Source: a virus
Virus record (IMG/VR): IMGVR_UViG_3300046724_000096
Location: 1-51,184 of that record
Direction: 5' to 3' (one strand)
DNA: 51,184 nt
In this document: positions 1-51,184 of the stretch, piece by piece
Layout of the letters: every line of letters starts with the position of its first letter
Position numbering within the stretch: the stretch's first letter is position 1
Position numbers and translations under genes: made by a program
The notes under the pieces: model-generated
What the model was told of the DNA's origin: nothing
Seen by the model: the letters and a program-made list of their open reading frames with translations, nothing else
Database searches by the model: none

Positions 1-1
1 T

Positions 2-97
2 TCATGTCTTCATATCAGGGTGACAGCCGACACCCTGCCGCTCGCCATCGCCCGCGCCATCGTGGAAGCAGGGGAGAAACATGGAACTAAATCCTAA
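2..97 (+). CDS. C-terminal end of an upstream gene (partial)
   Basis: An open frame enters from the left edge and stops with TAA at 95-97. Its last residues read like a helical protein end (ADTLPLAIARAIVEAGE, then KHGTKS). It overlaps the start of the next gene by 17 bases, which fits the tight packing of this region. No family can be named from about 31 residues, and the frame could be chance. Confidence 0.35.
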   Translation, partial: SCLHIRVTADTLPLAIARAIVEAGEKHGTKS

Positions 98-317
98 CAA
101 ATTCGGCGCAATGGTCGAGTGCGTTATCTGCGGTCGTACCAAGCAGCCGATTGGACGAAGCGCACCGAGTGGATTGTCGTTGTGCAATTCAGAGTGCGGC
201 GGATTCTATCAGGCTCCGCTGAGCGGCTCACTGTGGCCGAATGAATCCGAAACGGACTTCGGCTATCCGGTGTCCGATCAAGGAACCGTAATCGTGGAAG
301 CAGAGGAGAAGATATGA
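81..317 (+). CDS. Small zinc-ribbon-like hypothetical protein
   Basis: A 78-residue protein with a CVICG knuckle at residues 15-19 and a second CNSEC pair near residues 35-39, a likely zinc-binding ribbon. The remainder is acidic and lacks a recognised domain. A GGGGAG Shine-Dalgarno (SD) sequence precedes the ATG. The stop overlaps the next start as ATGA. The leader around 59-80 is nearly repeated at 290-312 before the next gene (ATCGTGGAAGCAG, then GGAG), suggesting duplication of a ribosome-binding cassette. Function unknown. Confidence 0.7.
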   Translation: MELNPNKFGAMVECVICGRTKQPIGRSAPSGLSLCNSECGGFYQAPLSGSLWPNESETDFGYPVSDQGTVIVEAEEKI

Positions 318-511
318 CCAATACTGGCATTTTCATCACAAAGGAAGAATTGGAAGCAGTAAAGACCGCGCAGGAATGCTCAGGCATGTTCTTATCCGGT
401 GGTCGCCCGATGGGTGATCCTGAATTCGAAGTAGCGCAACTCGTGAAGAAATATCAACTCGATAATTCGTATGGATTGCGACTCGATACCGGCGAGTTCG
501 TAAAGCCATGA
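314..511 (+). CDS. Small hypothetical protein
   Basis: A 65-residue acidic protein without recognised domain. It starts at an ATG overlapping the previous stop (ATGA) and has an AGAGGAGA SD. Its own TGA overlaps the start of a 13-residue bridging ORF. Its C-terminal phrase (YGLRLDTGEFV) resembles a phrase in the C2H2 protein at 37377 (LYRLDTGELV), possibly a shared motif. Function unknown. Confidence 0.6.
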   Translation: MTNTGIFITKEELEAVKTAQECSGMFLSGGRPMGDPEFEVAQLVKKYQLDNSYGLRLDTGEFVKP

Positions 512-549
512 CCGAGAGACTCACGATAAATCTGGAGAAAAACGCATGA
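508..549 (+). CDS. Bridging mini-ORF MTERL..., 13 aa
   Basis: The peptide MTERLTINLEKNA starts at an ATG overlapping the upstream stop (ATGA), and its own stop overlaps the next gene's ATG (ATGA). It contains the SD (CTGGAGAA) of the next gene. Two more mini-ORFs with MTETL starts lie in the next two junctions. It may serve translational coupling rather than encode a functional peptide. Confidence 0.4.
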   Translation: MTERLTINLEKNA

Positions 550-1016
550 GACTGTCAGCGGAAGAAGAGAAGCGATTTTTAAATTGTACACTCCACGAAT
601 GGGAAGAGAGACAGATCGCGTCTAAGATCTACGGTGAACTCTCAGCCCTCCGCGCCGAGTTGAAGCAGGCGCAGGAAGCGAGAGTCAAAGATTCAGTCGG
701 CTTTACAAGTGAGACTCAGTACGTACTGGAACGGCAACTTGCCGCTGCCGAATCCCGCGCCGCGCAATGGGAGCGCAAATTCAATGATGACGGTCCGCGC
801 TGCAAGGTACGCACGGATTCCAAAGAGGGTCGCTTTATTGCACCAACCGACTGCGGGAAGGAAGATTTAGAGCAGCGGTTGGCGAGGGTGAGGGAGATTG
901 TTGCAATCGGCGTGAATGCCTTGGAGCATTGCGGCCGCAGGCACAAGAAATGTAATTGTTCTAAAGAAGCACTTGCTGAGATAGCCGCAGTTTTGAAAGA
1001 AACGGAGGAAAAATGA
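546..1016 (+). CDS. Coiled-coil hypothetical protein with C-terminal Cys motif
   Basis: A 156-residue charged protein. Residues 1-75 and 100-125 are rich in E, K, R, L and A with heptad-like spacing, so a coiled coil is likely. Near the C-terminus CGRRHKKCNCS provides closely spaced Cys and His that could bind metal. It begins at an ATGA junction and ends at another leading into a mini-ORF. No homologous family recognised. Confidence 0.65.
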   Translation: MRLSAEEEKRFLNCTLHEWEERQIASKIYGELSALRAELKQAQEARVKDSVGFTSETQYVLERQLAAAESRAAQWERKFNDDGPRCKVRTDSKEGRFIAPTDCGKEDLEQRLARVREIVAIGVNALEHCGRRHKKCNCSKEALAEIAAVLKETEEK

Positions 1017-1048
1017 CCGAAACCTTACAACAGGAGAATGTGAAATGA
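1013..1048 (+). CDS. Bridging mini-ORF MTETLQQENVK, 11 aa
   Basis: Starts at an ATGA overlap with the gene before and ends at an ATGA overlap with the gene after. It carries the AGGAG SD of the next gene. The DNA is almost repeated at 1497-1535 (ATGACCGAAACCTTA in both). Confidence 0.45.
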   Translation: MTETLQQENVK

Positions 1049-1500
1049 AAATTTTGCTTTTGCTATTGATGTCGCAGGTGGTCTTGCCGACTAAGCCTCC
1101 AGGCGTTAGTGTTGTCAGGACGGTCGATTCAATTGCCGTGATTGATAGTGACGGGTATACCTGTCGTGGCAAGTTTGAAATCTGGTTCGACGGGGGATGG
1201 AAAGAGCTACCAGTACCTACGTGTGTCCCGCCCATTCAATGGACCGCCGCCAAGCCGATCCCGGCAAAGCCTTGGACGCCGCAAGTGTGCAAAGAGCAGC
1301 GCAAGTCATTGACGACAGAATATCTTCACTATTGCATCACTTCGGCTCCATCAATTTTCCCGAATTGTTCAGTAAACGACGAAAGCCCTAGCCAAGCGCG
1401 AGACGCGGCAATCGCTGGCAAGGGCAGCGCCTATTTCGAAGTCCTAGATTGCTCATGGCATCCGGGAGTTAATCCGCGAGATAAGTCGAGGACGAAATGA
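1045..1500 (+). CDS. Probable exported hypothetical protein, Cys-containing
   Basis: A 151-residue protein starting MKILLLLLMSQVVL, a short positively charged and hydrophobic N-terminus compatible with a Sec signal or membrane anchor, although no clean cleavage site is visible. The mature part has at least six Cys (for example YTCRGKFE, PVCKEQ-like, HYCIT, PNCS, LDCSW) and a Pro-rich centre, as expected for a disulphide-bonded periplasmic protein. Coupled at both ends through mini-ORFs. Function unknown. Confidence 0.6.
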   Translation: MKILLLLLMSQVVLPTKPPGVSVVRTVDSIAVIDSDGYTCRGKFEIWFDGGWKELPVPTCVPPIQWTAAKPIPAKPWTPQVCKEQRKSLTTEYLHYCITSAPSIFPNCSVNDESPSQARDAAIAGKGSAYFEVLDCSWHPGVNPRDKSRTK

Positions 1501-1535
1501 CCGAAACCTTAGAGCAGAAGAAGGAGCGGAAGTGA
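1497..1535 (+). CDS. Bridging mini-ORF MTETLEQKKERK, 12 aa
   Basis: Begins at an ATGA overlap and ends at a GTGA overlap with the RusA gene. It contains the strong AAGGAG SD used by that gene. Its first 15 bases are identical to those of the mini-ORF at 1013. Confidence 0.45.
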   Translation: MTETLEQKKERK

Positions 1536-1945
1536 GAGAAATCAGATTCACCGTCTACGGAACGCCCAGGCCGCAGGGCTCAACACGGGCTTTCATCCCG
1601 AAAGGCTGGAAGCGCGCAGTTATCACAACTGACAACGCGAGACTGAAGCCGTGGCGACAGGAAGTTGTCAGCGTGATCGTGAACCTGAACACGGAGCCGT
1701 TCGCGGCACATACACCACTCCGCTGCCATCTCGATTTCTATTTTGAGCGGCCGAAAAGCGCATCGCCGAAGAAGCGGCCAGGGATGACCACGAAGCCGGA
1801 CAGTGACAAGTTGATGCGCGCATTGTTCGATTCGATGAAAGGTGTGCTGATCGACGACGACGCGCAAATCGTCAATGGGCAAGTCCGGAAGTTCTATGGA
1901 ACTCCGGAGCGCGTTGAAGTGATCGTGAGCGAGGACTTACCGTAA
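1532..1945 (+). CDS. rusA: RusA-family Holliday junction resolvase
   Basis: A 137-residue protein of usual RusA length. RusA is a dimeric Mg-dependent endonuclease that cuts four-way DNA junctions. In phages it resolves recombination or replication intermediates before packaging. The N-terminus (FTVYGTPRPQGSTRA) matches the family's first strand. KPDSDKL at residues 88-94, Asp100 and DDDAQI at 108-113 supply the conserved acidic and basic active-site positions. GTG start at 1532, overlapping the mini-ORF stop, with AAGGAG upstream. It is the last complete plus-strand gene before the convergent late operon. Confidence 0.9.
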   Translation: MREIRFTVYGTPRPQGSTRAFIPKGWKRAVITTDNARLKPWRQEVVSVIVNLNTEPFAAHTPLRCHLDFYFERPKSASPKKRPGMTTKPDSDKLMRALFDSMKGVLIDDDAQIVNGQVRKFYGTPERVEVIVSEDLP

Positions 1946-1981
1946 ATGTTCCGCACGAGGCAGAAATAGAAAGGAAAGACG

Positions 1982-2134
1982 ATGGAAAGCAAAAAAGTTA
2001 TTCCGCCTTCATTCGCCGCCGCAGTGCCAGCAGCGCCCGTTGTCGTAAGGCCTGAGGCCCGACGCCGCTTTCTCGCTGTGATTCGCGATAGGCTGCACGC
2101 CCTTGTTTTGCAGCGTCCTGAAAAGCGGCCCTAA
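1982..2134 (+). CDS. Possible 50-aa ORF antisense to the end of the late operon
   Basis: An ATG with a good AAAGGAAAG SD opens a 50-codon frame (MESKKVIPPSF...). From 1998 on it is antisense to the 905-residue late gene. The start signal looks real, but the tail is Ala/Pro/Arg-rich as expected for an antisense shadow. It may be the stump of an early gene cut at the junction with the late module. No clear terminator is visible between the converging operons. Confidence 0.25.
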   Translation: MESKKVIPPSFAAAVPAAPVVVRPEARRRFLAVIRDRLHALVLQRPEKRP

Positions 2135-4715
2135 TCCGCAGAAAATCTTTGCCGCCGCCTTTCTCGATGGCATTGGCGATCCGACCTGGAGTCATGTCGA
2201 GACCAGAAGGGGCACTCACGCCTAGAGATTTTCCGACGCGCGACCAGTCGTCCGACAAATTCTCTTCGATTTCCTTGCCGGCCGCATTCGATTTCATTGT
2301 CGTCGCTCCGCCACCACTCACCGCCTCGCGGTGACGCTGCATCTCTCGCACGTCTTGAGCAAACTGCTGCATCTCTGACGTGGCCGCGGACTCAACGTCA
2401 GCATCTGGAAGATTCGCACCGATCTTTGCACTGCGGGCTTTATTGATATCTCGCGGTGTGATCCCAGCCTTTGCCGCGGCCGCTCTTGAGACCCGCTCCG
2501 CATATCCGTGACTAAGCTCGGCCCTGGCGCTCTCGGCCAGCGCCGCAAATTGCTTGATGTCATCGGACTGTAGCGCCTCGGCGGCAGCATTCACTTTCGG
2601 CATTGCTTCTGGCCAGTGAGTCTCCGCCGCATCGCGTAACTTATTGAGATAGTCCGAGCGTGCCGCAGGCGTCGCCTTCATGGATCCAGCTTCCAGCCTT
2701 GCACTACGATCCTGCGCTTTACCGACAAGTTCCTTGCCAAGCCCCATCCGTACCGGGTGGTTATCGATAACATTTCGGTCCTTCATGAAAGACTGAATTG
2801 TGGAAGAAGGAGAAGGGGAAGAAGGGGACACGTCTCCCCGCATTTCATACTGCCCTGGAGGAAGAGCCCTCTGCCCAACCGCACCTGGAGTCGTGATTAT
2901 CTCGCCGCTCGACGGCTGAATCTGTTGACGAAATGAAACATCGGCTGAACTTGGCGCTGGAGGGGCCGGAGCAAGAGCGAGCGGCCGTCGCGCCGCAGCG
3001 GTAGCGGCAGTTTCCCCTGTAACGATGGACGCATCCACTGGAGAACTGAGCGGAAACCCTGAACGTAATTGCTTCACCTTCGGACTGAACGGCGCTGGAG
3101 GCGAGATGATCGGCCCTTCACCTTCCGGCCCCAAGCCTTTACCCTTCAAGCCTGGAGGGGGACCGCCCTCAAGATCTATCCGGTCGTGAATCGATCCGAG
3201 AATCGCATCTGAGGCGGCGCCATCACCGACGCGCATCGCGCTGCCGAGCCTGGCGAGCTGCCGGGCAATGAATATCTTCCCCGCCGTGGATGTCTGCGTG
3301 AGAGCCCAGTCGACCGCCGGACCCACCGCCGCCCCGACAAGTTCCGAGAACATTCCACCGCCGGCACCGCGCGCAATGCCAGCACCGGCGATCCGGCCGG
3401 CTGCCGTCCGTAGTCCAGTCGGCCGAGTGCGTTCTGTCTCTTCGGCGGCCTGCATGACATCGTTGGCTTGCTTCCATAAGTGGTAATCGGCGTTTACTCC
3501 CGGAGTCCCGGGCTCGGCTTCAGCCATGAAATCGCGCAGTTCGCCAGCGGCTTTCATGTACCCATTGGCACGACCTTGCGCCTTTAGAACATCGGCGGCA
3601 GTCGATGGCATGTATTTCAGCTTCGCGCCCTGATCCCACGCGATACGCAACTTGCGTAAGTTCTGGAAATTGGCGGACTGCCCAAGTGATTTGGCTTCCT
3701 GAATGGCTTGATCGAGCGCCTCCGCTTGGGAAGTATGGTTTTCCGGAGTAATCGGCTCATGACTGTCGCCTTCAACCCTAAGTTCAGCCCGGCGCTTCTC
3801 AAGGCTCTCAACGAGATTCTCGGTATCAAGCATCCGATTCGGATTCACGCCTTCATGGACGGCATCAAGGTTATCTGTGGCGGTCTGTAGATTATTCGCG
3901 ATCGACTCACGAAGCCCGGCTTTTGTCAGTCCGGATGTCTTCGCGAGCACTTCCGGCGCAATGTCGGCCGCGACGTTGCCAAAACGCACCTTATTTGGCC
4001 CCACGACAGGCGCCATGACGCGAGCGCCGATCCGGGAGGCCTTCGCCTCGGCTGCTTCCGCGGCTGCGTTCTTGAGGCCCGTAGCGTCGACATCCCCGAA
4101 TACATGACGGAAGACGGTAGGGCCGACCGTATGGATGGCCGCAGGAGTGAGTAATGCGCTGGCTTCGCCGAGCCCCTTGGCCGCCTCGCCTTTGCCAATA
4201 TCTTCTCCGGACTGAGCCGCAGCCGGCCCCACGAGCGGAGTGACGCCAGCAATGGTATGGCCCACCGCCTCGGAATAATTTCCCTGATCGAAGGCGTCTT
4301 TAGCTTTTTTGAATTGGCTGAGTTGGGCGTTGCCGATCTGCGCAGCGAGCGGCTTGAAGGTTTCGACCATGCTCGCAGGCGTGCCAGCAACTACGAGATG
4401 CCCGGCGGCCTCAGCGTAATTTCCTGCCTTCAAAGCATCGTGTGCTTTTTCGAACTGACTCCCCTTGTAGAGCGTCTCGAGCGCGGGGAGAGGATTAACC
4501 ATAGAGCCGAAGCCATTTGCGAAGTCGGTCGCCGAGTCAATCCAGGATTTTGCGGGCAGATTCTTTTCGAATGTATCCTTGGCCGCAGCCTGGCGAGCAG
4601 AGAGAGGGGCGAGCGAAACGGTCTTGACGGCACCGTGCTGTTTCGCAAGTTCATCATAGTCGATTGTCCCGCCATGCTGATCCGCAATGGCATCATAGTC
4701 AATGACTTTGCTCAT
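1998..4715 (-). CDS. Large internal virion (DNA ejection-type) protein
   Basis: A 905-residue protein, last in the late operon. It is Ala-rich and mostly helical. It opens with two copies of a short repeat (IDYDAIADQHGG / IDYDELAKQHGA, residues 5-29). A second pair follows at about 90-165 (AGNYAEAAGHLVVAGTP / QGNYSEAVGHTIAGVTP), each with a hydrophobic stretch. A Gly/Ala-rich segment near residues 430-480 could enter membranes, and a Pro/Ser-rich linker spans about 520-640. Position after the two other internal proteins, size and composition fit a P22 gp16-like or T7 gp16-like ejection protein. No enzymatic motif seen. Starts at an ATGA overlap. Confidence 0.65.
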   Translation of the reverse strand: MSKVIDYDAIADQHGGTIDYDELAKQHGAVKTVSLAPLSARQAAAKDTFEKNLPAKSWIDSATDFANGFGSMVNPLPALETLYKGSQFEKAHDALKAGNYAEAAGHLVVAGTPASMVETFKPLAAQIGNAQLSQFKKAKDAFDQGNYSEAVGHTIAGVTPLVGPAAAQSGEDIGKGEAAKGLGEASALLTPAAIHTVGPTVFRHVFGDVDATGLKNAAAEAAEAKASRIGARVMAPVVGPNKVRFGNVAADIAPEVLAKTSGLTKAGLRESIANNLQTATDNLDAVHEGVNPNRMLDTENLVESLEKRRAELRVEGDSHEPITPENHTSQAEALDQAIQEAKSLGQSANFQNLRKLRIAWDQGAKLKYMPSTAADVLKAQGRANGYMKAAGELRDFMAEAEPGTPGVNADYHLWKQANDVMQAAEETERTRPTGLRTAAGRIAGAGIARGAGGGMFSELVGAAVGPAVDWALTQTSTAGKIFIARQLARLGSAMRVGDGAASDAILGSIHDRIDLEGGPPPGLKGKGLGPEGEGPIISPPAPFSPKVKQLRSGFPLSSPVDASIVTGETAATAAARRPLALAPAPPAPSSADVSFRQQIQPSSGEIITTPGAVGQRALPPGQYEMRGDVSPSSPSPSSTIQSFMKDRNVIDNHPVRMGLGKELVGKAQDRSARLEAGSMKATPAARSDYLNKLRDAAETHWPEAMPKVNAAAEALQSDDIKQFAALAESARAELSHGYAERVSRAAAAKAGITPRDINKARSAKIGANLPDADVESAATSEMQQFAQDVREMQRHREAVSGGGATTMKSNAAGKEIEENLSDDWSRVGKSLGVSAPSGLDMTPGRIANAIEKGGGKDFLRIRAAFQDAAKQGRAAYRESQRESGVGPQALRQRALLALRRRMKAE

Positions 4716-6526
4716 TTAATCCCGGCACTCGCCTTGAAATTATCGGCGTCCTTCTGAGTCTTGAAATGATAGGTCTTGCCATTGGGAGCCGAGACCGGAA
4801 AATCAGTAGCGGCCGGCGTCTTTGAAGTCCCTGGTGACGGCGCTCCAACTCCGGCAATCCTCTTGCGGTTGAAATCGATCTGATCGTTCAAGAACGTGCG
4901 GCGATTCTCCATGTCCATCTTTAGGATTTGCGCCACGGCGGAAATCTGCTGAATCGTGGCATCGTTCGGTAAGAAGTCGGAGACTTCCTTTCTGGCGGTA
5001 TCGGAAAGCTGGCCACTCAATGTCGGGTTCGATGTGACCTTAGCGATTTCATTCACCGCAACCTGCCGCGCCGCGTCATAGGCCGCGACATCTGCGCTGC
5101 CAAGCACCTTGCGATCAATTTCACGTAGGGGCCGATTCAAGAGCGGTGAGCCGGTATCCTCAAGTTTCTTCGCTGCCGTAATCGCATTATCCAGATTCTT
5201 TGTCGCCGTCTTTTCGAACGCCGTGACTGCATCGAAAGACTTCTGGAGAGCCGTCGTTGAGGTCTGAAGCTGCTTGTACTCGGCAGAGTTCGCCGCGATA
5301 TTTTGGCCCTGCGCAATCTCGCCGGCCCGATTGAAGATCGCTTCACGGTCCTTCGCCGCACCCATTCCCATCGACGGGAGAGAGCCGGTCGTCACAAGAT
5401 TTCGGGCGAGCATGTCTTTCGCCTCATCCGTAAGTCCGGATCCCTGCTGAGTCGACGCCCTGAGTGTCTGTAGGCTTTGCAGGGCGCGGGACGCCTTCTC
5501 GTCACCATTCGCCGCAGCGAGTGCAAGGGATGCCGCCGTTGGAGTCTTGGCCGCGAACTGCTTATTGCTCTGGACATAGCCGACAACTTCGCCATTTGGG
5601 TGCATCACGGCGGCGTAGTGCATCCCAGCCGATCTATCAAGATCCTCTCCGTAGATGCCCTTCGCGCCCGGCGGCAGATTCGGCCCTTCGGTATCTCCGA
5701 CTTGCTTGAGGACTCCTGGCGTTTTCCGGCTGATCTTGAATCCGGTAAACCCGGCCTTCTGCATGACGCCTTCGCGAATTGCGTCGATCGTCTCTTGATC
5801 CGGAGCCTTTCCACCATTCTGTTTCGTTGCACTCGCTACCTGCCTGGCAATCTCCGCCTCTCGCCCTTCTGGCGCAGTAAGGTCAAGTTTCTCTTTCGCC
5901 TGAGCCTCTGCGAGATTGTCCGCAACCGTCTTGATTTGCTTCCGATGGTCGACAATCTCCTGAATCTTTGCCTTCGCGTCATCGCCGTACTGAGGCGGCA
6001 TCTTTTGCATGACGGTCGGATCGGCCTTCGCGAGTGTCTGAACAAGCGCCGGATATTGCTTCGCCTTCTCCTCGTCCGGCAGATCCATGAAGTTCTGCGC
6101 AGGGGTGCCCATGAGGTCAGTGAGCTTGTAGGTGTCGTTCAGTTCGGTAATCGCCCGGTCGCGATGCGCCTTAAGCATTTGATCGCGCTGATCCTGGAAC
6201 TTCGGCAAAAGGTGGACCTTGCCGGCCATCGTGAGATCCTTCGCGATTCCCGCATCGTCGTACTTCAGGTCGCCCGAGTCCTGATCGTAGCTGAGATGGT
6301 TCTCGACGGTCTTATCCAGAGTCTCCTGATCGTCGATCGCCTTCTGCGCCTGATTCGCCTGAGCCATGCGCAACTTCGTTTCCGCCTGTTGATACGCCGC
6401 CTGCTGCTGCCGTTCGCGAATTTGCGAAGCCATATCCGCGATGGAGATTCCGCGCGACAGGGTGGTGAGCGGGTCGGCAACTTGGGGTGGCCTGATTCCG
6501 AGCGCGACGTCGTTGTTGATTTCCAT
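4712..6526 (-). CDS. Coiled-coil internal virion protein
   Basis: A 604-residue, strongly helical, Gln/Ala/Lys/Asp-rich protein with long coiled-coil segments at about 35-75, 95-125 and 190-225. It has no signal peptide. The C-terminus (APNGKTYHFKTQKDADNFKASAGI) looks like a short SPOR-like or ligand-binding module also seen at the end of phage structural proteins. It lies between the gp7-like protein and the largest late protein, so a role in the ejection machinery is inferred. ATG start; its stop overlaps the next start as ATGA. Confidence 0.6.
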   Translation of the reverse strand: MEINNDVALGIRPPQVADPLTTLSRGISIADMASQIRERQQQAAYQQAETKLRMAQANQAQKAIDDQETLDKTVENHLSYDQDSGDLKYDDAGIAKDLTMAGKVHLLPKFQDQRDQMLKAHRDRAITELNDTYKLTDLMGTPAQNFMDLPDEEKAKQYPALVQTLAKADPTVMQKMPPQYGDDAKAKIQEIVDHRKQIKTVADNLAEAQAKEKLDLTAPEGREAEIARQVASATKQNGGKAPDQETIDAIREGVMQKAGFTGFKISRKTPGVLKQVGDTEGPNLPPGAKGIYGEDLDRSAGMHYAAVMHPNGEVVGYVQSNKQFAAKTPTAASLALAAANGDEKASRALQSLQTLRASTQQGSGLTDEAKDMLARNLVTTGSLPSMGMGAAKDREAIFNRAGEIAQGQNIAANSAEYKQLQTSTTALQKSFDAVTAFEKTATKNLDNAITAAKKLEDTGSPLLNRPLREIDRKVLGSADVAAYDAARQVAVNEIAKVTSNPTLSGQLSDTARKEVSDFLPNDATIQQISAVAQILKMDMENRRTFLNDQIDFNRKRIAGVGAPSPGTSKTPAATDFPVSAPNGKTYHFKTQKDADNFKASAGIK

Positions 6527-6529
6527 AAT

Positions 6530-7678
6530 CTATATGGCGGCCGGAATCGCCTGCCGTCCGGCAAGCGCGGCCAGAATTTGCTGGATCGTTTGAGATTGCT
6601 GGATGTTATTCCCGATGTTACCGAGGGCGTTGATCCACGAATTCGCGCCGCTGACATATCCGGAGGAGGTCGCCTGCGCGGCCTGCTGCTGTAGGTTCCC
6701 AACATTCGCCGCCGTCTGAAGGTTCGTGTTCGTGTTCAGGCCGGCCGAGGTGCTGAGATCCTGATTGAGATTTCCGGTAGCAACTTGGCCGAGTCCCGCT
6801 TCAGAGAGTAATGGGTTAAGGTTCGCCGCTCGGGCCGCGAGGCTGTTCTGTACCGTGTTCTGGTAATTCGCCGACGCCGTGCCCTGCGCGAAGTTATTAA
6901 TATCCTTCGCTGCCTTACCGGAGAGTGACTGCCCCGTCGCCCGCTCGTAAGCCTGGACCGCATTCAGTCCTTGCTGAAGCTCGAACTGGAAGCCGGGAGT
7001 CTTTGCCGCCTCTTCCGCGGTCGGGAGCGCATACGGCGTTGAGGTGATGTCGCCAATCGATTTGAGCGCGCCCGTGCCCGCATCGAGCCACGGCTGAAGG
7101 TTCTTTTGTTGCTGCGCGAGCGTCTCCCGCTGGAACGCAAGCGAGTCTTGAGACGCCTTGTACTGAAGGTCCGCCGCGCGGTTCGCCGCTGCCGCCTGAA
7201 GCGATGCTGCATTCCCTGCCGCGTTCGCACCGAGGATTCCACCGAGAAGTGAGGTGCCCGATGAAACGAGAGTCGGAAAGAGCCGGGAGAAGAGAGAGGT
7301 GCTCGCGCCCGTCAGTCCAGCAGCCGCCGGGCCAACAGCCCCGGGCACCGCCGCAACTCCGGCCCCGCTGATAGCCCCAACTTCGCCGAGGGGCGCACCC
7401 GTGCCCGCTACGGTCGATCCGGTCGCGCCAGCCGCAGCCCCACTACCGCCCAGGCCGCCGATCACTGAGGCGAGCGCGCCACCGCCCATGATTCCCGCCA
7501 TCGCAAGAAATCCCTGCCAGCCAAAGCCCTGAAATTGCGGTAACGCCTTTAGGGTCTTCAGGTCGGTCGGATCGCCGGCCGCCGCCTTCTTCGCCGCGAG
7601 ACCGATGGCCGCTTGAGCCAGCATCCCGTTGTAGGGACTTCCCGGTAGATCGATATGGGTCCCGCCGATTCCTGGCAT
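6530..7678 (-). CDS. DNA transfer / ejection protein (podovirus gp7/gp20-type)
   Basis: A 382-residue protein. It has a hydrophobic Gly/Ala-rich N-terminal third (about residues 55-150) and a conserved core of LQPWLDAGTGAL at about 195-206. An SGKAAKDINNFAQG segment follows near 250, and a Gln/Asn-rich C-terminus ends the protein. This arrangement is typical of podovirus DNA-transfer proteins that are packaged in the capsid and extruded into the envelope during DNA entry. It sits directly after the fibres and before two other internal proteins. Confidence 0.7.
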   Translation of the reverse strand: MPGIGGTHIDLPGSPYNGMLAQAAIGLAAKKAAAGDPTDLKTLKALPQFQGFGWQGFLAMAGIMGGGALASVIGGLGGSGAAAGATGSTVAGTGAPLGEVGAISGAGVAAVPGAVGPAAAGLTGASTSLFSRLFPTLVSSGTSLLGGILGANAAGNAASLQAAAANRAADLQYKASQDSLAFQRETLAQQQKNLQPWLDAGTGALKSIGDITSTPYALPTAEEAAKTPGFQFELQQGLNAVQAYERATGQSLSGKAAKDINNFAQGTASANYQNTVQNSLAARAANLNPLLSEAGLGQVATGNLNQDLSTSAGLNTNTNLQTAANVGNLQQQAAQATSSGYVSGANSWINALGNIGNNIQQSQTIQQILAALAGRQAIPAAI

Positions 7679-7695
7679 GTTAGAGTGTCCTCATT

Positions 7696-9906
7696 TCATT
7701 GAACCAGCGGAATCCAATAATCCGCGCCGCCATAGCTGATCTTCAGATACTTCACGACTGTCTGCGGAGTTGTCGGCCCGGTTCCGCCACCCTTCGTCGT
7801 CGTCGTGACTGTCGTTCCCGCAGATCCAGTACCGAATCCAGCGGTGATACCAAGGCCAAGTAAGCCGCCAGCGCCAACTGGAGTCGCTCCCGCAATCGTG
7901 ACTGGGCCAGCAATGGCCGTCGTCGCACCGCCAGTCGCGATAGCGACCTGATCCGAGGCGTCAATGCCGATGGCTGGAACATTGGCGGAATTTGCCGCAT
8001 TCCGACCCGATAGCCCAGCAGAGTTCGGCGTAACGAGCGGAGCGTCTGGCGCCACCACGCCACCGAAGCCGCAATAGCCGCGTGAAATCGCAAGCCCAAG
8101 GATGTCGTTATCACACCAGACGCCGTTGAAGCCCGTCGTCGAGACCGTAGCGCCAGCATTCAGATTGAAGAAGTTTCCGACAACCGGAAAACTGGATGAT
8201 GAGTTTACGTTCAGCGCAGTCTGTAGCCCCTCGTAGATATTCCCGCTAAATGTTCCTGCGAGTGAATTTCTCACGTAGTAGCCGTTATGGCTGCCGTCTG
8301 TGTAGTTGTTGATGATGTTCAAGCCACCGATCAACTGATGGTTCGGCGAAATGTAGAGCGCATAGCCCGCATTGGCCGGAGTGCATCCCATCGTGGTCGC
8401 GCAATCCTGCTCATAGCGCACGTTTTGGATGCTGACATTTCGTGAGTTGGAAGCGCCTGTGGTGTCATTCCAGTACAGCCCGTAAAGTCCCTGAACCCAA
8501 GCCTGATAGCCGTCCCATGTCACGTTCGTCAGGAATACACCGTCGTCGACGAGGAAGTTTGCCTGCGACGGGTCGGCGATTGTGTAGATATCCTGGAAGT
8601 GGAAGTGGTCCGCCGCGACGACTCCGGTGTTTGGATCGATACTAATGCGCACCGGCTGATCCGCGTTGAATGTCCAGCGCCGCGCTTCAAGGGTTTGGCG
8701 CCCCTGAACGCGCACGCCGGTACTGCCGGCCGTTGCGTCATGCCAATTTGAGATCGCGATATTGTCGGCCGTGAATTCTTCCGCGTCTACCAAGCACAGC
8801 GCGGTCTTCACATGCGTCGTGTCGCCGGTCGCATCGAATGCTAGATCGCGCACCTCGTTCTGTGCGATTGCGGCAGCACTGCCAAGTTGGAATTTGAGAG
8901 CGCACAGATTAGAAGACCCCGGGTTGAATTTCCATATTGTCGATTGAGGACCGGCGCCCCAGATGGATTCGCGACTCGTGGAGATCGTCACCGTCGAGGT
9001 CGTGAGATACGTTCCCTGATTGAATTTAATCCTCGCAACTCCCGCACCGTCGACCGCCGCCTGAATTGGAATCGTGTCATCCGTGACGCCATCGCCCACC
9101 GCACCCCACCACTGCGGATACACTTCGGGAACCTGCGTCGAAACAATACTGAACGTGCCTGAGCCGGAGAAGTGCTGTGAGATCGACCCTTCGATGCTTC
9201 CGTGAATCGTGACGGTGATTCCACCGCCAGCCGTGAGCCTGCCGCCTTCTGGGAAGTACCACGTCATCGTGGATGGCTGACTTAGATTAACGACGGTTGC
9301 TGCGGTCCCGGTTGGCCAGATGAGCGTGATCGGCTTCGTAACTCCGGTGAACACATCGGCCGTTATGCTCTGCGCACCCTGAAGATTGGAGCAGTCGACA
9401 ATTCCGCCCGTTCCCGGCAAGAGCGCGACCGCCGCAGTAAACTTCGCACCAAAATTCGCACCTGTCGTGCAGTATTGCCGATTATTGATCGATGTGAACG
9501 TCACGAGTCCGGCAGTAATCAACTCCGAAAGATCGTAAACCGGATCCACTTGCCGGATGAGCGCTCCGACATTCACGCCGTTGCACTTCGTTCCGGTGAG
9601 AGGAGCCGCCGCATAGATCGTGAACCTGTAACTCGTGGGCAACAAGAATATCTGGACGAAGGAACTGCCGTTGACCGGCTCGCCTGCCGTGTTTAAGCGA
9701 ATCGGATTCTGATTCGGCGTCCCGAGCGCAGAGTCCTGATAGGTCGCCGTCCAGTTTGTCGCGCTTCCGCTTGCCGTCGTACAGACGAAGCCGTTCGCGA
9801 TTGGCGCGTTGCCGTTCTTAAACTGCGGCGTGATCCAGGGGGCGATGGAGGAGGACTGCCCGAAGGCCGGAGCCGCTGCGAGAAGAATGGCGAGAATTAG
9901 TTTCAT
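7696..9906 (-). CDS. Tail fibre/spike with signal peptide and beta-helix
   Basis: A 736-residue protein. I place the start at 9906 because that ATG overlaps the upstream stop (ATGA) and opens a clear Sec signal peptide (MKLILAILLAAAPAFGQ). The next about 110 residues match the usual tailspike virion-binding pattern (TYQDSALGTPNQNPIRLNTAG). Then comes a beta-helix with the classical entry phrase WWGAVGDGVTDDT (about residue 265), followed by many Asn/Gly/Ser-rich coils. Such proteins bind or cut surface polysaccharide. A signal peptide ahead of a virion-binding domain is unexpected. The N-terminal region is paralogous to that of the neighbouring fibre. Confidence 0.8.
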   Translation of the reverse strand: MKLILAILLAAAPAFGQSSSIAPWITPQFKNGNAPIANGFVCTTASGSATNWTATYQDSALGTPNQNPIRLNTAGEPVNGSSFVQIFLLPTSYRFTIYAAAPLTGTKCNGVNVGALIRQVDPVYDLSELITAGLVTFTSINNRQYCTTGANFGAKFTAAVALLPGTGGIVDCSNLQGAQSITADVFTGVTKPITLIWPTGTAATVVNLSQPSTMTWYFPEGGRLTAGGGITVTIHGSIEGSISQHFSGSGTFSIVSTQVPEVYPQWWGAVGDGVTDDTIPIQAAVDGAGVARIKFNQGTYLTTSTVTISTSRESIWGAGPQSTIWKFNPGSSNLCALKFQLGSAAAIAQNEVRDLAFDATGDTTHVKTALCLVDAEEFTADNIAISNWHDATAGSTGVRVQGRQTLEARRWTFNADQPVRISIDPNTGVVAADHFHFQDIYTIADPSQANFLVDDGVFLTNVTWDGYQAWVQGLYGLYWNDTTGASNSRNVSIQNVRYEQDCATTMGCTPANAGYALYISPNHQLIGGLNIINNYTDGSHNGYYVRNSLAGTFSGNIYEGLQTALNVNSSSSFPVVGNFFNLNAGATVSTTGFNGVWCDNDILGLAISRGYCGFGGVVAPDAPLVTPNSAGLSGRNAANSANVPAIGIDASDQVAIATGGATTAIAGPVTIAGATPVGAGGLLGLGITAGFGTGSAGTTVTTTTKGGGTGPTTPQTVVKYLKISYGGADYWIPLVQ

Positions 9907-11897
9907 CGGACCCGCCTTGCTGCAAGATAGCCGTAGCCGGTCAGCGACGACGCGGTGAACGACGGCTTCACGATCAAGCATACCTTCGTCGTCCCAGAAA
10001 GGCTGTAGCGGAATGGGGGAAAGCCCTTCGCTATCTCGATCGCCGTTGGAATCTCTGCCGGTTGACCGTCAGCCGTGTAAGCACCGGGCACGCCGAACGC
10101 AGCAGCCGGAGCCACGTCGCAGTTACCTGCACCGCCCGACTTGCCTGAGCCCTGAATGAAATCCGTTACGCTCGTCGTTCCCGCCGCTCCATACTGCGCT
10201 ACGCCCCACACTTCCCAGTCGCCAGCCGTGAGCGTGAGTGTCGTGATCGAAGAGGCGCTCCCTGATGCCAGCACGACGGCAGAGCCGGATGCGAGAGTTG
10301 AGTCTTTAAATTCGCCGACGATTCCCACGGCGGCGTCATCGTTGGTCGTCGTTCCCACAATGCCGCCGGTAACCGTCAAGGTTTCCGACTGGCAGGTTTT
10401 CGTAACATTCTTCAGGATGCAGCCGTTCCAGTGAACCGCGGCGATCGTGATAGTCGCCGATCCAGAAGTAGCCCTCACATTGTCCGTGCTGAGGTCATTC
10501 ACCGATGAATCGATGTCGTAGGCGACTCCAGTACCGTCGTAGATGTGGTCCGCGAGCGCGGCCGTAAACACGGTTCGCAGCTTAACGCCACGGATGGAGG
10601 CGTTCACTCGAAGGCCCTCGATACGGAGGCCATAAAGAACACTATTGCGTTCGATGTCGAAACAGTAACTCGTCGCCACCGGCTGCTGCTCGCACTCCGT
10701 ATCAATCCAAGTCATCATGTCGGATGTTTGCGAGGTCGTCGTGTCGATTTGCTGAACGCCCGCACCGCCGATGATTGCGTTATGCACCGCCGTCCATCGC
10801 GTGATGTTGACGCCGGTATCGATCTGAATTGTAGCTGCTGGCGTTCCACTTGTCGGCCCGATCCATTCGTTGTTGATGAGACTCAGGAAGTCACAATCGA
10901 TCGTCGAGTTCGGATTGTCGGCAACGTGAAGCGGGATGTCGGCCTGAACGTAATTGCCGAGTAGGTACGTGGATTCGCGCCCTTCCAACTTGATGCCTTC
11001 GTTGTTGTTCGTGGAACCAGACAAGTTGGTGTAGACGTTCTCGATGTGGATATTCGACGTGTCAACGAGTTCGATACCGATTTTCTTGAAGTTGTTTGTC
11101 CCGAGAATCTCGATATTCTTGATGCAGCCAAAGAAGATTTCGGAGCCGCCGTTCGCGAACTTAATGAATGAGCCGGTACTTCCAGGACCATAGGTAATAA
11201 GTGAGGACTGTTGAGCGCCAGGCCCTTGAACGCAAAATCCGTCGCCTGAATTGCTAATGCCTGCGGTCGCGGTCAGGCTGGGCGGAAGAATTAGCGTCAC
11301 ATTGCTTTTGCTATTCGTGATGGCGGTCGAGACGGTCCCCAGGATGATCCCGCTCGCATCTGCGATGCCGCCGGTTGAAGGAAGATCCACCATGCAGGCG
11401 TTAATCTTCGCGCCAGCATCCGCCCCCGCAAACTGATCGCACTTTCGCACCGCGTTCAGGTTCTTAACGTTGACGACGTTGAAAGTGACGGGAGAAATCA
11501 GCCCGGCAATCAGGAGTTGGGCGAGATCGTAAACGTTGTCGCGCTGCCAGATGAGTGAGCCGACATCCTCTCCGTTGCAGAGATTACCTGTCCCTGCAGC
11601 GTACAGAGTAATTCGGTACTGTGCCGCAGTCAGGAAGATCGGGATGAGTGTCGTGCCGCTCACAGCCCGCCCAGAGTTATTCAGTTGGATCGGGTTGGCG
11701 TTCGGCGTGACGAGCAGGGAATCGAGGTAGGTGGCAAGAGGGTTGGATGTACCGCTCGCTTCCGTGCAGACGAATCCACGGCTTACCGGCGAAACGCCGT
11801 TGACGTTCGTGAATACCGGATAGATGCTCGGCATCAGTCCGCCGCTCTGACCAAACGCAGGCGAGGCGAGCAGGAGAATGAGTAGGAGTCTCTTCAA
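9903..11897 (-). CDS. Second tail fibre/spike with signal peptide and beta-helix
   Basis: A 664-residue protein. The chosen start is TTG at 11897, one base after the upstream stop, giving the signal peptide MKRLLLILLLASPAFGQ; the 16 extra codons upstream are implausible. The N-terminal domain parallels the neighbouring fibre (TYLDSLLVTPNANPIQLNNSG; VYDLAQLLIAGL versus VYDLSELITAGL). A beta-helix-type region follows (DLPSTGGIADASG at about 175), and then a compact beta domain at the C-terminus. It is probably an adhesin or depolymerase arising by tandem duplication. No catalytic residues can be assigned. Confidence 0.75.
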   Translation of the reverse strand: MKRLLLILLLASPAFGQSGGLMPSIYPVFTNVNGVSPVSRGFVCTEASGTSNPLATYLDSLLVTPNANPIQLNNSGRAVSGTTLIPIFLTAAQYRITLYAAGTGNLCNGEDVGSLIWQRDNVYDLAQLLIAGLISPVTFNVVNVKNLNAVRKCDQFAGADAGAKINACMVDLPSTGGIADASGIILGTVSTAITNSKSNVTLILPPSLTATAGISNSGDGFCVQGPGAQQSSLITYGPGSTGSFIKFANGGSEIFFGCIKNIEILGTNNFKKIGIELVDTSNIHIENVYTNLSGSTNNNEGIKLEGRESTYLLGNYVQADIPLHVADNPNSTIDCDFLSLINNEWIGPTSGTPAATIQIDTGVNITRWTAVHNAIIGGAGVQQIDTTTSQTSDMMTWIDTECEQQPVATSYCFDIERNSVLYGLRIEGLRVNASIRGVKLRTVFTAALADHIYDGTGVAYDIDSSVNDLSTDNVRATSGSATITIAAVHWNGCILKNVTKTCQSETLTVTGGIVGTTTNDDAAVGIVGEFKDSTLASGSAVVLASGSASSITTLTLTAGDWEVWGVAQYGAAGTTSVTDFIQGSGKSGGAGNCDVAPAAAFGVPGAYTADGQPAEIPTAIEIAKGFPPFRYSLSGTTKVCLIVKPSFTASSLTGYGYLAARRVR

Positions 11898-11898
11898 G

Positions 11899-12222
11899 CT
11901 ACACCGTCTCCGTTCCGGAAATCGTTCCCGTGATACCGGCGGCACTCGCCTGCCACTGGATCGTGCCGGCGGCAGGGATGACGTGATTCACAAGCTCGTA
12001 GGCAATGAACCGACCGAGCGCGGCGATGGCATAGGTCTTGACGACATTGTGGGCATCGTCGGCACCATCAAGCCAGAGCGTAATCGTGAGAGGCCCAGCG
12101 GTCGTGTTCGAAAAGGTTGCCTGCTTCACCTGAGACTGAGTGTTCACAGGAGCCGTGTAGGCAACCGCTGGCGAGGCATTCGGCACAACCGAAGGTCCGG
12201 CAAATCGTTTAAGACTGACCAT
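11899..12222 (-). CDS. Small beta-rich virion-associated protein
   Basis: A 107-residue protein rich in T, V, A and G with alternating hydrophobic strands (for example GPLTITLWLDGADD), suggesting an Ig-like or jelly-roll fold. It lies between a coiled-coil peptide and the fibre genes, a place where phages encode small tail or fibre accessory proteins. No signal peptide. ATG start overlaps the upstream frame by 14 bases. Function is inferred from context only. Confidence 0.6.
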   Translation of the reverse strand: MVSLKRFAGPSVVPNASPAVAYTAPVNTQSQVKQATFSNTTAGPLTITLWLDGADDAHNVVKTYAIAALGRFIAYELVNHVIPAAGTIQWQASAAGITGTISGTETV

Positions 12223-12364
12223 TCAACTTCTCCAGTTCTGCCGCCATGAATGCGAGAGTGTTTTCGGCGACGCTGAGTTGAAAGCGCAATGTCGCAGCCT
12301 GAGTCTTGATGCCCTCGATGTTCTTCTCGAGGAGCACCTTTTGCATTTTCTGTTCTTCTGTCAT
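12209..12364 (-). CDS. 51-aa coiled-coil protein
   Basis: An ATG at 12364 overlaps the upstream stop (ATGA) and opens MTEEQKMQKVLLEKNIEGI, continuing as a single long helix with Leu/Val/Ile spacing to LEKLNGQS. It overlaps the next gene start by 14 bases. The length and helix suggest a small tail or fibre chaperone-like helical protein, but nothing specific is recognised. Confidence 0.6.
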   Translation of the reverse strand: MTEEQKMQKVLLEKNIEGIKTQAATLRFQLSVAENTLAFMAAELEKLNGQS

Positions 12365-13242
12365 GCGAAGTTCGTGATAATCCCGTTGGTGAACGTGAGT
12401 GTTTTTCCGACAAGCGATCCAGTCGTGAGCGTTCCGGTGATCCCCGGAGTCCCGTTTGCCTGAAAGTTAGTTACCGCATTGACGATTCCTGGAAATGTGG
12501 CGAGCCCTGTATTGTCGATCGCTAGCACTGGAGTCCCGTTCACCGACACGTTGAAGTTGCCGACTGCCAGGAAGTCCAAATCTCCGCTCGTGACGTTCTG
12601 GAAGGTTACGGTTCCGGCGGCCGAGTAAGTGGCGGACGAGACTGAATTCGCCACCATGTTGCCGCTTGAATCCACCGTGAACTGGTGACTCGCTCCAATG
12701 TCGAGCGTCTTTGTCGGGGCCGCGTTCAGGAGCGCGAGACGATGATTGGTGCTATCCCAGAAGAAGCGCGCGTTATCCTCGGAGATCACCCCGCCCGTCC
12801 CGATAAATGGCACAGAGCCAGCCGTCAGCCCGGTCAGCGTAATTCCGGCGAATGTCGGCGCGTCGCTCATGCTGAGACCCTGCGGCAGCGAGATCGGCTC
12901 GTAACTCGCGAGGCGCTCCAGGTCGGCAATCTGCGCGGAATAGTCCTGCGGGACGCTCTGTGTGGCCAGGGCGAGCGCCGCCTCGTCCTGCGCCTGAACG
13001 GCTGTCGTATTCTGGACAAGATCGCCGGAGAGGGCGTAGGTCGCGGCAACGTCGATCACCTGCGAGACCTGCGAGAACATCTTTTCCCACTGTGCAATCC
13101 GCCGCTGCCACACCGGCTCGATAATCAGGCCGGCGCTTCCATGCTGCCGAATCTCGGCAAAAGATTCTGGGGTGACGCGAACAAGTGGCGTTCTGAATTC
13201 CAGTCCTTCCACCTGAATCCCGGCGATCGTGATAATTGGCAT
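12361..13242 (-). CDS. Tail fibre-like protein
   Basis: A 293-residue protein without a signal peptide. A helical N-terminal part (about 25-110, with DVAATYALSGDLVQN) precedes repetitive short strands of the kind found in trimeric fibre shafts (VPFIGTGGVISEDNARFFWD; NHRLALLN; TKTLDIGASHQFTVDSSG). It is likely a collar or fibre-attachment component. The start overlaps the upstream stop (TAATG) and the end overlaps the next gene (ATGA). Confidence 0.65.
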   Translation of the reverse strand: MPIITIAGIQVEGLEFRTPLVRVTPESFAEIRQHGSAGLIIEPVWQRRIAQWEKMFSQVSQVIDVAATYALSGDLVQNTTAVQAQDEAALALATQSVPQDYSAQIADLERLASYEPISLPQGLSMSDAPTFAGITLTGLTAGSVPFIGTGGVISEDNARFFWDSTNHRLALLNAAPTKTLDIGASHQFTVDSSGNMVANSVSSATYSAAGTVTFQNVTSGDLDFLAVGNFNVSVNGTPVLAIDNTGLATFPGIVNAVTNFQANGTPGITGTLTTGSLVGKTLTFTNGIITNFA

Positions 13243-14861
13243 TACGAATCACAAGCGTCCGCGTTCATCGCCGCCTGCACGATGGCCGTCTTTACCGGAG
13301 ACGTCCCACTGATTTCCCAGACGCGATCCCGGCCCATCCCGCAGCGCACCCAGTAGATTCTCTTGTTGAAGTCGCCAGCCCGGCCCATATCCCGGCTGAA
13401 GAACGGCCCGTAGCTGACTCCGCCATCGTTCGACCAACGCAGCGAGACCGAAGGGCGAGTGCCATAATCGTAGAATCCGAGTGGCGTCATCACTGAGGGC
13501 TGAGGCATCGCAAGGTCTTGATCGTAAGGCTGATAGTTGTAGATGGCCTGCATGGCATCCGACTGAGCCTGCGTGATGGTGGTTGCGCCCACGAGACTCG
13601 CGAGATCCGCAGCGAACGTCACCGGGTCGACGCTGTGATCGTTGAGCCATATCGGTGTCGTCGTCCCCACACCAACCTGCATAAAAAGACCAAACCTGCG
13701 ATAAATGACACGCTTCCCATCTGCGGCTTGGTGAGGTGCCCGGCGCTCCCATCGGATCGGATAGCCGAAGTCCGAGAAGAAATCGGGGCTCATCTCGTAT
13801 AGCATCCCGTTTCCGTAATCGCCGCCGTAAATCTTCGCGAAGGCGGAAGCGTAGAAGTTCACACGATGTCGCTCGTAAACATTCGTCGCCGAGTTCCAGA
13901 ACGCAAGCTGATACCACATCCCGGTCGAGACGTCGTACTCCCAACTCTCGTTCGCCGAGGGGAACGTCAGCCGCAGGCACGAGTGGCCGTTTAGCTGGTA
14001 GGTGCTCATGATCGCGTCATCGTGGCGCCGGTACGTCCGGAAAGCATTCTCGACCGCATGATTGCTCACGCGCGTCGGAGTGTACCCATTCGCGCGCCAT
14101 ACCATGTGATCGCCATCCTTGTTCCGCCCCAGCCAGAAGATCGAGTTGTCGAGCTTCGCCAGGGCAAACTTTGCCGCCAGGCCCATCTCAATCACGCCGG
14201 CTGAAACCGGAACGAACGGCGCATTCGGATCCGTACCCACCGTGAAGACCTGCGTGCGTCGATTCCCGAAGAGCCACAATTCCTGAAAGGCCACGATCAT
14301 ATTGACGAGGGCGTTGGGATAGGCTTCTGCGGTCTGGAAGTTTAGAGCATCCCAGGTCACACCATCGTCGATCGAAAAGTAAAATTGATTCCGCGCCCCA
14401 TTCGTGCCCTCGGCGATCGCGATGACGTAGCCGGCCAATACCGATACGGCGAGCGGAGTGAACGGCGTCACCGGCTGCGTGAGCGCGCCGCTCAGACGAT
14501 ACAGGATATTCGCCGCCACGATGAACAGTGCCGTGGCTGAGGCATCCATGCTCACCGGAAGGCCGTCATCGCCGATCGGCCCAAATGTCCCGCTGACCGA
14601 GGCGTCGGAAACCAGATCGTAAATCGTGTCGTCCTGCACGTCGAAGAGGTGATCGTTCAATTCGAGCAACCCGCGGCAGGTTAGCTTCGTGCGGTTCAGC
14701 GTCGATGCCACGCTCTTCAGCCCATGCGAGCGATACATCACGTACTGGTTGCGTCCGGCTCCAGATTCGATCTTCTCGAGGTAGAGATTCTTGCAGGTCT
14801 GAATCTCCGCCTTCGAGGAGAAGAGTTGGTAGAAAGGCCCGATCAGCGCGGGAAAGTCCAA
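13242..14861 (-). CDS. P22 gp10-like tail hub / packaged DNA stabilization protein
   Basis: A 539-residue protein with the characteristic opening of the family (FYQLFSSKAEIQTCKNLYLE) and repeated beta-propeller-like strands with W, Y and G (for example YVIAIAEGTNG; FQELWLFGNRRTQVF; IFWLGRNKDGDHMVW). In P22, gp10 binds gp4 below the portal, closes the channel and carries the spikes and needle. TTG start directly abuts the upstream stop. A gp4-like gene lies in the same operon at 21552, so both tail-hub factors are present but are separated by exported-type proteins and lysis genes. Confidence 0.8.
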   Translation of the reverse strand: MDFPALIGPFYQLFSSKAEIQTCKNLYLEKIESGAGRNQYVMYRSHGLKSVASTLNRTKLTCRGLLELNDHLFDVQDDTIYDLVSDASVSGTFGPIGDDGLPVSMDASATALFIVAANILYRLSGALTQPVTPFTPLAVSVLAGYVIAIAEGTNGARNQFYFSIDDGVTWDALNFQTAEAYPNALVNMIVAFQELWLFGNRRTQVFTVGTDPNAPFVPVSAGVIEMGLAAKFALAKLDNSIFWLGRNKDGDHMVWRANGYTPTRVSNHAVENAFRTYRRHDDAIMSTYQLNGHSCLRLTFPSANESWEYDVSTGMWYQLAFWNSATNVYERHRVNFYASAFAKIYGGDYGNGMLYEMSPDFFSDFGYPIRWERRAPHQAADGKRVIYRRFGLFMQVGVGTTTPIWLNDHSVDPVTFAADLASLVGATTITQAQSDAMQAIYNYQPYDQDLAMPQPSVMTPLGFYDYGTRPSVSLRWSNDGGVSYGPFFSRDMGRAGDFNKRIYWVRCGMGRDRVWEISGTSPVKTAIVQAAMNADACDS

Positions 14862-17660
14862 CTAATGCTTGCCTTTCAGTAATACTCCAGCCCGACCGCC
14901 AGGGCCAGTCGTCACGACTGAAAACTGAGTGCTGGTCGTGCCGGTAACTCCAGTCGCATTCGCGTCGAGCCTACAGGCCCCAGGTGTTCCCGTCAGTGTC
15001 CCCGTGGTTGTCGTGAAGAGTCCGAGGATGGCTGCCCCGGAAACAGTCCCGCCAAGGGTTTGACCTAAGCAGGTTCCGGCATGTTTCGAGAGTGTAATCA
15101 CCCGCGTATCGTTGCAGGTGACGTTACTCGCATCTTGCACGGCCACGATGGTTGTCCCGAAGCTGACTCCCGACGGCGCATTTGCGGGCTGATCCGTAAA
15201 TGCCAAATGATCCGGAGTGCAGGGTGTCGAGATCGTAAAGGTGTTGCTGACGCCTGCCGTCAGAGCGGCATCGGTTGCGGTGATCGAGCCGCTTCCTATG
15301 GTTGTGGTGACGTTCAAATCGGTGAAGGTTGCGATGCCGGCGACGGCCGCTTTCGTGAGCGTTCCGGCGAGAGTCCCCCACGTCGCCCCGGCCGTCTTCG
15401 CGACAGTCACATTGCTCGTGTCGGTATTGCAGAGCACATTGCTCGCGTTATAGACGCCGACCGTCACCGTGCCGAGTGTGGCCGCTAGTCCGGCATTCTG
15501 CGGTTGCGCGATAAAGGTCAAATGATCCGGCGTGCACCCCCCGGCATTGGCTTCGTAGTACCCGATAGAGGCGTTGGCGGTCGTGAACGGCCATCCAGAG
15601 GACGAGCCATTGAACATCGTCAGCGCCTTGGCCTTATTCGCCGCCTGACTCGTGTTCAGGATGACCATGCTCGTCGCATCGGTGCCATTCTGAAAGCTTG
15701 GATTCGTGGTTTTGCCGATGCTGTTCGTATCTTGGCCGGTTCCCGTCGTAAACCCGCCGAGAGACAGGTAACTCAGCGTCGTTGGTGAAGTCGTGCTATC
15801 GGTGAAGTCCCACTGCTTTCCCCAATTGTTGTCGTTATTGACCTGATAGAACAGATTGTTGTCCGCCGTGTAGCCCGTCACGGATGCGACGGTGATTGTC
15901 AAGTCTCGAGCGGGAGACGTTCCACCAGTGAACGCAGTACCGGGTATGACGAGCGTATCGTTCACCGCGCATCGACCCGCCGAATATCCCGGATCTCGAA
16001 TGAGGATGGCGGTGTAAACGCCTGCCGCAACCGTCACGTCGAAGGAAACTTGGTAAATGCCGCCAGAAGCCTTGACGCAGCTATTCGTGCCGCCCGTAGG
16101 CTTCTTGGCGGTGTAGGTTCCGGCCGTCACTCCTGTCGCGTCTCCGCTAATCGTGACGGCTTTAATCAGCCCATTCTGCCCGTTCACGAGAAGGTTCCCG
16201 TTCAGCGATTTTGCGATGTTGTTGTAAACCTCGCTCCAGCCGCCGGCGCTGTTCAGCCCGTCCCAGTTCACACCTATAGTGTTCGTGTTCCATGAATTAT
16301 GGAAGATGCGATACGGATAGACGGCTTGCTGCTTAAGGATCGCTTCACCGCCGCCGCCGTCGAAGTCGGCGTAACACTGGTTCCGAAAAATCCAAATCGG
16401 TCCATAAGCGATCGAGGTGCTGTTCGTGTTGAAGGCATGGCAGGTGTTGCCGTAGGCGCTCGGCTGACCATTCGTTCCGCAGCGCGGAGCCGTCGCGGTA
16501 TTGCAAACGGGAACCGTAGCCTGAGTGACGAGAATCCGGTTGTTCCACGACTTTGTGTTGATGTTCCAGCCTTTGCTCTCGTTGCCGTCATCCTTGAATC
16601 CGCTCGTCACGTTATCGTGAATGTTGTTGTTCTCGGTCTGGCAGTCATCGCTATCCGCCGTGATGGCATCGCGGAAGGAACCTGTGACGGTGTTGAACGC
16701 GACCACATTATGTGAATTACTGCACCAGGCGATCCCCGCTGATGGAGAATCATAGATTGGGCTTTGATTGCAGAGGTTGAGTTGAGCTGAAGCCGCCACC
16801 ACATTATTCAGTACATAGATTTTTGTGGCGCCATCCGTCAGGAAGATGCCGGTGTTGTTATAGCCGGCCGCTGTGCCGCTGCCGGGGCAGTCGGTCGCGA
16901 CCGTGCTTGCCGAGACAGATTGAATCGCGTTTCCGTTCACGATGATGTCATGGGCCGACGCGCCGATCACGATTCCAGACTTATTCGACTGCGGCAGAAC
17001 TAATTGCCTCACGATAATGAAACTGCCGGTGATGTTTAGGTCGGCATTCGTCCCACCAGTCAGAAGTGTCGTGCCTATCGCCTCACCTTCAATAACAACA
17101 TAGGAGCCGAGAGATCCTGTGGCGCTGATGGTAAACCCCGCCGCCTGCGAGTACGTTCCTGCATTGATATGCAGGAAGTTTTTCGTGCCGTTATTCAGCC
17201 CCGTGATGCAGGTATTCAGCGTCGAAAGGTCCGTCGCGGTGCAAGTCGTCGCGCCTTCACTCGGCGCCGTATTGTACGTCGTTGTCGAGTCCACCTCGAC
17301 CGGGTTCGATCCGCTCACGCCGTCCGCGTCGCTCCATGTGATCCGCACGTCATAACTCGTGTTGATGAGCAGTCCGATCACAATGCCGCGCGCTTCATTG
17401 ACGTTCGTGTTTGCAACGCCTGTAAGGTATTGGCGCCTGTCGATGAACGGCGCATAGGCCGCGATCCATGTCACATCCGAGTGCTTCTTGTACTCAATCA
17501 GCGCGGAGTTGTTTGCGTTGTCGTCGCCGGTGAACTTTGCCCGCACCGATAGCGTCGTATCGTTTGCGTTTACCGTCAGCACGCCGGTCGTCGTGGCGTT
17601 CGTCGCGGCAAGAGCCGGACTCGGAATCAGGAACGCGAGGATGAGAAGAATTCGTTTCAA
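14862..17660 (-). CDS. Large exported beta-helix protein with C-terminal Ig-like repeats
   Basis: A 932-residue protein starting at TTG 17660 in a TTGA overlap with the upstream stop. It begins with a clear signal peptide (MKRILLILAFLIPSPALA). A fibronectin-like strand region spans about 20-120 (SYDVRITWSDADG). A right-handed beta-helix with polysaccharide-lyase-like Asn-rich turns covers about 125-500. At the C-terminus lie two bacterial Ig-like repeats beginning DHLTFIAQPQNAG and DHLAFTDQPANAP. Likely a surface-glycan-binding or degrading protein. No tailspike virion-binding domain is obvious, so it might be truly secreted. Confidence 0.75.
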   Translation of the reverse strand: MKRILLILAFLIPSPALAATNATTTGVLTVNANDTTLSVRAKFTGDDNANNSALIEYKKHSDVTWIAAYAPFIDRRQYLTGVANTNVNEARGIVIGLLINTSYDVRITWSDADGVSGSNPVEVDSTTTYNTAPSEGATTCTATDLSTLNTCITGLNNGTKNFLHINAGTYSQAAGFTISATGSLGSYVVIEGEAIGTTLLTGGTNADLNITGSFIIVRQLVLPQSNKSGIVIGASAHDIIVNGNAIQSVSASTVATDCPGSGTAAGYNNTGIFLTDGATKIYVLNNVVAASAQLNLCNQSPIYDSPSAGIAWCSNSHNVVAFNTVTGSFRDAITADSDDCQTENNNIHDNVTSGFKDDGNESKGWNINTKSWNNRILVTQATVPVCNTATAPRCGTNGQPSAYGNTCHAFNTNSTSIAYGPIWIFRNQCYADFDGGGGEAILKQQAVYPYRIFHNSWNTNTIGVNWDGLNSAGGWSEVYNNIAKSLNGNLLVNGQNGLIKAVTISGDATGVTAGTYTAKKPTGGTNSCVKASGGIYQVSFDVTVAAGVYTAILIRDPGYSAGRCAVNDTLVIPGTAFTGGTSPARDLTITVASVTGYTADNNLFYQVNNDNNWGKQWDFTDSTTSPTTLSYLSLGGFTTGTGQDTNSIGKTTNPSFQNGTDATSMVILNTSQAANKAKALTMFNGSSSGWPFTTANASIGYYEANAGGCTPDHLTFIAQPQNAGLAATLGTVTVGVYNASNVLCNTDTSNVTVAKTAGATWGTLAGTLTKAAVAGIATFTDLNVTTTIGSGSITATDAALTAGVSNTFTISTPCTPDHLAFTDQPANAPSGVSFGTTIVAVQDASNVTCNDTRVITLSKHAGTCLGQTLGGTVSGAAILGLFTTTTGTLTGTPGACRLDANATGVTGTTSTQFSVVTTGPGGRAGVLLKGKH

Positions 17661-19597
17661 TGGCCCACCTTGAGCAGGAGTAACTTTCGGTCTTTGCTCG
17701 TCACAACTTGCGACAGTGTTTGATCCGTGCGGCCACGAAAGCCCGTTGTGCCACCGACGCCGTTATCTGCGCGATCTACGAAATGGTAGGTTGTTCCATC
17801 GAGAAATCCATCCACGCTCGATGCGAAAAGGTCCTCGTAATTATTCAAGCCAGATGTCGCCACGTTTTTGTTGAATACCGGATTGAACGCGCCTGCTGTC
17901 CATGTCGGAGTGCTCGAAATGGGAGAATAGTAATAACCAATGGATTCGTCTGTGGCGGCGTTACCGTTGCCGCCGATCCACAAGACGAGTAACTGCAAGG
18001 GAATGTCGATGAAGAATGCGCCGGGATGAATGCTTGTCGCGTTCCAACTGCCTGCCGCACCGACCGGAATGATGGGATTTGATCCCGATGGTGTCCATGT
18101 CAAGCCGCGATCCGTACTCGTCGCCCATCCAATTTGCTCTTTGGTGACGGCCGCGTTGAATCCTCCATAGACCATCAGCATCAGTGCGGAATTCACGCGC
18201 ACAACATGCGGTGCTGCGACGAAACCATCGTCCCACGTTCCACCCGCACCTTTTGAAATGATCGCGACGCCGCCGTTCTGCACGTTCCAGGTTCCGGCTG
18301 TCGCGCAGTTTCCACCGCAACTGGCAACTGAGCATGTCGCGTAATAAATCGCTCGCGGTCCAGTATTGTTTCCACCGTGAAACCATGTCTTGCAGATATT
18401 GTCGTCAGGGTCGTAAATCGGGAATGTCGAGAGCGACGTTTCACCTTGAACCGCAGCCTTGAACGCCGTCGTTTGCGGCCCTGTTAGAGCACCGACGAGA
18501 TTATTGACATTGAACGCTGATCCGCTCGCCGTATCCTGGCTCGTGAATGTCCAGCTTCCAGCCGCTCCAGTTGAACTTGTCGCTATGATTGACGGGGTGT
18601 CGAAATCAAACGCCCCAGGCTGATTCGATGGATCTAATGTTTTGACGCCAGTGTCGTTTTCGAAATAGCCGACATAACTACCTACCGCTAGCTTCTGAAT
18701 CAGTGCCGGTCCAATTTGGTCCGCCCTGCCGTTGTTCGCGCCTCCGGCCCAGCCGAGATTCTGGACGTAAGGCGGACTTCCGCCGCGAGTCAGCGGGCCG
18801 GAAAGCGTTGCACCGCCGCTCGTCCCTACATTCGGCGTGTAGGACGTGACGGTAGGATCCGTGGTCGAGTAGGCCGCGCCCGTGATATTTCCCCAGTTGT
18901 TATTTCCGGACCAGTCCGCGACCTGAGTGGCTCCATCATTGAAGGAGCCAAACTCCCACCACCCTTGAAGCCCAGAGATTGCATCGGGCCGCACCGCTTC
19001 GTTGAAAAGGTCCGCCGCATTTTGAGCGGTAAGCGCAACGTTATAGAGAAGACCTCGCCGAAGAATCGCATTCTCGAACGCAGTCGCCGCCCCAGTACCG
19101 CCCCTTGCTCCAATCTGAGAGGCGACCGAATTCAGGATGGTATTGCCAGCAAGATTATCGGCTGTCGCGGCGGCCTTACTGGAAGACGATCCATTCACAT
19201 AGAACAAGACTCCGGAAGCGAGTCCGTTCCCGCTATAGGTCACGACAAGATGCACATAAGTATTCAGCGTCAGGACTTCGCCGGAAGTCCGCTGAACGAT
19301 GTGATTACTCGGTGAGTTCTGAATACCCACCTGAACAATGGCGTTGGTTGCACCTGCGGCTGTTGAGACTGCCCATCCACGTACGTTCGCCGTCGCATCC
19401 TGCTTTCCGATGATGACGCCTGCCACGTTTGTCTTCATGCGGACCCAACAGGCAATACTCCACGCCTGAGTGCCTTCCCAATTGCCGAGCGTGGTGTTCA
19501 GGTCAATCCGCTGCGAAGACGCTGCCGTGAAGTCACGCGAGGCGAACGCGGGAACTGTTAGCGAAAGACAGAGCAGAAGTGGAATTAGTCGTCGCAT
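17657..19597 (-). CDS. Exported LamG lectin plus five-bladed beta-propeller (GH43-like)
   Basis: A 646-residue protein. The start at 19597 gives signal peptide MRRLIPLLLCLSLTVPAFA right after the upstream stop; the earlier in-frame start would add 69 antisense-like residues. Residues about 20-235 form a concanavalin-like (LamG) domain (FTAASSQRIDL; WSIACWVRM; NTYVHLVVTYSG; LQGWWEFG). Residues about 300-640 look like a glycosidase-type propeller (WFHGGNNTGPRAIYYATC; LMLMVYGGF; IGWATSTDRGLTWTP; GYYYSPISSTPTW). A glycan-binding or hydrolase role is inferred; catalytic acids cannot be assigned. Confidence 0.75.
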   Translation of the reverse strand: MRRLIPLLLCLSLTVPAFASRDFTAASSQRIDLNTTLGNWEGTQAWSIACWVRMKTNVAGVIIGKQDATANVRGWAVSTAAGATNAIVQVGIQNSPSNHIVQRTSGEVLTLNTYVHLVVTYSGNGLASGVLFYVNGSSSSKAAATADNLAGNTILNSVASQIGARGGTGAATAFENAILRRGLLYNVALTAQNAADLFNEAVRPDAISGLQGWWEFGSFNDGATQVADWSGNNNWGNITGAAYSTTDPTVTSYTPNVGTSGGATLSGPLTRGGSPPYVQNLGWAGGANNGRADQIGPALIQKLAVGSYVGYFENDTGVKTLDPSNQPGAFDFDTPSIIATSSTGAAGSWTFTSQDTASGSAFNVNNLVGALTGPQTTAFKAAVQGETSLSTFPIYDPDDNICKTWFHGGNNTGPRAIYYATCSVASCGGNCATAGTWNVQNGGVAIISKGAGGTWDDGFVAAPHVVRVNSALMLMVYGGFNAAVTKEQIGWATSTDRGLTWTPSGSNPIIPVGAAGSWNATSIHPGAFFIDIPLQLLVLWIGGNGNAATDESIGYYYSPISSTPTWTAGAFNPVFNKNVATSGLNNYEDLFASSVDGFLDGTTYHFVDRADNGVGGTTGFRGRTDQTLSQVVTSKDRKLLLLKVGH

Positions 19598-19598
19598 A

Positions 19599-20489
19599 TT
19601 AATAAGAAATCGCGCTCTTGAAGCCCGAGCAAAATATCTTCGTACTTGAGCCGGTTGTGACATTCGCGGCGAATAGGCCATTCCCGGCAGTTGGAACCTT
19701 GAGTGGATGATTCGGCCATGACACGTCGGCACCGCCGCCTCCCGTTGTCGCGACCGATGCTGCCGGTGCCGGAATATTCCAGATAATCGTGCCGCCGCTT
19801 CCATCCTGAAGACTAATATCCGTGCTGACCGTCGTGCTCGCGTTCGATACGGTGCAATGGTCGATGTAGATGTATTGGGCAGCGGTTGCGGAGACGACGA
19901 CGGTTGAGGTTGTCGCCGTCATTGCGGTCGTGATTCCGCCAGAAGTCAACGCCTCGTAACTGACGACTATTCCATCGGCCGAACTCGGCACAACCGGGCC
20001 CGAGGCCGTTGTCGGTAGCACGTTGTTGGAGCCATCGACGACTTCGACCTTATTCCCGACCGCCGTGAAGCTGGCGATCGCCGTCGCCGCGCCAGGCATT
20101 CCCTGTGTTCCGAGGATCACGACGCTAGCCTGCCCACTCGCGAAGACTGAACAGCGAACCCGTAACTCTTGAAGGCCCGCAACGCCGAACTGCCACACGC
20201 CGGCGGCCGTTGCCGACGTCACGATCGCCCCTCCGGCGATAGGCGTACCCCCGACTGCCGTGAAGTTCACGCCATCAAGTGTCGCTTCAAATAGCAGCGT
20301 CTCGCTGAATGTCCCGGCGATCTGAACGCCGACGCTCGCGGTCCCCGGAGGAAATCGCAGCAAGACGCAAGAACTTGCCACCGTGCAGTCGGTGGAACTT
20401 GCCGAGATGGCATCCGCCGCGATCGGCGCCTGAGCGAGAAGCACTCCAGGAATCAGCAGCAATCCCAAAGCACAAAGAAGTTTTTTCAT
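19599..20489 (-). CDS. Exported beta-rich protein
   Basis: A 296-residue protein from ATG 20489 in an ATGA overlap with the holin candidate. Signal peptide MKKLLCALGLLLIPGVLLAQ. The mature part shares a recurrent pattern with the glycine-rich protein at 22863 (DCTVASSCVLLRFP and TASVGVQIAGTFSETLLFEATLDG, compare SGTLQISGTFSGTATFQAS there), so the two have a common N-terminal domain. The C-terminal part is Thr/Val/Ala-rich beta sheet. Its function is unknown; a particle appendage or secreted glycan-binding protein is possible. Confidence 0.65.
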   Translation of the reverse strand: MKKLLCALGLLLIPGVLLAQAPIAADAISASSTDCTVASSCVLLRFPPGTASVGVQIAGTFSETLLFEATLDGVNFTAVGGTPIAGGAIVTSATAAGVWQFGVAGLQELRVRCSVFASGQASVVILGTQGMPGAATAIASFTAVGNKVEVVDGSNNVLPTTASGPVVPSSADGIVVSYEALTSGGITTAMTATTSTVVVSATAAQYIYIDHCTVSNASTTVSTDISLQDGSGGTIIWNIPAPAASVATTGGGGADVSWPNHPLKVPTAGNGLFAANVTTGSSTKIFCSGFKSAISY

Positions 20490-20785
20490 TGTTGGCCCTT
20501 TTCCTCGCTCTTCGTATCTGTTGAAGGAGTGAGCGACTTTGCAAAGACTCCGATCGCCACGCCGACGACGTATTTCCCGTCGTCGTAGAGCATAATTTTC
20601 ATCATGATAACGCCCGTGATGAGTAGCACATACGAGACGAGAATCGAAGCCCCGGGACGGTGTAGCGTGTCCACGAAGTCGCGAAAGTCCTGCATGGTGG
20701 CACGGTGGATGAGGTAGCAAACAAACAGCGGCATCAGTATGGATTCCGTCAGCTTGACAAGCAGAACGCCGTCCCAATTAATCAT
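20486..20785 (-). CDS. Candidate holin (small membrane protein)
   Basis: A 99-residue protein with hydrophobic segments at about 8-27 (LLVKLTESILMPLFVCYLIH), 47-66 (SILVSYVLLITGVIMMKIML) and a weaker one at 70-82. It has a charged tail (TDTKSEEKGQQ). Two or three membrane passes with a charged C-terminus and direct coupling (ATGA) to the transglycosylase gene fit a holin that releases or activates the endolysin. Confidence 0.6.
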   Translation of the reverse strand: MINWDGVLLVKLTESILMPLFVCYLIHRATMQDFRDFVDTLHRPGASILVSYVLLITGVIMMKIMLYDDGKYVVGVAIGVFAKSLTPSTDTKSEEKGQQ

Positions 20786-21243
20786 GGCTGCCTCGTTGCT
20801 GAATTCAGGTATGCGTAATCTTTATAATGCCCAAGAACGAGATCCGGATAGTTCGCGTTGCCTCCGCCGTTGTAGGAAAGAAGCGCGGCCGGGATGCTTC
20901 CGCCGTTCTTGTCCAGTGAACGCCTGAGCTTCGTGAGACCCTGGCGCAAGTTATCGAGCGGCTCAAGAAGTTGCGTGAGAAACTTGGCGTCATAGCCCTG
21001 TTCGCGCGCGGTCTGCCCCATGATTTGAGTTAGGCCGAAAGAGGTTGCCCGCATTCGCATTTCGGTCTCGCTCAAGCCTTTCATGCTGGAAATGTAGCGG
21101 TCGTAGAATGCGGGCTCGTAGCGCACGGCAAACTGCTGCCAGCCGTCCGATTCGTGGGCGCAAAGCGAGCAGACGAGTGCTGGATCCAGGCCCATGTTCA
21201 AGGACGCCATCGTGGCGAGTTTAATCAGGTCTTCTTTGTTCAT
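20782..21243 (-). CDS. Lytic transglycosylase / endolysin (SLT-like)
   Basis: A 153-residue lysozyme-fold protein. Glu31 in the CAHESDGW motif is the likely catalytic acid. FGLTQIMGQTAREQG (about 68-82) and ALLSYNGGGNANYPD (about 119-133) are the other SLT-family motifs. It would cleave peptidoglycan glycan strands. There is no signal peptide or SAR-like segment, so it needs a holin; the downstream overlapping gene is a holin candidate and the upstream gene is spanin-like. The set forms a three-gene lysis cassette inside the tail region. Confidence 0.8.
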   Translation of the reverse strand: MNKEDLIKLATMASLNMGLDPALVCSLCAHESDGWQQFAVRYEPAFYDRYISSMKGLSETEMRMRATSFGLTQIMGQTAREQGYDAKFLTQLLEPLDNLRQGLTKLRRSLDKNGGSIPAALLSYNGGGNANYPDLVLGHYKDYAYLNSATRQP

Positions 21244-21530
21244 CGTGCCCTCGCGCGATCGGACTGAGTTTCTAGGCGGTCGATGCGCTTCTCGTGGCCT
21301 TCGGTCAGCGTGGCGAGATGCGCGTTCATGCTCTGCATTTCGGCGAAGAGTTTGTTATTCGTTTTTCGGTTCTCGTCGCATTCCTGATCGTGGCGAATGA
21401 TCCACTTGCTATGCCACCGCTGCTCTCGATTGAGTAGCGTGTAAATCAGGAGCGCGGCTCCGGCGACGATGACGGCGTTGATCGGATCAAAATGAAGCTG
21501 CTTGAGAAATTCAGCGCCGATTTCTGGCAT
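21240..21530 (-). CDS. Single-TM coiled-coil protein (inner-membrane spanin-like)
   Basis: A 96-residue protein. One membrane segment lies at about 16-33 (NAVIVAGAALLIYTLLN), followed by a charged coiled coil to the end (HDQECDENRKTNNKLF; EKRIDRLETQSDRARAR). This is the plan of Rz-type inner-membrane spanins. It is coupled by ATGA to the transglycosylase. An outer-membrane partner could be the lipoprotein at 41540, but that gene lies in another operon. It could also be a different lysis membrane protein. Confidence 0.5.
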   Translation of the reverse strand: MPEIGAEFLKQLHFDPINAVIVAGAALLIYTLLNREQRWHSKWIIRHDQECDENRKTNNKLFAEMQSMNAHLATLTEGHEKRIDRLETQSDRARAR

Positions 21531-21551
21531 CCTGCCCTCCGATAGTTTTCA

Positions 21552-22331
21552 TCATTGGAAGCCGCCTCCGATCCAATCCCACCCGCTCGTCCGATTGTCC
21601 TGCTCGCGCGTAGCATCGTCGCACTTGAGCGCATCCATATGCGTAATCACATTCGACGACTTCACGAAATCCATTGTCGCGGTCGCCTGCTCGCGCACGT
21701 CTTCCGGCACGGGCAGCACGCCGAGACAGAGGATCTTCGAGAGATTCGAGATCAGCAAAGGGCGATATCCTGGAGGCATCGCGAGAACGGTTGTGAAATC
21801 CGGATTTCCGTTGGCGTCGAGCGGAAACTCGTCCATGGCCACAGGATTGTAGAGAACCACCTTGAACGTCGCCGACGGCACCGGATAGAGGTAGATATTC
21901 CCGAAACCGGAGGAGTCGAAGTTGCGATCATAGATTAGCGCGCGAGAGAGCGTTGACGTGATTCCCTTCACGGTAATGCGCCGCCACTCCTCGACCGTGA
22001 AAATGTGCATCTTCAATTCCGGCTGAGGGGTATTGCCGGCAGTGTAGATGACTCCCGCGTAGTCGATGAAGATGGGCCGCGGCGTGTTCCACATCGCGCC
22101 CGTACCGATCGTGATGGGCGAGTTGGCGGTAATGTCGCCCTGTCCTGACGTGACCGTGAATTCGCCGACGCGCTGCCTTCGGTAGATCCAGAGGCGGTTC
22201 GTCTTCATCAGGTCGATCAGGTCGTTCAGGCGACGAAAGGCCCAGGCGGCTTCCTCGGGAGGAAGCACATCGCCTACGCCGATCATTCCCGACATTACCT
22301 CTGCGTCGAAAATAAGGTCCGAGACGGTCAA
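21552..22331 (-). CDS. P22 gp4-like head-tail connector (tail accessory factor)
   Basis: A 259-residue protein. The helical N-terminal part has the family pattern (SGMIGVGDVLPPEEAAWAFRRLNDLIDLM, described here in two parts around residues 14-42). A beta part follows, with FTVTSGQGDITANSP, the phrase RPIFIDYAGVIY and later IYLYPVP. In P22 the gp4 ring attaches under the portal and begins the tail. The product would bind the portal (28076) and the gp10-like hub (13242). ATG start; not overlapping its neighbours. Confidence 0.75.
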   Translation of the reverse strand: MTVSDLIFDAEVMSGMIGVGDVLPPEEAAWAFRRLNDLIDLMKTNRLWIYRRQRVGEFTVTSGQGDITANSPITIGTGAMWNTPRPIFIDYAGVIYTAGNTPQPELKMHIFTVEEWRRITVKGITSTLSRALIYDRNFDSSGFGNIYLYPVPSATFKVVLYNPVAMDEFPLDANGNPDFTTVLAMPPGYRPLLISNLSKILCLGVLPVPEDVREQATATMDFVKSSNVITHMDALKCDDATREQDNRTSGWDWIGGGFQ

Positions 22332-22850
22332 TTACTTGCCCTTCTTCGGAGCTTCCTCGACGGTCATTTCTGTCTCGACTTCGGTGAGCCGCTGATCGAG
22401 ATTGCTGACGCTGTTGCGCAGTGCGGCGATATCCTCTCCGGTTGTCGTCACCAGGTCGCCGACGTCCAGAATAGCCTTCTGCATCTCGCGTATCTCGGTG
22501 AGAATTGCGGTCAGTCCGGCGTCTGAGGACGGTGCCGTCGCCGAACTCTTCTCGGGCACCGGAACGTGATCGAATGTCCAGTCCGCTCCCAGGCCATCAA
22601 CCGCTTTCTGATTCTCGGCATCGGACCATTCGAGCTTTCCGATCGGCCGCGAGTCGCCCGACTTCTTGTTAAACATGGTCTTCGGCCATTCGGACCGCAC
22701 ATAACGCTCGCTCGTGAATCCGAGGTCTTTGGCCACCTGTTCATCCGCTTTCGAGTGACAGGTATAAAACTGGCCCTTCTTGACGCTGCCTCGCGTTTCG
22801 GTCGCGTAGAGCGCCCGCGAGTGATCGCGCTGATAATTGAAATCTGCCAT
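22332..22850 (-). CDS. Hypothetical structural-region protein with C-terminal coiled coil
   Basis: A 172-residue hydrophilic protein without signal peptide. Residues 1-100 contain aromatic-rich short motifs (GQFYTCHSK; SERYVRSEWPKTMF). Residues about 110-160 form a coiled coil (ILTEIREMQKAILDVGDLV; LRNSVSNLDQRLTEVETEM), and the tail is basic (APKKGK). It lies between the glycine-rich protein and the gp4-like connector with a good SD. It may be a virion assembly factor; family not recognised. Confidence 0.55.
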   Translation of the reverse strand: MADFNYQRDHSRALYATETRGSVKKGQFYTCHSKADEQVAKDLGFTSERYVRSEWPKTMFNKKSGDSRPIGKLEWSDAENQKAVDGLGADWTFDHVPVPEKSSATAPSSDAGLTAILTEIREMQKAILDVGDLVTTTGEDIAALRNSVSNLDQRLTEVETEMTVEEAPKKGK

Positions 22851-22862
22851 TTGTAGATCCTT

Positions 22863-24137
22863 TCAAAAATAAGAAATGATTGTCACGGCGCCATCGCCCC
22901 CATTGCCGCCAGATGTCGCGAGGTTTCCACCGCCACCTCCGCCACCACCAGGAACCGCGCCGTTGCCGCCGGTCTGCGTGGTTTGAGCACCGCCAGCTCC
23001 GCCAGATCCGCCGAGCGTGTAGACGCCTGTGGTCGTCGCAGAGCCGCCCTGAGAAGTTCCGCCCGCAGCGCCTTGCCCGCCAACTCCGCCTGCGCCGGCA
23101 GTTCCAGTCGATGCGCCACCCCCGCCGCCGCCGCCGCCGCAACTTGAGGTTCCGCCAGCGCCGCCAGCAGTGGCATTCTTTCCACCTCCGCCGCCCCCGC
23201 CACCTTGGTCGCCCTTACCGCCGATACCGCCGGTCGTGGCCCCCGTTCCGCCGCCTGCGCCTTGGTAGCCTGCGCCTTGTGTTCCCGGGCTTGAGTTTGC
23301 AGCGACAACAAGCGAACCCATTGATCCGCCGCCACCGCCCCCGCCTCCCGAGTTGGAGCTAGCGTCGATACCAATAACGCCGAGTCCTGCCGTCAGGAGC
23401 GTTTTGCCGCTCGTGACTTCAACGACAGTCGAACTGCCAGCGTTAGCCTTCGTTGAACCGCCAATGCCGCCAGTGCCAACCGTGATGGTCATGGTGGCTC
23501 CGATGGAAGCCGCATTCAGATGAATGACCGCACATCCACCCCCGCCGCCCCCGCCACCGCCAGCGGCAGTCGACACGATGCCCGCACCGCCAGCCCCGCC
23601 ACCGCCGATGGCGTAAATGTCAATCGCGATAGCCCCTGTCGGCTTATTCCATGTGTAAATTCCTGCCGAGGTATAGGCGTCTACCTGCGTCTTGACGACG
23701 CTCGAGGTGACGATGTTTCCCCGCGCCGGAGAGGAGGACAGCGAAACAATAAGGTTGCCCGATGTGTAGCTGGACACATAAACGCAGATATTCGTGAGAC
23801 TGGCGACGTCGAGTTGCCACGCTCCAGCAGCGGTCGCTGTCGATACAAGCGCGCCGCCGGCTAAAGGCTGGGCCGAGGTCGTCGTCCATTGCTGCCCGCC
23901 GCTCGCCGAGGCTTGGAATGTGGCCGTTCCGGAGAACGTTCCTGAAATCTGTAGTGTCCCGCTCGAATCGGTCGGGTTGAGACGGAGGTTCACAGAACTG
24001 GAACTATCGGCCTGGGTGCAAGCACTGCCGCTCGCGTTAAGCGTGGCGGTCTTGGTGTTGTAGGTCTGCGCCGAGGATGGGAGCGCGAACCCCACAATCA
24101 GGACCAGGGCGCAGGTAATCATGATTAGTCGGTTCAT
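22863..24137 (-). CDS. Exported glycine-rich fibre-like protein
   Basis: A 424-residue protein. I chose ATG 24137 because the earlier GTG at 24176 lies inside a terminator hairpin. Signal peptide MNRLIMITCALVLIVGFALPSSAQ. Residues about 25-130 share a domain with the protein at 19599. From about 135 the sequence becomes a Gly-rich domain (AGIYTWNKPTGAIAIDIYAI entry, then runs of 7-9 Gly separated by short Ala/Thr/Ser segments). Such domains resemble polyglycine-helix receptor-binding tips of phage adhesins. It is the first gene after the coat operon terminator. Confidence 0.7.
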   Translation of the reverse strand: MNRLIMITCALVLIVGFALPSSAQTYNTKTATLNASGSACTQADSSSSVNLRLNPTDSSGTLQISGTFSGTATFQASASGGQQWTTTSAQPLAGGALVSTATAAGAWQLDVASLTNICVYVSSYTSGNLIVSLSSSPARGNIVTSSVVKTQVDAYTSAGIYTWNKPTGAIAIDIYAIGGGGAGGAGIVSTAAGGGGGGGGGCAVIHLNAASIGATMTITVGTGGIGGSTKANAGSSTVVEVTSGKTLLTAGLGVIGIDASSNSGGGGGGGGSMGSLVVAANSSPGTQGAGYQGAGGGTGATTGGIGGKGDQGGGGGGGGKNATAGGAGGTSSCGGGGGGGGASTGTAGAGGVGGQGAAGGTSQGGSATTTGVYTLGGSGGAGGAQTTQTGGNGAVPGGGGGGGGNLATSGGNGGDGAVTIISYF

Positions 24138-24170
24138 GGAAAGCGTTCCCTTCTTCTTGAAATGCGAAAA

Positions 24171-24198
24171 GGCCACCCCTGTTTGACGAGGGGTGGCC
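24171..24198 (-). terminator. Terminator hairpin downstream of the coat/exported protein genes
   Basis: A perfect 10-bp stem (GGCCACCCCT / AGGGGTGGCC, 24171-24180 and 24189-24198) with an 8-base loop. Read on the minus strand it is followed by TTTTCGCATTT. It lies between the protein at 24229 and the glycine-rich gene, so it probably reduces transcription past the coat region. Confidence 0.75.
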
Positions 24199-24228
24199 AG
24201 AGTTGGACTATACAGCTAAGTCCTTTGT

Positions 24229-25275
24229 TTACTTATACAAACACGAAATTGGCCCAACATCCGCAGTAAAAGTAGTTGGCGCTGTGAAATCGGGCCAAGT
24301 CCCGAAAGTTTGGCTTGTCGCCGATCCCGTCACCACGTTCGGATAAGTGGAAGCCGCGATGAAGGCGTAAGCCCCCGCCGCTGATCCATTACCCGTCTCT
24401 GTGACGAAATACATGGCAGGCCCGGTGACGAGCGTGGTCGTCTGGGCCGCACCATTACGGTTCAGCGCAAAGGCATTCGTCTGGAACGTGCTGGCACCGG
24501 ATAACAGGGCTCCCGCTGCCGCGCTACTCGCGATCCGTTTCCCATCAGCGGAAAACAGGGCGGAGGTCACGTTGTCGGTCGTTGCTGTGGTTCCGGCAAG
24601 GAACTTGATCCCGGTGAAAAATGCCGTGTACGGAACAAAGATCGACGCCCGGAACTGCTTATCGGCCGTATCGGCGACAACGGTTCCCAGAGAGGCGTAG
24701 GCCACCGATCCGATCGGCACCGTGCAAACTGACGAGAGCGGCGTGGTCGGAACGTCATCGGGCAAGGTCTGCTGCAGCCAGACCCCGCCGTTGCAGTTAT
24801 ACATCGCGGCTCCGCCCAGAGCATTCGGATTGACCTGAATGAGCGGCAGGATTCCATAGTTACCGCGGGTGCAGGAACCCTGAAGCGCATTCGAAATGAA
24901 CGGTCCACCGGACTGCCCGGCTGCCGGCCCCGGACTGGATGGTGCCACGCCCACAAAGACGTGCGCCCCAGAGGCGTGCGGCGTCGCGCCCGTTCTGGAC
25001 TGACCACGCTGAATGGTGATGGTTGTTCCGCTGACGGCCGTGATCCGGACGAGTTCGTGATCGATGAACGCATAGTAGTCGGTTCCAACAGCCGAATTGC
25101 TGGCCGTGAATCCGGTGGCACTCGCGACGATCATGCGCGTGGCGCGCTCGTCGGAGATTGCCGAGGAGAGAGTCGTGAAGGTTGGCTGCACTTGAGCGAA
25201 GGCGGTCACGGAGACCGCCAACAGAACCACAGCCAACGTCAGGATTTTCATGAAGTTTTTCATATGGGTTTCCAT
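24229..25275 (-). CDS. Exported protein directly downstream of the coat gene
   Basis: A 348-residue protein. ATG 25275 has AAAGGA five bases upstream and gives METHMKNFMKILTLAVVLLAVSVTAFAQ (described as a signal peptide of about 28 residues, cleaved after FAQ). Residues about 65-115 carry a phage structural pattern (DYYAFIDHELVRITAV, then ITIQRGQSRTGATPHASGAH). The rest is beta-rich with four or more Cys, including CTRGNYG, YNCNGGVW and VCTVP. Placement right after the coat would suggest a capsid decoration protein; the signal peptide argues for export. Confidence 0.7.
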   Translation of the reverse strand: METHMKNFMKILTLAVVLLAVSVTAFAQVQPTFTTLSSAISDERATRMIVASATGFTASNSAVGTDYYAFIDHELVRITAVSGTTITIQRGQSRTGATPHASGAHVFVGVAPSSPGPAAGQSGGPFISNALQGSCTRGNYGILPLIQVNPNALGGAAMYNCNGGVWLQQTLPDDVPTTPLSSVCTVPIGSVAYASLGTVVADTADKQFRASIFVPYTAFFTGIKFLAGTTATTDNVTSALFSADGKRIASSAAAGALLSGASTFQTNAFALNRNGAAQTTTLVTGPAMYFVTETGNGSAAGAYAFIAASTYPNVVTGSATSQTFGTWPDFTAPTTFTADVGPISCLYK

Positions 25276-25298
25276 TTTTCCTTTCGTTTCGATTGTGG

Positions 25299-26546
25299 TT
25301 AGGTAGTCGACACTTCGCGGCAGGCCCACTCCGGATAGAGAGTGCTCCAGCCCCACAGCGCCTCAACGCGCGTCGGCCGGCTGTTGCCACGGATGTCGTA
25401 TGCCCGGACGAGGCGGAATGCCAAGCCCGATTCGGGATCGCTGATACGCCCGCTCTTGTCCACTCCACCGGGAATCGCCAGATCGACCATGACGCGCGTG
25501 AAGGCTTGCTGATGGAACGCCAAGCCCTGCTTCGACACCAAGCCAGCCTGAGACGAAGCATTCGTGAACACCAGGACGTTCGCGGAATCCGCCGGGGATG
25601 CCGTGACGGTCTGGAAGGCGCCGACCGTGATGATCGGCGGAGAAATCGGCACCGTGATCGCACCGGAAGTACAATCCGTATCCGCCGTGACCACGAACTG
25701 CTGCAGGGCGCCCGTGGAGACGCCGCCGCCGCTCTTCGTCGCCGTGTTCGGGACGATACCGTTAACAGAGGCGAACGTGATGCAGTCGCCCTGCTTGAAG
25801 TATCCCGTCACCGAACTGCCGCCCGTCTTCAGGAGGATGCTCGATCCGGTCTGATTCGGGCCGTCCACCTGCGGCGTGCCGCCGAGGGCTCCGACCGTAT
25901 GCGCCGGCGTATTCTGATCCATCGCAAACTGGAAGCCGAGCGCGTAGCCCATCTCGCCAGTCTGGTTCTGATCGGCAATCGTTGTCGTCAGATTGAACAG
26001 TGTCGCCTGGTTGTCGGTGAGACTCGCCTGCATCTGAGACGAGATCACGTTATTGCGGCTTCCCTTGCCGCGCCGCGGGGTTGCCGTATTGTCCAGCAAC
26101 ACGCCAGCCGACAGATAACTCGTGCGCGAACTGATCGCGACCGAGGGCTGACCGACGAAGTTGTATACGTCCTTGTAGAGCAACATGCCGGTGTAATCGA
26201 TTTCGTTCGCGATGCGAGCCATCACAGGGTCGATGTATCGCTCGGTGAAATTGTCCATCGTCAGGGTCAATGCGACGTCATCGTATTCCAAGTCGACACC
26301 GAACAACTTGTCGACCACGACGGGCACTGGCGTTTCCTGGATGTCTTCAACGTCGATCGCGTTACCGTACCGGCCGCGATACTTGGGAGGCTTGCGGGCT
26401 GTGACCGTGGATCCGACCCTCGCGCCTTCTCGGGCGAATTGATCCGAATATGTGTTGAGCGTGTACTTCGAGAATGCCAGGTTGTTTCTGAGCACTGGCA
26501 AACTTTTCTGAAGCACTTGGCTCGTAGTCAGGAATTGATTGGCCAT
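25299..26546 (-). CDS. Major capsid (coat) protein, P22 gp5 family
   Basis: A 415-residue HK97-fold coat protein of the P22 type. The N-arm (NQFLTTSQVLQKSLPVLRNN), ARVGSTVTARKPPKY at about 42-56 and VDLEYDDVALTLTMDNFTER at about 84-103 are family landmarks. Residues about 130-330 hold the central insertion region. The C-terminal PIPGG-like block reads LAIPGGVDKSGRISDPESG. It would form the shell around the acidic scaffold encoded just upstream. A 5' UTR hairpin precedes its SD. A coat-like relative lies at 34113. Confidence 0.9.
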   Translation of the reverse strand: MANQFLTTSQVLQKSLPVLRNNLAFSKYTLNTYSDQFAREGARVGSTVTARKPPKYRGRYGNAIDVEDIQETPVPVVVDKLFGVDLEYDDVALTLTMDNFTERYIDPVMARIANEIDYTGMLLYKDVYNFVGQPSVAISSRTSYLSAGVLLDNTATPRRGKGSRNNVISSQMQASLTDNQATLFNLTTTIADQNQTGEMGYALGFQFAMDQNTPAHTVGALGGTPQVDGPNQTGSSILLKTGGSSVTGYFKQGDCITFASVNGIVPNTATKSGGGVSTGALQQFVVTADTDCTSGAITVPISPPIITVGAFQTVTASPADSANVLVFTNASSQAGLVSKQGLAFHQQAFTRVMVDLAIPGGVDKSGRISDPESGLAFRLVRAYDIRGNSRPTRVEALWGWSTLYPEWACREVSTT

Positions 26547-26558
26547 TTATGTGTCTCC

Positions 26559-26589
26559 GCTCAATTCCCGACCTGACGGGCGATTGAGC
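26559..26589 (-). promoter_or_regulatory. Hairpin in the 5' leader of the coat gene
   Basis: Nested inverted repeats GCTCAAT/ATTGAGC (7 bp, outer) and CCCG/CGGG (inner) form a strong stem between the scaffold stop and the coat SD (GCGGAGAC). There is no U-tract, so it is not a terminator. It may be an RNA-processing or stability element that raises coat yield. Confidence 0.5.
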
Positions 26590-26592
26590 ATG

Positions 26593-27642
26593 TTATTTGA
26601 GTTTCTTGCGTTCTAAGTCGCGCCGCTCCAGTTCAGGATTGAACTTGATGTCGACGCCAGAGTTGTCTTCCGGCCCGGCGAGTTCCCTTTCCGATCGTGG
26701 TCCAGGACCTCCGGGCTTGATTCGCGCTGGCGGTACAGGGGCGCTGCTTGCTGTTTTCTTGGCGGCCACCGGCTTCTTGGGGATGCGCGGCTGCTCTTCT
26801 TCCTCTTCTTCGGTCCCTTCCTCGACGCCGTACCGTTTTACGAGTTTGGCTTCGAGTGTCAGGAGGGCTTCCGATTTCGAGCGCATTCGCATCGAACTGA
26901 TGCGCGACGCCTCTTTCGGGTGCTGCACGAAGTAGAGAAGCATGTGCGGCCCGACTTCCGATTCGTAGATGAATTGCTCTTGGACTCCATCCAGCATCAC
27001 CTTCGAATTCGGCACGAACTCGTTGTAGTCGGGCTCCGCTTTAGCGAAAGCATTGCATCGCTCAGAGAACCCTTCAACGAGTTGCGCGCGGGCGTCTTCA
27101 GCCTTCTCGACCGCTTTTGTAAACTCGATCTTCGCGGCAGCTTCTTCATCTGCCCACGCTTCCCGAGTGTCCCAGAACTTCTCCTGGGCGACAGCCATCG
27201 CCTCCGCGTCAAACTTGTCGACTCCCTTTAGGAAGTCGGCGAGCATCGGCTTCGGCTTTCCTGAATAGAATTGGCGGTCTATTTTCTCAAGGGGAGGCTC
27301 TTCCTCTTCGGTCGGCGTTTCGAGTTCGCTTGCGCGTCGCTCGGCGTTCTTCCGTCGCTGAATTTCCTTGTCGAGCCTGGACTTTGGAACCATTGACGGA
27401 GCGGCCTTCTTCGGCTTGGCTTCGCCTTCCTCTTCAGGCTCGCCTTCCTCTTCGTCCCCTTCCGGTGTTTCCTCTTCTGCCGGCTCTTCCTCGCTGGGCT
27501 CCTCTTCGCCCTTTGCGGGTTTCGCGGCAGGCTTTTCGCCTTCCTCTTCGGCGGGAGTTTCTTCTTCAATCTCCACGGTGTCGCCGAGGGCGGCTTTCAC
27601 TTCTTCAACGGTATCGGTACTGGTTACGATCGTTACGGCCAC
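26593..27642 (-). CDS. Scaffolding protein
   Basis: A 349-residue, very acidic protein (Glu-rich from about 20 to 75, several EEE runs) with helical middle (FTKAVEKAEDARAQLVEGF) and a basic C-terminus (RRDLERKKLK). Acidic N-terminus, coiled helices and a basic coat-binding C-terminus immediately upstream of the coat gene are the hallmarks of P22 gp8-type scaffolds, which guide procapsid assembly and then leave. GTG start at 27642 with AGGAG. Confidence 0.8.
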   Translation of the reverse strand: MAVTIVTSTDTVEEVKAALGDTVEIEEETPAEEEGEKPAAKPAKGEEEPSEEEPAEEETPEGDEEEGEPEEEGEAKPKKAAPSMVPKSRLDKEIQRRKNAERRASELETPTEEEEPPLEKIDRQFYSGKPKPMLADFLKGVDKFDAEAMAVAQEKFWDTREAWADEEAAAKIEFTKAVEKAEDARAQLVEGFSERCNAFAKAEPDYNEFVPNSKVMLDGVQEQFIYESEVGPHMLLYFVQHPKEASRISSMRMRSKSEALLTLEAKLVKRYGVEEGTEEEEEEQPRIPKKPVAAKKTASSAPVPPARIKPGGPGPRSERELAGPEDNSGVDIKFNPELERRDLERKKLK

Positions 27643-27717
27643 AATTAACTCCTATGGTCGGGATGGATTCAGCGTTTAACGGCACGCCGTCGCCGAGTAC
27701 GCGGACGAATCCGCGAG

Positions 27718-27790
27718 AGCCCACGGCCCGAATTGAACGGGCGACCTTCTCGTTACGAGCGAGTTGCTCTACCGACTGAGCTACGAGGGC
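27718..27790 (-). tRNA. tRNA-Thr (anticodon CGT)
   Basis: A complete 73-nt cloverleaf on the minus strand. Acceptor GCCCTCG/CGTGGGC has one T-T mismatch. The D arm is GCTC-AGTCGGTA-GAGC. The anticodon loop is CTCGTAA with anticodon CGT (reads ACG). The T arm is GCCCG-TTCAATT-CGGGC. G1-C72 and C2-G71 agree with Thr identity. The discriminator base is U and CCA is not encoded. It lies inside the late operon, and its first 10 bases overlap the end of the Cys-rich gene at 27781, whose TAG stop is the TA-G after the acceptor stem. Confidence 0.9.
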
Positions 27791-27981
27791 TGAAAGAGAT
27801 TGCAGCAACCTTTGGATTGAACGGGATCAGAGACCTTTTTGCACGGAGCGTTATCTTTAACGAAATACTTGCAGTGGCCACATTTGAACGGAGCCGCCTT
27901 CGGCCCCATATAATTCACGAGCGGGTCGCGCGCGGGGCGCTTTCCGCCCTTCGCACTTTTAGAGACTTCCCCAATCGTCAT
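27781..27981 (-). CDS. Small Cys-rich protein
   Basis: A 66-residue protein with CGHCKYF, CKKV and CCNLF Cys groups in the second half, resembling small phage metal-binding proteins. Basic N-terminus (SKSAKGGKRPARDP). ATG overlaps the stop of the 33-residue membrane peptide (ATGA). Its last codons run into the tRNA-Thr. Function unknown; zinc or iron-sulphur binding is inferred from the Cys spacing. Confidence 0.7.
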   Translation of the reverse strand: MTIGEVSKSAKGGKRPARDPLVNYMGPKAAPFKCGHCKYFVKDNAPCKKVSDPVQSKGCCNLFQPS

Positions 27982-28079
27982 TCTTCCCGCTTACTCCGAA
28001 ACCAGTCGATCGTCATGGCGACAAGGCAGCTTCCACCGATGAGGCAGAGTAGGACGGATTCGATGTCGACCGTGCTCAC
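27978..28079 (-). CDS. 33-aa single-pass membrane peptide
   Basis: GTG at 28079 overlaps the portal stop (GTGA) and opens MSTVDIESVLLCLIGGSCLV, continuing AMTIDWFRSKREE. One membrane segment spans residues 8-22 and the tail is basic. Its stop overlaps the next ATG. Both overlaps support translation. Function unknown. Confidence 0.55.
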   Translation of the reverse strand: MSTVDIESVLLCLIGGSCLVAMTIDWFRSKREE

Positions 28080-30373
28080 TGCCCGCCCGCCGGCGCGGGT
28101 GCCGTCTGGCTGACTAACTCCAAATGAATCTCGTGCGCGGCTTCCTGCTGGGCCATCTGTCGTTCATGGTCCTGATCGAGCGCCTGTTGGATCCGCTGGA
28201 ATTCCTGCGTGGCAAACTGAAGCGCCGCGGCGCCTCCCGACTTCGCGAGAGCCATGACAAGCTGCGCCTGAGCTTGGAAGCCCGCAATGCGCTCCTTGCT
28301 CGCGTGATCGAGTTGCTTCGTCTGAATGATTTCGGTCGCACGCTGCAATGCCTGCATGAGTTGCTGATGCTGTGCCTGAAGCGCGGCGAACTGTGACTGG
28401 ACCTGTTCTGGCGAGCCGGGCTCCTGCATCTGCGGAGGCTGCATCCGCTTCACGATCGCTGCGGCTTCCGTCGCCATCGGAGAATCCATGTTCTCGAGGA
28501 TCAACGGGAGAAGCGCAATCGCGACCTGCGGGACATTCTTCGCCACGTCCGTCAGCGACCGCACCGCTTCCGCGCGCTTCGAGGCATATTGGCCGAGGGA
28601 AACGGTGACGGAATACTTGCCAACCGAGAGGTCGTGATTCTTCACTTTCCCGTCTTTGCCGACGAACTCTTGGTTGATCTGAACTTCTTCTGCCGGCTTA
28701 TTCACCCGGTTGATTGTCACCACGCGCGGGGCGTCGTAGATAATCGGCAGCATCTCAAGCATCACTTCGCCACAGAAGATGATGGCGCGGCGCATATTGT
28801 CGAGCCAGTTGAAGTTTGCGGAGTCGCTCTGCCCCTGAAGGGCGGCGACCGCCCGTCCGGATTGGTCCGCTCGCGCGGTGCCAAGGCTCGGGTCGAAGAT
28901 GTTGAAGCCGATCTTGATGATGTTGTCGAACTCTCGGAGTCCCTGGAGATATCCGGATACCGATTCGGCGATCCGGTATTCCTGGCGCTGCGGAGGCGGC
29001 ACGAGTTGCCCGGAAACGTCGCGTGGTTTGTACGGCAGAAACGGCCAGTTCTCTTCGTTCAGCGAGTCCCATATCGGCTTGAAGTCTTCAATCTGCCCGA
29101 TGGCTGCGATGAAAGGCGATTTCGGCGCGAGCGCGACCATCTCGACGAATCCGGACGCCATGTAGTTGTAGATGCGCTGCGCGTCCCGATTGTTACGGAC
29201 CATGCCCGCGAGACGTCGCTGTCCGCGAACCATGCGCTCACGGCCGCAGACCATGATGAGCGGAATGAATTTCCCGGCAATCTCGCGCCCGGCGGTGTTC
29301 TTCGCGAAATCGTCGCCTTCATTGCCGTCCAGAATCTCTACGGCGTTGATCTTGCACCACTTCACCTTCGGGCGCGAACTCTTCCGCATGACGGGCTTGC
29401 CGTCCTGAAGATCGAGGGGCACTTCTTGAACCGCCTGGGCCGGCATCGTACCGGCATCGTAAGCCGCGAGGTCGGCCTTCTTGAACCACATCCCGCTGCG
29501 CTCTTCGATCTCGTCTTCCCAGATACCGTCGCCACCGATGAGCCTTACCGAATTCATGGGCACGTCTTCGATGTAGTAATACTCGGCAACGCGCACGCTG
29601 TCGGTCGTCAGCCATCCCGGCGCCTGATCGCCGATGCTGGCGAACTGCGTCATGCTGGCAGCCTTCGAACGGGGGTGCATGGTGAGGTAATCACCGCGGG
29701 GCATGTCGTAAACCACGAAGGCAAACTTCTGATCTTTCCGCGTGGGGTCTTCCGCGTTCGGGTCTCCATAGACGCAGAAGTCATTCGTGAATCCCTCGAC
29801 GCGAATCACCTGATGATGAGAGAGCGGGGATTCCCAGTCGGTCACAACACGGAACCACGACCATCCTTTTTCGATCATCCGCTCAAATGCTGTGTCGTAA
29901 ACCGTCTCGGCGTTGGAGGTGACTTCGATGTGACGGATGAGTCCCTGCCGAATCTCGGCGGACTCCGGATCGGCTCCGCCGCCTACCGGATCGATCTGAA
30001 TGGCCGGGCGTGACATGCGCTGCTCGTTTGCGACGTGCGCGATCATCGGGATGAATCGATTCAGCGTGAGAACCGGGCGCTTCTTCCGGATGCGCTTCCC
30101 GCGAATATCGTCATCCCACTGCCCCTCGCCATCGACCATCAGCGCGTCCTTCAGTCCCTCCGTGCGGAAGTACATTTCGGCGTCTACACACATCTGGAAC
30201 CGCTTCAGGGCTTGGTCGAGGAAGTCGCGAACGTTGCCCTCGCGCGTGGGAGCGGTCGGATCGTCCGGCACAATGTCGATGTTTGTTTGCGTGGCTCCAG
30301 TTTCGGTGCGCGAGACTGTCGCCCTACGCTTGAATTTCGTCTCTGGAAGTTTTGGCTGTGTACGCTTGGCCAC
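28076..30373 (-). CDS. Portal protein, P22 gp1 family
   Basis: A 765-residue portal, close to the P22 length (725). Family landmarks include FRTEGLKDALMVDGEGQWDD (about 68-87), PVLTLNRFIPMIAHVANEQR (about 98-117) and KPRDVSGQLVPPP in the middle. The C-terminus is Gln/Ala-rich helical (about 640-755), as in the P22 barrel. It forms the dodecameric DNA channel at one vertex and binds terminase and gp4. GTG start in a TAGTG overlap. Confidence 0.9.
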   Translation of the reverse strand: MAKRTQPKLPETKFKRRATVSRTETGATQTNIDIVPDDPTAPTREGNVRDFLDQALKRFQMCVDAEMYFRTEGLKDALMVDGEGQWDDDIRGKRIRKKRPVLTLNRFIPMIAHVANEQRMSRPAIQIDPVGGGADPESAEIRQGLIRHIEVTSNAETVYDTAFERMIEKGWSWFRVVTDWESPLSHHQVIRVEGFTNDFCVYGDPNAEDPTRKDQKFAFVVYDMPRGDYLTMHPRSKAASMTQFASIGDQAPGWLTTDSVRVAEYYYIEDVPMNSVRLIGGDGIWEDEIEERSGMWFKKADLAAYDAGTMPAQAVQEVPLDLQDGKPVMRKSSRPKVKWCKINAVEILDGNEGDDFAKNTAGREIAGKFIPLIMVCGRERMVRGQRRLAGMVRNNRDAQRIYNYMASGFVEMVALAPKSPFIAAIGQIEDFKPIWDSLNEENWPFLPYKPRDVSGQLVPPPQRQEYRIAESVSGYLQGLREFDNIIKIGFNIFDPSLGTARADQSGRAVAALQGQSDSANFNWLDNMRRAIIFCGEVMLEMLPIIYDAPRVVTINRVNKPAEEVQINQEFVGKDGKVKNHDLSVGKYSVTVSLGQYASKRAEAVRSLTDVAKNVPQVAIALLPLILENMDSPMATEAAAIVKRMQPPQMQEPGSPEQVQSQFAALQAQHQQLMQALQRATEIIQTKQLDHASKERIAGFQAQAQLVMALAKSGGAAALQFATQEFQRIQQALDQDHERQMAQQEAAHEIHLELVSQTAPAPAGGQ

Positions 30374-30636
30374 TATTTCACTGTGAGTTTCAGGAGTTCT
30401 TTGCGGCGTTTCGGGATTTCCTTGAGGTGCTCTTTGGCGTGTTGCTCGTTGTACTTTATCGACTTCTTTAGCTTTTTGACGCGAGCCTTTTCTGTCTTCT
30501 CGCCCATCTTGTCGATCTCTTTGCGATGCTTTTTGTGAGTTTTCGACATCGCCTTATCCTCTTCGGTTTCAGGCTTACTGTCGTGCTGGGTCCCCAGGTA
30601 GTGCTGATTCGAGTGCATCTGCCCGATCGTCGGCAT
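30373..30636 (-). CDS. Lys-rich basic small protein
   Basis: An 87-residue protein. From about residue 28 it is a strongly basic helix (SKTHKKHRKEIDKM; KARVKKLKKSIKYNEQH). It may bind nucleic acid or act as an assembly helper. Internal ATG 30550 would remove the first 29 residues but lacks a clear SD. Both junctions overlap (TAATG upstream, TAGTG downstream). Confidence 0.6.
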   Translation of the reverse strand: MPTIGQMHSNQHYLGTQHDSKPETEEDKAMSKTHKKHRKEIDKMGEKTEKARVKKLKKSIKYNEQHAKEHLKEIPKRRKELLKLTVK

Positions 30637-30818
30637 TACTTCCTCCCGGCCCGATGAATCGCGCCCGCCGTCTTTCGCTCGTTCGATAATTCAATCGCGA
30701 TCATCTGTTGTCGAGCTTTAGCCGTGCCGAATTTTCGCTGGGTGCGCGCGAACGTCTTACCTTGGCGCAACTCCTTGAAGTTCGATTCGCGATTTGCTTT
30801 GCCCGGCAGGAGTGGCAT
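30636..30818 (-). CDS. Small conserved basic protein
   Basis: A 60-residue protein (MPLLPGKANRESNFKELRQG; QRKFGTAKARQQMIAIELSN). The plan of a short leader, an ELRQGK step and an A-rich QQxIAIxLS helix resembles the tiny phage proteins grouped as DUF6496. Assignment from memory. It lies in a run of four small coupled genes before the portal. Role unknown. Confidence 0.6.
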   Translation of the reverse strand: MPLLPGKANRESNFKELRQGKTFARTQRKFGTAKARQQMIAIELSNERKTAGAIHRAGRK

Positions 30819-31009
30819 TACTTCTTACTCCAGCCAGCCATCGTGTTTGCGTAATTTGCCCGCTTCCGAACCTTTGGATTCTTCGAGTGCATCGCGGCAT
30901 GAATCTTCGAGATTGGAATTTTCTGATCCAGCGGAACGCCCAAATCGCGATGCAGTGCGCCCTTATGGCTCGGCTTGACCGCCGGATTCGCCTTCGTGAA
31001 GCGAGGCAT
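30818..31009 (-). CDS. Small conserved phage protein
   Basis: A 63-residue basic protein with LHRDLGVPLDQKIPISKIHA and KNPKVRKRANYANTMAGW, a helical pattern that recurs in small phage proteins near portals. Starts at a TAATG overlap. Function unknown. Confidence 0.6.
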   Translation of the reverse strand: MPRFTKANPAVKPSHKGALHRDLGVPLDQKIPISKIHAAMHSKNPKVRKRANYANTMAGWSKK

Positions 31010-31329
31010 TACTCGCCTTCGGCCGCTTCTTCGGCAGCGTCAGAGCCTCCAGCCGGAGCCATCTTCGCGCCGAAATGCTTCTGCATGTGCGCCATCAACT
31101 CCTTGGTGTTCGCCGCCGTATGAACTTTGTCGTCCATGTATCCGTGATGGAATCCGTCCTTGCCCTCGTGCTTCTTCTTCAGCCGCATCCGGTGCTTCAT
31201 GACGAACGAGCCGTCGTCCGCTTTCTCGACGTCCATCCGGTGCATCTCAAAATGTGACGGCGGATGAGGCTGCGATTCCATCGTCATCTCGGTTCCCGCG
31301 CCGCCAACTCCGGCCTTGATTCTATTCAT
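31009..31329 (-). CDS. His/Met-rich small protein
   Basis: A 106-residue protein rich in His, Met, Lys and Glu (SHFEMHRMDVEKADDGSFVM; KKHEGKDGFHHGYMDDKVH) with an acidic Ala/Glu tail. His clusters could bind metal. It overlaps the gene before by 8 bases. No family recognised with confidence. Confidence 0.55.
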   Translation of the reverse strand: MNRIKAGVGGAGTEMTMESQPHPPSHFEMHRMDVEKADDGSFVMKHRMRLKKKHEGKDGFHHGYMDDKVHTAANTKELMAHMQKHFGAKMAPAGGSDAAEEAAEGE

Positions 31330-31528
31330 AAATACTCTCCAATGGGACAGGCTTGAAACGAAAGTAAGGCAATGCTTTTCGGTAGAACTCTGAGCGGAAC
31401 GGCTTCTCGAAACCGAGCAGTATCCGAATCAGCATTTCGTTATCCGGAATCTGGATAATGTAGCTGCGGAATTCGACTTCCGCGAGGCGCTCTTTCTCTT
31501 TCGCACGTTTCGCTTTCGTTTGCTTCAC
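31322..31528 (-). CDS. Small hypothetical protein
   Basis: A 68-residue protein, basic at the N-terminus (KQTKAKRAKEKERLAEVEF) and hydrophobic/aromatic after that (LIRILLGFEKPFRSEFYRKAL). GTG start in a GTGA overlap with the HELIH gene. Function unknown. Confidence 0.5.
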   Translation of the reverse strand: MKQTKAKRAKEKERLAEVEFRSYIIQIPDNEMLIRILLGFEKPFRSEFYRKALPYFRFKPVPLESIYE

Positions 31529-31956
31529 GGCTTCGCTCCGAAGATCGCTTTATATTGGCGGTCTTCCTCGACGCTCACGTAGTCGTCCGAGCAAGTAAGA
31601 ACCGCCCGGCGGCATTTGACGTGAATCAATTCGTGGATCAAGGTCGATTCGCGGCTACTTAGGTCGCCGACGTTGAAAAGCCAGATGGCCGGCGGCGCAC
31701 TATCGAATGCCGTAACCCCGAAGGCTGGCATCGAAAACGGCTGTTGATCTACGTGCTTGACGTCGAATTCGGCCATAATTTCGACGATTTCGCGCACCGT
31801 CAGATCGGAAGTCGCGTAGTGGGCCTGGCCATCCCATTGCTGACAGGGATCGCCATTGCACGGCTTTTGCTGATCCTGGGCTCGCACATTGGCGACGTGG
31901 GCCAAGCCGAGCCCGAGGATGAAGCCGAGGATGAATCGTTTCACGCTATCATCCAA
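31525..31956 (-). CDS. Exported zincin-like (HExxH) protein
   Basis: A 143-residue protein. Residues 1-26 form a signal peptide (FILGFILGLGLAHVANVRA, cut before Gln27). The core has HELIH at 108-112 inside STLIHELIHVKC, the zinc motif of metallopeptidases, with acidic residues downstream (DDYVSVEED) that might give a third ligand. Four Cys suggest disulphides in the periplasm. Small size points to a minimal protease or peptidoglycan/protein-processing enzyme. Start overlaps the terminase nuclease stop by 16 bases. Confidence 0.65.
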   Translation of the reverse strand: MDDSVKRFILGFILGLGLAHVANVRAQDQQKPCNGDPCQQWDGQAHYATSDLTVREIVEIMAEFDVKHVDQQPFSMPAFGVTAFDSAPPAIWLFNVGDLSSRESTLIHELIHVKCRRAVLTCSDDYVSVEEDRQYKAIFGAKP

Positions 31957-32714
31957 CTATTCGAAGAGGTCAATTCAGGGTCGCCCCAATCCGGAATCTC
32001 GCGTCCGCGCTCGTATGGCGGCTGTTTCATTTTGTCGAGTCCGGACATGATGAGATACCGAGTGGCATCCATCATGTGATCCGGTCGCGACTTGTTCTCG
32101 ATAATCTTCCCGTTGCGATCCCGGCGGTACAGCAGGTATTCCTTGAAGAAATACTGCAGATGCGAGAAGACTTTCAGCCGGCCGCTGCTCAGCCGAAGCC
32201 AAACTTCACGGACCCCGGCCTCGACAGCATTGACCGCCATTTCAAGATCGAGCCCCAGATTGCGATAGGTCTGAAGAAGCTGCTCGCCGTCCTTCTGCCC
32301 TCGGCCCTTCGATGCCGGATCGATCACGCCGGGAATCCACTTCGCGCGTAGATTGCTTTTTACGCCTGACCCCATGATCGTGTGGGCATGTACCTGCGGA
32401 TTCTCTTCCCCGACGTAGTGCTCGTCGTAGAGGTGAACAACATCGTTCGACTTATCCCACGCGCCCCAGATTGCCGCCGTGCGGTTGTAGCCCACATCTA
32501 ACCCGAACGCGCGCGGCCAGTGATCCGGGATCGCAAACGCCTTCTCCTCGATCAGCGACGGAAGCACCGGGTAGACGGCGCCTGACCCGAGAAACGGGAT
32601 ACCTTTTGACCGAGCGTCTCGCAGGTGTGGATCCATGTCCATCAACTGCGCCTCGATCATCGCCTGCGTCAGATGTGGAGCATCTGCCCAACTCGCGAAC
32701 ACCACACGTCTCAA
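31941..32714 (-). CDS. Large terminase, nuclease domain ORF (second half)
   Basis: A 257-residue protein with the RNase-H-like nuclease of large terminases. It contains FGLDVGYNRTAAIWGAWD (first Asp), IDPASKGRGQKDGEQL, NAVEAGVREVWLRL, GRLKVF and DHMMDATRYLIMSGL (last Asp pair). It would cut concatemeric DNA. The start is TTG 32714, sharing TTGA with the stop of the ATPase ORF. An upstream extension to 32936 is only an out-of-frame shadow of the ATPase. The two ORFs together equal one normal terminase. Confidence 0.85.
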   Translation of the reverse strand: MRRVVFASWADAPHLTQAMIEAQLMDMDPHLRDARSKGIPFLGSGAVYPVLPSLIEEKAFAIPDHWPRAFGLDVGYNRTAAIWGAWDKSNDVVHLYDEHYVGEENPQVHAHTIMGSGVKSNLRAKWIPGVIDPASKGRGQKDGEQLLQTYRNLGLDLEMAVNAVEAGVREVWLRLSSGRLKVFSHLQYFFKEYLLYRRDRNGKIIENKSRPDHMMDATRYLIMSGLDKMKQPPYERGREIPDWGDPELTSSNSWMIA

Positions 32715-33676
32715 GCGATCACCACTTCTTCGCCTGACTCCTGAGCATTGCGCAAGGCTTCGATACTGAGGCCAGCCGACTCCATGAACTCCGTCGTCAA
32801 TTCGGTCAATCCGTTGATCGGCGTGTAGGTATTCAAGATCACGCCCGAGGCTTTCACCTCCGGAGCAATATCGACGATCATGATACGCAGAAGCTCTTCG
32901 CCGTAGATTTCCTTGGTGACTTCCTCGTCGTTCCAAATGAAATGCTGATTCCGCCCTTGAAAAGCGGTGCGGCCCTGATCGTAGGATTTCGTGGTGACGT
33001 AAGACGTGGCACCCGAGACGTGCTCGACGGCGACGATTTCAAAGCCGTGTGGCACGCCCGGCTTGGGGGTGCATTTCTGGATAAGGTGAGACGGAATCAT
33101 CCCGGTTCCGCGCTCGGCTTCGTTTCCGATCGGCCCGAGAAGTTTTTCCTCGTTGATGTCGCGGCAGTCTTTCGAGGTCTGATTGCAAACCCATCCGGCG
33201 GTGGGGTAGTCGAACCGGCGACCATGCCACCAGTGCGGATACCGGCCCGTGAGCCATGCGGTCACGCAGTAGGCGCCGAGATCGCTCTTGCCAACCTTGT
33301 TCGCCGCCATCATCAGGACTTCGTTATTGTCCTTGGTGAATCCGACCGTCTGCATGTGCTTCGGGTAGAGCTCTCGCCGAAGCGGCCCTTCGTCGGGAAA
33401 GAGTGACCACATCCGCGTGCGCCGCTTGAATTCCGCTCGCGCCTCTTCCATCTCCGGAGCAAGCCGTCTCGCGAGCTCCTCCCGCACATTGTCCAAATTT
33501 CGGCGGTCATCTTCGGTGACAGGCTTCGCTACGCGCGTCTTCCATTTGATCCGAGCGTCGTGCTTGTCCTCGAGTCCGAGGAGTTTGAGCCCTGGCGTCT
33601 CCGCGTACACACGCACCTGCTGCCGGCGCTTGATCGCGCTGATGGCGGCCGATACGCCGATAACGCTGGATTTCAA
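32711..33676 (-). CDS. Large terminase, ATPase domain ORF (first half)
   Basis: A 321-residue protein with a terminase ATPase core. The Walker A-like motif AANKVGKSD sits at about 124-132. The adenine/coupling region includes YPTAGWVCNQTSKD, the Walker B-like motif is HFIWNDEE near 262-269 and motif III is LNTYTPINGL. It stops at 32711, exactly where other terminases continue into the nuclease. The next 20 bases partly repeat what follows (GTGGTGATCGC and GTGGTGTTCGC). Removing them restores one frame reading EEVVFASWADAPHL. ATG in an ATGA overlap. Confidence 0.85.
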   Translation of the reverse strand: MKSSVIGVSAAISAIKRRQQVRVYAETPGLKLLGLEDKHDARIKWKTRVAKPVTEDDRRNLDNVREELARRLAPEMEEARAEFKRRTRMWSLFPDEGPLRRELYPKHMQTVGFTKDNNEVLMMAANKVGKSDLGAYCVTAWLTGRYPHWWHGRRFDYPTAGWVCNQTSKDCRDINEEKLLGPIGNEAERGTGMIPSHLIQKCTPKPGVPHGFEIVAVEHVSGATSYVTTKSYDQGRTAFQGRNQHFIWNDEEVTKEIYGEELLRIMIVDIAPEVKASGVILNTYTPINGLTELTTEFMESAGLSIEALRNAQESGEEVVIA

Positions 33677-33942
33677 GCCGAGCCCTTCCTGCCGCGGTTA
33701 TGACGGAAAAATTGGATCGTGTTCGGTCCACCTCCCATCTCCGGATCGTAGCTCATGCTCCCGCTGAATCGGGCGAACGGTGCGGCACGCTCGTACCCCA
33801 CGTCAGTCGGATTCACGAGACGCAATCGCTGATTCACGATTCTTGCGCGACCGAGTTCGACGAGCGACTTTGCCCTTGAAAGAAGCATGACGCCGCCGCT
33901 CTCGACCGTGATGAGTGGTCGAAACCTACGTTTCTTTGCCAA
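33673..33942 (-). CDS. Small hypothetical protein before the terminase
   Basis: An 89-residue basic protein. The longest frame uses a TTG at 33942 without a clear SD; an internal ATG at 33888 is an alternative. It holds VELGRARIVNQRLRLVNPTD and DPEMGGGPNTIQFFRHNRGR. Coupled to the terminase (ATGA). A structured RNA with terminator lies just upstream, so its promoter is unclear. Function unknown. Confidence 0.5.
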   Translation of the reverse strand: MAKKRRFRPLITVESGGVMLLSRAKSLVELGRARIVNQRLRLVNPTDVGYERAAPFARFSGSMSYDPEMGGGPNTIQFFRHNRGRKGSA

Positions 33943-33969
33943 ATTGTTTTCGGAAATAGTTCGGGTGAG

Positions 33970-33990
33970 AAAAAGTGCCAGTCGCCCGGC
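33970..33990 (-). terminator. Rho-independent terminator after the coat-like gene
   Basis: Stem GCCGG/CTGGC with a GCGA (GNRA) tetraloop, then AC and TTTTT on the minus strand. It lies about 120 bases after the stop of the coat-like gene, separating the terminase genes from the operon start. Confidence 0.65.
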
Positions 33991-34050
33991 GGTTTCACTC
34001 CGACGCTGCAGATGCCGTCAGAGCGCCTTACGCAGAAGCCTACATGCGTA
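33970..34050 (-). ncRNA. Candidate structured RNA with intrinsic terminator
   Basis: In the 170-base gap after the coat-like gene the minus strand can form three consecutive hairpins. They are TACGCA/TGCGTA (34029-34034 with 34045-34050), CTCTGACG/CGTCGGAG (33998-34005 with 34016-34023, one G-U pair) and GCCGG-GCGA-CTGGC (33977-33990) followed by a five-U tract (33970-33974). The G-U pairs are allowed only on the minus strand. It could be a small RNA or a 3' UTR. No convincing -10/-35 pair was found, though TTGACA occurs at 34073-34078. Confidence 0.5.
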
Positions 34051-34112
34051 CTGCCCTATAAAATAACAGACTTGTCAAGACGAGAACGTACCCGGAGGCA
34101 AGGAAAGAACGC

Positions 34113-35144
34113 CTATCCACCGATCGGCTCCCGGATAACCGCCGCATCAAGCCGTGTCAGTAGACCATTCCTCACTAAACTGTAAGCGCTGGTCAGTCGA
34201 AGAGATATCCCGTTCTCAGGGTTGGATGCCCTTCCTCCCTGTTCGAGACCTCCAGGAATAGGCAGTTCGCAGAATGTGCGCACTAAAAACCCGGGCTCCA
34301 ATAGCAGATCGACGAGACGAAACACGGCCAGCCTTAAATAACGCTGCGCGAAGTCCCCAGCGGAAAGCATCAACGCCTCGTCGTCGTAGGTCAGATCCAC
34401 ATAGTAATGCTGAAAATTGAGCCCCGGCAGCCTTCGATATTCGTCGTATGGGATCAACCGGAACCGTAATCCCAGCATCCGCTCATGCCTGGACATGAGA
34501 TCAAGAGCGATCATGAGAATTTCCGATGTGGTTAGGCGCTGGTTGAGAGGTCGAGGCTCGTATCGCGCCGGTCTTTGCACGCGAATTGTGTCGCCCACGC
34601 GAGCCTGATCGACGCCCATTAAATAGCGGGCCGCGTCAAATTGATGTCCAGCATTGTCCCATAGCGCCTCTAGCGCCTCTCCGCCCCGGCTTCGGCGCGT
34701 CGTAATCTCCGTCAGGTTCGCAATATTTAGGTACTCGGATTCGCTGTTTTTTATCAAAAGATATTCGGCCACAATCCGGTCGGTGTCCGGAGCGGCCGAA
34801 TCGGAAAGATGGATGCAGCAGGAGAAAATGCGGTCGCCCTGAATGCAGTGTGTCTTGCTGTTTTTGAAGATTTTGTAGAGGTGCTTCTTGCCCTGAACCT
34901 CGCACATGCCGATCGCGGACAGAGAAACGCAGAGGTCCTCCGGAAGAACAGACCGGAGGAGCTTCTCTGCCGCTATCTTGGAATCATTGTTATTCATTTC
35001 AGGGCCAGGAATCAGGAAAGGCTCAGGCGCGAGCATCATTCCAATCTGCCCATTGATCTGCGACGTAATGAGTTCCATCTGGGCGTTCAGCGCGGCATTG
35101 TGAGCCTCCTGAAGCGCGAGGATCTCCGTCGCAGTTCTCGGCAT
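34113..35144 (-). CDS. Coat-like chimeric protein lacking the central coat region
   Basis: A 343-residue protein. Residues about 175-343 carry three blocks matching the coat (25299) in the same order. These are ARVGDTIRVQRPARY (coat ARVGSTVTARKPPKY), VDLTYDDEALML...DFAQRY (coat VDLEYDDVALTL...NFTERY) and IPGGLEQGGRASNPENG (coat IPGGVDKSGRISDPESG). Roughly 200 central coat residues are missing. The N-terminal 165 residues are a different domain (GMCEVQGKKHLYKIFKNS; DRIVAEYLLIKNSESEY). It may be a minor shell or vertex protein. ATG 35144 or GTG 35150 (TAGTG overlap) are possible starts. Confidence 0.7.
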   Translation of the reverse strand: MPRTATEILALQEAHNAALNAQMELITSQINGQIGMMLAPEPFLIPGPEMNNNDSKIAAEKLLRSVLPEDLCVSLSAIGMCEVQGKKHLYKIFKNSKTHCIQGDRIFSCCIHLSDSAAPDTDRIVAEYLLIKNSESEYLNIANLTEITTRRSRGGEALEALWDNAGHQFDAARYLMGVDQARVGDTIRVQRPARYEPRPLNQRLTTSEILMIALDLMSRHERMLGLRFRLIPYDEYRRLPGLNFQHYYVDLTYDDEALMLSAGDFAQRYLRLAVFRLVDLLLEPGFLVRTFCELPIPGGLEQGGRASNPENGISLRLTSAYSLVRNGLLTRLDAAVIREPIGG

Positions 35145-35149
35145 CGGCA

Positions 35150-35401
35150 CTAGCCGCCCTGCATCCGCGGTAACATCAGAATGTTGGCGTCGGGATCGAA
35201 CTTCTTGATGACTTCTTCCTTGTCGATGTCGGCGGCCCAGTTCCCGTTGGCGATCCAGGAGTTGAATTCCTTTTCGATTTCGGCAAGGCGCTCCGGTGCC
35301 ACAGTCTCGTCCCACTCGGCAACCAGTTCGTCGCCACGGCCTGACATCTTCCGCATGATGCGCCGCACTTTCGGCACTTCCGACTTCTTCTTAAATATCA
35401 T
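35150..35401 (-). CDS. Small hypothetical protein upstream of the coat-like gene
   Basis: An 83-residue acidic/basic mixed protein: GRGDELVAEWDETVAPERLA, then EFNSWIANGNWAADID and a Met/Gly-rich end (NILMLPRMQGG). I have an impression of similar small proteins beside coat genes of other phages but cannot name a family. ATGA overlap with the zinc protein upstream. Confidence 0.55.
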   Translation of the reverse strand: MIFKKKSEVPKVRRIMRKMSGRGDELVAEWDETVAPERLAEIEKEFNSWIANGNWAADIDKEEVIKKFDPDANILMLPRMQGG

Positions 35402-35595
35402 CTCAGCCTCCTAAGAATTCTGCTTCGAATCGCGTCTTTCCTTGCCCTTCTACTGAACACGGTCGGCTCCGTAGAAGATCGCCGCGCGGTGAATCGGTGC
35501 TCGTCACAAAGCTCCTCGCCCCTGGCATGGCGCTCGCAATTCTCGCAGAGAAATTTATGCAGGCAGACGCGGCACAAATGCCAGACAAGACTCAA
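35398..35595 (-). CDS. Small zinc-binding protein
   Basis: A 65-residue protein with CRVCLHKFLCENCERH at 8-23 and CDEH at 30-33, a clear multi-Cys zinc site, followed by a basic tail (RRARKDAIRSRILRRLR). ATG overlaps the candidate small terminase stop (ATGA). It could bind nucleic acid or a partner. The alternative frame at 35403-35588 lacks this pattern. Confidence 0.65.
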   Translation of the reverse strand: MSLVWHLCRVCLHKFLCENCERHARGEELCDEHRFTARRSSTEPTVFSRRARKDAIRSRILRRLR

Positions 35596-36359
35596 ATACT
35601 CACCTGCACCCCGGCGGTTAGCGCCTTTTTCTTCGGGCTCGTCTCGATCGCGATACGGTTCCAGTCTTCGGCGATCCTGTTCAGCACTTCCGGATCGCTA
35701 ATGTACTTGTGCAACACGTCGCCCATGCGAAAAAGTAAAAGATTGAGCACTTCCACCGAAATCATCTGCTGAAACCGCTTGTTGTTGATCGTTTCAATCG
35801 TTCGGCGAAGCTGTTCCTGCAAAAACGTGATACTGCGAATGGTTTCCGGCTCGAAATCCTGCTTCGCGTCGAGAAAAAGCCTCAATTTCGCACGAAGCAT
35901 CAAGAGTTCCGGCGCTTGGTCGAGTAAATCCATCTCCGAGGCTTCCAGTTCGTCGATGAATTCACTCAACTTCTTGTCTTTCGACCGCCGCGAGTAGGTC
36001 GAGAGGTGCCCGCCGTGCGTACCGCGGCATTCGCAATGAACTTTGCACTTGCCGGCGCCGGGGTGGTCGGTCCCGCGCCCTTTCGGCTGCATACATGGGC
36101 GGTCATCGGGCCCGTCGCGCTGGATCTTTTCGATGGCCCTGCTGTAAAACTCCACACGGCGACCGAGCCACTGCAGGGTGCCCTGCTGGCTCTTCGTCAG
36201 AGGCCCGACCGCCTGTTGTTCTTGTAGCGCAATCGTCTTCTGGATAACCACAGACCGTTTTGTCCGGAGTGAATCCACGCTGCGATCGATTGGGTGGCCG
36301 CAGTGCTTGTCCGGAAAGTACGGCTTGCGATTATTGAAGACTGGGTAGATGTCTGACAA
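35592..36359 (-). CDS. Candidate small terminase-like DNA-packaging protein
   Basis: A 255-residue protein. It has an early helical part (KTIALQEQQAVGPLTKSQQ), then a Cys/His cluster (CMQPKGRGTDHPGAGKCKVH at about 89-108, plus CECRGTHGG). A long helical C-terminal half follows (LLMLRAKLRLFLDAKQDF; FLQEQLRRTIETINNKR). The GTDHPGxGxCxxH signature occurs in phage proteins beside large terminases, so a small-terminase role is inferred. TTG start at 36359 with an AGGTGA SD. The large terminase is 2 kb downstream. Confidence 0.5.
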   Translation of the reverse strand: MSDIYPVFNNRKPYFPDKHCGHPIDRSVDSLRTKRSVVIQKTIALQEQQAVGPLTKSQQGTLQWLGRRVEFYSRAIEKIQRDGPDDRPCMQPKGRGTDHPGAGKCKVHCECRGTHGGHLSTYSRRSKDKKLSEFIDELEASEMDLLDQAPELLMLRAKLRLFLDAKQDFEPETIRSITFLQEQLRRTIETINNKRFQQMISVEVLNLLLFRMGDVLHKYISDPEVLNRIAEDWNRIAIETSPKKKALTAGVQVSI

Positions 36360-36369
36360 AAGAATTCAC

Positions 36370-36510
36370 CTAAATCTCCATCGCGCACCCATACGTGCAG
36401 TGGTCGCAGCAGGTGCAATATTCCGGGTCGTCGTCGCCGAACTCCTCGGCATATGGACATGAATGCGGGTCGAGTTGCTGCCCCCGCCCGCATTCGCACG
36501 GGAGGGACAT
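36370..36510 (-). CDS. 46-aa Cys-rich phage protein
   Basis: Opens MSLPCECGRGQQLDPHSCPY and ends with YCTCCDHCTYGCAMEI. Nine Cys in 46 residues with a CxCC..C...C end form a metal site. The same C-terminal signature is familiar from small phage proteins. Its own SD is weak; the start lies one base after a 16-residue leader ORF that has a perfect SD, so translation is probably by re-initiation. Confidence 0.7.
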   Translation of the reverse strand: MSLPCECGRGQQLDPHSCPYAEEFGDDDPEYCTCCDHCTYGCAMEI

Positions 36511-36511
36511 A

Positions 36512-36562
36512 TCAGTCTAAGAATCCTGCCCATGACGCAAGGGCGATAATAGCTTCAAGCAT
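36512..36562 (-). CDS. 16-aa leader ORF before the Cys-rich gene
   Basis: MLEAIIALASWAGFLD with an AAAGGAGAAG SD. It stops one base before the ATG of the 46-residue gene. Likely another bridging cistron. Confidence 0.4.
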   Translation of the reverse strand: MLEAIIALASWAGFLD

Positions 36563-36583
36563 AACTTCTCCTTTCTGAGTATT

Positions 36584-36931
36584 CTACTCCGCGACTCCAA
36601 AGATTTGATTTTCGCGCACCACGAAACAGTCCTCCACCTCGGGATCGTCTTTGATGAGCGTGCCAGAGTGCTGAGGCATTCTAACCTTGTCGCCCGGCTT
36701 GAGTCTCAGCGGGACAATCTGACCGCTTTCGACCAAGCCACATCCTACCGAGACCACCGTACCACGAAGCGGGTTTGCTTGATCGATCGCATTCTGCGGG
36801 ATCACAAGCATCCCGCTCTTCGTCGTGAGCGGCTGATCGGGAATAATTACCACGAAGTCCCGGATGGCCCGAATGCGCAACTTCCCGCGCTGGCGTGGCG
36901 GGACCGGCTTACCGTCGACAACTCTTTTCAA
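36584..36931 (-). CDS. GroES-like co-chaperonin
   Basis: A 115-residue protein of the Cpn10 fold. It starts with IRAIRDFVVIIPDQP, has a mobile-loop region TTKSGMLVIP (36-45) that would contact GroEL, then GTVVSVGCGLVESG and LKPGDKVRMPQHSG, and ends VRENQIFGVAE. Phage co-chaperonins such as T4 gp31 replace host GroES to fold the coat. P22-type coats depend on GroEL/ES, so this early place in the late operon is logical. ATGA overlaps upstream. Confidence 0.85.
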   Translation of the reverse strand: MKRVVDGKPVPPRQRGKLRIRAIRDFVVIIPDQPLTTKSGMLVIPQNAIDQANPLRGTVVSVGCGLVESGQIVPLRLKPGDKVRMPQHSGTLIKDDPEVEDCFVVRENQIFGVAE

Positions 36932-37176
36932 TGAATCCTCCCCTTACCTTCCGGAGCGTGTTTCGGTTTGTGAATCAGATAGACTGGTGCCGCGCTGCCC
37001 GGCGTCATTCGAATCGGCACCGGAATGGAAATCACGAGCACGGCTTCCGAGACATTCCCCTTCGCGTCAGCCAACCCGCCCTCTTCAATTCTCGCCACGG
37101 TTCCCGACATGACATCGTTCACGTAGATGTGAACCACGTCACCGACTTCAAGTTGATCGCCCTGTTTCGTTATCAT
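36928..37176 (-). CDS. Small beta-rich hypothetical protein
   Basis: An 82-residue protein from ATG 37176 (ATGA overlap with the zinc ribbon gene). It begins MITKQGDQLEVGDVVHIYVN and has SGTVARIEEGGLAD and AVLVISIPVPIRMTPGSAAP. It looks like a small beta barrel (SH3-like) of unknown function. The longer frame to 37269 is the zinc ribbon read out of frame. Confidence 0.6.
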   Translation of the reverse strand: MITKQGDQLEVGDVVHIYVNDVMSGTVARIEEGGLADAKGNVSEAVLVISIPVPIRMTPGSAAPVYLIHKPKHAPEGKGRIH

Positions 37177-37295
37177 TTGGCTTTCCTGTTCCAGTTGCGG
37201 CTCTTGCAATCCGGGCACTCTTTCGGAGTCTTTACCTGCGGGATCCACTCGTAGCCACACTTGCGGCACGACTTGAGTTTTACTCTACGCTTCAC
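37173..37295 (-). CDS. 40-aa zinc ribbon, first gene of the late operon
   Basis: GTG at 37295 opens MKRRVKLKSCRKCGYEWIPQ and continues VKTPKECPDCKSRNWNRKAK: CxxCGYEW.P and CPxCKS form a rubredoxin-like zinc ribbon. No SD precedes the GTG, and the promoter -10 box ends only six bases upstream, so the message may be leaderless. Its stop overlaps the next ATG. Confidence 0.65.
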   Translation of the reverse strand: MKRRVKLKSCRKCGYEWIPQVKTPKECPDCKSRNWNRKAK

Positions 37296-37301
37296 GGGCG
37301 A

Positions 37302-37330
37302 ATCATAATCATAACGTTTTCACTTGTCAA
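37302..37330 (-). promoter_or_regulatory. Sigma70-like promoter of the late operon
   Basis: On the minus strand TTGACA (37325-37330), a 17-base spacer and TATGAT (37302-37307). A start about seven bases later falls at the GTG of the first gene. Confidence 0.65.
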
Positions 37331-37352
37331 CTTATTCCGAACGTGTAAATAT
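37324..37352 (+). promoter_or_regulatory. Sigma70-like promoter of the early operon
   Basis: TTGTCA (37324-37329), a 16-base spacer and TAAATA (37346-37351), upstream of the strong SD of the C2H2 gene. Its -35 overlaps that of the divergent late promoter, so the two may compete. Confidence 0.5.
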
Positions 37353-37376
37353 TCGCCATCACGAAAGGAGATCAGA

Positions 37377-38081
37377 ATGCCACTCAGAGGAAAGCGCGGA
37401 CCACGACCCGAAATGACCGTCACTGCCGAAACCGGCGTCACCGTTATCGAAGAATCATTTTTACCGGAAGATCCAACCGCCGAGGAGATTGTCGGCAAAG
37501 AGAACGTTGTCGATGTCGGCAGCGTTGAAGACGATGGCGAGGAGACCACGCAGTCATCGTACACCTGTTCAAATTGCACGTTCACCTGCAACATGCTCTC
37601 GGAACTGGAGGGACACGTCAACGAGACCGGACACGGCCGCACGCCGGAACCCGTCCAGCCGAAACTTTTCAGCACGCCCGGCCAGATCAACAAAGAAATC
37701 AAAGTCCCGCTCGCGGTCGACTTGCTGAACGAGAAGCGTGAACGCCTCGCGAAACTCTACCAGTCCGCCCTGGATGTGAAGGAGGAGAAGAAAGACGCGG
37801 ATAGCGACTTCAATGCCCGCCTGAAGAACATCGACGAGCAAATGCAGGAAATTGCGCGCGTGCTCAAAAGGCCGTTCACTTACGAGAACGCCGCGTGCGA
37901 ATGGCGGATCATCGAAGAGGAGCACGCCCGCGGACTCTACCGGCTCGATACCGGCGAGCTCGTTGAAAAGGAACCGCTCACCGCAGAAGACCGGGCCGCC
38001 GAACTGGCGAAGGCGGAAGCGGCCAACGCGGAAACGATTGTGGTTGAGGAGAGCGAGTTGGTCGCTGCGCCGGAAGAGTGA
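37377..38081 (+). CDS. C2H2 zinc finger plus coiled-coil protein
   Basis: A 234-residue protein. YTCSNCTFTCNMLSELEGHV (about 62-81) followed by NETGHG gives a C2H2-type finger (Cx2C, then H and H). Residues about 105-160 are coiled coil (LLNEKRERLAKLYQSALDV), and an acidic Ala/Glu tail closes it. As first gene of the early operon it may be a regulator, but it could also be structural. SD AAAGGAG with optimal spacing. Confidence 0.7.
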   Translation: MPLRGKRGPRPEMTVTAETGVTVIEESFLPEDPTAEEIVGKENVVDVGSVEDDGEETTQSSYTCSNCTFTCNMLSELEGHVNETGHGRTPEPVQPKLFSTPGQINKEIKVPLAVDLLNEKRERLAKLYQSALDVKEEKKDADSDFNARLKNIDEQMQEIARVLKRPFTYENAACEWRIIEEEHARGLYRLDTGELVEKEPLTAEDRAAELAKAEAANAETIVVEESELVAAPEE

Positions 38082-38239
38082 TCCCGCGAATCCACTACAT
38101 GAAGCGTGCCGACCCGGATAAGCACTGGGCGGTGCGCACGACCCACTGGTTTGATATTTACCCGACATTCTGGCAGGCATTTAAGTGCTGGTGGGGGCAT
38201 GTGAGTTGTAATCGATTTCGACACTGGAGGGAGTTTTGA
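38078..38239 (+). CDS. 53-aa Trp-rich protein
   Basis: GTG at 38078 overlaps the upstream stop (GTGA). It opens MIPRIHYMKRADPDKHWAVR and is rich in Trp, Phe and His (THWFDIYPTFWQAFKCWWGH). Its stop overlaps the next TTG start (TTGA). Function unknown. Confidence 0.6.
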   Translation: MIPRIHYMKRADPDKHWAVRTTHWFDIYPTFWQAFKCWWGHVSCNRFRHWREF

Positions 38240-38451
38240 GCGATAAGAAACTGGCTTGGCCGAAGACGCCAGACCAACTCCGCGAAGCTGGCTACGCCTA
38301 TAGTAGCGAGGGGTCCTGTAAAGGCTGCGGCGCTCCGATCATCTGGGCGAAGACGCCGAAGGGCGCCAATATGCCACTCGCCGCCACGGAAGGCGGCTAT
38401 CAGCCTCACTGGGCCGACTGCCCAAATCGTGCGGATTTCAAACGTGTTTGA
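38236..38451 (+). CDS. Small zinc-ribbon protein
   Basis: A 71-residue protein from TTG 38236 (TTGA overlap, SD GGAGG). CKGCGAPIIWAKTPKGANMP and HWADCPNRADF give a Cx2C...C zinc site with the IWxxTPxGKxMP phrase common in small phage proteins. Role unknown, probably nucleic acid or protein binding. Confidence 0.75.
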   Translation: MSDKKLAWPKTPDQLREAGYAYSSEGSCKGCGAPIIWAKTPKGANMPLAATEGGYQPHWADCPNRADFKRV

Positions 38452-38460
38452 AAATTTCCC

Positions 38461-38567
38461 TTGCGTGGTGGCCCGTGAGGTGGTACACAGATTCTCAGGT
38501 GGGGGTACTTCGGTATCCCCGAAACAGGCTTCCCTGAGTGCCTGGCCCCCACCCATGAAACACCACG
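38461..38567 (+). ncRNA. Candidate structured RNA between early genes
   Basis: No gene is visible in 38452-38956. Within it, the outer helix CGTGGTG/CACCACG (38464-38470, 38561-38567) encloses CTCAGG/CCTGAG (38494-38499, 38533-38538). Inside that is a GGGGGTAC-TTCG-GTATCCCC hairpin with a UUCG tetraloop (38501-38520). GGTGGGGG (38498-38505) can pair instead with CCCCCACC (38546-38553), so two alternative folds exist. The arrangement resembles a switch or structured RNA; no known class recognised. The remainder to 38956 holds only short hairpins (for example CCCCAA/TTGGGG near 38735). Confidence 0.45.
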
Positions 38568-38956
38568 TCAGGGCATGGAAACTCAGGAGCCTACCAGTTC
38601 AATCCTCCTCTTTTCATTCGATCAGTCAGAATTCTAAGGTTTGCACGTCGCTTACCAATAAGCGCGGGTCCAAAAGACCAGGACAGACTTGTGAAAACGA
38701 ACAGGTTGAATCGAAGGCCAAATGAAATGCGTACTCCCCAAGATTGGGGTTCTCCGGGCTACGGGCAGGTGGTCGATCCTGCGACAGCGGCAACGCCCCG
38801 GTTTAAGCGTCTCAGGTCTAAAAGTGCGCAGTATAAAAGCGGTCTTCGATGTATGTCTTCTCTCTCTGACTGAAGTAATCCGTATCGAAGTCTGTGGCGG
38901 CAGTGGCCCTAGAGACGTAGGATGCCGCTTTGTCTGCACCAAGGGAGAACGCAAGG

Positions 38957-39382
38957 ATGACATTCTCTGACTTCTACCCAACGGGACCCTGGAGAAAGAT
39001 CGGCCGCAAGGAATCCGAGAGGCACTGGAACGCATCGGTCAAAACCGAACAGGATCTCGTTGACATTCAGCGGGCTCGGGATAATTATGCCTCTGATCTC
39101 GCGTCAAATCGGTGGAAACACGCGATGCACGCGAAAACCTGGTTCAATAACTGGCGCGACTACCTCGACGAAGAGTTCGAAGCGCGCGGAGACGACAAGG
39201 AGCCGTATGGACAGTCTGAATCCAAGGCAGACCGACTCATCCGAGAACAGAAAGAGGAAGGCGATGCTCTGCGCGAGTCACTTTGTCGATCAGTTGGCAA
39301 TGGCACTCGGGCGCAAGATCCCGAAAGAGCGGGCCGTTCACTATTTACAAACCTTATCGGATCTGACGGAGAGCCAGATTGA
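38957..39382 (+). CDS. Replication-associated protein (helicase-loader-like C-terminal domain)
   Basis: A 141-residue protein starting at ATG 38957 after AAGGGAG. The pattern FYPTGPWRKIGRKESERHW, the phrase IQRARDNYASDL and AKTWFNNWRDYLDEEFE resembles the conserved C-terminal domain of phage replication or helicase-loader proteins (YP...GK...W...TWFNNWRDY). The N-terminal DNA-binding domain usual in such proteins is absent. It overlaps the next gene by 119 bases in another frame. Confidence 0.6.
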   Translation: MTFSDFYPTGPWRKIGRKESERHWNASVKTEQDLVDIQRARDNYASDLASNRWKHAMHAKTWFNNWRDYLDEEFEARGDDKEPYGQSESKADRLIREQKEEGDALRESLCRSVGNGTRAQDPERAGRSLFTNLIGSDGEPD

Positions 39383-39728
39383 ACACGGTTTCACGACGGC
39401 GCGCAATAAATTCGTGCCGGGCTATGGAATCGACTTCCCGTCGCCTGGACAGATTCGCGAATGGTGCCTGGAATGGAAGCCGGACCTCGACGCGAGAAGA
39501 ATTCTACCGGCCGAAACCAAGCCTGAAGGATGGGAACCGGACGCGGCCCAGCAACTTATCGAAGAAATGCGCGCAAAGTTACGGGATGGGGCATTCCAGA
39601 TGACAAGTTCTCGCGAAATTGCTGAGAATTTAGCCAAAACACGTAACGCCGAGACGGCAATCCCCGAGGATCCGGCCGCAAAAGCGCCGTGGGCTCGAGA
39701 CATGGCCGAAAAACAGGGGTGGAAGTGA
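39264..39728 (+). CDS. Hypothetical replication-region protein
   Basis: A 154-residue protein from ATG 39264 (SD GAGGAAGG). Residues 6-70 (FVDQLAMALGRKIPKERAVH; YGIDFPSPGQIREWC) resemble small helical domains found beside phage replication genes that count FPxPxxLR. The tail is Ala/Glu-rich. Long overlap with the upstream gene is unusual. Its exact function is unknown. Confidence 0.6.
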   Translation: MLCASHFVDQLAMALGRKIPKERAVHYLQTLSDLTESQIEHGFTTARNKFVPGYGIDFPSPGQIREWCLEWKPDLDARRILPAETKPEGWEPDAAQQLIEEMRAKLRDGAFQMTSSREIAENLAKTRNAETAIPEDPAAKAPWARDMAEKQGWK

Positions 39729-39730
39729 CC

Positions 39731-39847
39731 ATGCACTACGATCCTTACCGCAAATCGACAAAGCACCGCCCCAACGTGAAGGCCCAACTGGAAAATCTGG
39801 CCCGCCGGCTGAAGAAGAAGCTGGCGAAGAAGAGGAAAGCGGCGTGA
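39731..39847 (+). CDS. 38-aa basic peptide
   Basis: MHYDPYRKSTKHRPNVKAQL followed by a Lys/Arg-rich amphipathic helix (ARRLKKKLAKKRKAA). The stop overlaps the next GTG start (GTGA). Could be a nucleic-acid-binding peptide. Function unknown. Confidence 0.5.
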   Translation: MHYDPYRKSTKHRPNVKAQLENLARRLKKKLAKKRKAA

Positions 39848-40257
39848 GAGCCATCGTGTTTGTCGCCCTTGTCTGTTTCGACCTCGGCCTGCTCGCTGGC
39901 GGGACGGCAGCCGTTATCGATGCTGGCCGTAGGCGCGTAAGAGATTCAATTCGTGTCCGTCAACTCACCGCTCGGCTGAAGTTCCATGAGGATCGGCTGC
40001 GCACAATCATTCAATCGTTCGAAAAGGAGAACTCTATGGCTGATTCCATTAGCGACGCCCTTGACGCCCTCGCGGCTCAAGTGGCTTCCCTCTCAACCCT
40101 AATCGATTCCGCAGTGACGATCATCGGCGGAATTTCAACCTCAACCGACGTGCCTGGCGACCTCGCGAAGATTCAAGCGATCAGCGACAAGTTGAAGGCC
40201 GAAGCGACGGCTCTCGGTGCAGCAGAAGCGCCGCCGGCCGCTCCGCCGACAGCGTAG
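39844..40257 (+). CDS. Membrane-anchored coiled-coil protein with internal start
   Basis: A 137-residue frame from GTG 39844. Residues 1-25 form a membrane segment (MRAIVFVALVCFDLGLLAGG), followed by a basic coiled coil. Inside, ATG 40036 has a perfect AAGGAG SD and opens MADSISDALDALAAQVASLS with a Pro/Ala tail (73 residues). That second start suggests two products from one frame, or a fusion of two former genes. The 73-residue part is typical of small phage coiled-coil proteins. Function unknown. Confidence 0.6.
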   Translation: MRAIVFVALVCFDLGLLAGGTAAVIDAGRRRVRDSIRVRQLTARLKFHEDRLRTIIQSFEKENSMADSISDALDALAAQVASLSTLIDSAVTIIGGISTSTDVPGDLAKIQAISDKLKAEATALGAAEAPPAAPPTA

Positions 40258-40267
40258 GAGATTCGCG

Positions 40268-40390
40268 GTGCGGACTCCTCGCGTGGAGAGACTTCCTCAC
40301 GAAGTCGTGGCCCGGCCGGTATCCAATCCGACCACCGCGGATGCGAGAATGAATATGGCTCATAAATCGTCCGCGGCAAATCCGGCCTGA
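40268..40390 (+). CDS. Possible 40-aa ORF
   Basis: GTG 40268 follows a strong TAGGAG SD and opens MRTPRVERLPHEVVARPVSN. After its TGA the same frame continues for 12 codons (VTAIKPCRCEHF) to the first CATTTTTGAATT repeat. The sequence is not recognisable and could be a degraded gene. Confidence 0.35.
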   Translation: MRTPRVERLPHEVVARPVSNPTTADARMNMAHKSSAANPA

Positions 40391-40420
40391 GTCACAGCAA
40401 TCAAGCCGTGCCGCTGCGAA

Positions 40421-40432
40421 CATTTTTGAATT
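40421..40432 (+). repeat. CATTTTTGAATT repeat, copy 1
   Basis: Twelve-base direct repeat, also at 40603 and 41512. In each copy CAT-TTT-TGA ends a frame in HF-stop and the overlapping TTG opens a new short frame (here MNCRRFPRREPCYPCETWYE, ending 40515). Confidence 0.6.
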
Positions 40433-40515
40433 GCAGGAGATTCCCGAGGCGCGAGCCTTGTTACCCATGCGAGACATGGTACGAACGGATTATTTATCCG
40501 TCATGGAAGGTGTGA
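40426..40515 (+). CDS. Possible 29-aa Cys/aromatic peptide
   Basis: TTG 40426 in a TTGA overlap opens MNCRRFPRREPCYPCETWYE and ends RIIYPSWKV. CYPC is a metal- or disulphide-like motif. After its TGA the same frame stays open for 31 codons (GIRYGEEWASVGW...) to the second repeat. Possibly a small gene with an in-frame stop. Confidence 0.3.
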   Translation: MNCRRFPRREPCYPCETWYERIIYPSWKV

Positions 40516-40602
40516 GGGATTCGCTACGGCGAGGAGTGGGCCTCAGTAGGCTGGGTTGCCACAGTCGAACAGGATTCGGCCTCCACTCCAACAGACCGCG
40601 AA

Positions 40603-40614
40603 CATTTTTGAATT
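40603..40614 (+). repeat. CATTTTTGAATT repeat, copy 2
   Basis: Directly before the C5-methyltransferase start. The element ends a frame in EHF-stop. Confidence 0.6.
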
Positions 40615-40617
40615 CGA

Positions 40618-41520
40618 ATGATGAACGGTAAACCACTACTGATTGACGGTTATTGCGGACTCGGAGGCGCATCCGAGGGCTTTATTGCGGAAGGTTGGGA
40701 ATGCGTTGGGATTGACATTGAACGGCACGACTATGGAACTGGCGGCTATCCTGGACAGTTAGTGCTTCAGGACATCCTGACGATCGACGGACGCCAGTTT
40801 CGAGATGCGGAGGCTTTATGGTTCTCGCCGCCATGCACGGAGTATTCCTACATGGCAATGCCTTGGTCCCGAGGAAAGCAGATTGCGGCGGCGCTACGTG
40901 GTCTAGGCGAGTTTCCGGAAGGCTATCGCGGCTCACGGACTGTCGATGAATTGAACGCGCTCTTTAACGCCTGCTTCCGCATTCAGCGGGAAGCGTGCGA
41001 AGCGGCAGGGCGACACATTCCACTTGTTGTCGAAAACGTTCGCGGCGCTCAGCCTTGGGTCGGCAAAGCGGTCTTCAATTACGGAAGTTTCTACCTATGG
41101 GGCGATGTGCCGGCGTTGATGCCGACGACGAAACCTCGAGCGAAGGCTCCCGGCATGAACTGGTCGGATCAAACGAAGCGCGGTCAGGATTTTACTCGCT
41201 GCGCTGCCGCTGGAGGATATAAACGTGAAAAAGTATCGAATCAGCGGGAGAGTGATGCGGTGAAGCATGGTGGAGATTGTTTCAATGATCCGACTTGGCC
41301 TGGTAAGCAAGGCGGTGTAAAGCAGGCTGGAATTTCGAAGGCTCGGAAGAACGGCAAGGGCAACAGTTCAGCGGCATGGTTTCAGGACGGTGCGAGTAGT
41401 TACGGCAGCAAATCCAACTCCCGCAAGGCGGCCTCGGCTCAAATTGCCAAGATTCCATTCACGCTCGCACGTCACATTGCGCGGTGTCTTAAACCAGTGC
41501 CCGAATCGGCACATTTTTGA
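40618..41520 (+). CDS. DNA (cytosine-5)-methyltransferase
   Basis: A 300-residue protein of the C5-cytosine methylase fold. Motif I is DGYCGLGGASEGF (10-22, AdoMet binding) and motif IV is FSPPCTEYS with catalytic Cys73. Motif VI is VVENVRG near 138, and ARHIARCLKP near the C-terminus is the usual return strand. It would methylate phage DNA, likely to avoid host restriction, or alter gene expression. A Gly/Lys/Ser-rich stretch (about 210-270) may be the target-recognition part. ATG 40618 or 40621. Its TGA lies in the third CATTTTTGAATT repeat. No cognate nuclease is adjacent. Confidence 0.85.
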   Translation: MMNGKPLLIDGYCGLGGASEGFIAEGWECVGIDIERHDYGTGGYPGQLVLQDILTIDGRQFRDAEALWFSPPCTEYSYMAMPWSRGKQIAAALRGLGEFPEGYRGSRTVDELNALFNACFRIQREACEAAGRHIPLVVENVRGAQPWVGKAVFNYGSFYLWGDVPALMPTTKPRAKAPGMNWSDQTKRGQDFTRCAAAGGYKREKVSNQRESDAVKHGGDCFNDPTWPGKQGGVKQAGISKARKNGKGNSSAAWFQDGASSYGSKSNSRKAASAQIAKIPFTLARHIARCLKPVPESAHF

Positions 41521-41523
41521 ATT
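41512..41523 (+). repeat. CATTTTTGAATT repeat, copy 3
   Basis: Contains the stop of the C5-methyltransferase and the TTG of the bridging ORF that follows. Confidence 0.6.
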
Positions 41524-41543
41524 CGAAAGGAGAAAGCAAATGA
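41517..41543 (+). CDS. Bridging mini-ORF MNSKGESK, 8 aa
   Basis: TTG in a TTGA overlap with the methyltransferase stop; its TGA overlaps the lipoprotein ATG (ATGA). It includes the lipoprotein's AAAGGAG SD. Confidence 0.35.
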   Translation: MNSKGESK

Positions 41544-42028
41544 AACTGAAAATAGCAATCGGACTACTGATGGTCTTGGCCGTCGGCTGCAGTGACCAAA
41601 GCGTGAGGCTCCTCGACTCCATCATCATCACATCGGAGGCATTGCTTCCGGTCATCCCGAACCTGAGTCCTGGCGATGCGCAGGCCGCAAGGACTTACAT
41701 CGACGCTGCCCTGGCCATCACGAACGACCTGATCGACAACGTTACGGCGGCAGGGATTCAGCAAGCCGCTGCGGACTTCCAGCGCCTCGCCATTCCGCAG
41801 TTGAGCCAGCAAGTATCACCGAAAGCCATCGCTCTCATCGGCGCCGTGAATGATGCCATCCAGGTATTTCTAACGACGTACAAAACGGCAGGGATTCGCA
41901 CGATCGACTTGCGCTACGAACAGGCACTCGTCCAGCAGATCAAGCAGAAGCCGCCGAAGATTTCAGCGAAGGACAAAGCGCGACTCAAAGCCAAGATTGC
42001 GGCGGTTCGGGCGAAGCTGAAAAAATGA
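41540..42028 (+). CDS. Lipoprotein with helical domain
   Basis: A 162-residue protein from ATG 41540 with AAAGGAG. The N-terminus MKLKIAIGLLMVLAVGC has the lipobox LAVGC at 13-17, so it is probably lipidated at Cys17. The mature part is helical (EALLPVIPNLSPGDAQAART; QVSPKAIALIGAVNDAIQVF) and ends in a Lys-rich helix. It could be an outer-membrane lysis partner or an exclusion protein; context in the early operon beside methyltransferases favours lysogenic or early function. Confidence 0.7.
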   Translation: MKLKIAIGLLMVLAVGCSDQSVRLLDSIIITSEALLPVIPNLSPGDAQAARTYIDAALAITNDLIDNVTAAGIQQAAADFQRLAIPQLSQQVSPKAIALIGAVNDAIQVFLTTYKTAGIRTIDLRYEQALVQQIKQKPPKISAKDKARLKAKIAAVRAKLKK

Positions 42029-42127
42029 TACCCAGATCTAGCGGAACCTCTGTATTGCGATCATCGTGGGCGGATTCCTACTCGCCTGGCTGCAGGTGGT
42101 AATCGAGCGGAGAAGGAGCGGGTTGAA

Positions 42128-42343
42128 ATGAAACTGAGAATCTGGAACGGCACCGCAATGAAAGCGCAGATTCAATTTGAACCGCGGGATCTATGGGTTG
42201 GCCTGTTCTGGCGGCAGACGGACCTCTGTTGGCACTTCTATCTCTGCTTGGTGCCAGTCTTGCCGCTGCACGTCACGATCTTGAAGCGGTTTATGCGAGC
42301 CGACTTCAAAGGCGAAAAGCGATGGGATAGGATCGTTCAATGA
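42128..42343 (+). CDS. Small aromatic phage protein
   Basis: A 71-residue protein. FEPRDLWVGLFWRQTDLCWH and FYLCLVPVLPLHVTILKRF give a repeated aromatic/hydrophobic pattern that I associate with small phage proteins of unknown function. The gap before it (42029-42127) holds a 22-codon hydrophobic frame (GGFLLAWLQVVIERRR) ending in ATGA with this gene, possibly a decayed membrane peptide. Confidence 0.65.
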   Translation: MKLRIWNGTAMKAQIQFEPRDLWVGLFWRQTDLCWHFYLCLVPVLPLHVTILKRFMRADFKGEKRWDRIVQ

Positions 42344-42579
42344 GAATCACGGCTAAATGGAACGGCCGTTGCGGTAGCTGCGGCAAGCCGACGAAGCAAG
42401 GAGATGAAATTGAGTACCGCGATAAGAAAGCCTACTGCCTTAAATGCGGCACGAAGGAAGAAGACGAAAGCAAGCCCGACCCAGGACAGCTTGAACTCGC
42501 GGAACGATTGGGGTTTATCGCTCCAGGAGAGCCGGTACGTCGAGACTGGGCTATGCGGAAGATGCCTCCAGCCGATTGA
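42340..42579 (+). CDS. Small zinc-ribbon protein
   Basis: A 79-residue protein with CGSCGKPTKQGDEIEYRDKK and CLKCG: a Cx2C...Cx2C ribbon like the ones guarding nucleic-acid enzymes. ATGA overlap with the gene before. After it, a TTGA overlap opens an 8-residue frame (MKHYSRED). Confidence 0.7.
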   Translation: MRITAKWNGRCGSCGKPTKQGDEIEYRDKKAYCLKCGTKEEDESKPDPGQLELAERLGFIAPGEPVRRDWAMRKMPPAD

Positions 42580-42632
42580 AGCATTACAGCCGGGAGGACT
42601 AGAGCCGCGACACACTGAAACGAAGGAGGCCT

Positions 42633-43061
42633 ATGGCATTTGTCGAAAAACAGGGATACGTTAGAATTAATGAAAGCCGTGAGCATGTACTTATAGCAGA
42701 AAAGGCCCTGGGCCATAAACTACCCAAGGGCACTGAAGTTCACCATTTCGATCTTAACGGCTCGAACAATGACTGCACTAACCTGGTGATTTGCGAAGAC
42801 AAGTCTTACCATAAACTACTACACGTCCGACAGAGGATCGCCACTGCGGGAGGCGATCCAAACTGCGATAGTTGGTGTACTCGCTGCGGCGAAATTAAGC
42901 CAAGGTCTTGTTTTGGGCCGCTGGCAAGAACGCAGAACGGCCTAGCTCCTACGTGTAGAGATTGCCACAATAAAAAACAGCGCGAGCGTATTGCTGCTTT
43001 CGGCCGAAACGACCGTCCCAATAGTCACATTCGTAGAGCAATGAAGGCGAGGAGTAAATGA
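42633..43061 (+). CDS. HNH endonuclease
   Basis: A 142-residue protein. HVLIAEKALGHKLPKGTEVH continues to HHFDLNGSNNDCTNL and ICEDKSYHKLLH, the HNH homing-type core (about 20-70). A second zinc site follows (CTRCGEIKPRSCF; CRDCHNKKQRER). It would cut DNA, possibly spreading as a free-standing homing nuclease inserted between early genes. ATG with AAGGAGG SD. Stop overlaps the next ATG. Confidence 0.85.
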   Translation: MAFVEKQGYVRINESREHVLIAEKALGHKLPKGTEVHHFDLNGSNNDCTNLVICEDKSYHKLLHVRQRIATAGGDPNCDSWCTRCGEIKPRSCFGPLARTQNGLAPTCRDCHNKKQRERIAAFGRNDRPNSHIRRAMKARSK

Positions 43062-43255
43062 ACCAAGAAACCCTCCACTTATTCGAATGTAAAGGGCGCC
43101 ACCGCATCTACCGCAAGTCGAAAGAGAATGCGGCCGGCTGTTCACGCTGCGGAGGCGATCTTCACTTCATCGTGTCGCTCCCGCGGAATCCAGGAGAGAC
43201 AGAAGTGCAGCATCATGTTCGGATTTTGGCGTGGAAGCCGAAGAGGGTAAATTGA
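43058..43255 (+). CDS. Small zinc-site protein
   Basis: A 65-residue protein with LFECKGRHRIY and CSRCGGDLHFIV, a likely zinc site. Starts at ATGA with the HNH gene and ends in TTGA with the methyltransferase. Function unknown. Confidence 0.6.
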   Translation: MNQETLHLFECKGRHRIYRKSKENAAGCSRCGGDLHFIVSLPRNPGETEVQHHVRILAWKPKRVN

Positions 43256-43989
43256 AGCCCTATTACGAACACGCTGGCATCCAAATCTACCACGGCGACT
43301 GCCGCGAGATATTGCCGCAGTTGACGCTGGCCGATGTGATCGTGACCGATCCTCCTTACGGTGAGACATCACTGGAATGGGACAAGAGCGTTCGCGGCTG
43401 GCTTGATGCTTGCGAGGCTGTCACGAGAAACGTATGGTGCTTTGGCTCGATGCAGATGTTCATGGAAATGGCGAGGGTTGGTGAGTGCAGCCGGTGGAAG
43501 CGAGCACAAGAAATCGTCTGGGAGAAGCACAATGGATCTTCGTCCCATGCCGATCGATTCAAGCGAGTACATGAAATCGTTGTGCAGTTCTATCTCGGAG
43601 ATTGGGCCTCGATTTTTAAAACGCCGGTGTTCACGCCAGATGCAATCGCGCGAACGGTGCGACGTAAAGCGCGGCCTCCGCATTGGCACGGTCGCATCGA
43701 GAAAGATACCTATAAGAGTTACGACGGTGGCGATCGGCTAATGAGATCAGTCATCTACGTCCGATCCTGCCACGGCGATGCGGTCCATCCAACGCAGAAA
43801 CCGATTGGTATCTTGCAACCGATTCTTCGATATTCCGCACAGACTAACGTGTGCGATCCGTTCATGGGAAGCGGAAGCACTCTTGTTGCAGCAAAACAAT
43901 TAGGGCTTGATGCGATCGGCATCGAAATCGAAGAGAAGAATTGCGAGATCGCGGCGAAACGGCTCAGTCAAGAGGTACTCCAATTTTGA
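43252..43989 (+). CDS. DNA methyltransferase (N4-cytosine / N6-adenine type)
   Basis: A 245-residue protein. IYHGDCREIL and TDPPYGETSLEWDK (motif IV, DPPY at 33-36) come first and motif I, CDPFMGSGSTLVAAKQLG, near 204-221, so the order is that of the beta class. HPTQKPIGILQPIL (motif X) precedes motif I. It modifies the exocyclic amine of adenine or cytosine. I prefer TTG 43252 (TTGA overlap), which gives the family-like start MKPYYEHAGIQIYHGDC; the GTG at 43231 adds seven residues. It is a second methylase beside the C5 enzyme. Confidence 0.85.
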   Translation: MKPYYEHAGIQIYHGDCREILPQLTLADVIVTDPPYGETSLEWDKSVRGWLDACEAVTRNVWCFGSMQMFMEMARVGECSRWKRAQEIVWEKHNGSSSHADRFKRVHEIVVQFYLGDWASIFKTPVFTPDAIARTVRRKARPPHWHGRIEKDTYKSYDGGDRLMRSVIYVRSCHGDAVHPTQKPIGILQPILRYSAQTNVCDPFMGSGSTLVAAKQLGLDAIGIEIEEKNCEIAAKRLSQEVLQF

Positions 43990-44459
43990 GCCTCCTTGTC
44001 ACCGCCCTCTTCAAATCCCTTCACGGAATCGCGACCCGCAAGACGGTCCTCCGCGTCACGAAGAGCGGTAAGGAAATCGCCGAGAACTTTATCGCCGTGA
44101 CTTCCGCGAAGGGCATCGTGCGCATCATCAACTGCTCGAATGCCACAATTCGATTCGTGAGGCAGGACGATCAAGAGCGGCTCGACTGGGAGCCGTTCCA
44201 GCCGATGCCCGACGCCCATGTGCGCGTGAATAAGAATCAGCCTGGCGAAATGACGATCGAGACGAATCCGAAGAAGCTCACGATCAAGGGACCACTCGGC
44301 CGGCCGAAGAAGAGCCCGCCAGTAAAGATCGAAGGCGACGATTCGAAAATCAAAGACTTCTGCGCGCGCTGCACGAAACATAAGAGCGAGGCGCTACACC
44401 GAACAACCATTTCAATGAAAGGCAAGTGGATGTGTGAAGAGTGCTTGCCGCCACGATAG
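43986..44459 (+). CDS. Hypothetical protein with C-terminal zinc site
   Basis: A 157-residue protein from TTG 43986 (TTGA overlap). The middle is beta-rich (TVLRVTKSGKEIAENFIAVT; RIINCSNATIRFVRQDDQ) and the C-terminus has CARCTKHKSEALH and CEECLPPR, a Cx2C...Cx2C zinc knuckle. It lies directly after the methyltransferase. Function unknown. Confidence 0.6.
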   Translation: MSLLVTALFKSLHGIATRKTVLRVTKSGKEIAENFIAVTSAKGIVRIINCSNATIRFVRQDDQERLDWEPFQPMPDAHVRVNKNQPGEMTIETNPKKLTIKGPLGRPKKSPPVKIEGDDSKIKDFCARCTKHKSEALHRTTISMKGKWMCEECLPPR

Positions 44460-44467
44460 GAGAGACA

Positions 44468-44881
44468 ATGGAACTCAGAGAGATCGACGCACAGATTGCG
44501 GAGAAAGCGATGGGGTGGAAAACCGTCGAAGGTGACGCAGTTGTCGCCATGCGCATCTGGCACACCAAAAAAATCTGGATCGACGAACGGGATGCGATGG
44601 TGGCATGCCTCGAATGCGGCAACCTGCCAGCATTTTCAAGCGACCCGGCCGAGGCAAAGAAAGTCCGCCTGAAGCTCGCCGAGCGGTTCTTGGTCGAACT
44701 CCATTACGACCCACGATCCGGTCGCCCCGAAGTCTTCATCCGAGTCTATCGACAGGAGCGCGGGTATGAACGCTGCGAAACTCTCGCCTGCGAATCCGCC
44801 GCCACCGAAGAGCTCGCCACCTGCCTTGCGGCCCTGAAGGCGATCGAGACGATGGAGGAACGGAATCCACGCAAGGCGTGA
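44468..44881 (+). CDS. Phage ABA-sandwich-like protein
   Basis: A 137-residue protein from ATG 44468 with AGGAG. Its opening (IDAQIAEKAMGWKTVEGDA) followed by FSSDPAEAKKVRLKLAERF matches the small phage alpha-beta-alpha sandwich family in which AEKVMGW and a substrate-size SSDP step are conserved. The later part holds a Cys pair (RCETLACESAATEELA). Its role is unknown. The stop overlaps the next GTG start. Confidence 0.65.
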   Translation: MELREIDAQIAEKAMGWKTVEGDAVVAMRIWHTKKIWIDERDAMVACLECGNLPAFSSDPAEAKKVRLKLAERFLVELHYDPRSGRPEVFIRVYRQERGYERCETLACESAATEELATCLAALKAIETMEERNPRKA

Positions 44882-46185
44882 AGCATCTTAGCCTCATCCT
44901 TCTCGCCGGCATCTGCATTTTTGCGCAGAATGAAATTCATGCCGGCCTACAGCGCGACGACTTCGGATTCGAAGAGCATCTTGCCCATGCGACGAACTCT
45001 CAAGTCTGGACGCAATTCGTGCGCTATGTTCCCGGGCGGAATCTCTACATTCTCTACTATGCTGCAATGTACCGGACCCTTGGACAGAAACATGCAAATC
45101 TGCATACGCTCGGCCTGTCCCTAGACCTGCTGAACGTGGCGCTCTTCTGGGCGCTCCTGAAGCGGTTCAAGCTACCCAATATCTACTGCTCGATGGCATG
45201 CGGTCTTTTTCTGGTATGGCCGAACCATAACGAAACGCACTTCTGGACCTCGGCGATTCTCATGAACCTCCTCTCGACAGCGCTCGTTCTGGGTGCGTAT
45301 CTTGTGGCGCGGCGCCGGCAGTGGCTCGCCATCCTTATCTTCGCCCTGGCACTCTTCGACTACGATCAAGTATTTTTCATGTGGATCCCTCTCGTTATTT
45401 GGCTCACGCTCGAGCGCCAGCGCGTTGCCGCGATGATTTACTGGTTTGTCGGGTTTGATTCAGTTCACCTCCTGCTGCGCCTCTTTAGTCCGTACTCCGA
45501 TGGCGGCCGGCCAATGATCCGGCTGTCCGGCATCCCGAAGCAAATCCTCTTCTCTGTGTATTCGAATTTCGCGCCAGTCCAGCGTCTCCCGATGGCGTCT
45601 TGGTGGTGCCTCGGTGGAGTTGCCGTGATTGCGACTCTCTGGATTGTGCTGATTGCGAAAGACTGGCAAGTGCGTCCGATTCATCCTGGACCACTGCTCC
45701 TCGGCGCAACTTGGTGGACGTGCGCCTACCTGCCGACATGGCTATGGTACATCTCGCCGCGCCACAACTATCTGCCGTCGTGCGGACTGATGCTTATCGG
45801 CGTGTCCTTTGTCGGCTTGCTGCGCAAGCGCACGGCACTCGTTCTCCTGTGGCTCTTGTTTATGAGAGGCGCCGCGATCAGTGTCGAGGACGGCCAGCAG
45901 TGGTTAGGACGAGAAGTCGGGGACGCGGTAGGCGCGCAACCACACCGCCCGCGGCGTTTCCAGTTTCCGGATCCGGACGCGCTGTTCCGGGTCAAAGTCC
46001 TCGATGATCTGCGCTACTGCCGGCTCGAGGAACTTCGCGCTGAGTTCGATCTGATTACTCCAAACCCTCTTGCTCAAGCGGAAGTCGCGCGTCACGATTT
46101 GCCCGATTGTCCGGTCCCCGTCCAGGCGCTCTTGTTCAGATGGCATGAAGGCATCCTACCACAAACACAAAGAGCTCGCCTTTAA
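44878..46185 (+). CDS. Polytopic membrane protein, GT-C glycosyltransferase-like
   Basis: A 435-residue protein with about 9-10 membrane segments up to residue about 330 and a soluble tail. The first loop carries QRDDFGFEEH (residues 25-34); an Asp pair at this place is the metal/substrate site of GT-C glycosyltransferases that use lipid-linked sugars. Phage enzymes of this plan modify O-antigen or other envelope glycans and can block superinfection. GTG start in a GTGA overlap. No flippase or bactoprenol transferase neighbour was found, so the donor pathway would have to be the host's. Confidence 0.65.
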   Translation: MKHLSLILLAGICIFAQNEIHAGLQRDDFGFEEHLAHATNSQVWTQFVRYVPGRNLYILYYAAMYRTLGQKHANLHTLGLSLDLLNVALFWALLKRFKLPNIYCSMACGLFLVWPNHNETHFWTSAILMNLLSTALVLGAYLVARRRQWLAILIFALALFDYDQVFFMWIPLVIWLTLERQRVAAMIYWFVGFDSVHLLLRLFSPYSDGGRPMIRLSGIPKQILFSVYSNFAPVQRLPMASWWCLGGVAVIATLWIVLIAKDWQVRPIHPGPLLLGATWWTCAYLPTWLWYISPRHNYLPSCGLMLIGVSFVGLLRKRTALVLLWLLFMRGAAISVEDGQQWLGREVGDAVGAQPHRPRRFQFPDPDALFRVKVLDDLRYCRLEELRAEFDLITPNPLAQAEVARHDLPDCPVPVQALLFRWHEGILPQTQRARL

Positions 46186-46224
46186 CAGCGAGCCCCCTGT
46201 GCGGAGTTCGAACAATGTACGTTT

Positions 46225-46249
46225 GTCTGCTGTCCTAATTTAAGCAGAC
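46225..46249. repeat. Inverted repeat after the GT-C-like gene
   Basis: GTCTGCT/AGCAGAC with an 11-base loop, 40 bases after the stop. No T-run follows on either strand, so a terminator function is uncertain. Confidence 0.4.
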
Positions 46250-46273
46250 GGTCGAAGAACTGTCAAAGGTTTT

Positions 46274-46409
46274 CAGCTTAACGCCCCGGGCGGGAATCGA
46301 ACCCGCGATGATCTAAACGATGAAAGCCATTAAGCGTGTCAGCGCCCAATGGCTTTCAGGCCGGAGGTAACGGACAATGCCGCCACCAAATTAGCCAGAC
46401 CTTAAGCTG
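46274..46409 (-). ncRNA. tRNA-like structured element
   Basis: On the minus strand a perfect T arm GCGGG-TTCGATT-CCCGC (46290-46306) is followed by CCGGGGC. An upstream CTCCGG (about 46362-46367) could pair with CCGGGG. In between lies a 16-bp hairpin (46321-46358) with two G-U pairs that exist only on the minus strand. An outer CAGCTTAA/TTAAGCTG (46274-46281, 46402-46409) closes the element. No normal D or anticodon arm could be placed and CCA is not encoded. It could be a degenerate tRNA end, an integration relic or an unusual RNA. Confidence 0.4.
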
Positions 46410-46428
46410 GATGCTTCGCTACTTATGG

Positions 46429-46467
46429 ACGGCCCGGAGAAAGTTTCGTCACCATGCTCCGGGCCGT
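46429..46467. repeat. 10-bp inverted repeat, possible terminator
   Basis: ACGGCCCGGA/TCCGGGCCGT with a 19-base loop; on the plus strand ATTATTTACT follows. It may end transcription of the early operon. The T-tract is weak. Confidence 0.4.
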
Positions 46468-46510
46468 ATTATTTACTGAGGATAAGTATTTTCCTAAATA
46501 TTTTACTTGA

Positions 46511-46524
46511 CGCAAGGCCTTGCG
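46511..46524. promoter_or_regulatory. 14-bp perfect palindrome CGCAAGGCCTTGCG
   Basis: Overlaps a TTGACG and lies just before TATAGT (46526-46531), 35 bases upstream of the 42-residue ORF. Placement suggests an operator in a promoter region; the -35/-10 spacing (13) is too short to call the promoter with certainty. Confidence 0.4.
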
Positions 46525-46558
46525 CTATAGTTTTGGGTCAACGTTCGGATCGGGCGAC

Positions 46559-46687
46559 ATGGGCAAAAAGAAGCGCGGCGCAAAGCGCGGGCCAAAGCCC
46601 GAGATCTTGAAATTAGACGGCGACTGGCACGACCTAATGAAGCAATCGCTTCAGAAGAAGAAGCCGAAGGACGGCTGGCCCAGTTAG
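46559..46687 (+). CDS. 42-aa basic protein
   Basis: MGKKKRGAKRGPKPEILKLD, then GDWHDLMKQSLQKKKPKDGW and PS. The sequence plan (basic KRGPKPE head, LKLDGDW, K-rich tail ending GWP) matches tiny proteins I know from many bacteria with no assigned function. The +1 frame downstream is also open to 46743 (LAQLAFDDFLDRPW, then TQKGWEPE), which is curious. No strong SD. Confidence 0.5.
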   Translation: MGKKKRGAKRGPKPEILKLDGDWHDLMKQSLQKKKPKDGWPS

Positions 46688-46849
46688 CGTTTGATGATTT
46701 TCTAGATCGGCCTTGGACCCAGAAAGGCTGGGAACCGGAGTAGTTTTTAAATCCTGAAAAGCACTCCGATGGGCGACGCCGATGCAATGTTGCGTTAAGT
46801 ACATACTTCCGAAACACAAAGCCCCAGGACTTTGACATCCCAGGGCCTT

Positions 46850-46999
46850 ATGCGCAAGTCGATCGGTTCCTGGCACGGAACTGAGGACGAGCGTAAAGAA
46901 AAACTTGACGAACGTCAAGAAAAAGTTTACAACCGGATTCATGACAAGCAAGTCATCGCGATTGCCTGGCACCGCGTTACCCCGACACAACACACGTAA
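46850..46999 (+). CDS. Possible 49-aa charged protein
   Basis: ATG 46850 after CAGGG opens MRKSIGSWHGTEDERKEKLD, then a charged helix (ERQEKVYNRIHDKQ) and a tail AWHRVTPTQHT. Within it lies CTTGACG-AA-CGTCAAG, an inverted repeat. Antisense frames here are also open, so support is limited. Confidence 0.4.
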   Translation: MRKSIGSWHGTEDERKEKLDERQEKVYNRIHDKQVIAIAWHRVTPTQHT

Positions 47000-47780
47000 T
47001 CTGTAGAGGCAGACCCGCCTCTGTGTGCCCAGGACCGTAAGCGCCCACTCGGTAATAAGAGCGCAGTTCTCGAATTCGATGACCATGTGCCGTTTAATCG
47101 ATACAGCGATCCACTACACACGTCCAGCGCTTCCCGAAAACTGGACGGCCCGACGCTTTACCGGAAGATAACCCCGAGAACCCGGTAGTCGAGCCTGATG
47201 TGGTCCCAACCTGTCGATCGCTCTAACGGCACTTCCTTGCAGCGCGCACGCGCCATATGATTCCGAATTATCTCCCCAATCCTTCGAAGCCGAATCCTCA
47301 ACACCGTTCCACGTAGAACACTGACGCTCCATGTCACATTCTCGCGAATTCGCGAACCCCCTCCACACGCACAAACAAACTCCAGATCGGCTCTATGAAA
47401 AACGGGATTTTCGGCCGCCCTACTGCAAAAGCAGCTTTTCTCCGGGCTGTCCAAGAGGGAGGCAGTACGGTACTCAGGGGGTAGGGGTGGCTCGAGGTTC
47501 AAACCGGATTTCTTTCCTGGGGATGGGGAAAAACGAGGGGAAAGGCCGGCGAGTTTAGAGCCTGGATAGAGCCCGTCTATCAATACGTACCTCAGAGCGC
47601 ACACTACGGACTGATAACAAAGGGGTAGGTGATTGGATCGTAGCGTATTTCAGTGAGATGATTGACAGACGTATGAATCAGGCGTATAACTCAGCGTCGG
47701 CAGGAGACCGGGAAAAGTCGAGTGATCCACTGGGCTTCTGGGAAAATCCCAAAAACGGACACTTTAGGAGATATGCGCAC
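47000..47780. other. Gene-poor stretch upstream of the recombinase
   Basis: No convincing gene. It holds a 14-bp perfect palindrome TCGCGAATTCGCGA (47342-47355), GTTC-CACGTA-GAAC, and a short CTGC-AAAA-GCAG-CTTTT hairpin near 47422. A 48-codon minus frame (47158-47304; VLRIRLRRIGEIIRNHMARA start) is the best coding candidate but lacks support. The palindrome could be a regulatory or recombination site. Confidence 0.4.
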
Positions 47781-48383
47781 ATGACAGAACAGCGAATGAC
47801 ACCCATTAAAGCCGCTCTCTACGCAAGGGTATCTACAGCGGACAAGGGACAAGACGTGGAGAATCAGCTATTTGAGTTACGAGAGTACGCCAAGCGTCGG
47901 GGCTTCGAGATAGCCGGCGAGTATGCCGATACGGGGGTGAGTGGTTCGAAAGAGACACGCCCGCAATTGGATAGGCTGACGCGGGATGTACGGTTGGCAA
48001 TGGTCAACGTGGTGATTGTGTGGAGGTTTGATCGGTTTAGCAGGTCGGTGAGTCACCTGATCCGTAGCCTTGAGGAATTCACCTCGCTGCAGGTAGGGTT
48101 TATCTCGCTGACGGAGGCAATCGACACGAGCACCGCGGTCGGCAAGATGGTCTTGACGATATTGGGAGCGGTGGCGGAATTGGAGCGAAGCATTATCCGC
48201 GAGCGTACCATTGCGGGACAGCAGAGGGCCCGTCGGGCAGGGCGATTGCCCGGAAGGAAGCCTAGGATCTTTGACCGCCACAAGGCCCGAGAACTTCACG
48301 AGCAGGGGCAAAGCCTGCGTCAGATTGCACGAGCGGTGGGCGTGGACAAGATGACCGTGTACAAGTTCCTTAAATCGAGTTAA
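47781..48383 (+). CDS. Small serine recombinase (resolvase/invertase family)
   Basis: A 200-residue protein from ATG 47781 (AGGAG upstream; the frame is open earlier but looks non-coding). The catalytic start is AALYARVSTADKG, with Ser18 as nucleophile and Arg16. GVSGSKETRPQLDRL, VVIVWRFDRFSRSVSHL and the E-helix AELERSIIRERTIAGQQRAR follow. A C-terminal helix-turn-helix (LRQIARAVGVDKMTVYKFL) binds DNA. The size is that of Hin/Gin invertases and Tn3-type resolvases, not of large serine integrases. It could resolve phage dimers or invert a segment; no obvious crossover pair was found. Confidence 0.9.
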   Translation: MTEQRMTPIKAALYARVSTADKGQDVENQLFELREYAKRRGFEIAGEYADTGVSGSKETRPQLDRLTRDVRLAMVNVVIVWRFDRFSRSVSHLIRSLEEFTSLQVGFISLTEAIDTSTAVGKMVLTILGAVAELERSIIRERTIAGQQRARRAGRLPGRKPRIFDRHKARELHEQGQSLRQIARAVGVDKMTVYKFLKSS

Positions 48384-48385
48384 CA

Positions 48386-48515
48386 CTTTACGGCAACTGT
48401 TCTGACAATTTACGGCGTTTTTTGTATCGCTATCCTGACACGTTTGTTCATTTGCTTGGACTTACCGTTTGGCCACTCGTTTGCACTACTGTGGGGCATG
48501 AAAGCGGAGGACAAT
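48386..48515. other. Intergenic leader after the recombinase
   Basis: TTTACGGC occurs twice (48388 and 48409), the second followed by GTTTTTTG. The rest is AT-richer and may contain the promoter of the small-gene operon that follows, but no consensus pair stands out. Confidence 0.35.
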
Positions 48516-48695
48516 ATGACAGAAACGAGAACGTGCGCTGATTGTGGAGCAATGGCGGTGAGACAAATTGGTTCCGATTGGAAGTGTGAACCCTGCGTTG
48601 AGGCGACATACGACTACGCCGTCAAGCATGTGCTCGACGAACCTTGCGATCATGCCGAGATCACGTGCTTTGATTGCTGGATCACAGGAAACTAA
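48516..48695 (+). CDS. Small multi-Cys zinc protein
   Basis: A 59-residue protein from ATG 48516 with a GGAGG SD. CADCGAMAVRQIGSDWKCEPC (two Cx2C pairs) and CDHAEITCFDCW give up to two zinc sites. First of a run of ten small co-directional genes. Function unknown. Confidence 0.7.
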   Translation: MTETRTCADCGAMAVRQIGSDWKCEPCVEATYDYAVKHVLDEPCDHAEITCFDCWITGN

Positions 48696-48717
48696 CCGAG
48701 GTATGGAGGCTACGACA

Positions 48718-48966
48718 ATGACAAAGACAGAATGCAAGCATGACAACGTTTCAGAGTATTTCGAATTGTGCGACGACTGCGGGAAGGATTTATCCGACCT
48801 GCTGGCAATGAACGACATGAGCTCGCCATGGTTTGACTATTCCTTCCGCGCATTCAATCCAGAACGGCGCCTTGAGGGATTGCTTGAATTCAATTGGGAA
48901 GGTTACGCGAAGACGGGGCAAGCGATCAGCCGAACGCACGTTATCAGCGCGTCGTTTGAGTTTTAA
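48718..48966 (+). CDS. Small Cys-containing hypothetical protein
   Basis: An 82-residue protein from ATG 48718 (SD GGAGG). CKHDNVSEYFELCDDCGKDL is a likely zinc site like the previous gene's. The rest is acidic and aromatic. An ATG at 48703 is an alternative start. Confidence 0.65.
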   Translation: MTKTECKHDNVSEYFELCDDCGKDLSDLLAMNDMSSPWFDYSFRAFNPERRLEGLLEFNWEGYAKTGQAISRTHVISASFEF

Positions 48967-49007
48967 CCATGAGAGTCCAACACTACCAACACAAGGAGAA
49001 TGTGACC

Positions 49008-49205
49008 ATGAAGAGCACGAAGGTTGTCATTACATTAACCCAGGAAGATTACGACACGAAAGACCTGCAGAGCATGATACGGAGTGCCGTCGAGAAGGCG
49101 GGATGCTTTGTTGTGGAGTCAGTCGAGGTGAGTTACGACTACGCCGAGATCCGAAATGTTAACCCAAGCGGCCGAGCGCCGTTTCGTTGGCACGTTTCGA
49201 GGTAA
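49008..49205 (+). CDS. Small hypothetical protein
   Basis: A 65-residue alpha-beta protein (MKSTKVVITLTQEDYDTKDL; SMIRSAVEKAGCFVVESVEV; SYDYAEIRN) with an AGGAG SD. Strand-helix-strand pattern as in small ferredoxin-like folds. Function unknown. Confidence 0.65.
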   Translation: MKSTKVVITLTQEDYDTKDLQSMIRSAVEKAGCFVVESVEVSYDYAEIRNVNPSGRAPFRWHVSR

Positions 49206-49209
49206 CCCG

Positions 49210-49458
49210 ATGACCGAAGCACGAGCCCACCAACGAGCCTACGTTGTGACCCAGCGATTTATGAGCACGACGTTCTACTTGACGATTGATTTGTTGCCCA
49301 CGGACATCCTGGAACGCGCAGGACAGCACAGCGAACCAGGTGCCCAGTGGATAGCCAGAAACGAGAACCGAAATCCGGCATGGTCCCCAGCAATGCAGAA
49401 GTGGACCGTCCGGGAATTCAAACCCGCCTGCTACGAAGCCGGCGAACGACAGGAGTAA
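49210..49458 (+). CDS. Small hypothetical protein
   Basis: An 82-residue protein from ATG 49210, five bases after the previous stop. MTEARAHQRAYVVTQRFMST, then PAWSPAMQKWTVREFKPACY. Mixed strand/helix; no motif recognised. Confidence 0.5.
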   Translation: MTEARAHQRAYVVTQRFMSTTFYLTIDLLPTDILERAGQHSEPGAQWIARNENRNPAWSPAMQKWTVREFKPACYEAGERQE

Positions 49459-49463
49459 AGACT

Positions 49464-49604
49464 ATGAAATTCGACCCACGAACCACGACAAGTGAACGCT
49501 TGAAACTCGCGCTGGAGCGCATCGCCGAGGTTGAAGAAGAAAACGCCCAATTGAAACTGATCCTCGAAGCACGGGAAGAAATGCGCGTCATTGATTCCGA
49601 ATAG
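49464..49604 (+). CDS. 46-aa coiled-coil protein
   Basis: MKFDPRTTTSERLKLALERI, then a leucine-zipper-like helix (AEVEEENAQLKLILEAREEM). SD AGGAG. Could dimerise. Function unknown. Confidence 0.6.
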   Translation: MKFDPRTTTSERLKLALERIAEVEEENAQLKLILEAREEMRVIDSE

Positions 49605-49607
49605 CTC

Positions 49608-49678
49608 CCCCCGCACCCCGCGAAGCGATCCGATGTCAGATTCGGCGCGGGGCTTTAGACCAGCAGAAGGAGAAGACC
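49608..49678 (+). repeat. Hairpin-plus-SD leader, copy 1
   Basis: CCCCGC and GCGGGGC can pair; then CTTTAGACCAGCAGAAGGAGAAGA leads to the next ATG. Copy 2 is at 50161-50220 with the same order and the same AGACCAGCAGAAGGAGAAGA end. Confidence 0.65.
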
Positions 49679-49927
49679 ATGACACCAGATGACCAAATTC
49701 CATTCGTGAACGGGTTAATTGAGAACGTTCGGAAAGAGATCGTGCAGCGCATCGAAACACGCGGCATACCGGAAACGTGGGACGGTATTGAGTTACGCGA
49801 ATTGATTGCGGATTACTTTGACCAGTGCCGCCATTTGACGAGCAAAGGTAATAGCGACCGCGCCAAGGGCCACCAAGTACGTCGCCGAGCGTATAAAAAC
49901 GAAGTCTTGATTAGGGGACTTTTATGA
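49679..49927 (+). CDS. Small helical hypothetical protein
   Basis: An 82-residue protein: DQIPFVNGLIENVRKEIVQR, IELRELIADYFDQCRHLTSK, basic tail. SD AAGGAG inside repeat copy 1. Stop overlaps a short ORF (ATGA). Function unknown. Confidence 0.65.
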   Translation: MTPDDQIPFVNGLIENVRKEIVQRIETRGIPETWDGIELRELIADYFDQCRHLTSKGNSDRAKGHQVRRRAYKNEVLIRGLL

Positions 49928-49980
49928 CACTCGACCGCGCCCACTCAGTCGCCCACGAACGCCTTCAGCGAGGTTTATAA
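49924..49980 (+). CDS. Bridging mini-ORF, 18 aa
   Basis: MTLDRAHSVAHERLQRGL from an ATGA overlap; its TAA directly abuts the next ATG. It includes the CGAGG SD-like bases of the next gene. Confidence 0.4.
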   Translation: MTLDRAHSVAHERLQRGL

Positions 49981-50160
49981 ATGCGCTACATACTCAAATG
50001 CCGCGTATGTGGTTCGACTTGGAGCGTACGCGGCTCTTACGATCCAAGCGTGAACGCGCTAGAACTGAACGACGACGACGACAACGGATGGTTAGACGCT
50101 TGCGAGCATAGCGGAGAGTACGACGTGATTGAAGAGGAACCACTAGACGACGATTTTTAA
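49981..50160 (+). CDS. 59-aa acidic zinc-ribbon-like protein
   Basis: MRYILKCRVCGSTWSVRGSY, then a run of acidic residues (LNDDDDNGWLDACEHSGEYD). CRVCG plus C-H near residue 43 suggest a zinc site. Acidic end (EEEPLDDDF). DNA mimicry is conceivable for such an acidic protein but not shown. Confidence 0.6.
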   Translation: MRYILKCRVCGSTWSVRGSYDPSVNALELNDDDDNGWLDACEHSGEYDVIEEEPLDDDF

Positions 50161-50220
50161 CCCCGCACCACGCAACCGCGCTCACCCGCGGCCGGGGCTT
50201 CAGACCAGCAGAAGGAGAAG
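50161..50220 (+). repeat. Hairpin-plus-SD leader, copy 2
   Basis: CCCCGC and CCGGGGC can pair, then TTCAGACCAGCAGAAGGAGAAG. Its 3' half is nearly identical to copy 1 (49608-49678). Confidence 0.65.
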
Positions 50221-50760
50221 ATGAACATGGGATACCAACGCGAACGAGACGAATTTATTGTGAAGGCGAGCGCCGAAGGCTTGAGCTTGCCAGTGATCCA
50301 CAAACTTCTACGGTATGCCTCGACATTGCAGCGGCTCGCCGTGGCTCAGTGTAATGGCGACTGGCCGTATGAGAACGGCACGCCAGAGCGCAAGGTCAAG
50401 GCCTGCCCGAACTGCGAAGGCTTATGGGTTAAATCGTGCTTCGTGGCTTCAGAGGAGATCTACGCAACTCCAGGCAGCAAGTGGAGTGACCACGCCGAGC
50501 GATTTCACGCCAGGAACACCAAGGAGCGGCAGATCGTGAAGATATGCCCCGACTGCCGGACTCAAGAGATCGTGAAGGCATTGTGCGGAGAGGCCATTTA
50601 TTCACTGGATAGCCCTCTACACCATAACCCGAACCGCGTTACGCCGGTATTCGGCGGAGATCCACGCGGAGCCGTGCTGCGGCTGAGTACGCCGAATTAC
50701 CCGTATTCGGACAATGGCGCGAACGGTTACGGCCTCTACGTTCCAGCGAGGGAGCGATAA
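50221..50760 (+). CDS. Zinc-finger hypothetical protein
   Basis: A 179-residue protein. An N-terminal helical part (SLPVIHKLLRYASTLQRLAV then AQCNGDWP) precedes CPNCEGLWVKSC and CPDCRTQEIVKALC, two Cys clusters making zinc sites. The C-terminal part is Pro/Gly-rich. The ASTLQRLAxxQCNGDWP signature is familiar from phage and plasmid proteins of unknown role. ATG 50227 has better SD spacing than ATG 50221. Confidence 0.7.
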   Translation: MNMGYQRERDEFIVKASAEGLSLPVIHKLLRYASTLQRLAVAQCNGDWPYENGTPERKVKACPNCEGLWVKSCFVASEEIYATPGSKWSDHAERFHARNTKERQIVKICPDCRTQEIVKALCGEAIYSLDSPLHHNPNRVTPVFGGDPRGAVLRLSTPNYPYSDNGANGYGLYVPARER

Positions 50761-50763
50761 CCA

Positions 50764-50952
50764 ATGAAAACTCAACAAGAAGTCCGGCAAGCCTTTTGGG
50801 AGCAGTTCGGCGACTTGTTTCCGGAGGCCAAGCGCACCAAAGGACAGAACGACCAATCGACCGATGTGCGAGTGTGTTTTGTTGATTTCGTAGACTATCT
50901 GCAAAAGTCGGGCGAGATCAGCGAGAAACTCGCTTCCCGGGTGACGCTATGA
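50764..50952 (+). CDS. Small conserved phage protein
   Basis: A 62-residue protein: MKTQQEVRQAFWEQFGDLFP, then KGQNDQSTDVRVCFVDFVDY and SGEISEKLASRVTL. The pattern QNDxxTDxRxxFVDFVDxL...GxIS..LA is familiar from phage early regions. Function unknown. Stop overlaps the next ATG. Confidence 0.7.
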   Translation: MKTQQEVRQAFWEQFGDLFPEAKRTKGQNDQSTDVRVCFVDFVDYLQKSGEISEKLASRVTL

Positions 50953-51184
50953 CCTGCACCTGGAACCCCGACGAGAAGCCCCAGGACGACACCGAAACCG
51001 GGACGGCCTACGGGCCGTCTTTGGACCGAATCGAGTCTATAAACGAACGCGGCAAGGAAAATCGGCCAGTTTTGGCACAGGATCACGCCGAAGCCATGAA
51101 TCACGTCGCCGGCGGCCGGAGCTGGCAGTCTTTGAAAGAGTCGAAAGAATTCGACGTGCAGCGGTTGAACCTGAGCCCGCTATT
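50949..51184 (+). CDS. N-terminal part of a gene cut by the window end
   Basis: ATG 50949 overlaps the previous stop (ATGA) and the frame stays open to the end: MTCTWNPDEKPQDDTETGTA, later RGKENRPVLAQDHAEAMNHV. Hydrophilic; no domain can be named from 78 residues. Confidence 0.55.
   Translation, partial: MTCTWNPDEKPQDDTETGTAYGPSLDRIESINERGKENRPVLAQDHAEAMNHVAGGRSWQSLKESKEFDVQRLNLSPL

Follow-up and report, generated by a model that had tools for sequence, protein, structure and literature searches.

Sec signal peptides on appendage-type proteins of an uncultured P22-like podovirus and a proposed assembly route in two compartments

Assembly of tailed phages is generally described as wholly cytoplasmic. 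In P22, the tailspikes are the last part added to the particle and they join heads in vitro; Israel, Anderson and Levine (1967, as cited in PMC3741392) are said to have added P22-type spikes in vitro to spikeless particles. Virion proteins with cleaved Sec signal peptides are known from the filamentous phages, in the coat proteins pIII and pVIII, and pIII contains disulfides. Other phage proteins that use host export are spanins, SAR endolysins and superinfection-exclusion lipoproteins. We found no earlier report of Sec routing of tailed-phage appendages among the open-access papers searched, which is not proof of novelty.

Here we describe a 51-kb virus contig (IMGVR_UViG_3300046724_000096), analysed over all of its 51,184 nucleotides and called the window below. 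A minus-strand module encodes portal, coat, hub/head-closure and DNA-ejection proteins (phrog families in Table 1), and because this set is of P22 type we regard the window as a P22-like podovirus.

Signal peptides in the structural module

At seven minus-strand starts (9906, 11897, 17660, 19597, 20489, 24137 and 25275) we found complete signal peptides, each with a positively charged n-region, an h-region of 8-16 residues and an A-x-A/G-type site. The leaders, with the +1 residue after the caret, are METHMKNFMKILTLAVVLLAVSVTAFA^Q, MNRLIMITCALVLIVGFALPSSA^Q, MKKLLCALGLLLIPGVLLA^Q, MRRLIPLLLCLSLTVPAFA^S, LKRILLILAFLIPSPALA^A, LKRLLLILLLASPAFG^Q and MKLILAILLAAAPAFG^Q. Signal peptides were called with a rule-based scorer of our own. 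Composition-preserving shuffles matched the seven leader scores in <=0.3% of trials, most of the starts are set by an ATGA/TTGA overlap or a neighbouring stop, and of 168 annotated CDS from four related leaderless phages the scorer called one, weakly. These lines of evidence agree with the preliminary description, which had placed Sec signal peptides at the same seven starts. Two of the starts are TTG, as might be expected if starts had been chosen wrongly or if hydrophobic N-termini had arisen by chance in a repetitive tail module; with the overlaps, the shuffles, the control CDS, and leaders that are conserved in relatives of diverged sequence, such an artefact is hardly credible. Of the window's non-exported virion genes, 11 were scored and 0 had a signal peptide, and none was found in the portal, coat, scaffold, hub and ejection genes tested in the window and its relatives. 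From these sequences, predicted Sec export of the appendage proteins is well supported.

Table 1. Features of the structural module and exported proteins of the window (aa, amino acids; SP, exported protein; D, domain)
Feature	Position	Strand	Description
Eighth exported protein, 139 aa	31525..31944	-	Signal peptide; HELIH (HExxH-like) motif
Portal protein	28076..30373	-	phrog_156; no signal peptide
Major capsid protein	25299..26546	-	P22 coat type, phrog_283; no signal peptide
SP1, 348 aa	24229..25275	-	Signal peptide 25195-25275; directly downstream of major capsid gene
SP1 C-terminal domain D2	24232-24726	-	One cysteine at either end
SP2, 424 aa	22863..24137	-	Signal peptide 24069-24137; beta domain D3 (common to SP3); Gly_rich_2 domain
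gp4-like tail accessory protein	21552..22331	-	Assigned by position; phrog_12985 (unknown function); no signal peptide
Lysis genes	20486..21530	-	One-TM protein 21240-21530; SLT transglycosylase 20782-21243; two-TM holin-like protein 20486-20785
SP3, 296 aa	19599..20489	-	Signal peptide 20433-20489; domains D3 and D4
SP4, 646 aa	17657..19597	-	Signal peptide 19541-19597
SP5, 932 aa	14862..17660	-	TTG start; signal peptide 17607-17660
Tail hub/head-closure protein	13242..14861	-	phrog_578, gp10-type; putative D1 docking partner; no signal peptide
SP6, 664 aa, tailspike-like	9903..11897	-	TTG start; signal peptide 11850-11897; D1 11461-11849
SP7, 736 aa, tailspike-like	7696..9906	-	Signal peptide 9859-9906; D1 9457-9858
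Ejection-type proteins, three	1998..7678	-	No signal peptide; 6530-7678, phrog_598 (DNA ejection); 4712-6526 and 1998-4715 by position

Along the direction of transcription, the module runs from portal, scaffold and coat through SP1, SP2, a 172-aa protein, the gp4-like gene and the lysis genes to SP3, SP4, SP5, the hub, two small proteins, SP6, SP7 and the ejection proteins. The set of exported proteins is larger than first thought: all seven genes stand, but they are joined by an eighth, and a lipobox is present at 41540-42028. The leader of the eighth protein is retained in a distant relative (L059, 49% identity), where the gene lies between the portal and coat genes. The preliminary description had also located the exported genes in a tail/virion module, which holds for the appendage genes but not for the tail alone, given that SP1, encoded directly behind the major capsid gene, is exported too.

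The exported proteins differ in what their sequences suggest. Domains noted earlier as repeated do recur, at 47% identity over 219 aa (E 4e-41) between the genes at 7696 and 9903, and at 42% over 130 aa (E 2e-17) between those at 19599 and 22863. For SP1, the fold search returned only weak capsid- or tail-type matches, the best being 9jwb_Z (cyanophage A4 capsid unit; E 7e-4, TM 0.34), and we do not claim a structural identity on matches of this strength. By eye, the N-terminal half of SP4 is LamG-like and the C-terminal half Asp-box/propeller-like, with sub-threshold Pfam matches only; at the corresponding place the relative L007 encodes an exported Laminin_G_3 protein. SP5 appears beta-helix-like by eye and has 18 cysteines in its mature part. 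The C-terminal domain of SP6 matches phrog_11393 (tail fiber). For the right-handed beta-helix trunk of P22-type tailspikes, we found no trunk family in SP6 and a sub-threshold pectate-lyase-like match in SP7 (PF12708 at 24.8 bits, under the 27-bit cut-off). By inspection, neither SP6 (ending ...TGYGYLAARRVR) nor SP7 (ending ...YLKISYGGADYWIPLVQ) has a hydrophobic C-terminal segment.

Several other features of the window were recorded. A tRNA-Thr(CGT) gene lies at 27717-27790 (minus strand) between the portal and scaffold genes. Between the terminase and early genes, a 400-aa ORF (34113-35315, minus strand) is a possible coat paralogue, similar to the coat protein of the same phage in two stretches of its C-terminal half (42% over 48 aa, E 1e-9; 26% over 108 aa) and different in its N-terminal half. 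The ORF at 41540-42028 (plus strand) encodes a 162-aa phage-encoded lipoprotein with the lipobox VGC, to which a gene of L005 (1178-1957) is akin by eye, with N-terminal membrane segments in addition. At 44878-46185 (plus strand), a 435-aa protein with multiple membrane spans looks GT-C glycosyltransferase-like by eye and gave 0 matches in Pfam and NCBIfam. The relative L062 encodes a PMT_2 (protein mannosyltransferase-like) and TPR membrane protein (8895-10562) within its structural module, with exported proteins on one side and the gp4-like gene on the other. The similarity between these two proteins is not significant, and we dropped the idea of phage glycosylation.

The D1 domain and its hub

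The preliminary description had proposed a virion-binding domain behind the leader in at least two proteins. This proved true of SP6 and SP7, whose D1 is a P22-type head-binding domain by both fold and sequence. The AF2 model of D1 has a pLDDT of 86, and the 23 best PDB matches of its fold search were all P22-type phage particle or tail entries at probability 1.00, and nearly all carry tailspike or head-binding domain in their names (P22, Sf6, Pan3, Pam1). A D1 sequence profile matched the spike domains of Pan3 and Pam1 (E 1e-6 to 7e-6), and the hub of the window, the cognate of D1 and of gp10/Hc3 type, matches the partner chains in the same two solved tail complexes. Of 50,697 phage records, 35 contain D1, and all 35 fall among the 46 records with the hub. 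Because fold, profile, hub partner and co-occurrence point the same way, the best interpretation of D1 is as the domain by which spikes of this tail lineage dock on the virion.

In 20 deposited phages with D1 and the hub, at most about a dozen residues separate D1 from the start of the protein, and there is no leader. Among the phages with leaders, D1 follows a signal peptide in 6/6 cases (twice in the window, and in L005, L007, L027/L054 and L062). The leaders of SP6 and SP7 place 16 residues before D1, such that D1 would come to lie at the very N-terminus only after cleavage. An alternative reading is that each gene yields two forms, an exported one with the leader and a leaderless one from an internal start that goes onto the virion. 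An ATG is indeed found just behind the cleavage site in SP6, L007, L062 and L027, approximately where leaderless homologues start. At that point, SP7 and L005 have no ATG, GTG or TTG, and we saw no clear ribosome-binding site by eye. We rejected internal starts as a general rule on the missing start codons of SP7 and L005, and we regard the two-form explanation as rather improbable.

D1 also bears on whether the exported proteins act away from the particle, as free glycan-binding or glycan-cleaving proteins on the host surface or matrix that serve in receptor clearing, superinfection block or spread. The LamG- and pectate-lyase-type domains would suit such a function, and SP1 to SP5 have no recognised virion-docking domain. 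Against it, SP6, SP7 and their orthologues retain a full head-binding domain together with a matching hub, and we found no leaderless D1 spike gene elsewhere in the window, where SP6 and SP7 are the only D1-bearing proteins. In addition, leaderless relatives have the same domains in ordinary phage proteins that lack a leader, and Sec alone reaches only the periplasm in a two-membrane host. We consider free secretion of the whole set unlikely; for the exported proteins without a head-binding domain it is possible, and the D1 of the exported spikes could be a remnant.

Leaders and cysteines across relatives

Scans of IMG/VR with single proteins, the hub or SP7, returned 0 relatives, and an alignment of the SP6/SP7 domain gave access to them. 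Scans with alignments identified two close relatives (L006/G002 and L007/G001, coat 81% identical), one intermediate relative (L027/G007, coat 57%) and five distant ones (L057, L059, L060, L061 and L062, coat 22-34%). The distant relatives, L057-L062, were recovered through one domain of an exported protein and are a non-random sample. The sequence of G001 (IMGVR_UViG_3300009609_000004) has the end of the coat gene at both contig ends, which suggests a circularly permuted, near-complete 62-kb genome. Searches of the 50,697 phage records by tblastn with SP7 and with D2 of SP1 gave 0 matches. The sole match to the capsid alignment in bacterial genomes is a distant 3.3-kb contig, binned as Alphaproteobacteria, and we therefore assign no host.

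The signal peptides, whose conservation in related phages the preliminary description had proposed as a check, are kept: we listed 32 appendage-type genes with signal peptides in 9 uncultured P22-like contigs, the window included. Orthologues of SP1 were seen behind the coat gene in 7/8 relatives, with a signal peptide in 7/7, and further fibre-type genes of the relatives also have signal peptides. In a coat-protein tree, one branch parts the leader phages from the leaderless ones (support 85/87), with the distant set not unbiased, having been found via an exported domain.

Paired cysteines tend to occur in proteins that fold outside the cytoplasm, whereas they are not required of a cytoplasmic protein whose N-terminus is hydrophobic. 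Even cysteine counts are favoured in exported proteins (PMC7678975). The count was even in the mature parts of 27/30 leader proteins compared with 10/27 cysteine-containing core virion proteins from the same phages (Fisher p = 6e-5, an optimistic value given that the sequences are related), where a Poisson null gives about 49%. The mature parts of SP3, SP4 and SP6 have odd counts. Single domains show the same signature: a cysteine pair was present in 5/6 copies of D1 with a leader versus 0/24 without, and in 8/9 copies of D2 with a leader versus 0/4 without. D3 and D4 follow this trend in fewer sequences, and the exceptions are L060, which has no D2 pair, and L027, in which the D1 cysteines are arranged differently. 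Although kinship overstates the p-values, four unrelated domains concur, and as read from sequence the parity and the pairs support real export independently of the leaders.

These data also weigh on a different function for the leaders, as uncleaved N-terminal anchors by which the proteins would stay attached to the inner membrane or the particle. A hydrophobic N-terminus by itself fits a signal anchor. Across the 32 leaders, however, the h-regions are short (8-16 aa), small residues occupy -3 and -1, and Q stands at +1 in 27/32. The docking domain of leaderless homologues has no hydrophobic extension, and the even cysteine counts of the mature part point to translocation. Anchoring is thus highly improbable.

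Assembly in two compartments and its relation to known systems

We propose, as the somewhat more probable account, that the core of the particle is built in the cytoplasm and that the appendages are exported, cleaved and disulfide-bonded beyond the inner membrane, to dock when lysis mixes the compartments. The proposal starts from features that can be read in the genomes: the leader, its restriction to appendages, the docking domain and hub, the cysteine signature and conservation across relatives. Cleavage, location, disulfides and docking after lysis are steps that we infer. Portal, coat, scaffold, hub and ejection proteins would remain cytoplasmic and give DNA-filled particles. The peripheral proteins, namely the D1 tailspikes, other fibres and the capsid-adjacent protein, would be synthesised with Sec signal peptides and leave the cytoplasm; signal peptidase I would remove the leaders, and the mature proteins would form disulfide bonds as they fold beyond the inner membrane. 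Once the envelope is broken at lysis, the exported spikes would reach the spikeless particles and their head-binding domains would dock on the hub. This division matches the gene content: proteins with leaders are of the kind found outside the finished particle, and those without are of the kind that must assemble around DNA in the cytoplasm. Docking after lysis may be argued by analogy with P22 biology, and the position of the lysis genes next to the appendage genes fits the model and proves nothing.

Three explanations had been offered at the outset, and of these we favour assembly of the appendages after lysis and disfavour uncleaved anchors, on the signal-peptidase-type sites, the even cysteine counts and the leader-linked cysteine pairs. 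It was also stated that export contradicts the known route. This goes too far, since spikes of P22 type are the final addition to the particle, and spikeless particles accept them in vitro. It is an evenly balanced question whether this lineage sends all its peripheral appendages through Sec, to be stabilised by disulfides beyond the inner membrane and docked only at lysis, having moved ordinary virion domains (head-binding, D2, D3 and D4), each with added cysteine pairs, to that route.

If true, the model would describe a new assembly route in which the inner membrane divides core from appendages. It would account for disulfides in phage proteins and give disulfide-hardened spikes, and it predicts intracellular particles that lack spikes and become infectious only upon lysis. 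It also yields an annotation rule for metagenomes, in which a signal peptide ahead of a head-binding domain would reveal more such phages.

The exported set shares with Sec/signal peptidase I substrates the n-, h- and c-regions and the small residues at -3/-1, as judged by the rule-based scorer. In contrast to filamentous phages, whose coat proteins are held by membrane anchors and come together at the membrane on ssDNA as it is extruded, the window belongs to a tailed dsDNA phage with a proposed cytoplasmic core, and SP6 and SP7 have no visible C-terminal anchor. Secreted phage effectors act in lysis or modify the host, whereas the exported proteins of the window are of appendage type and have virion domains. 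SAR endolysins carry a weakly hydrophobic, uncleaved anchor on a lysis enzyme; the leaders of the window have a strongly hydrophobic Leu/Ile-rich h-region and a cleavage site, on non-lysis proteins. The closest systems are the tailspikes of P22 and Sf6 (gp9 and gp14) and the cyanopodophages Pam1 and Pan3, all of which share the head-binding fold of D1. Pam1 and Pan3 also share spike-domain sequence kinship and a matching hub with the window, and P22 shares the portal and coat type. D1 comes first in 20/20 homologues examined in deposited phages, whereas in the window a Sec leader precedes it and a cysteine pair has been added.
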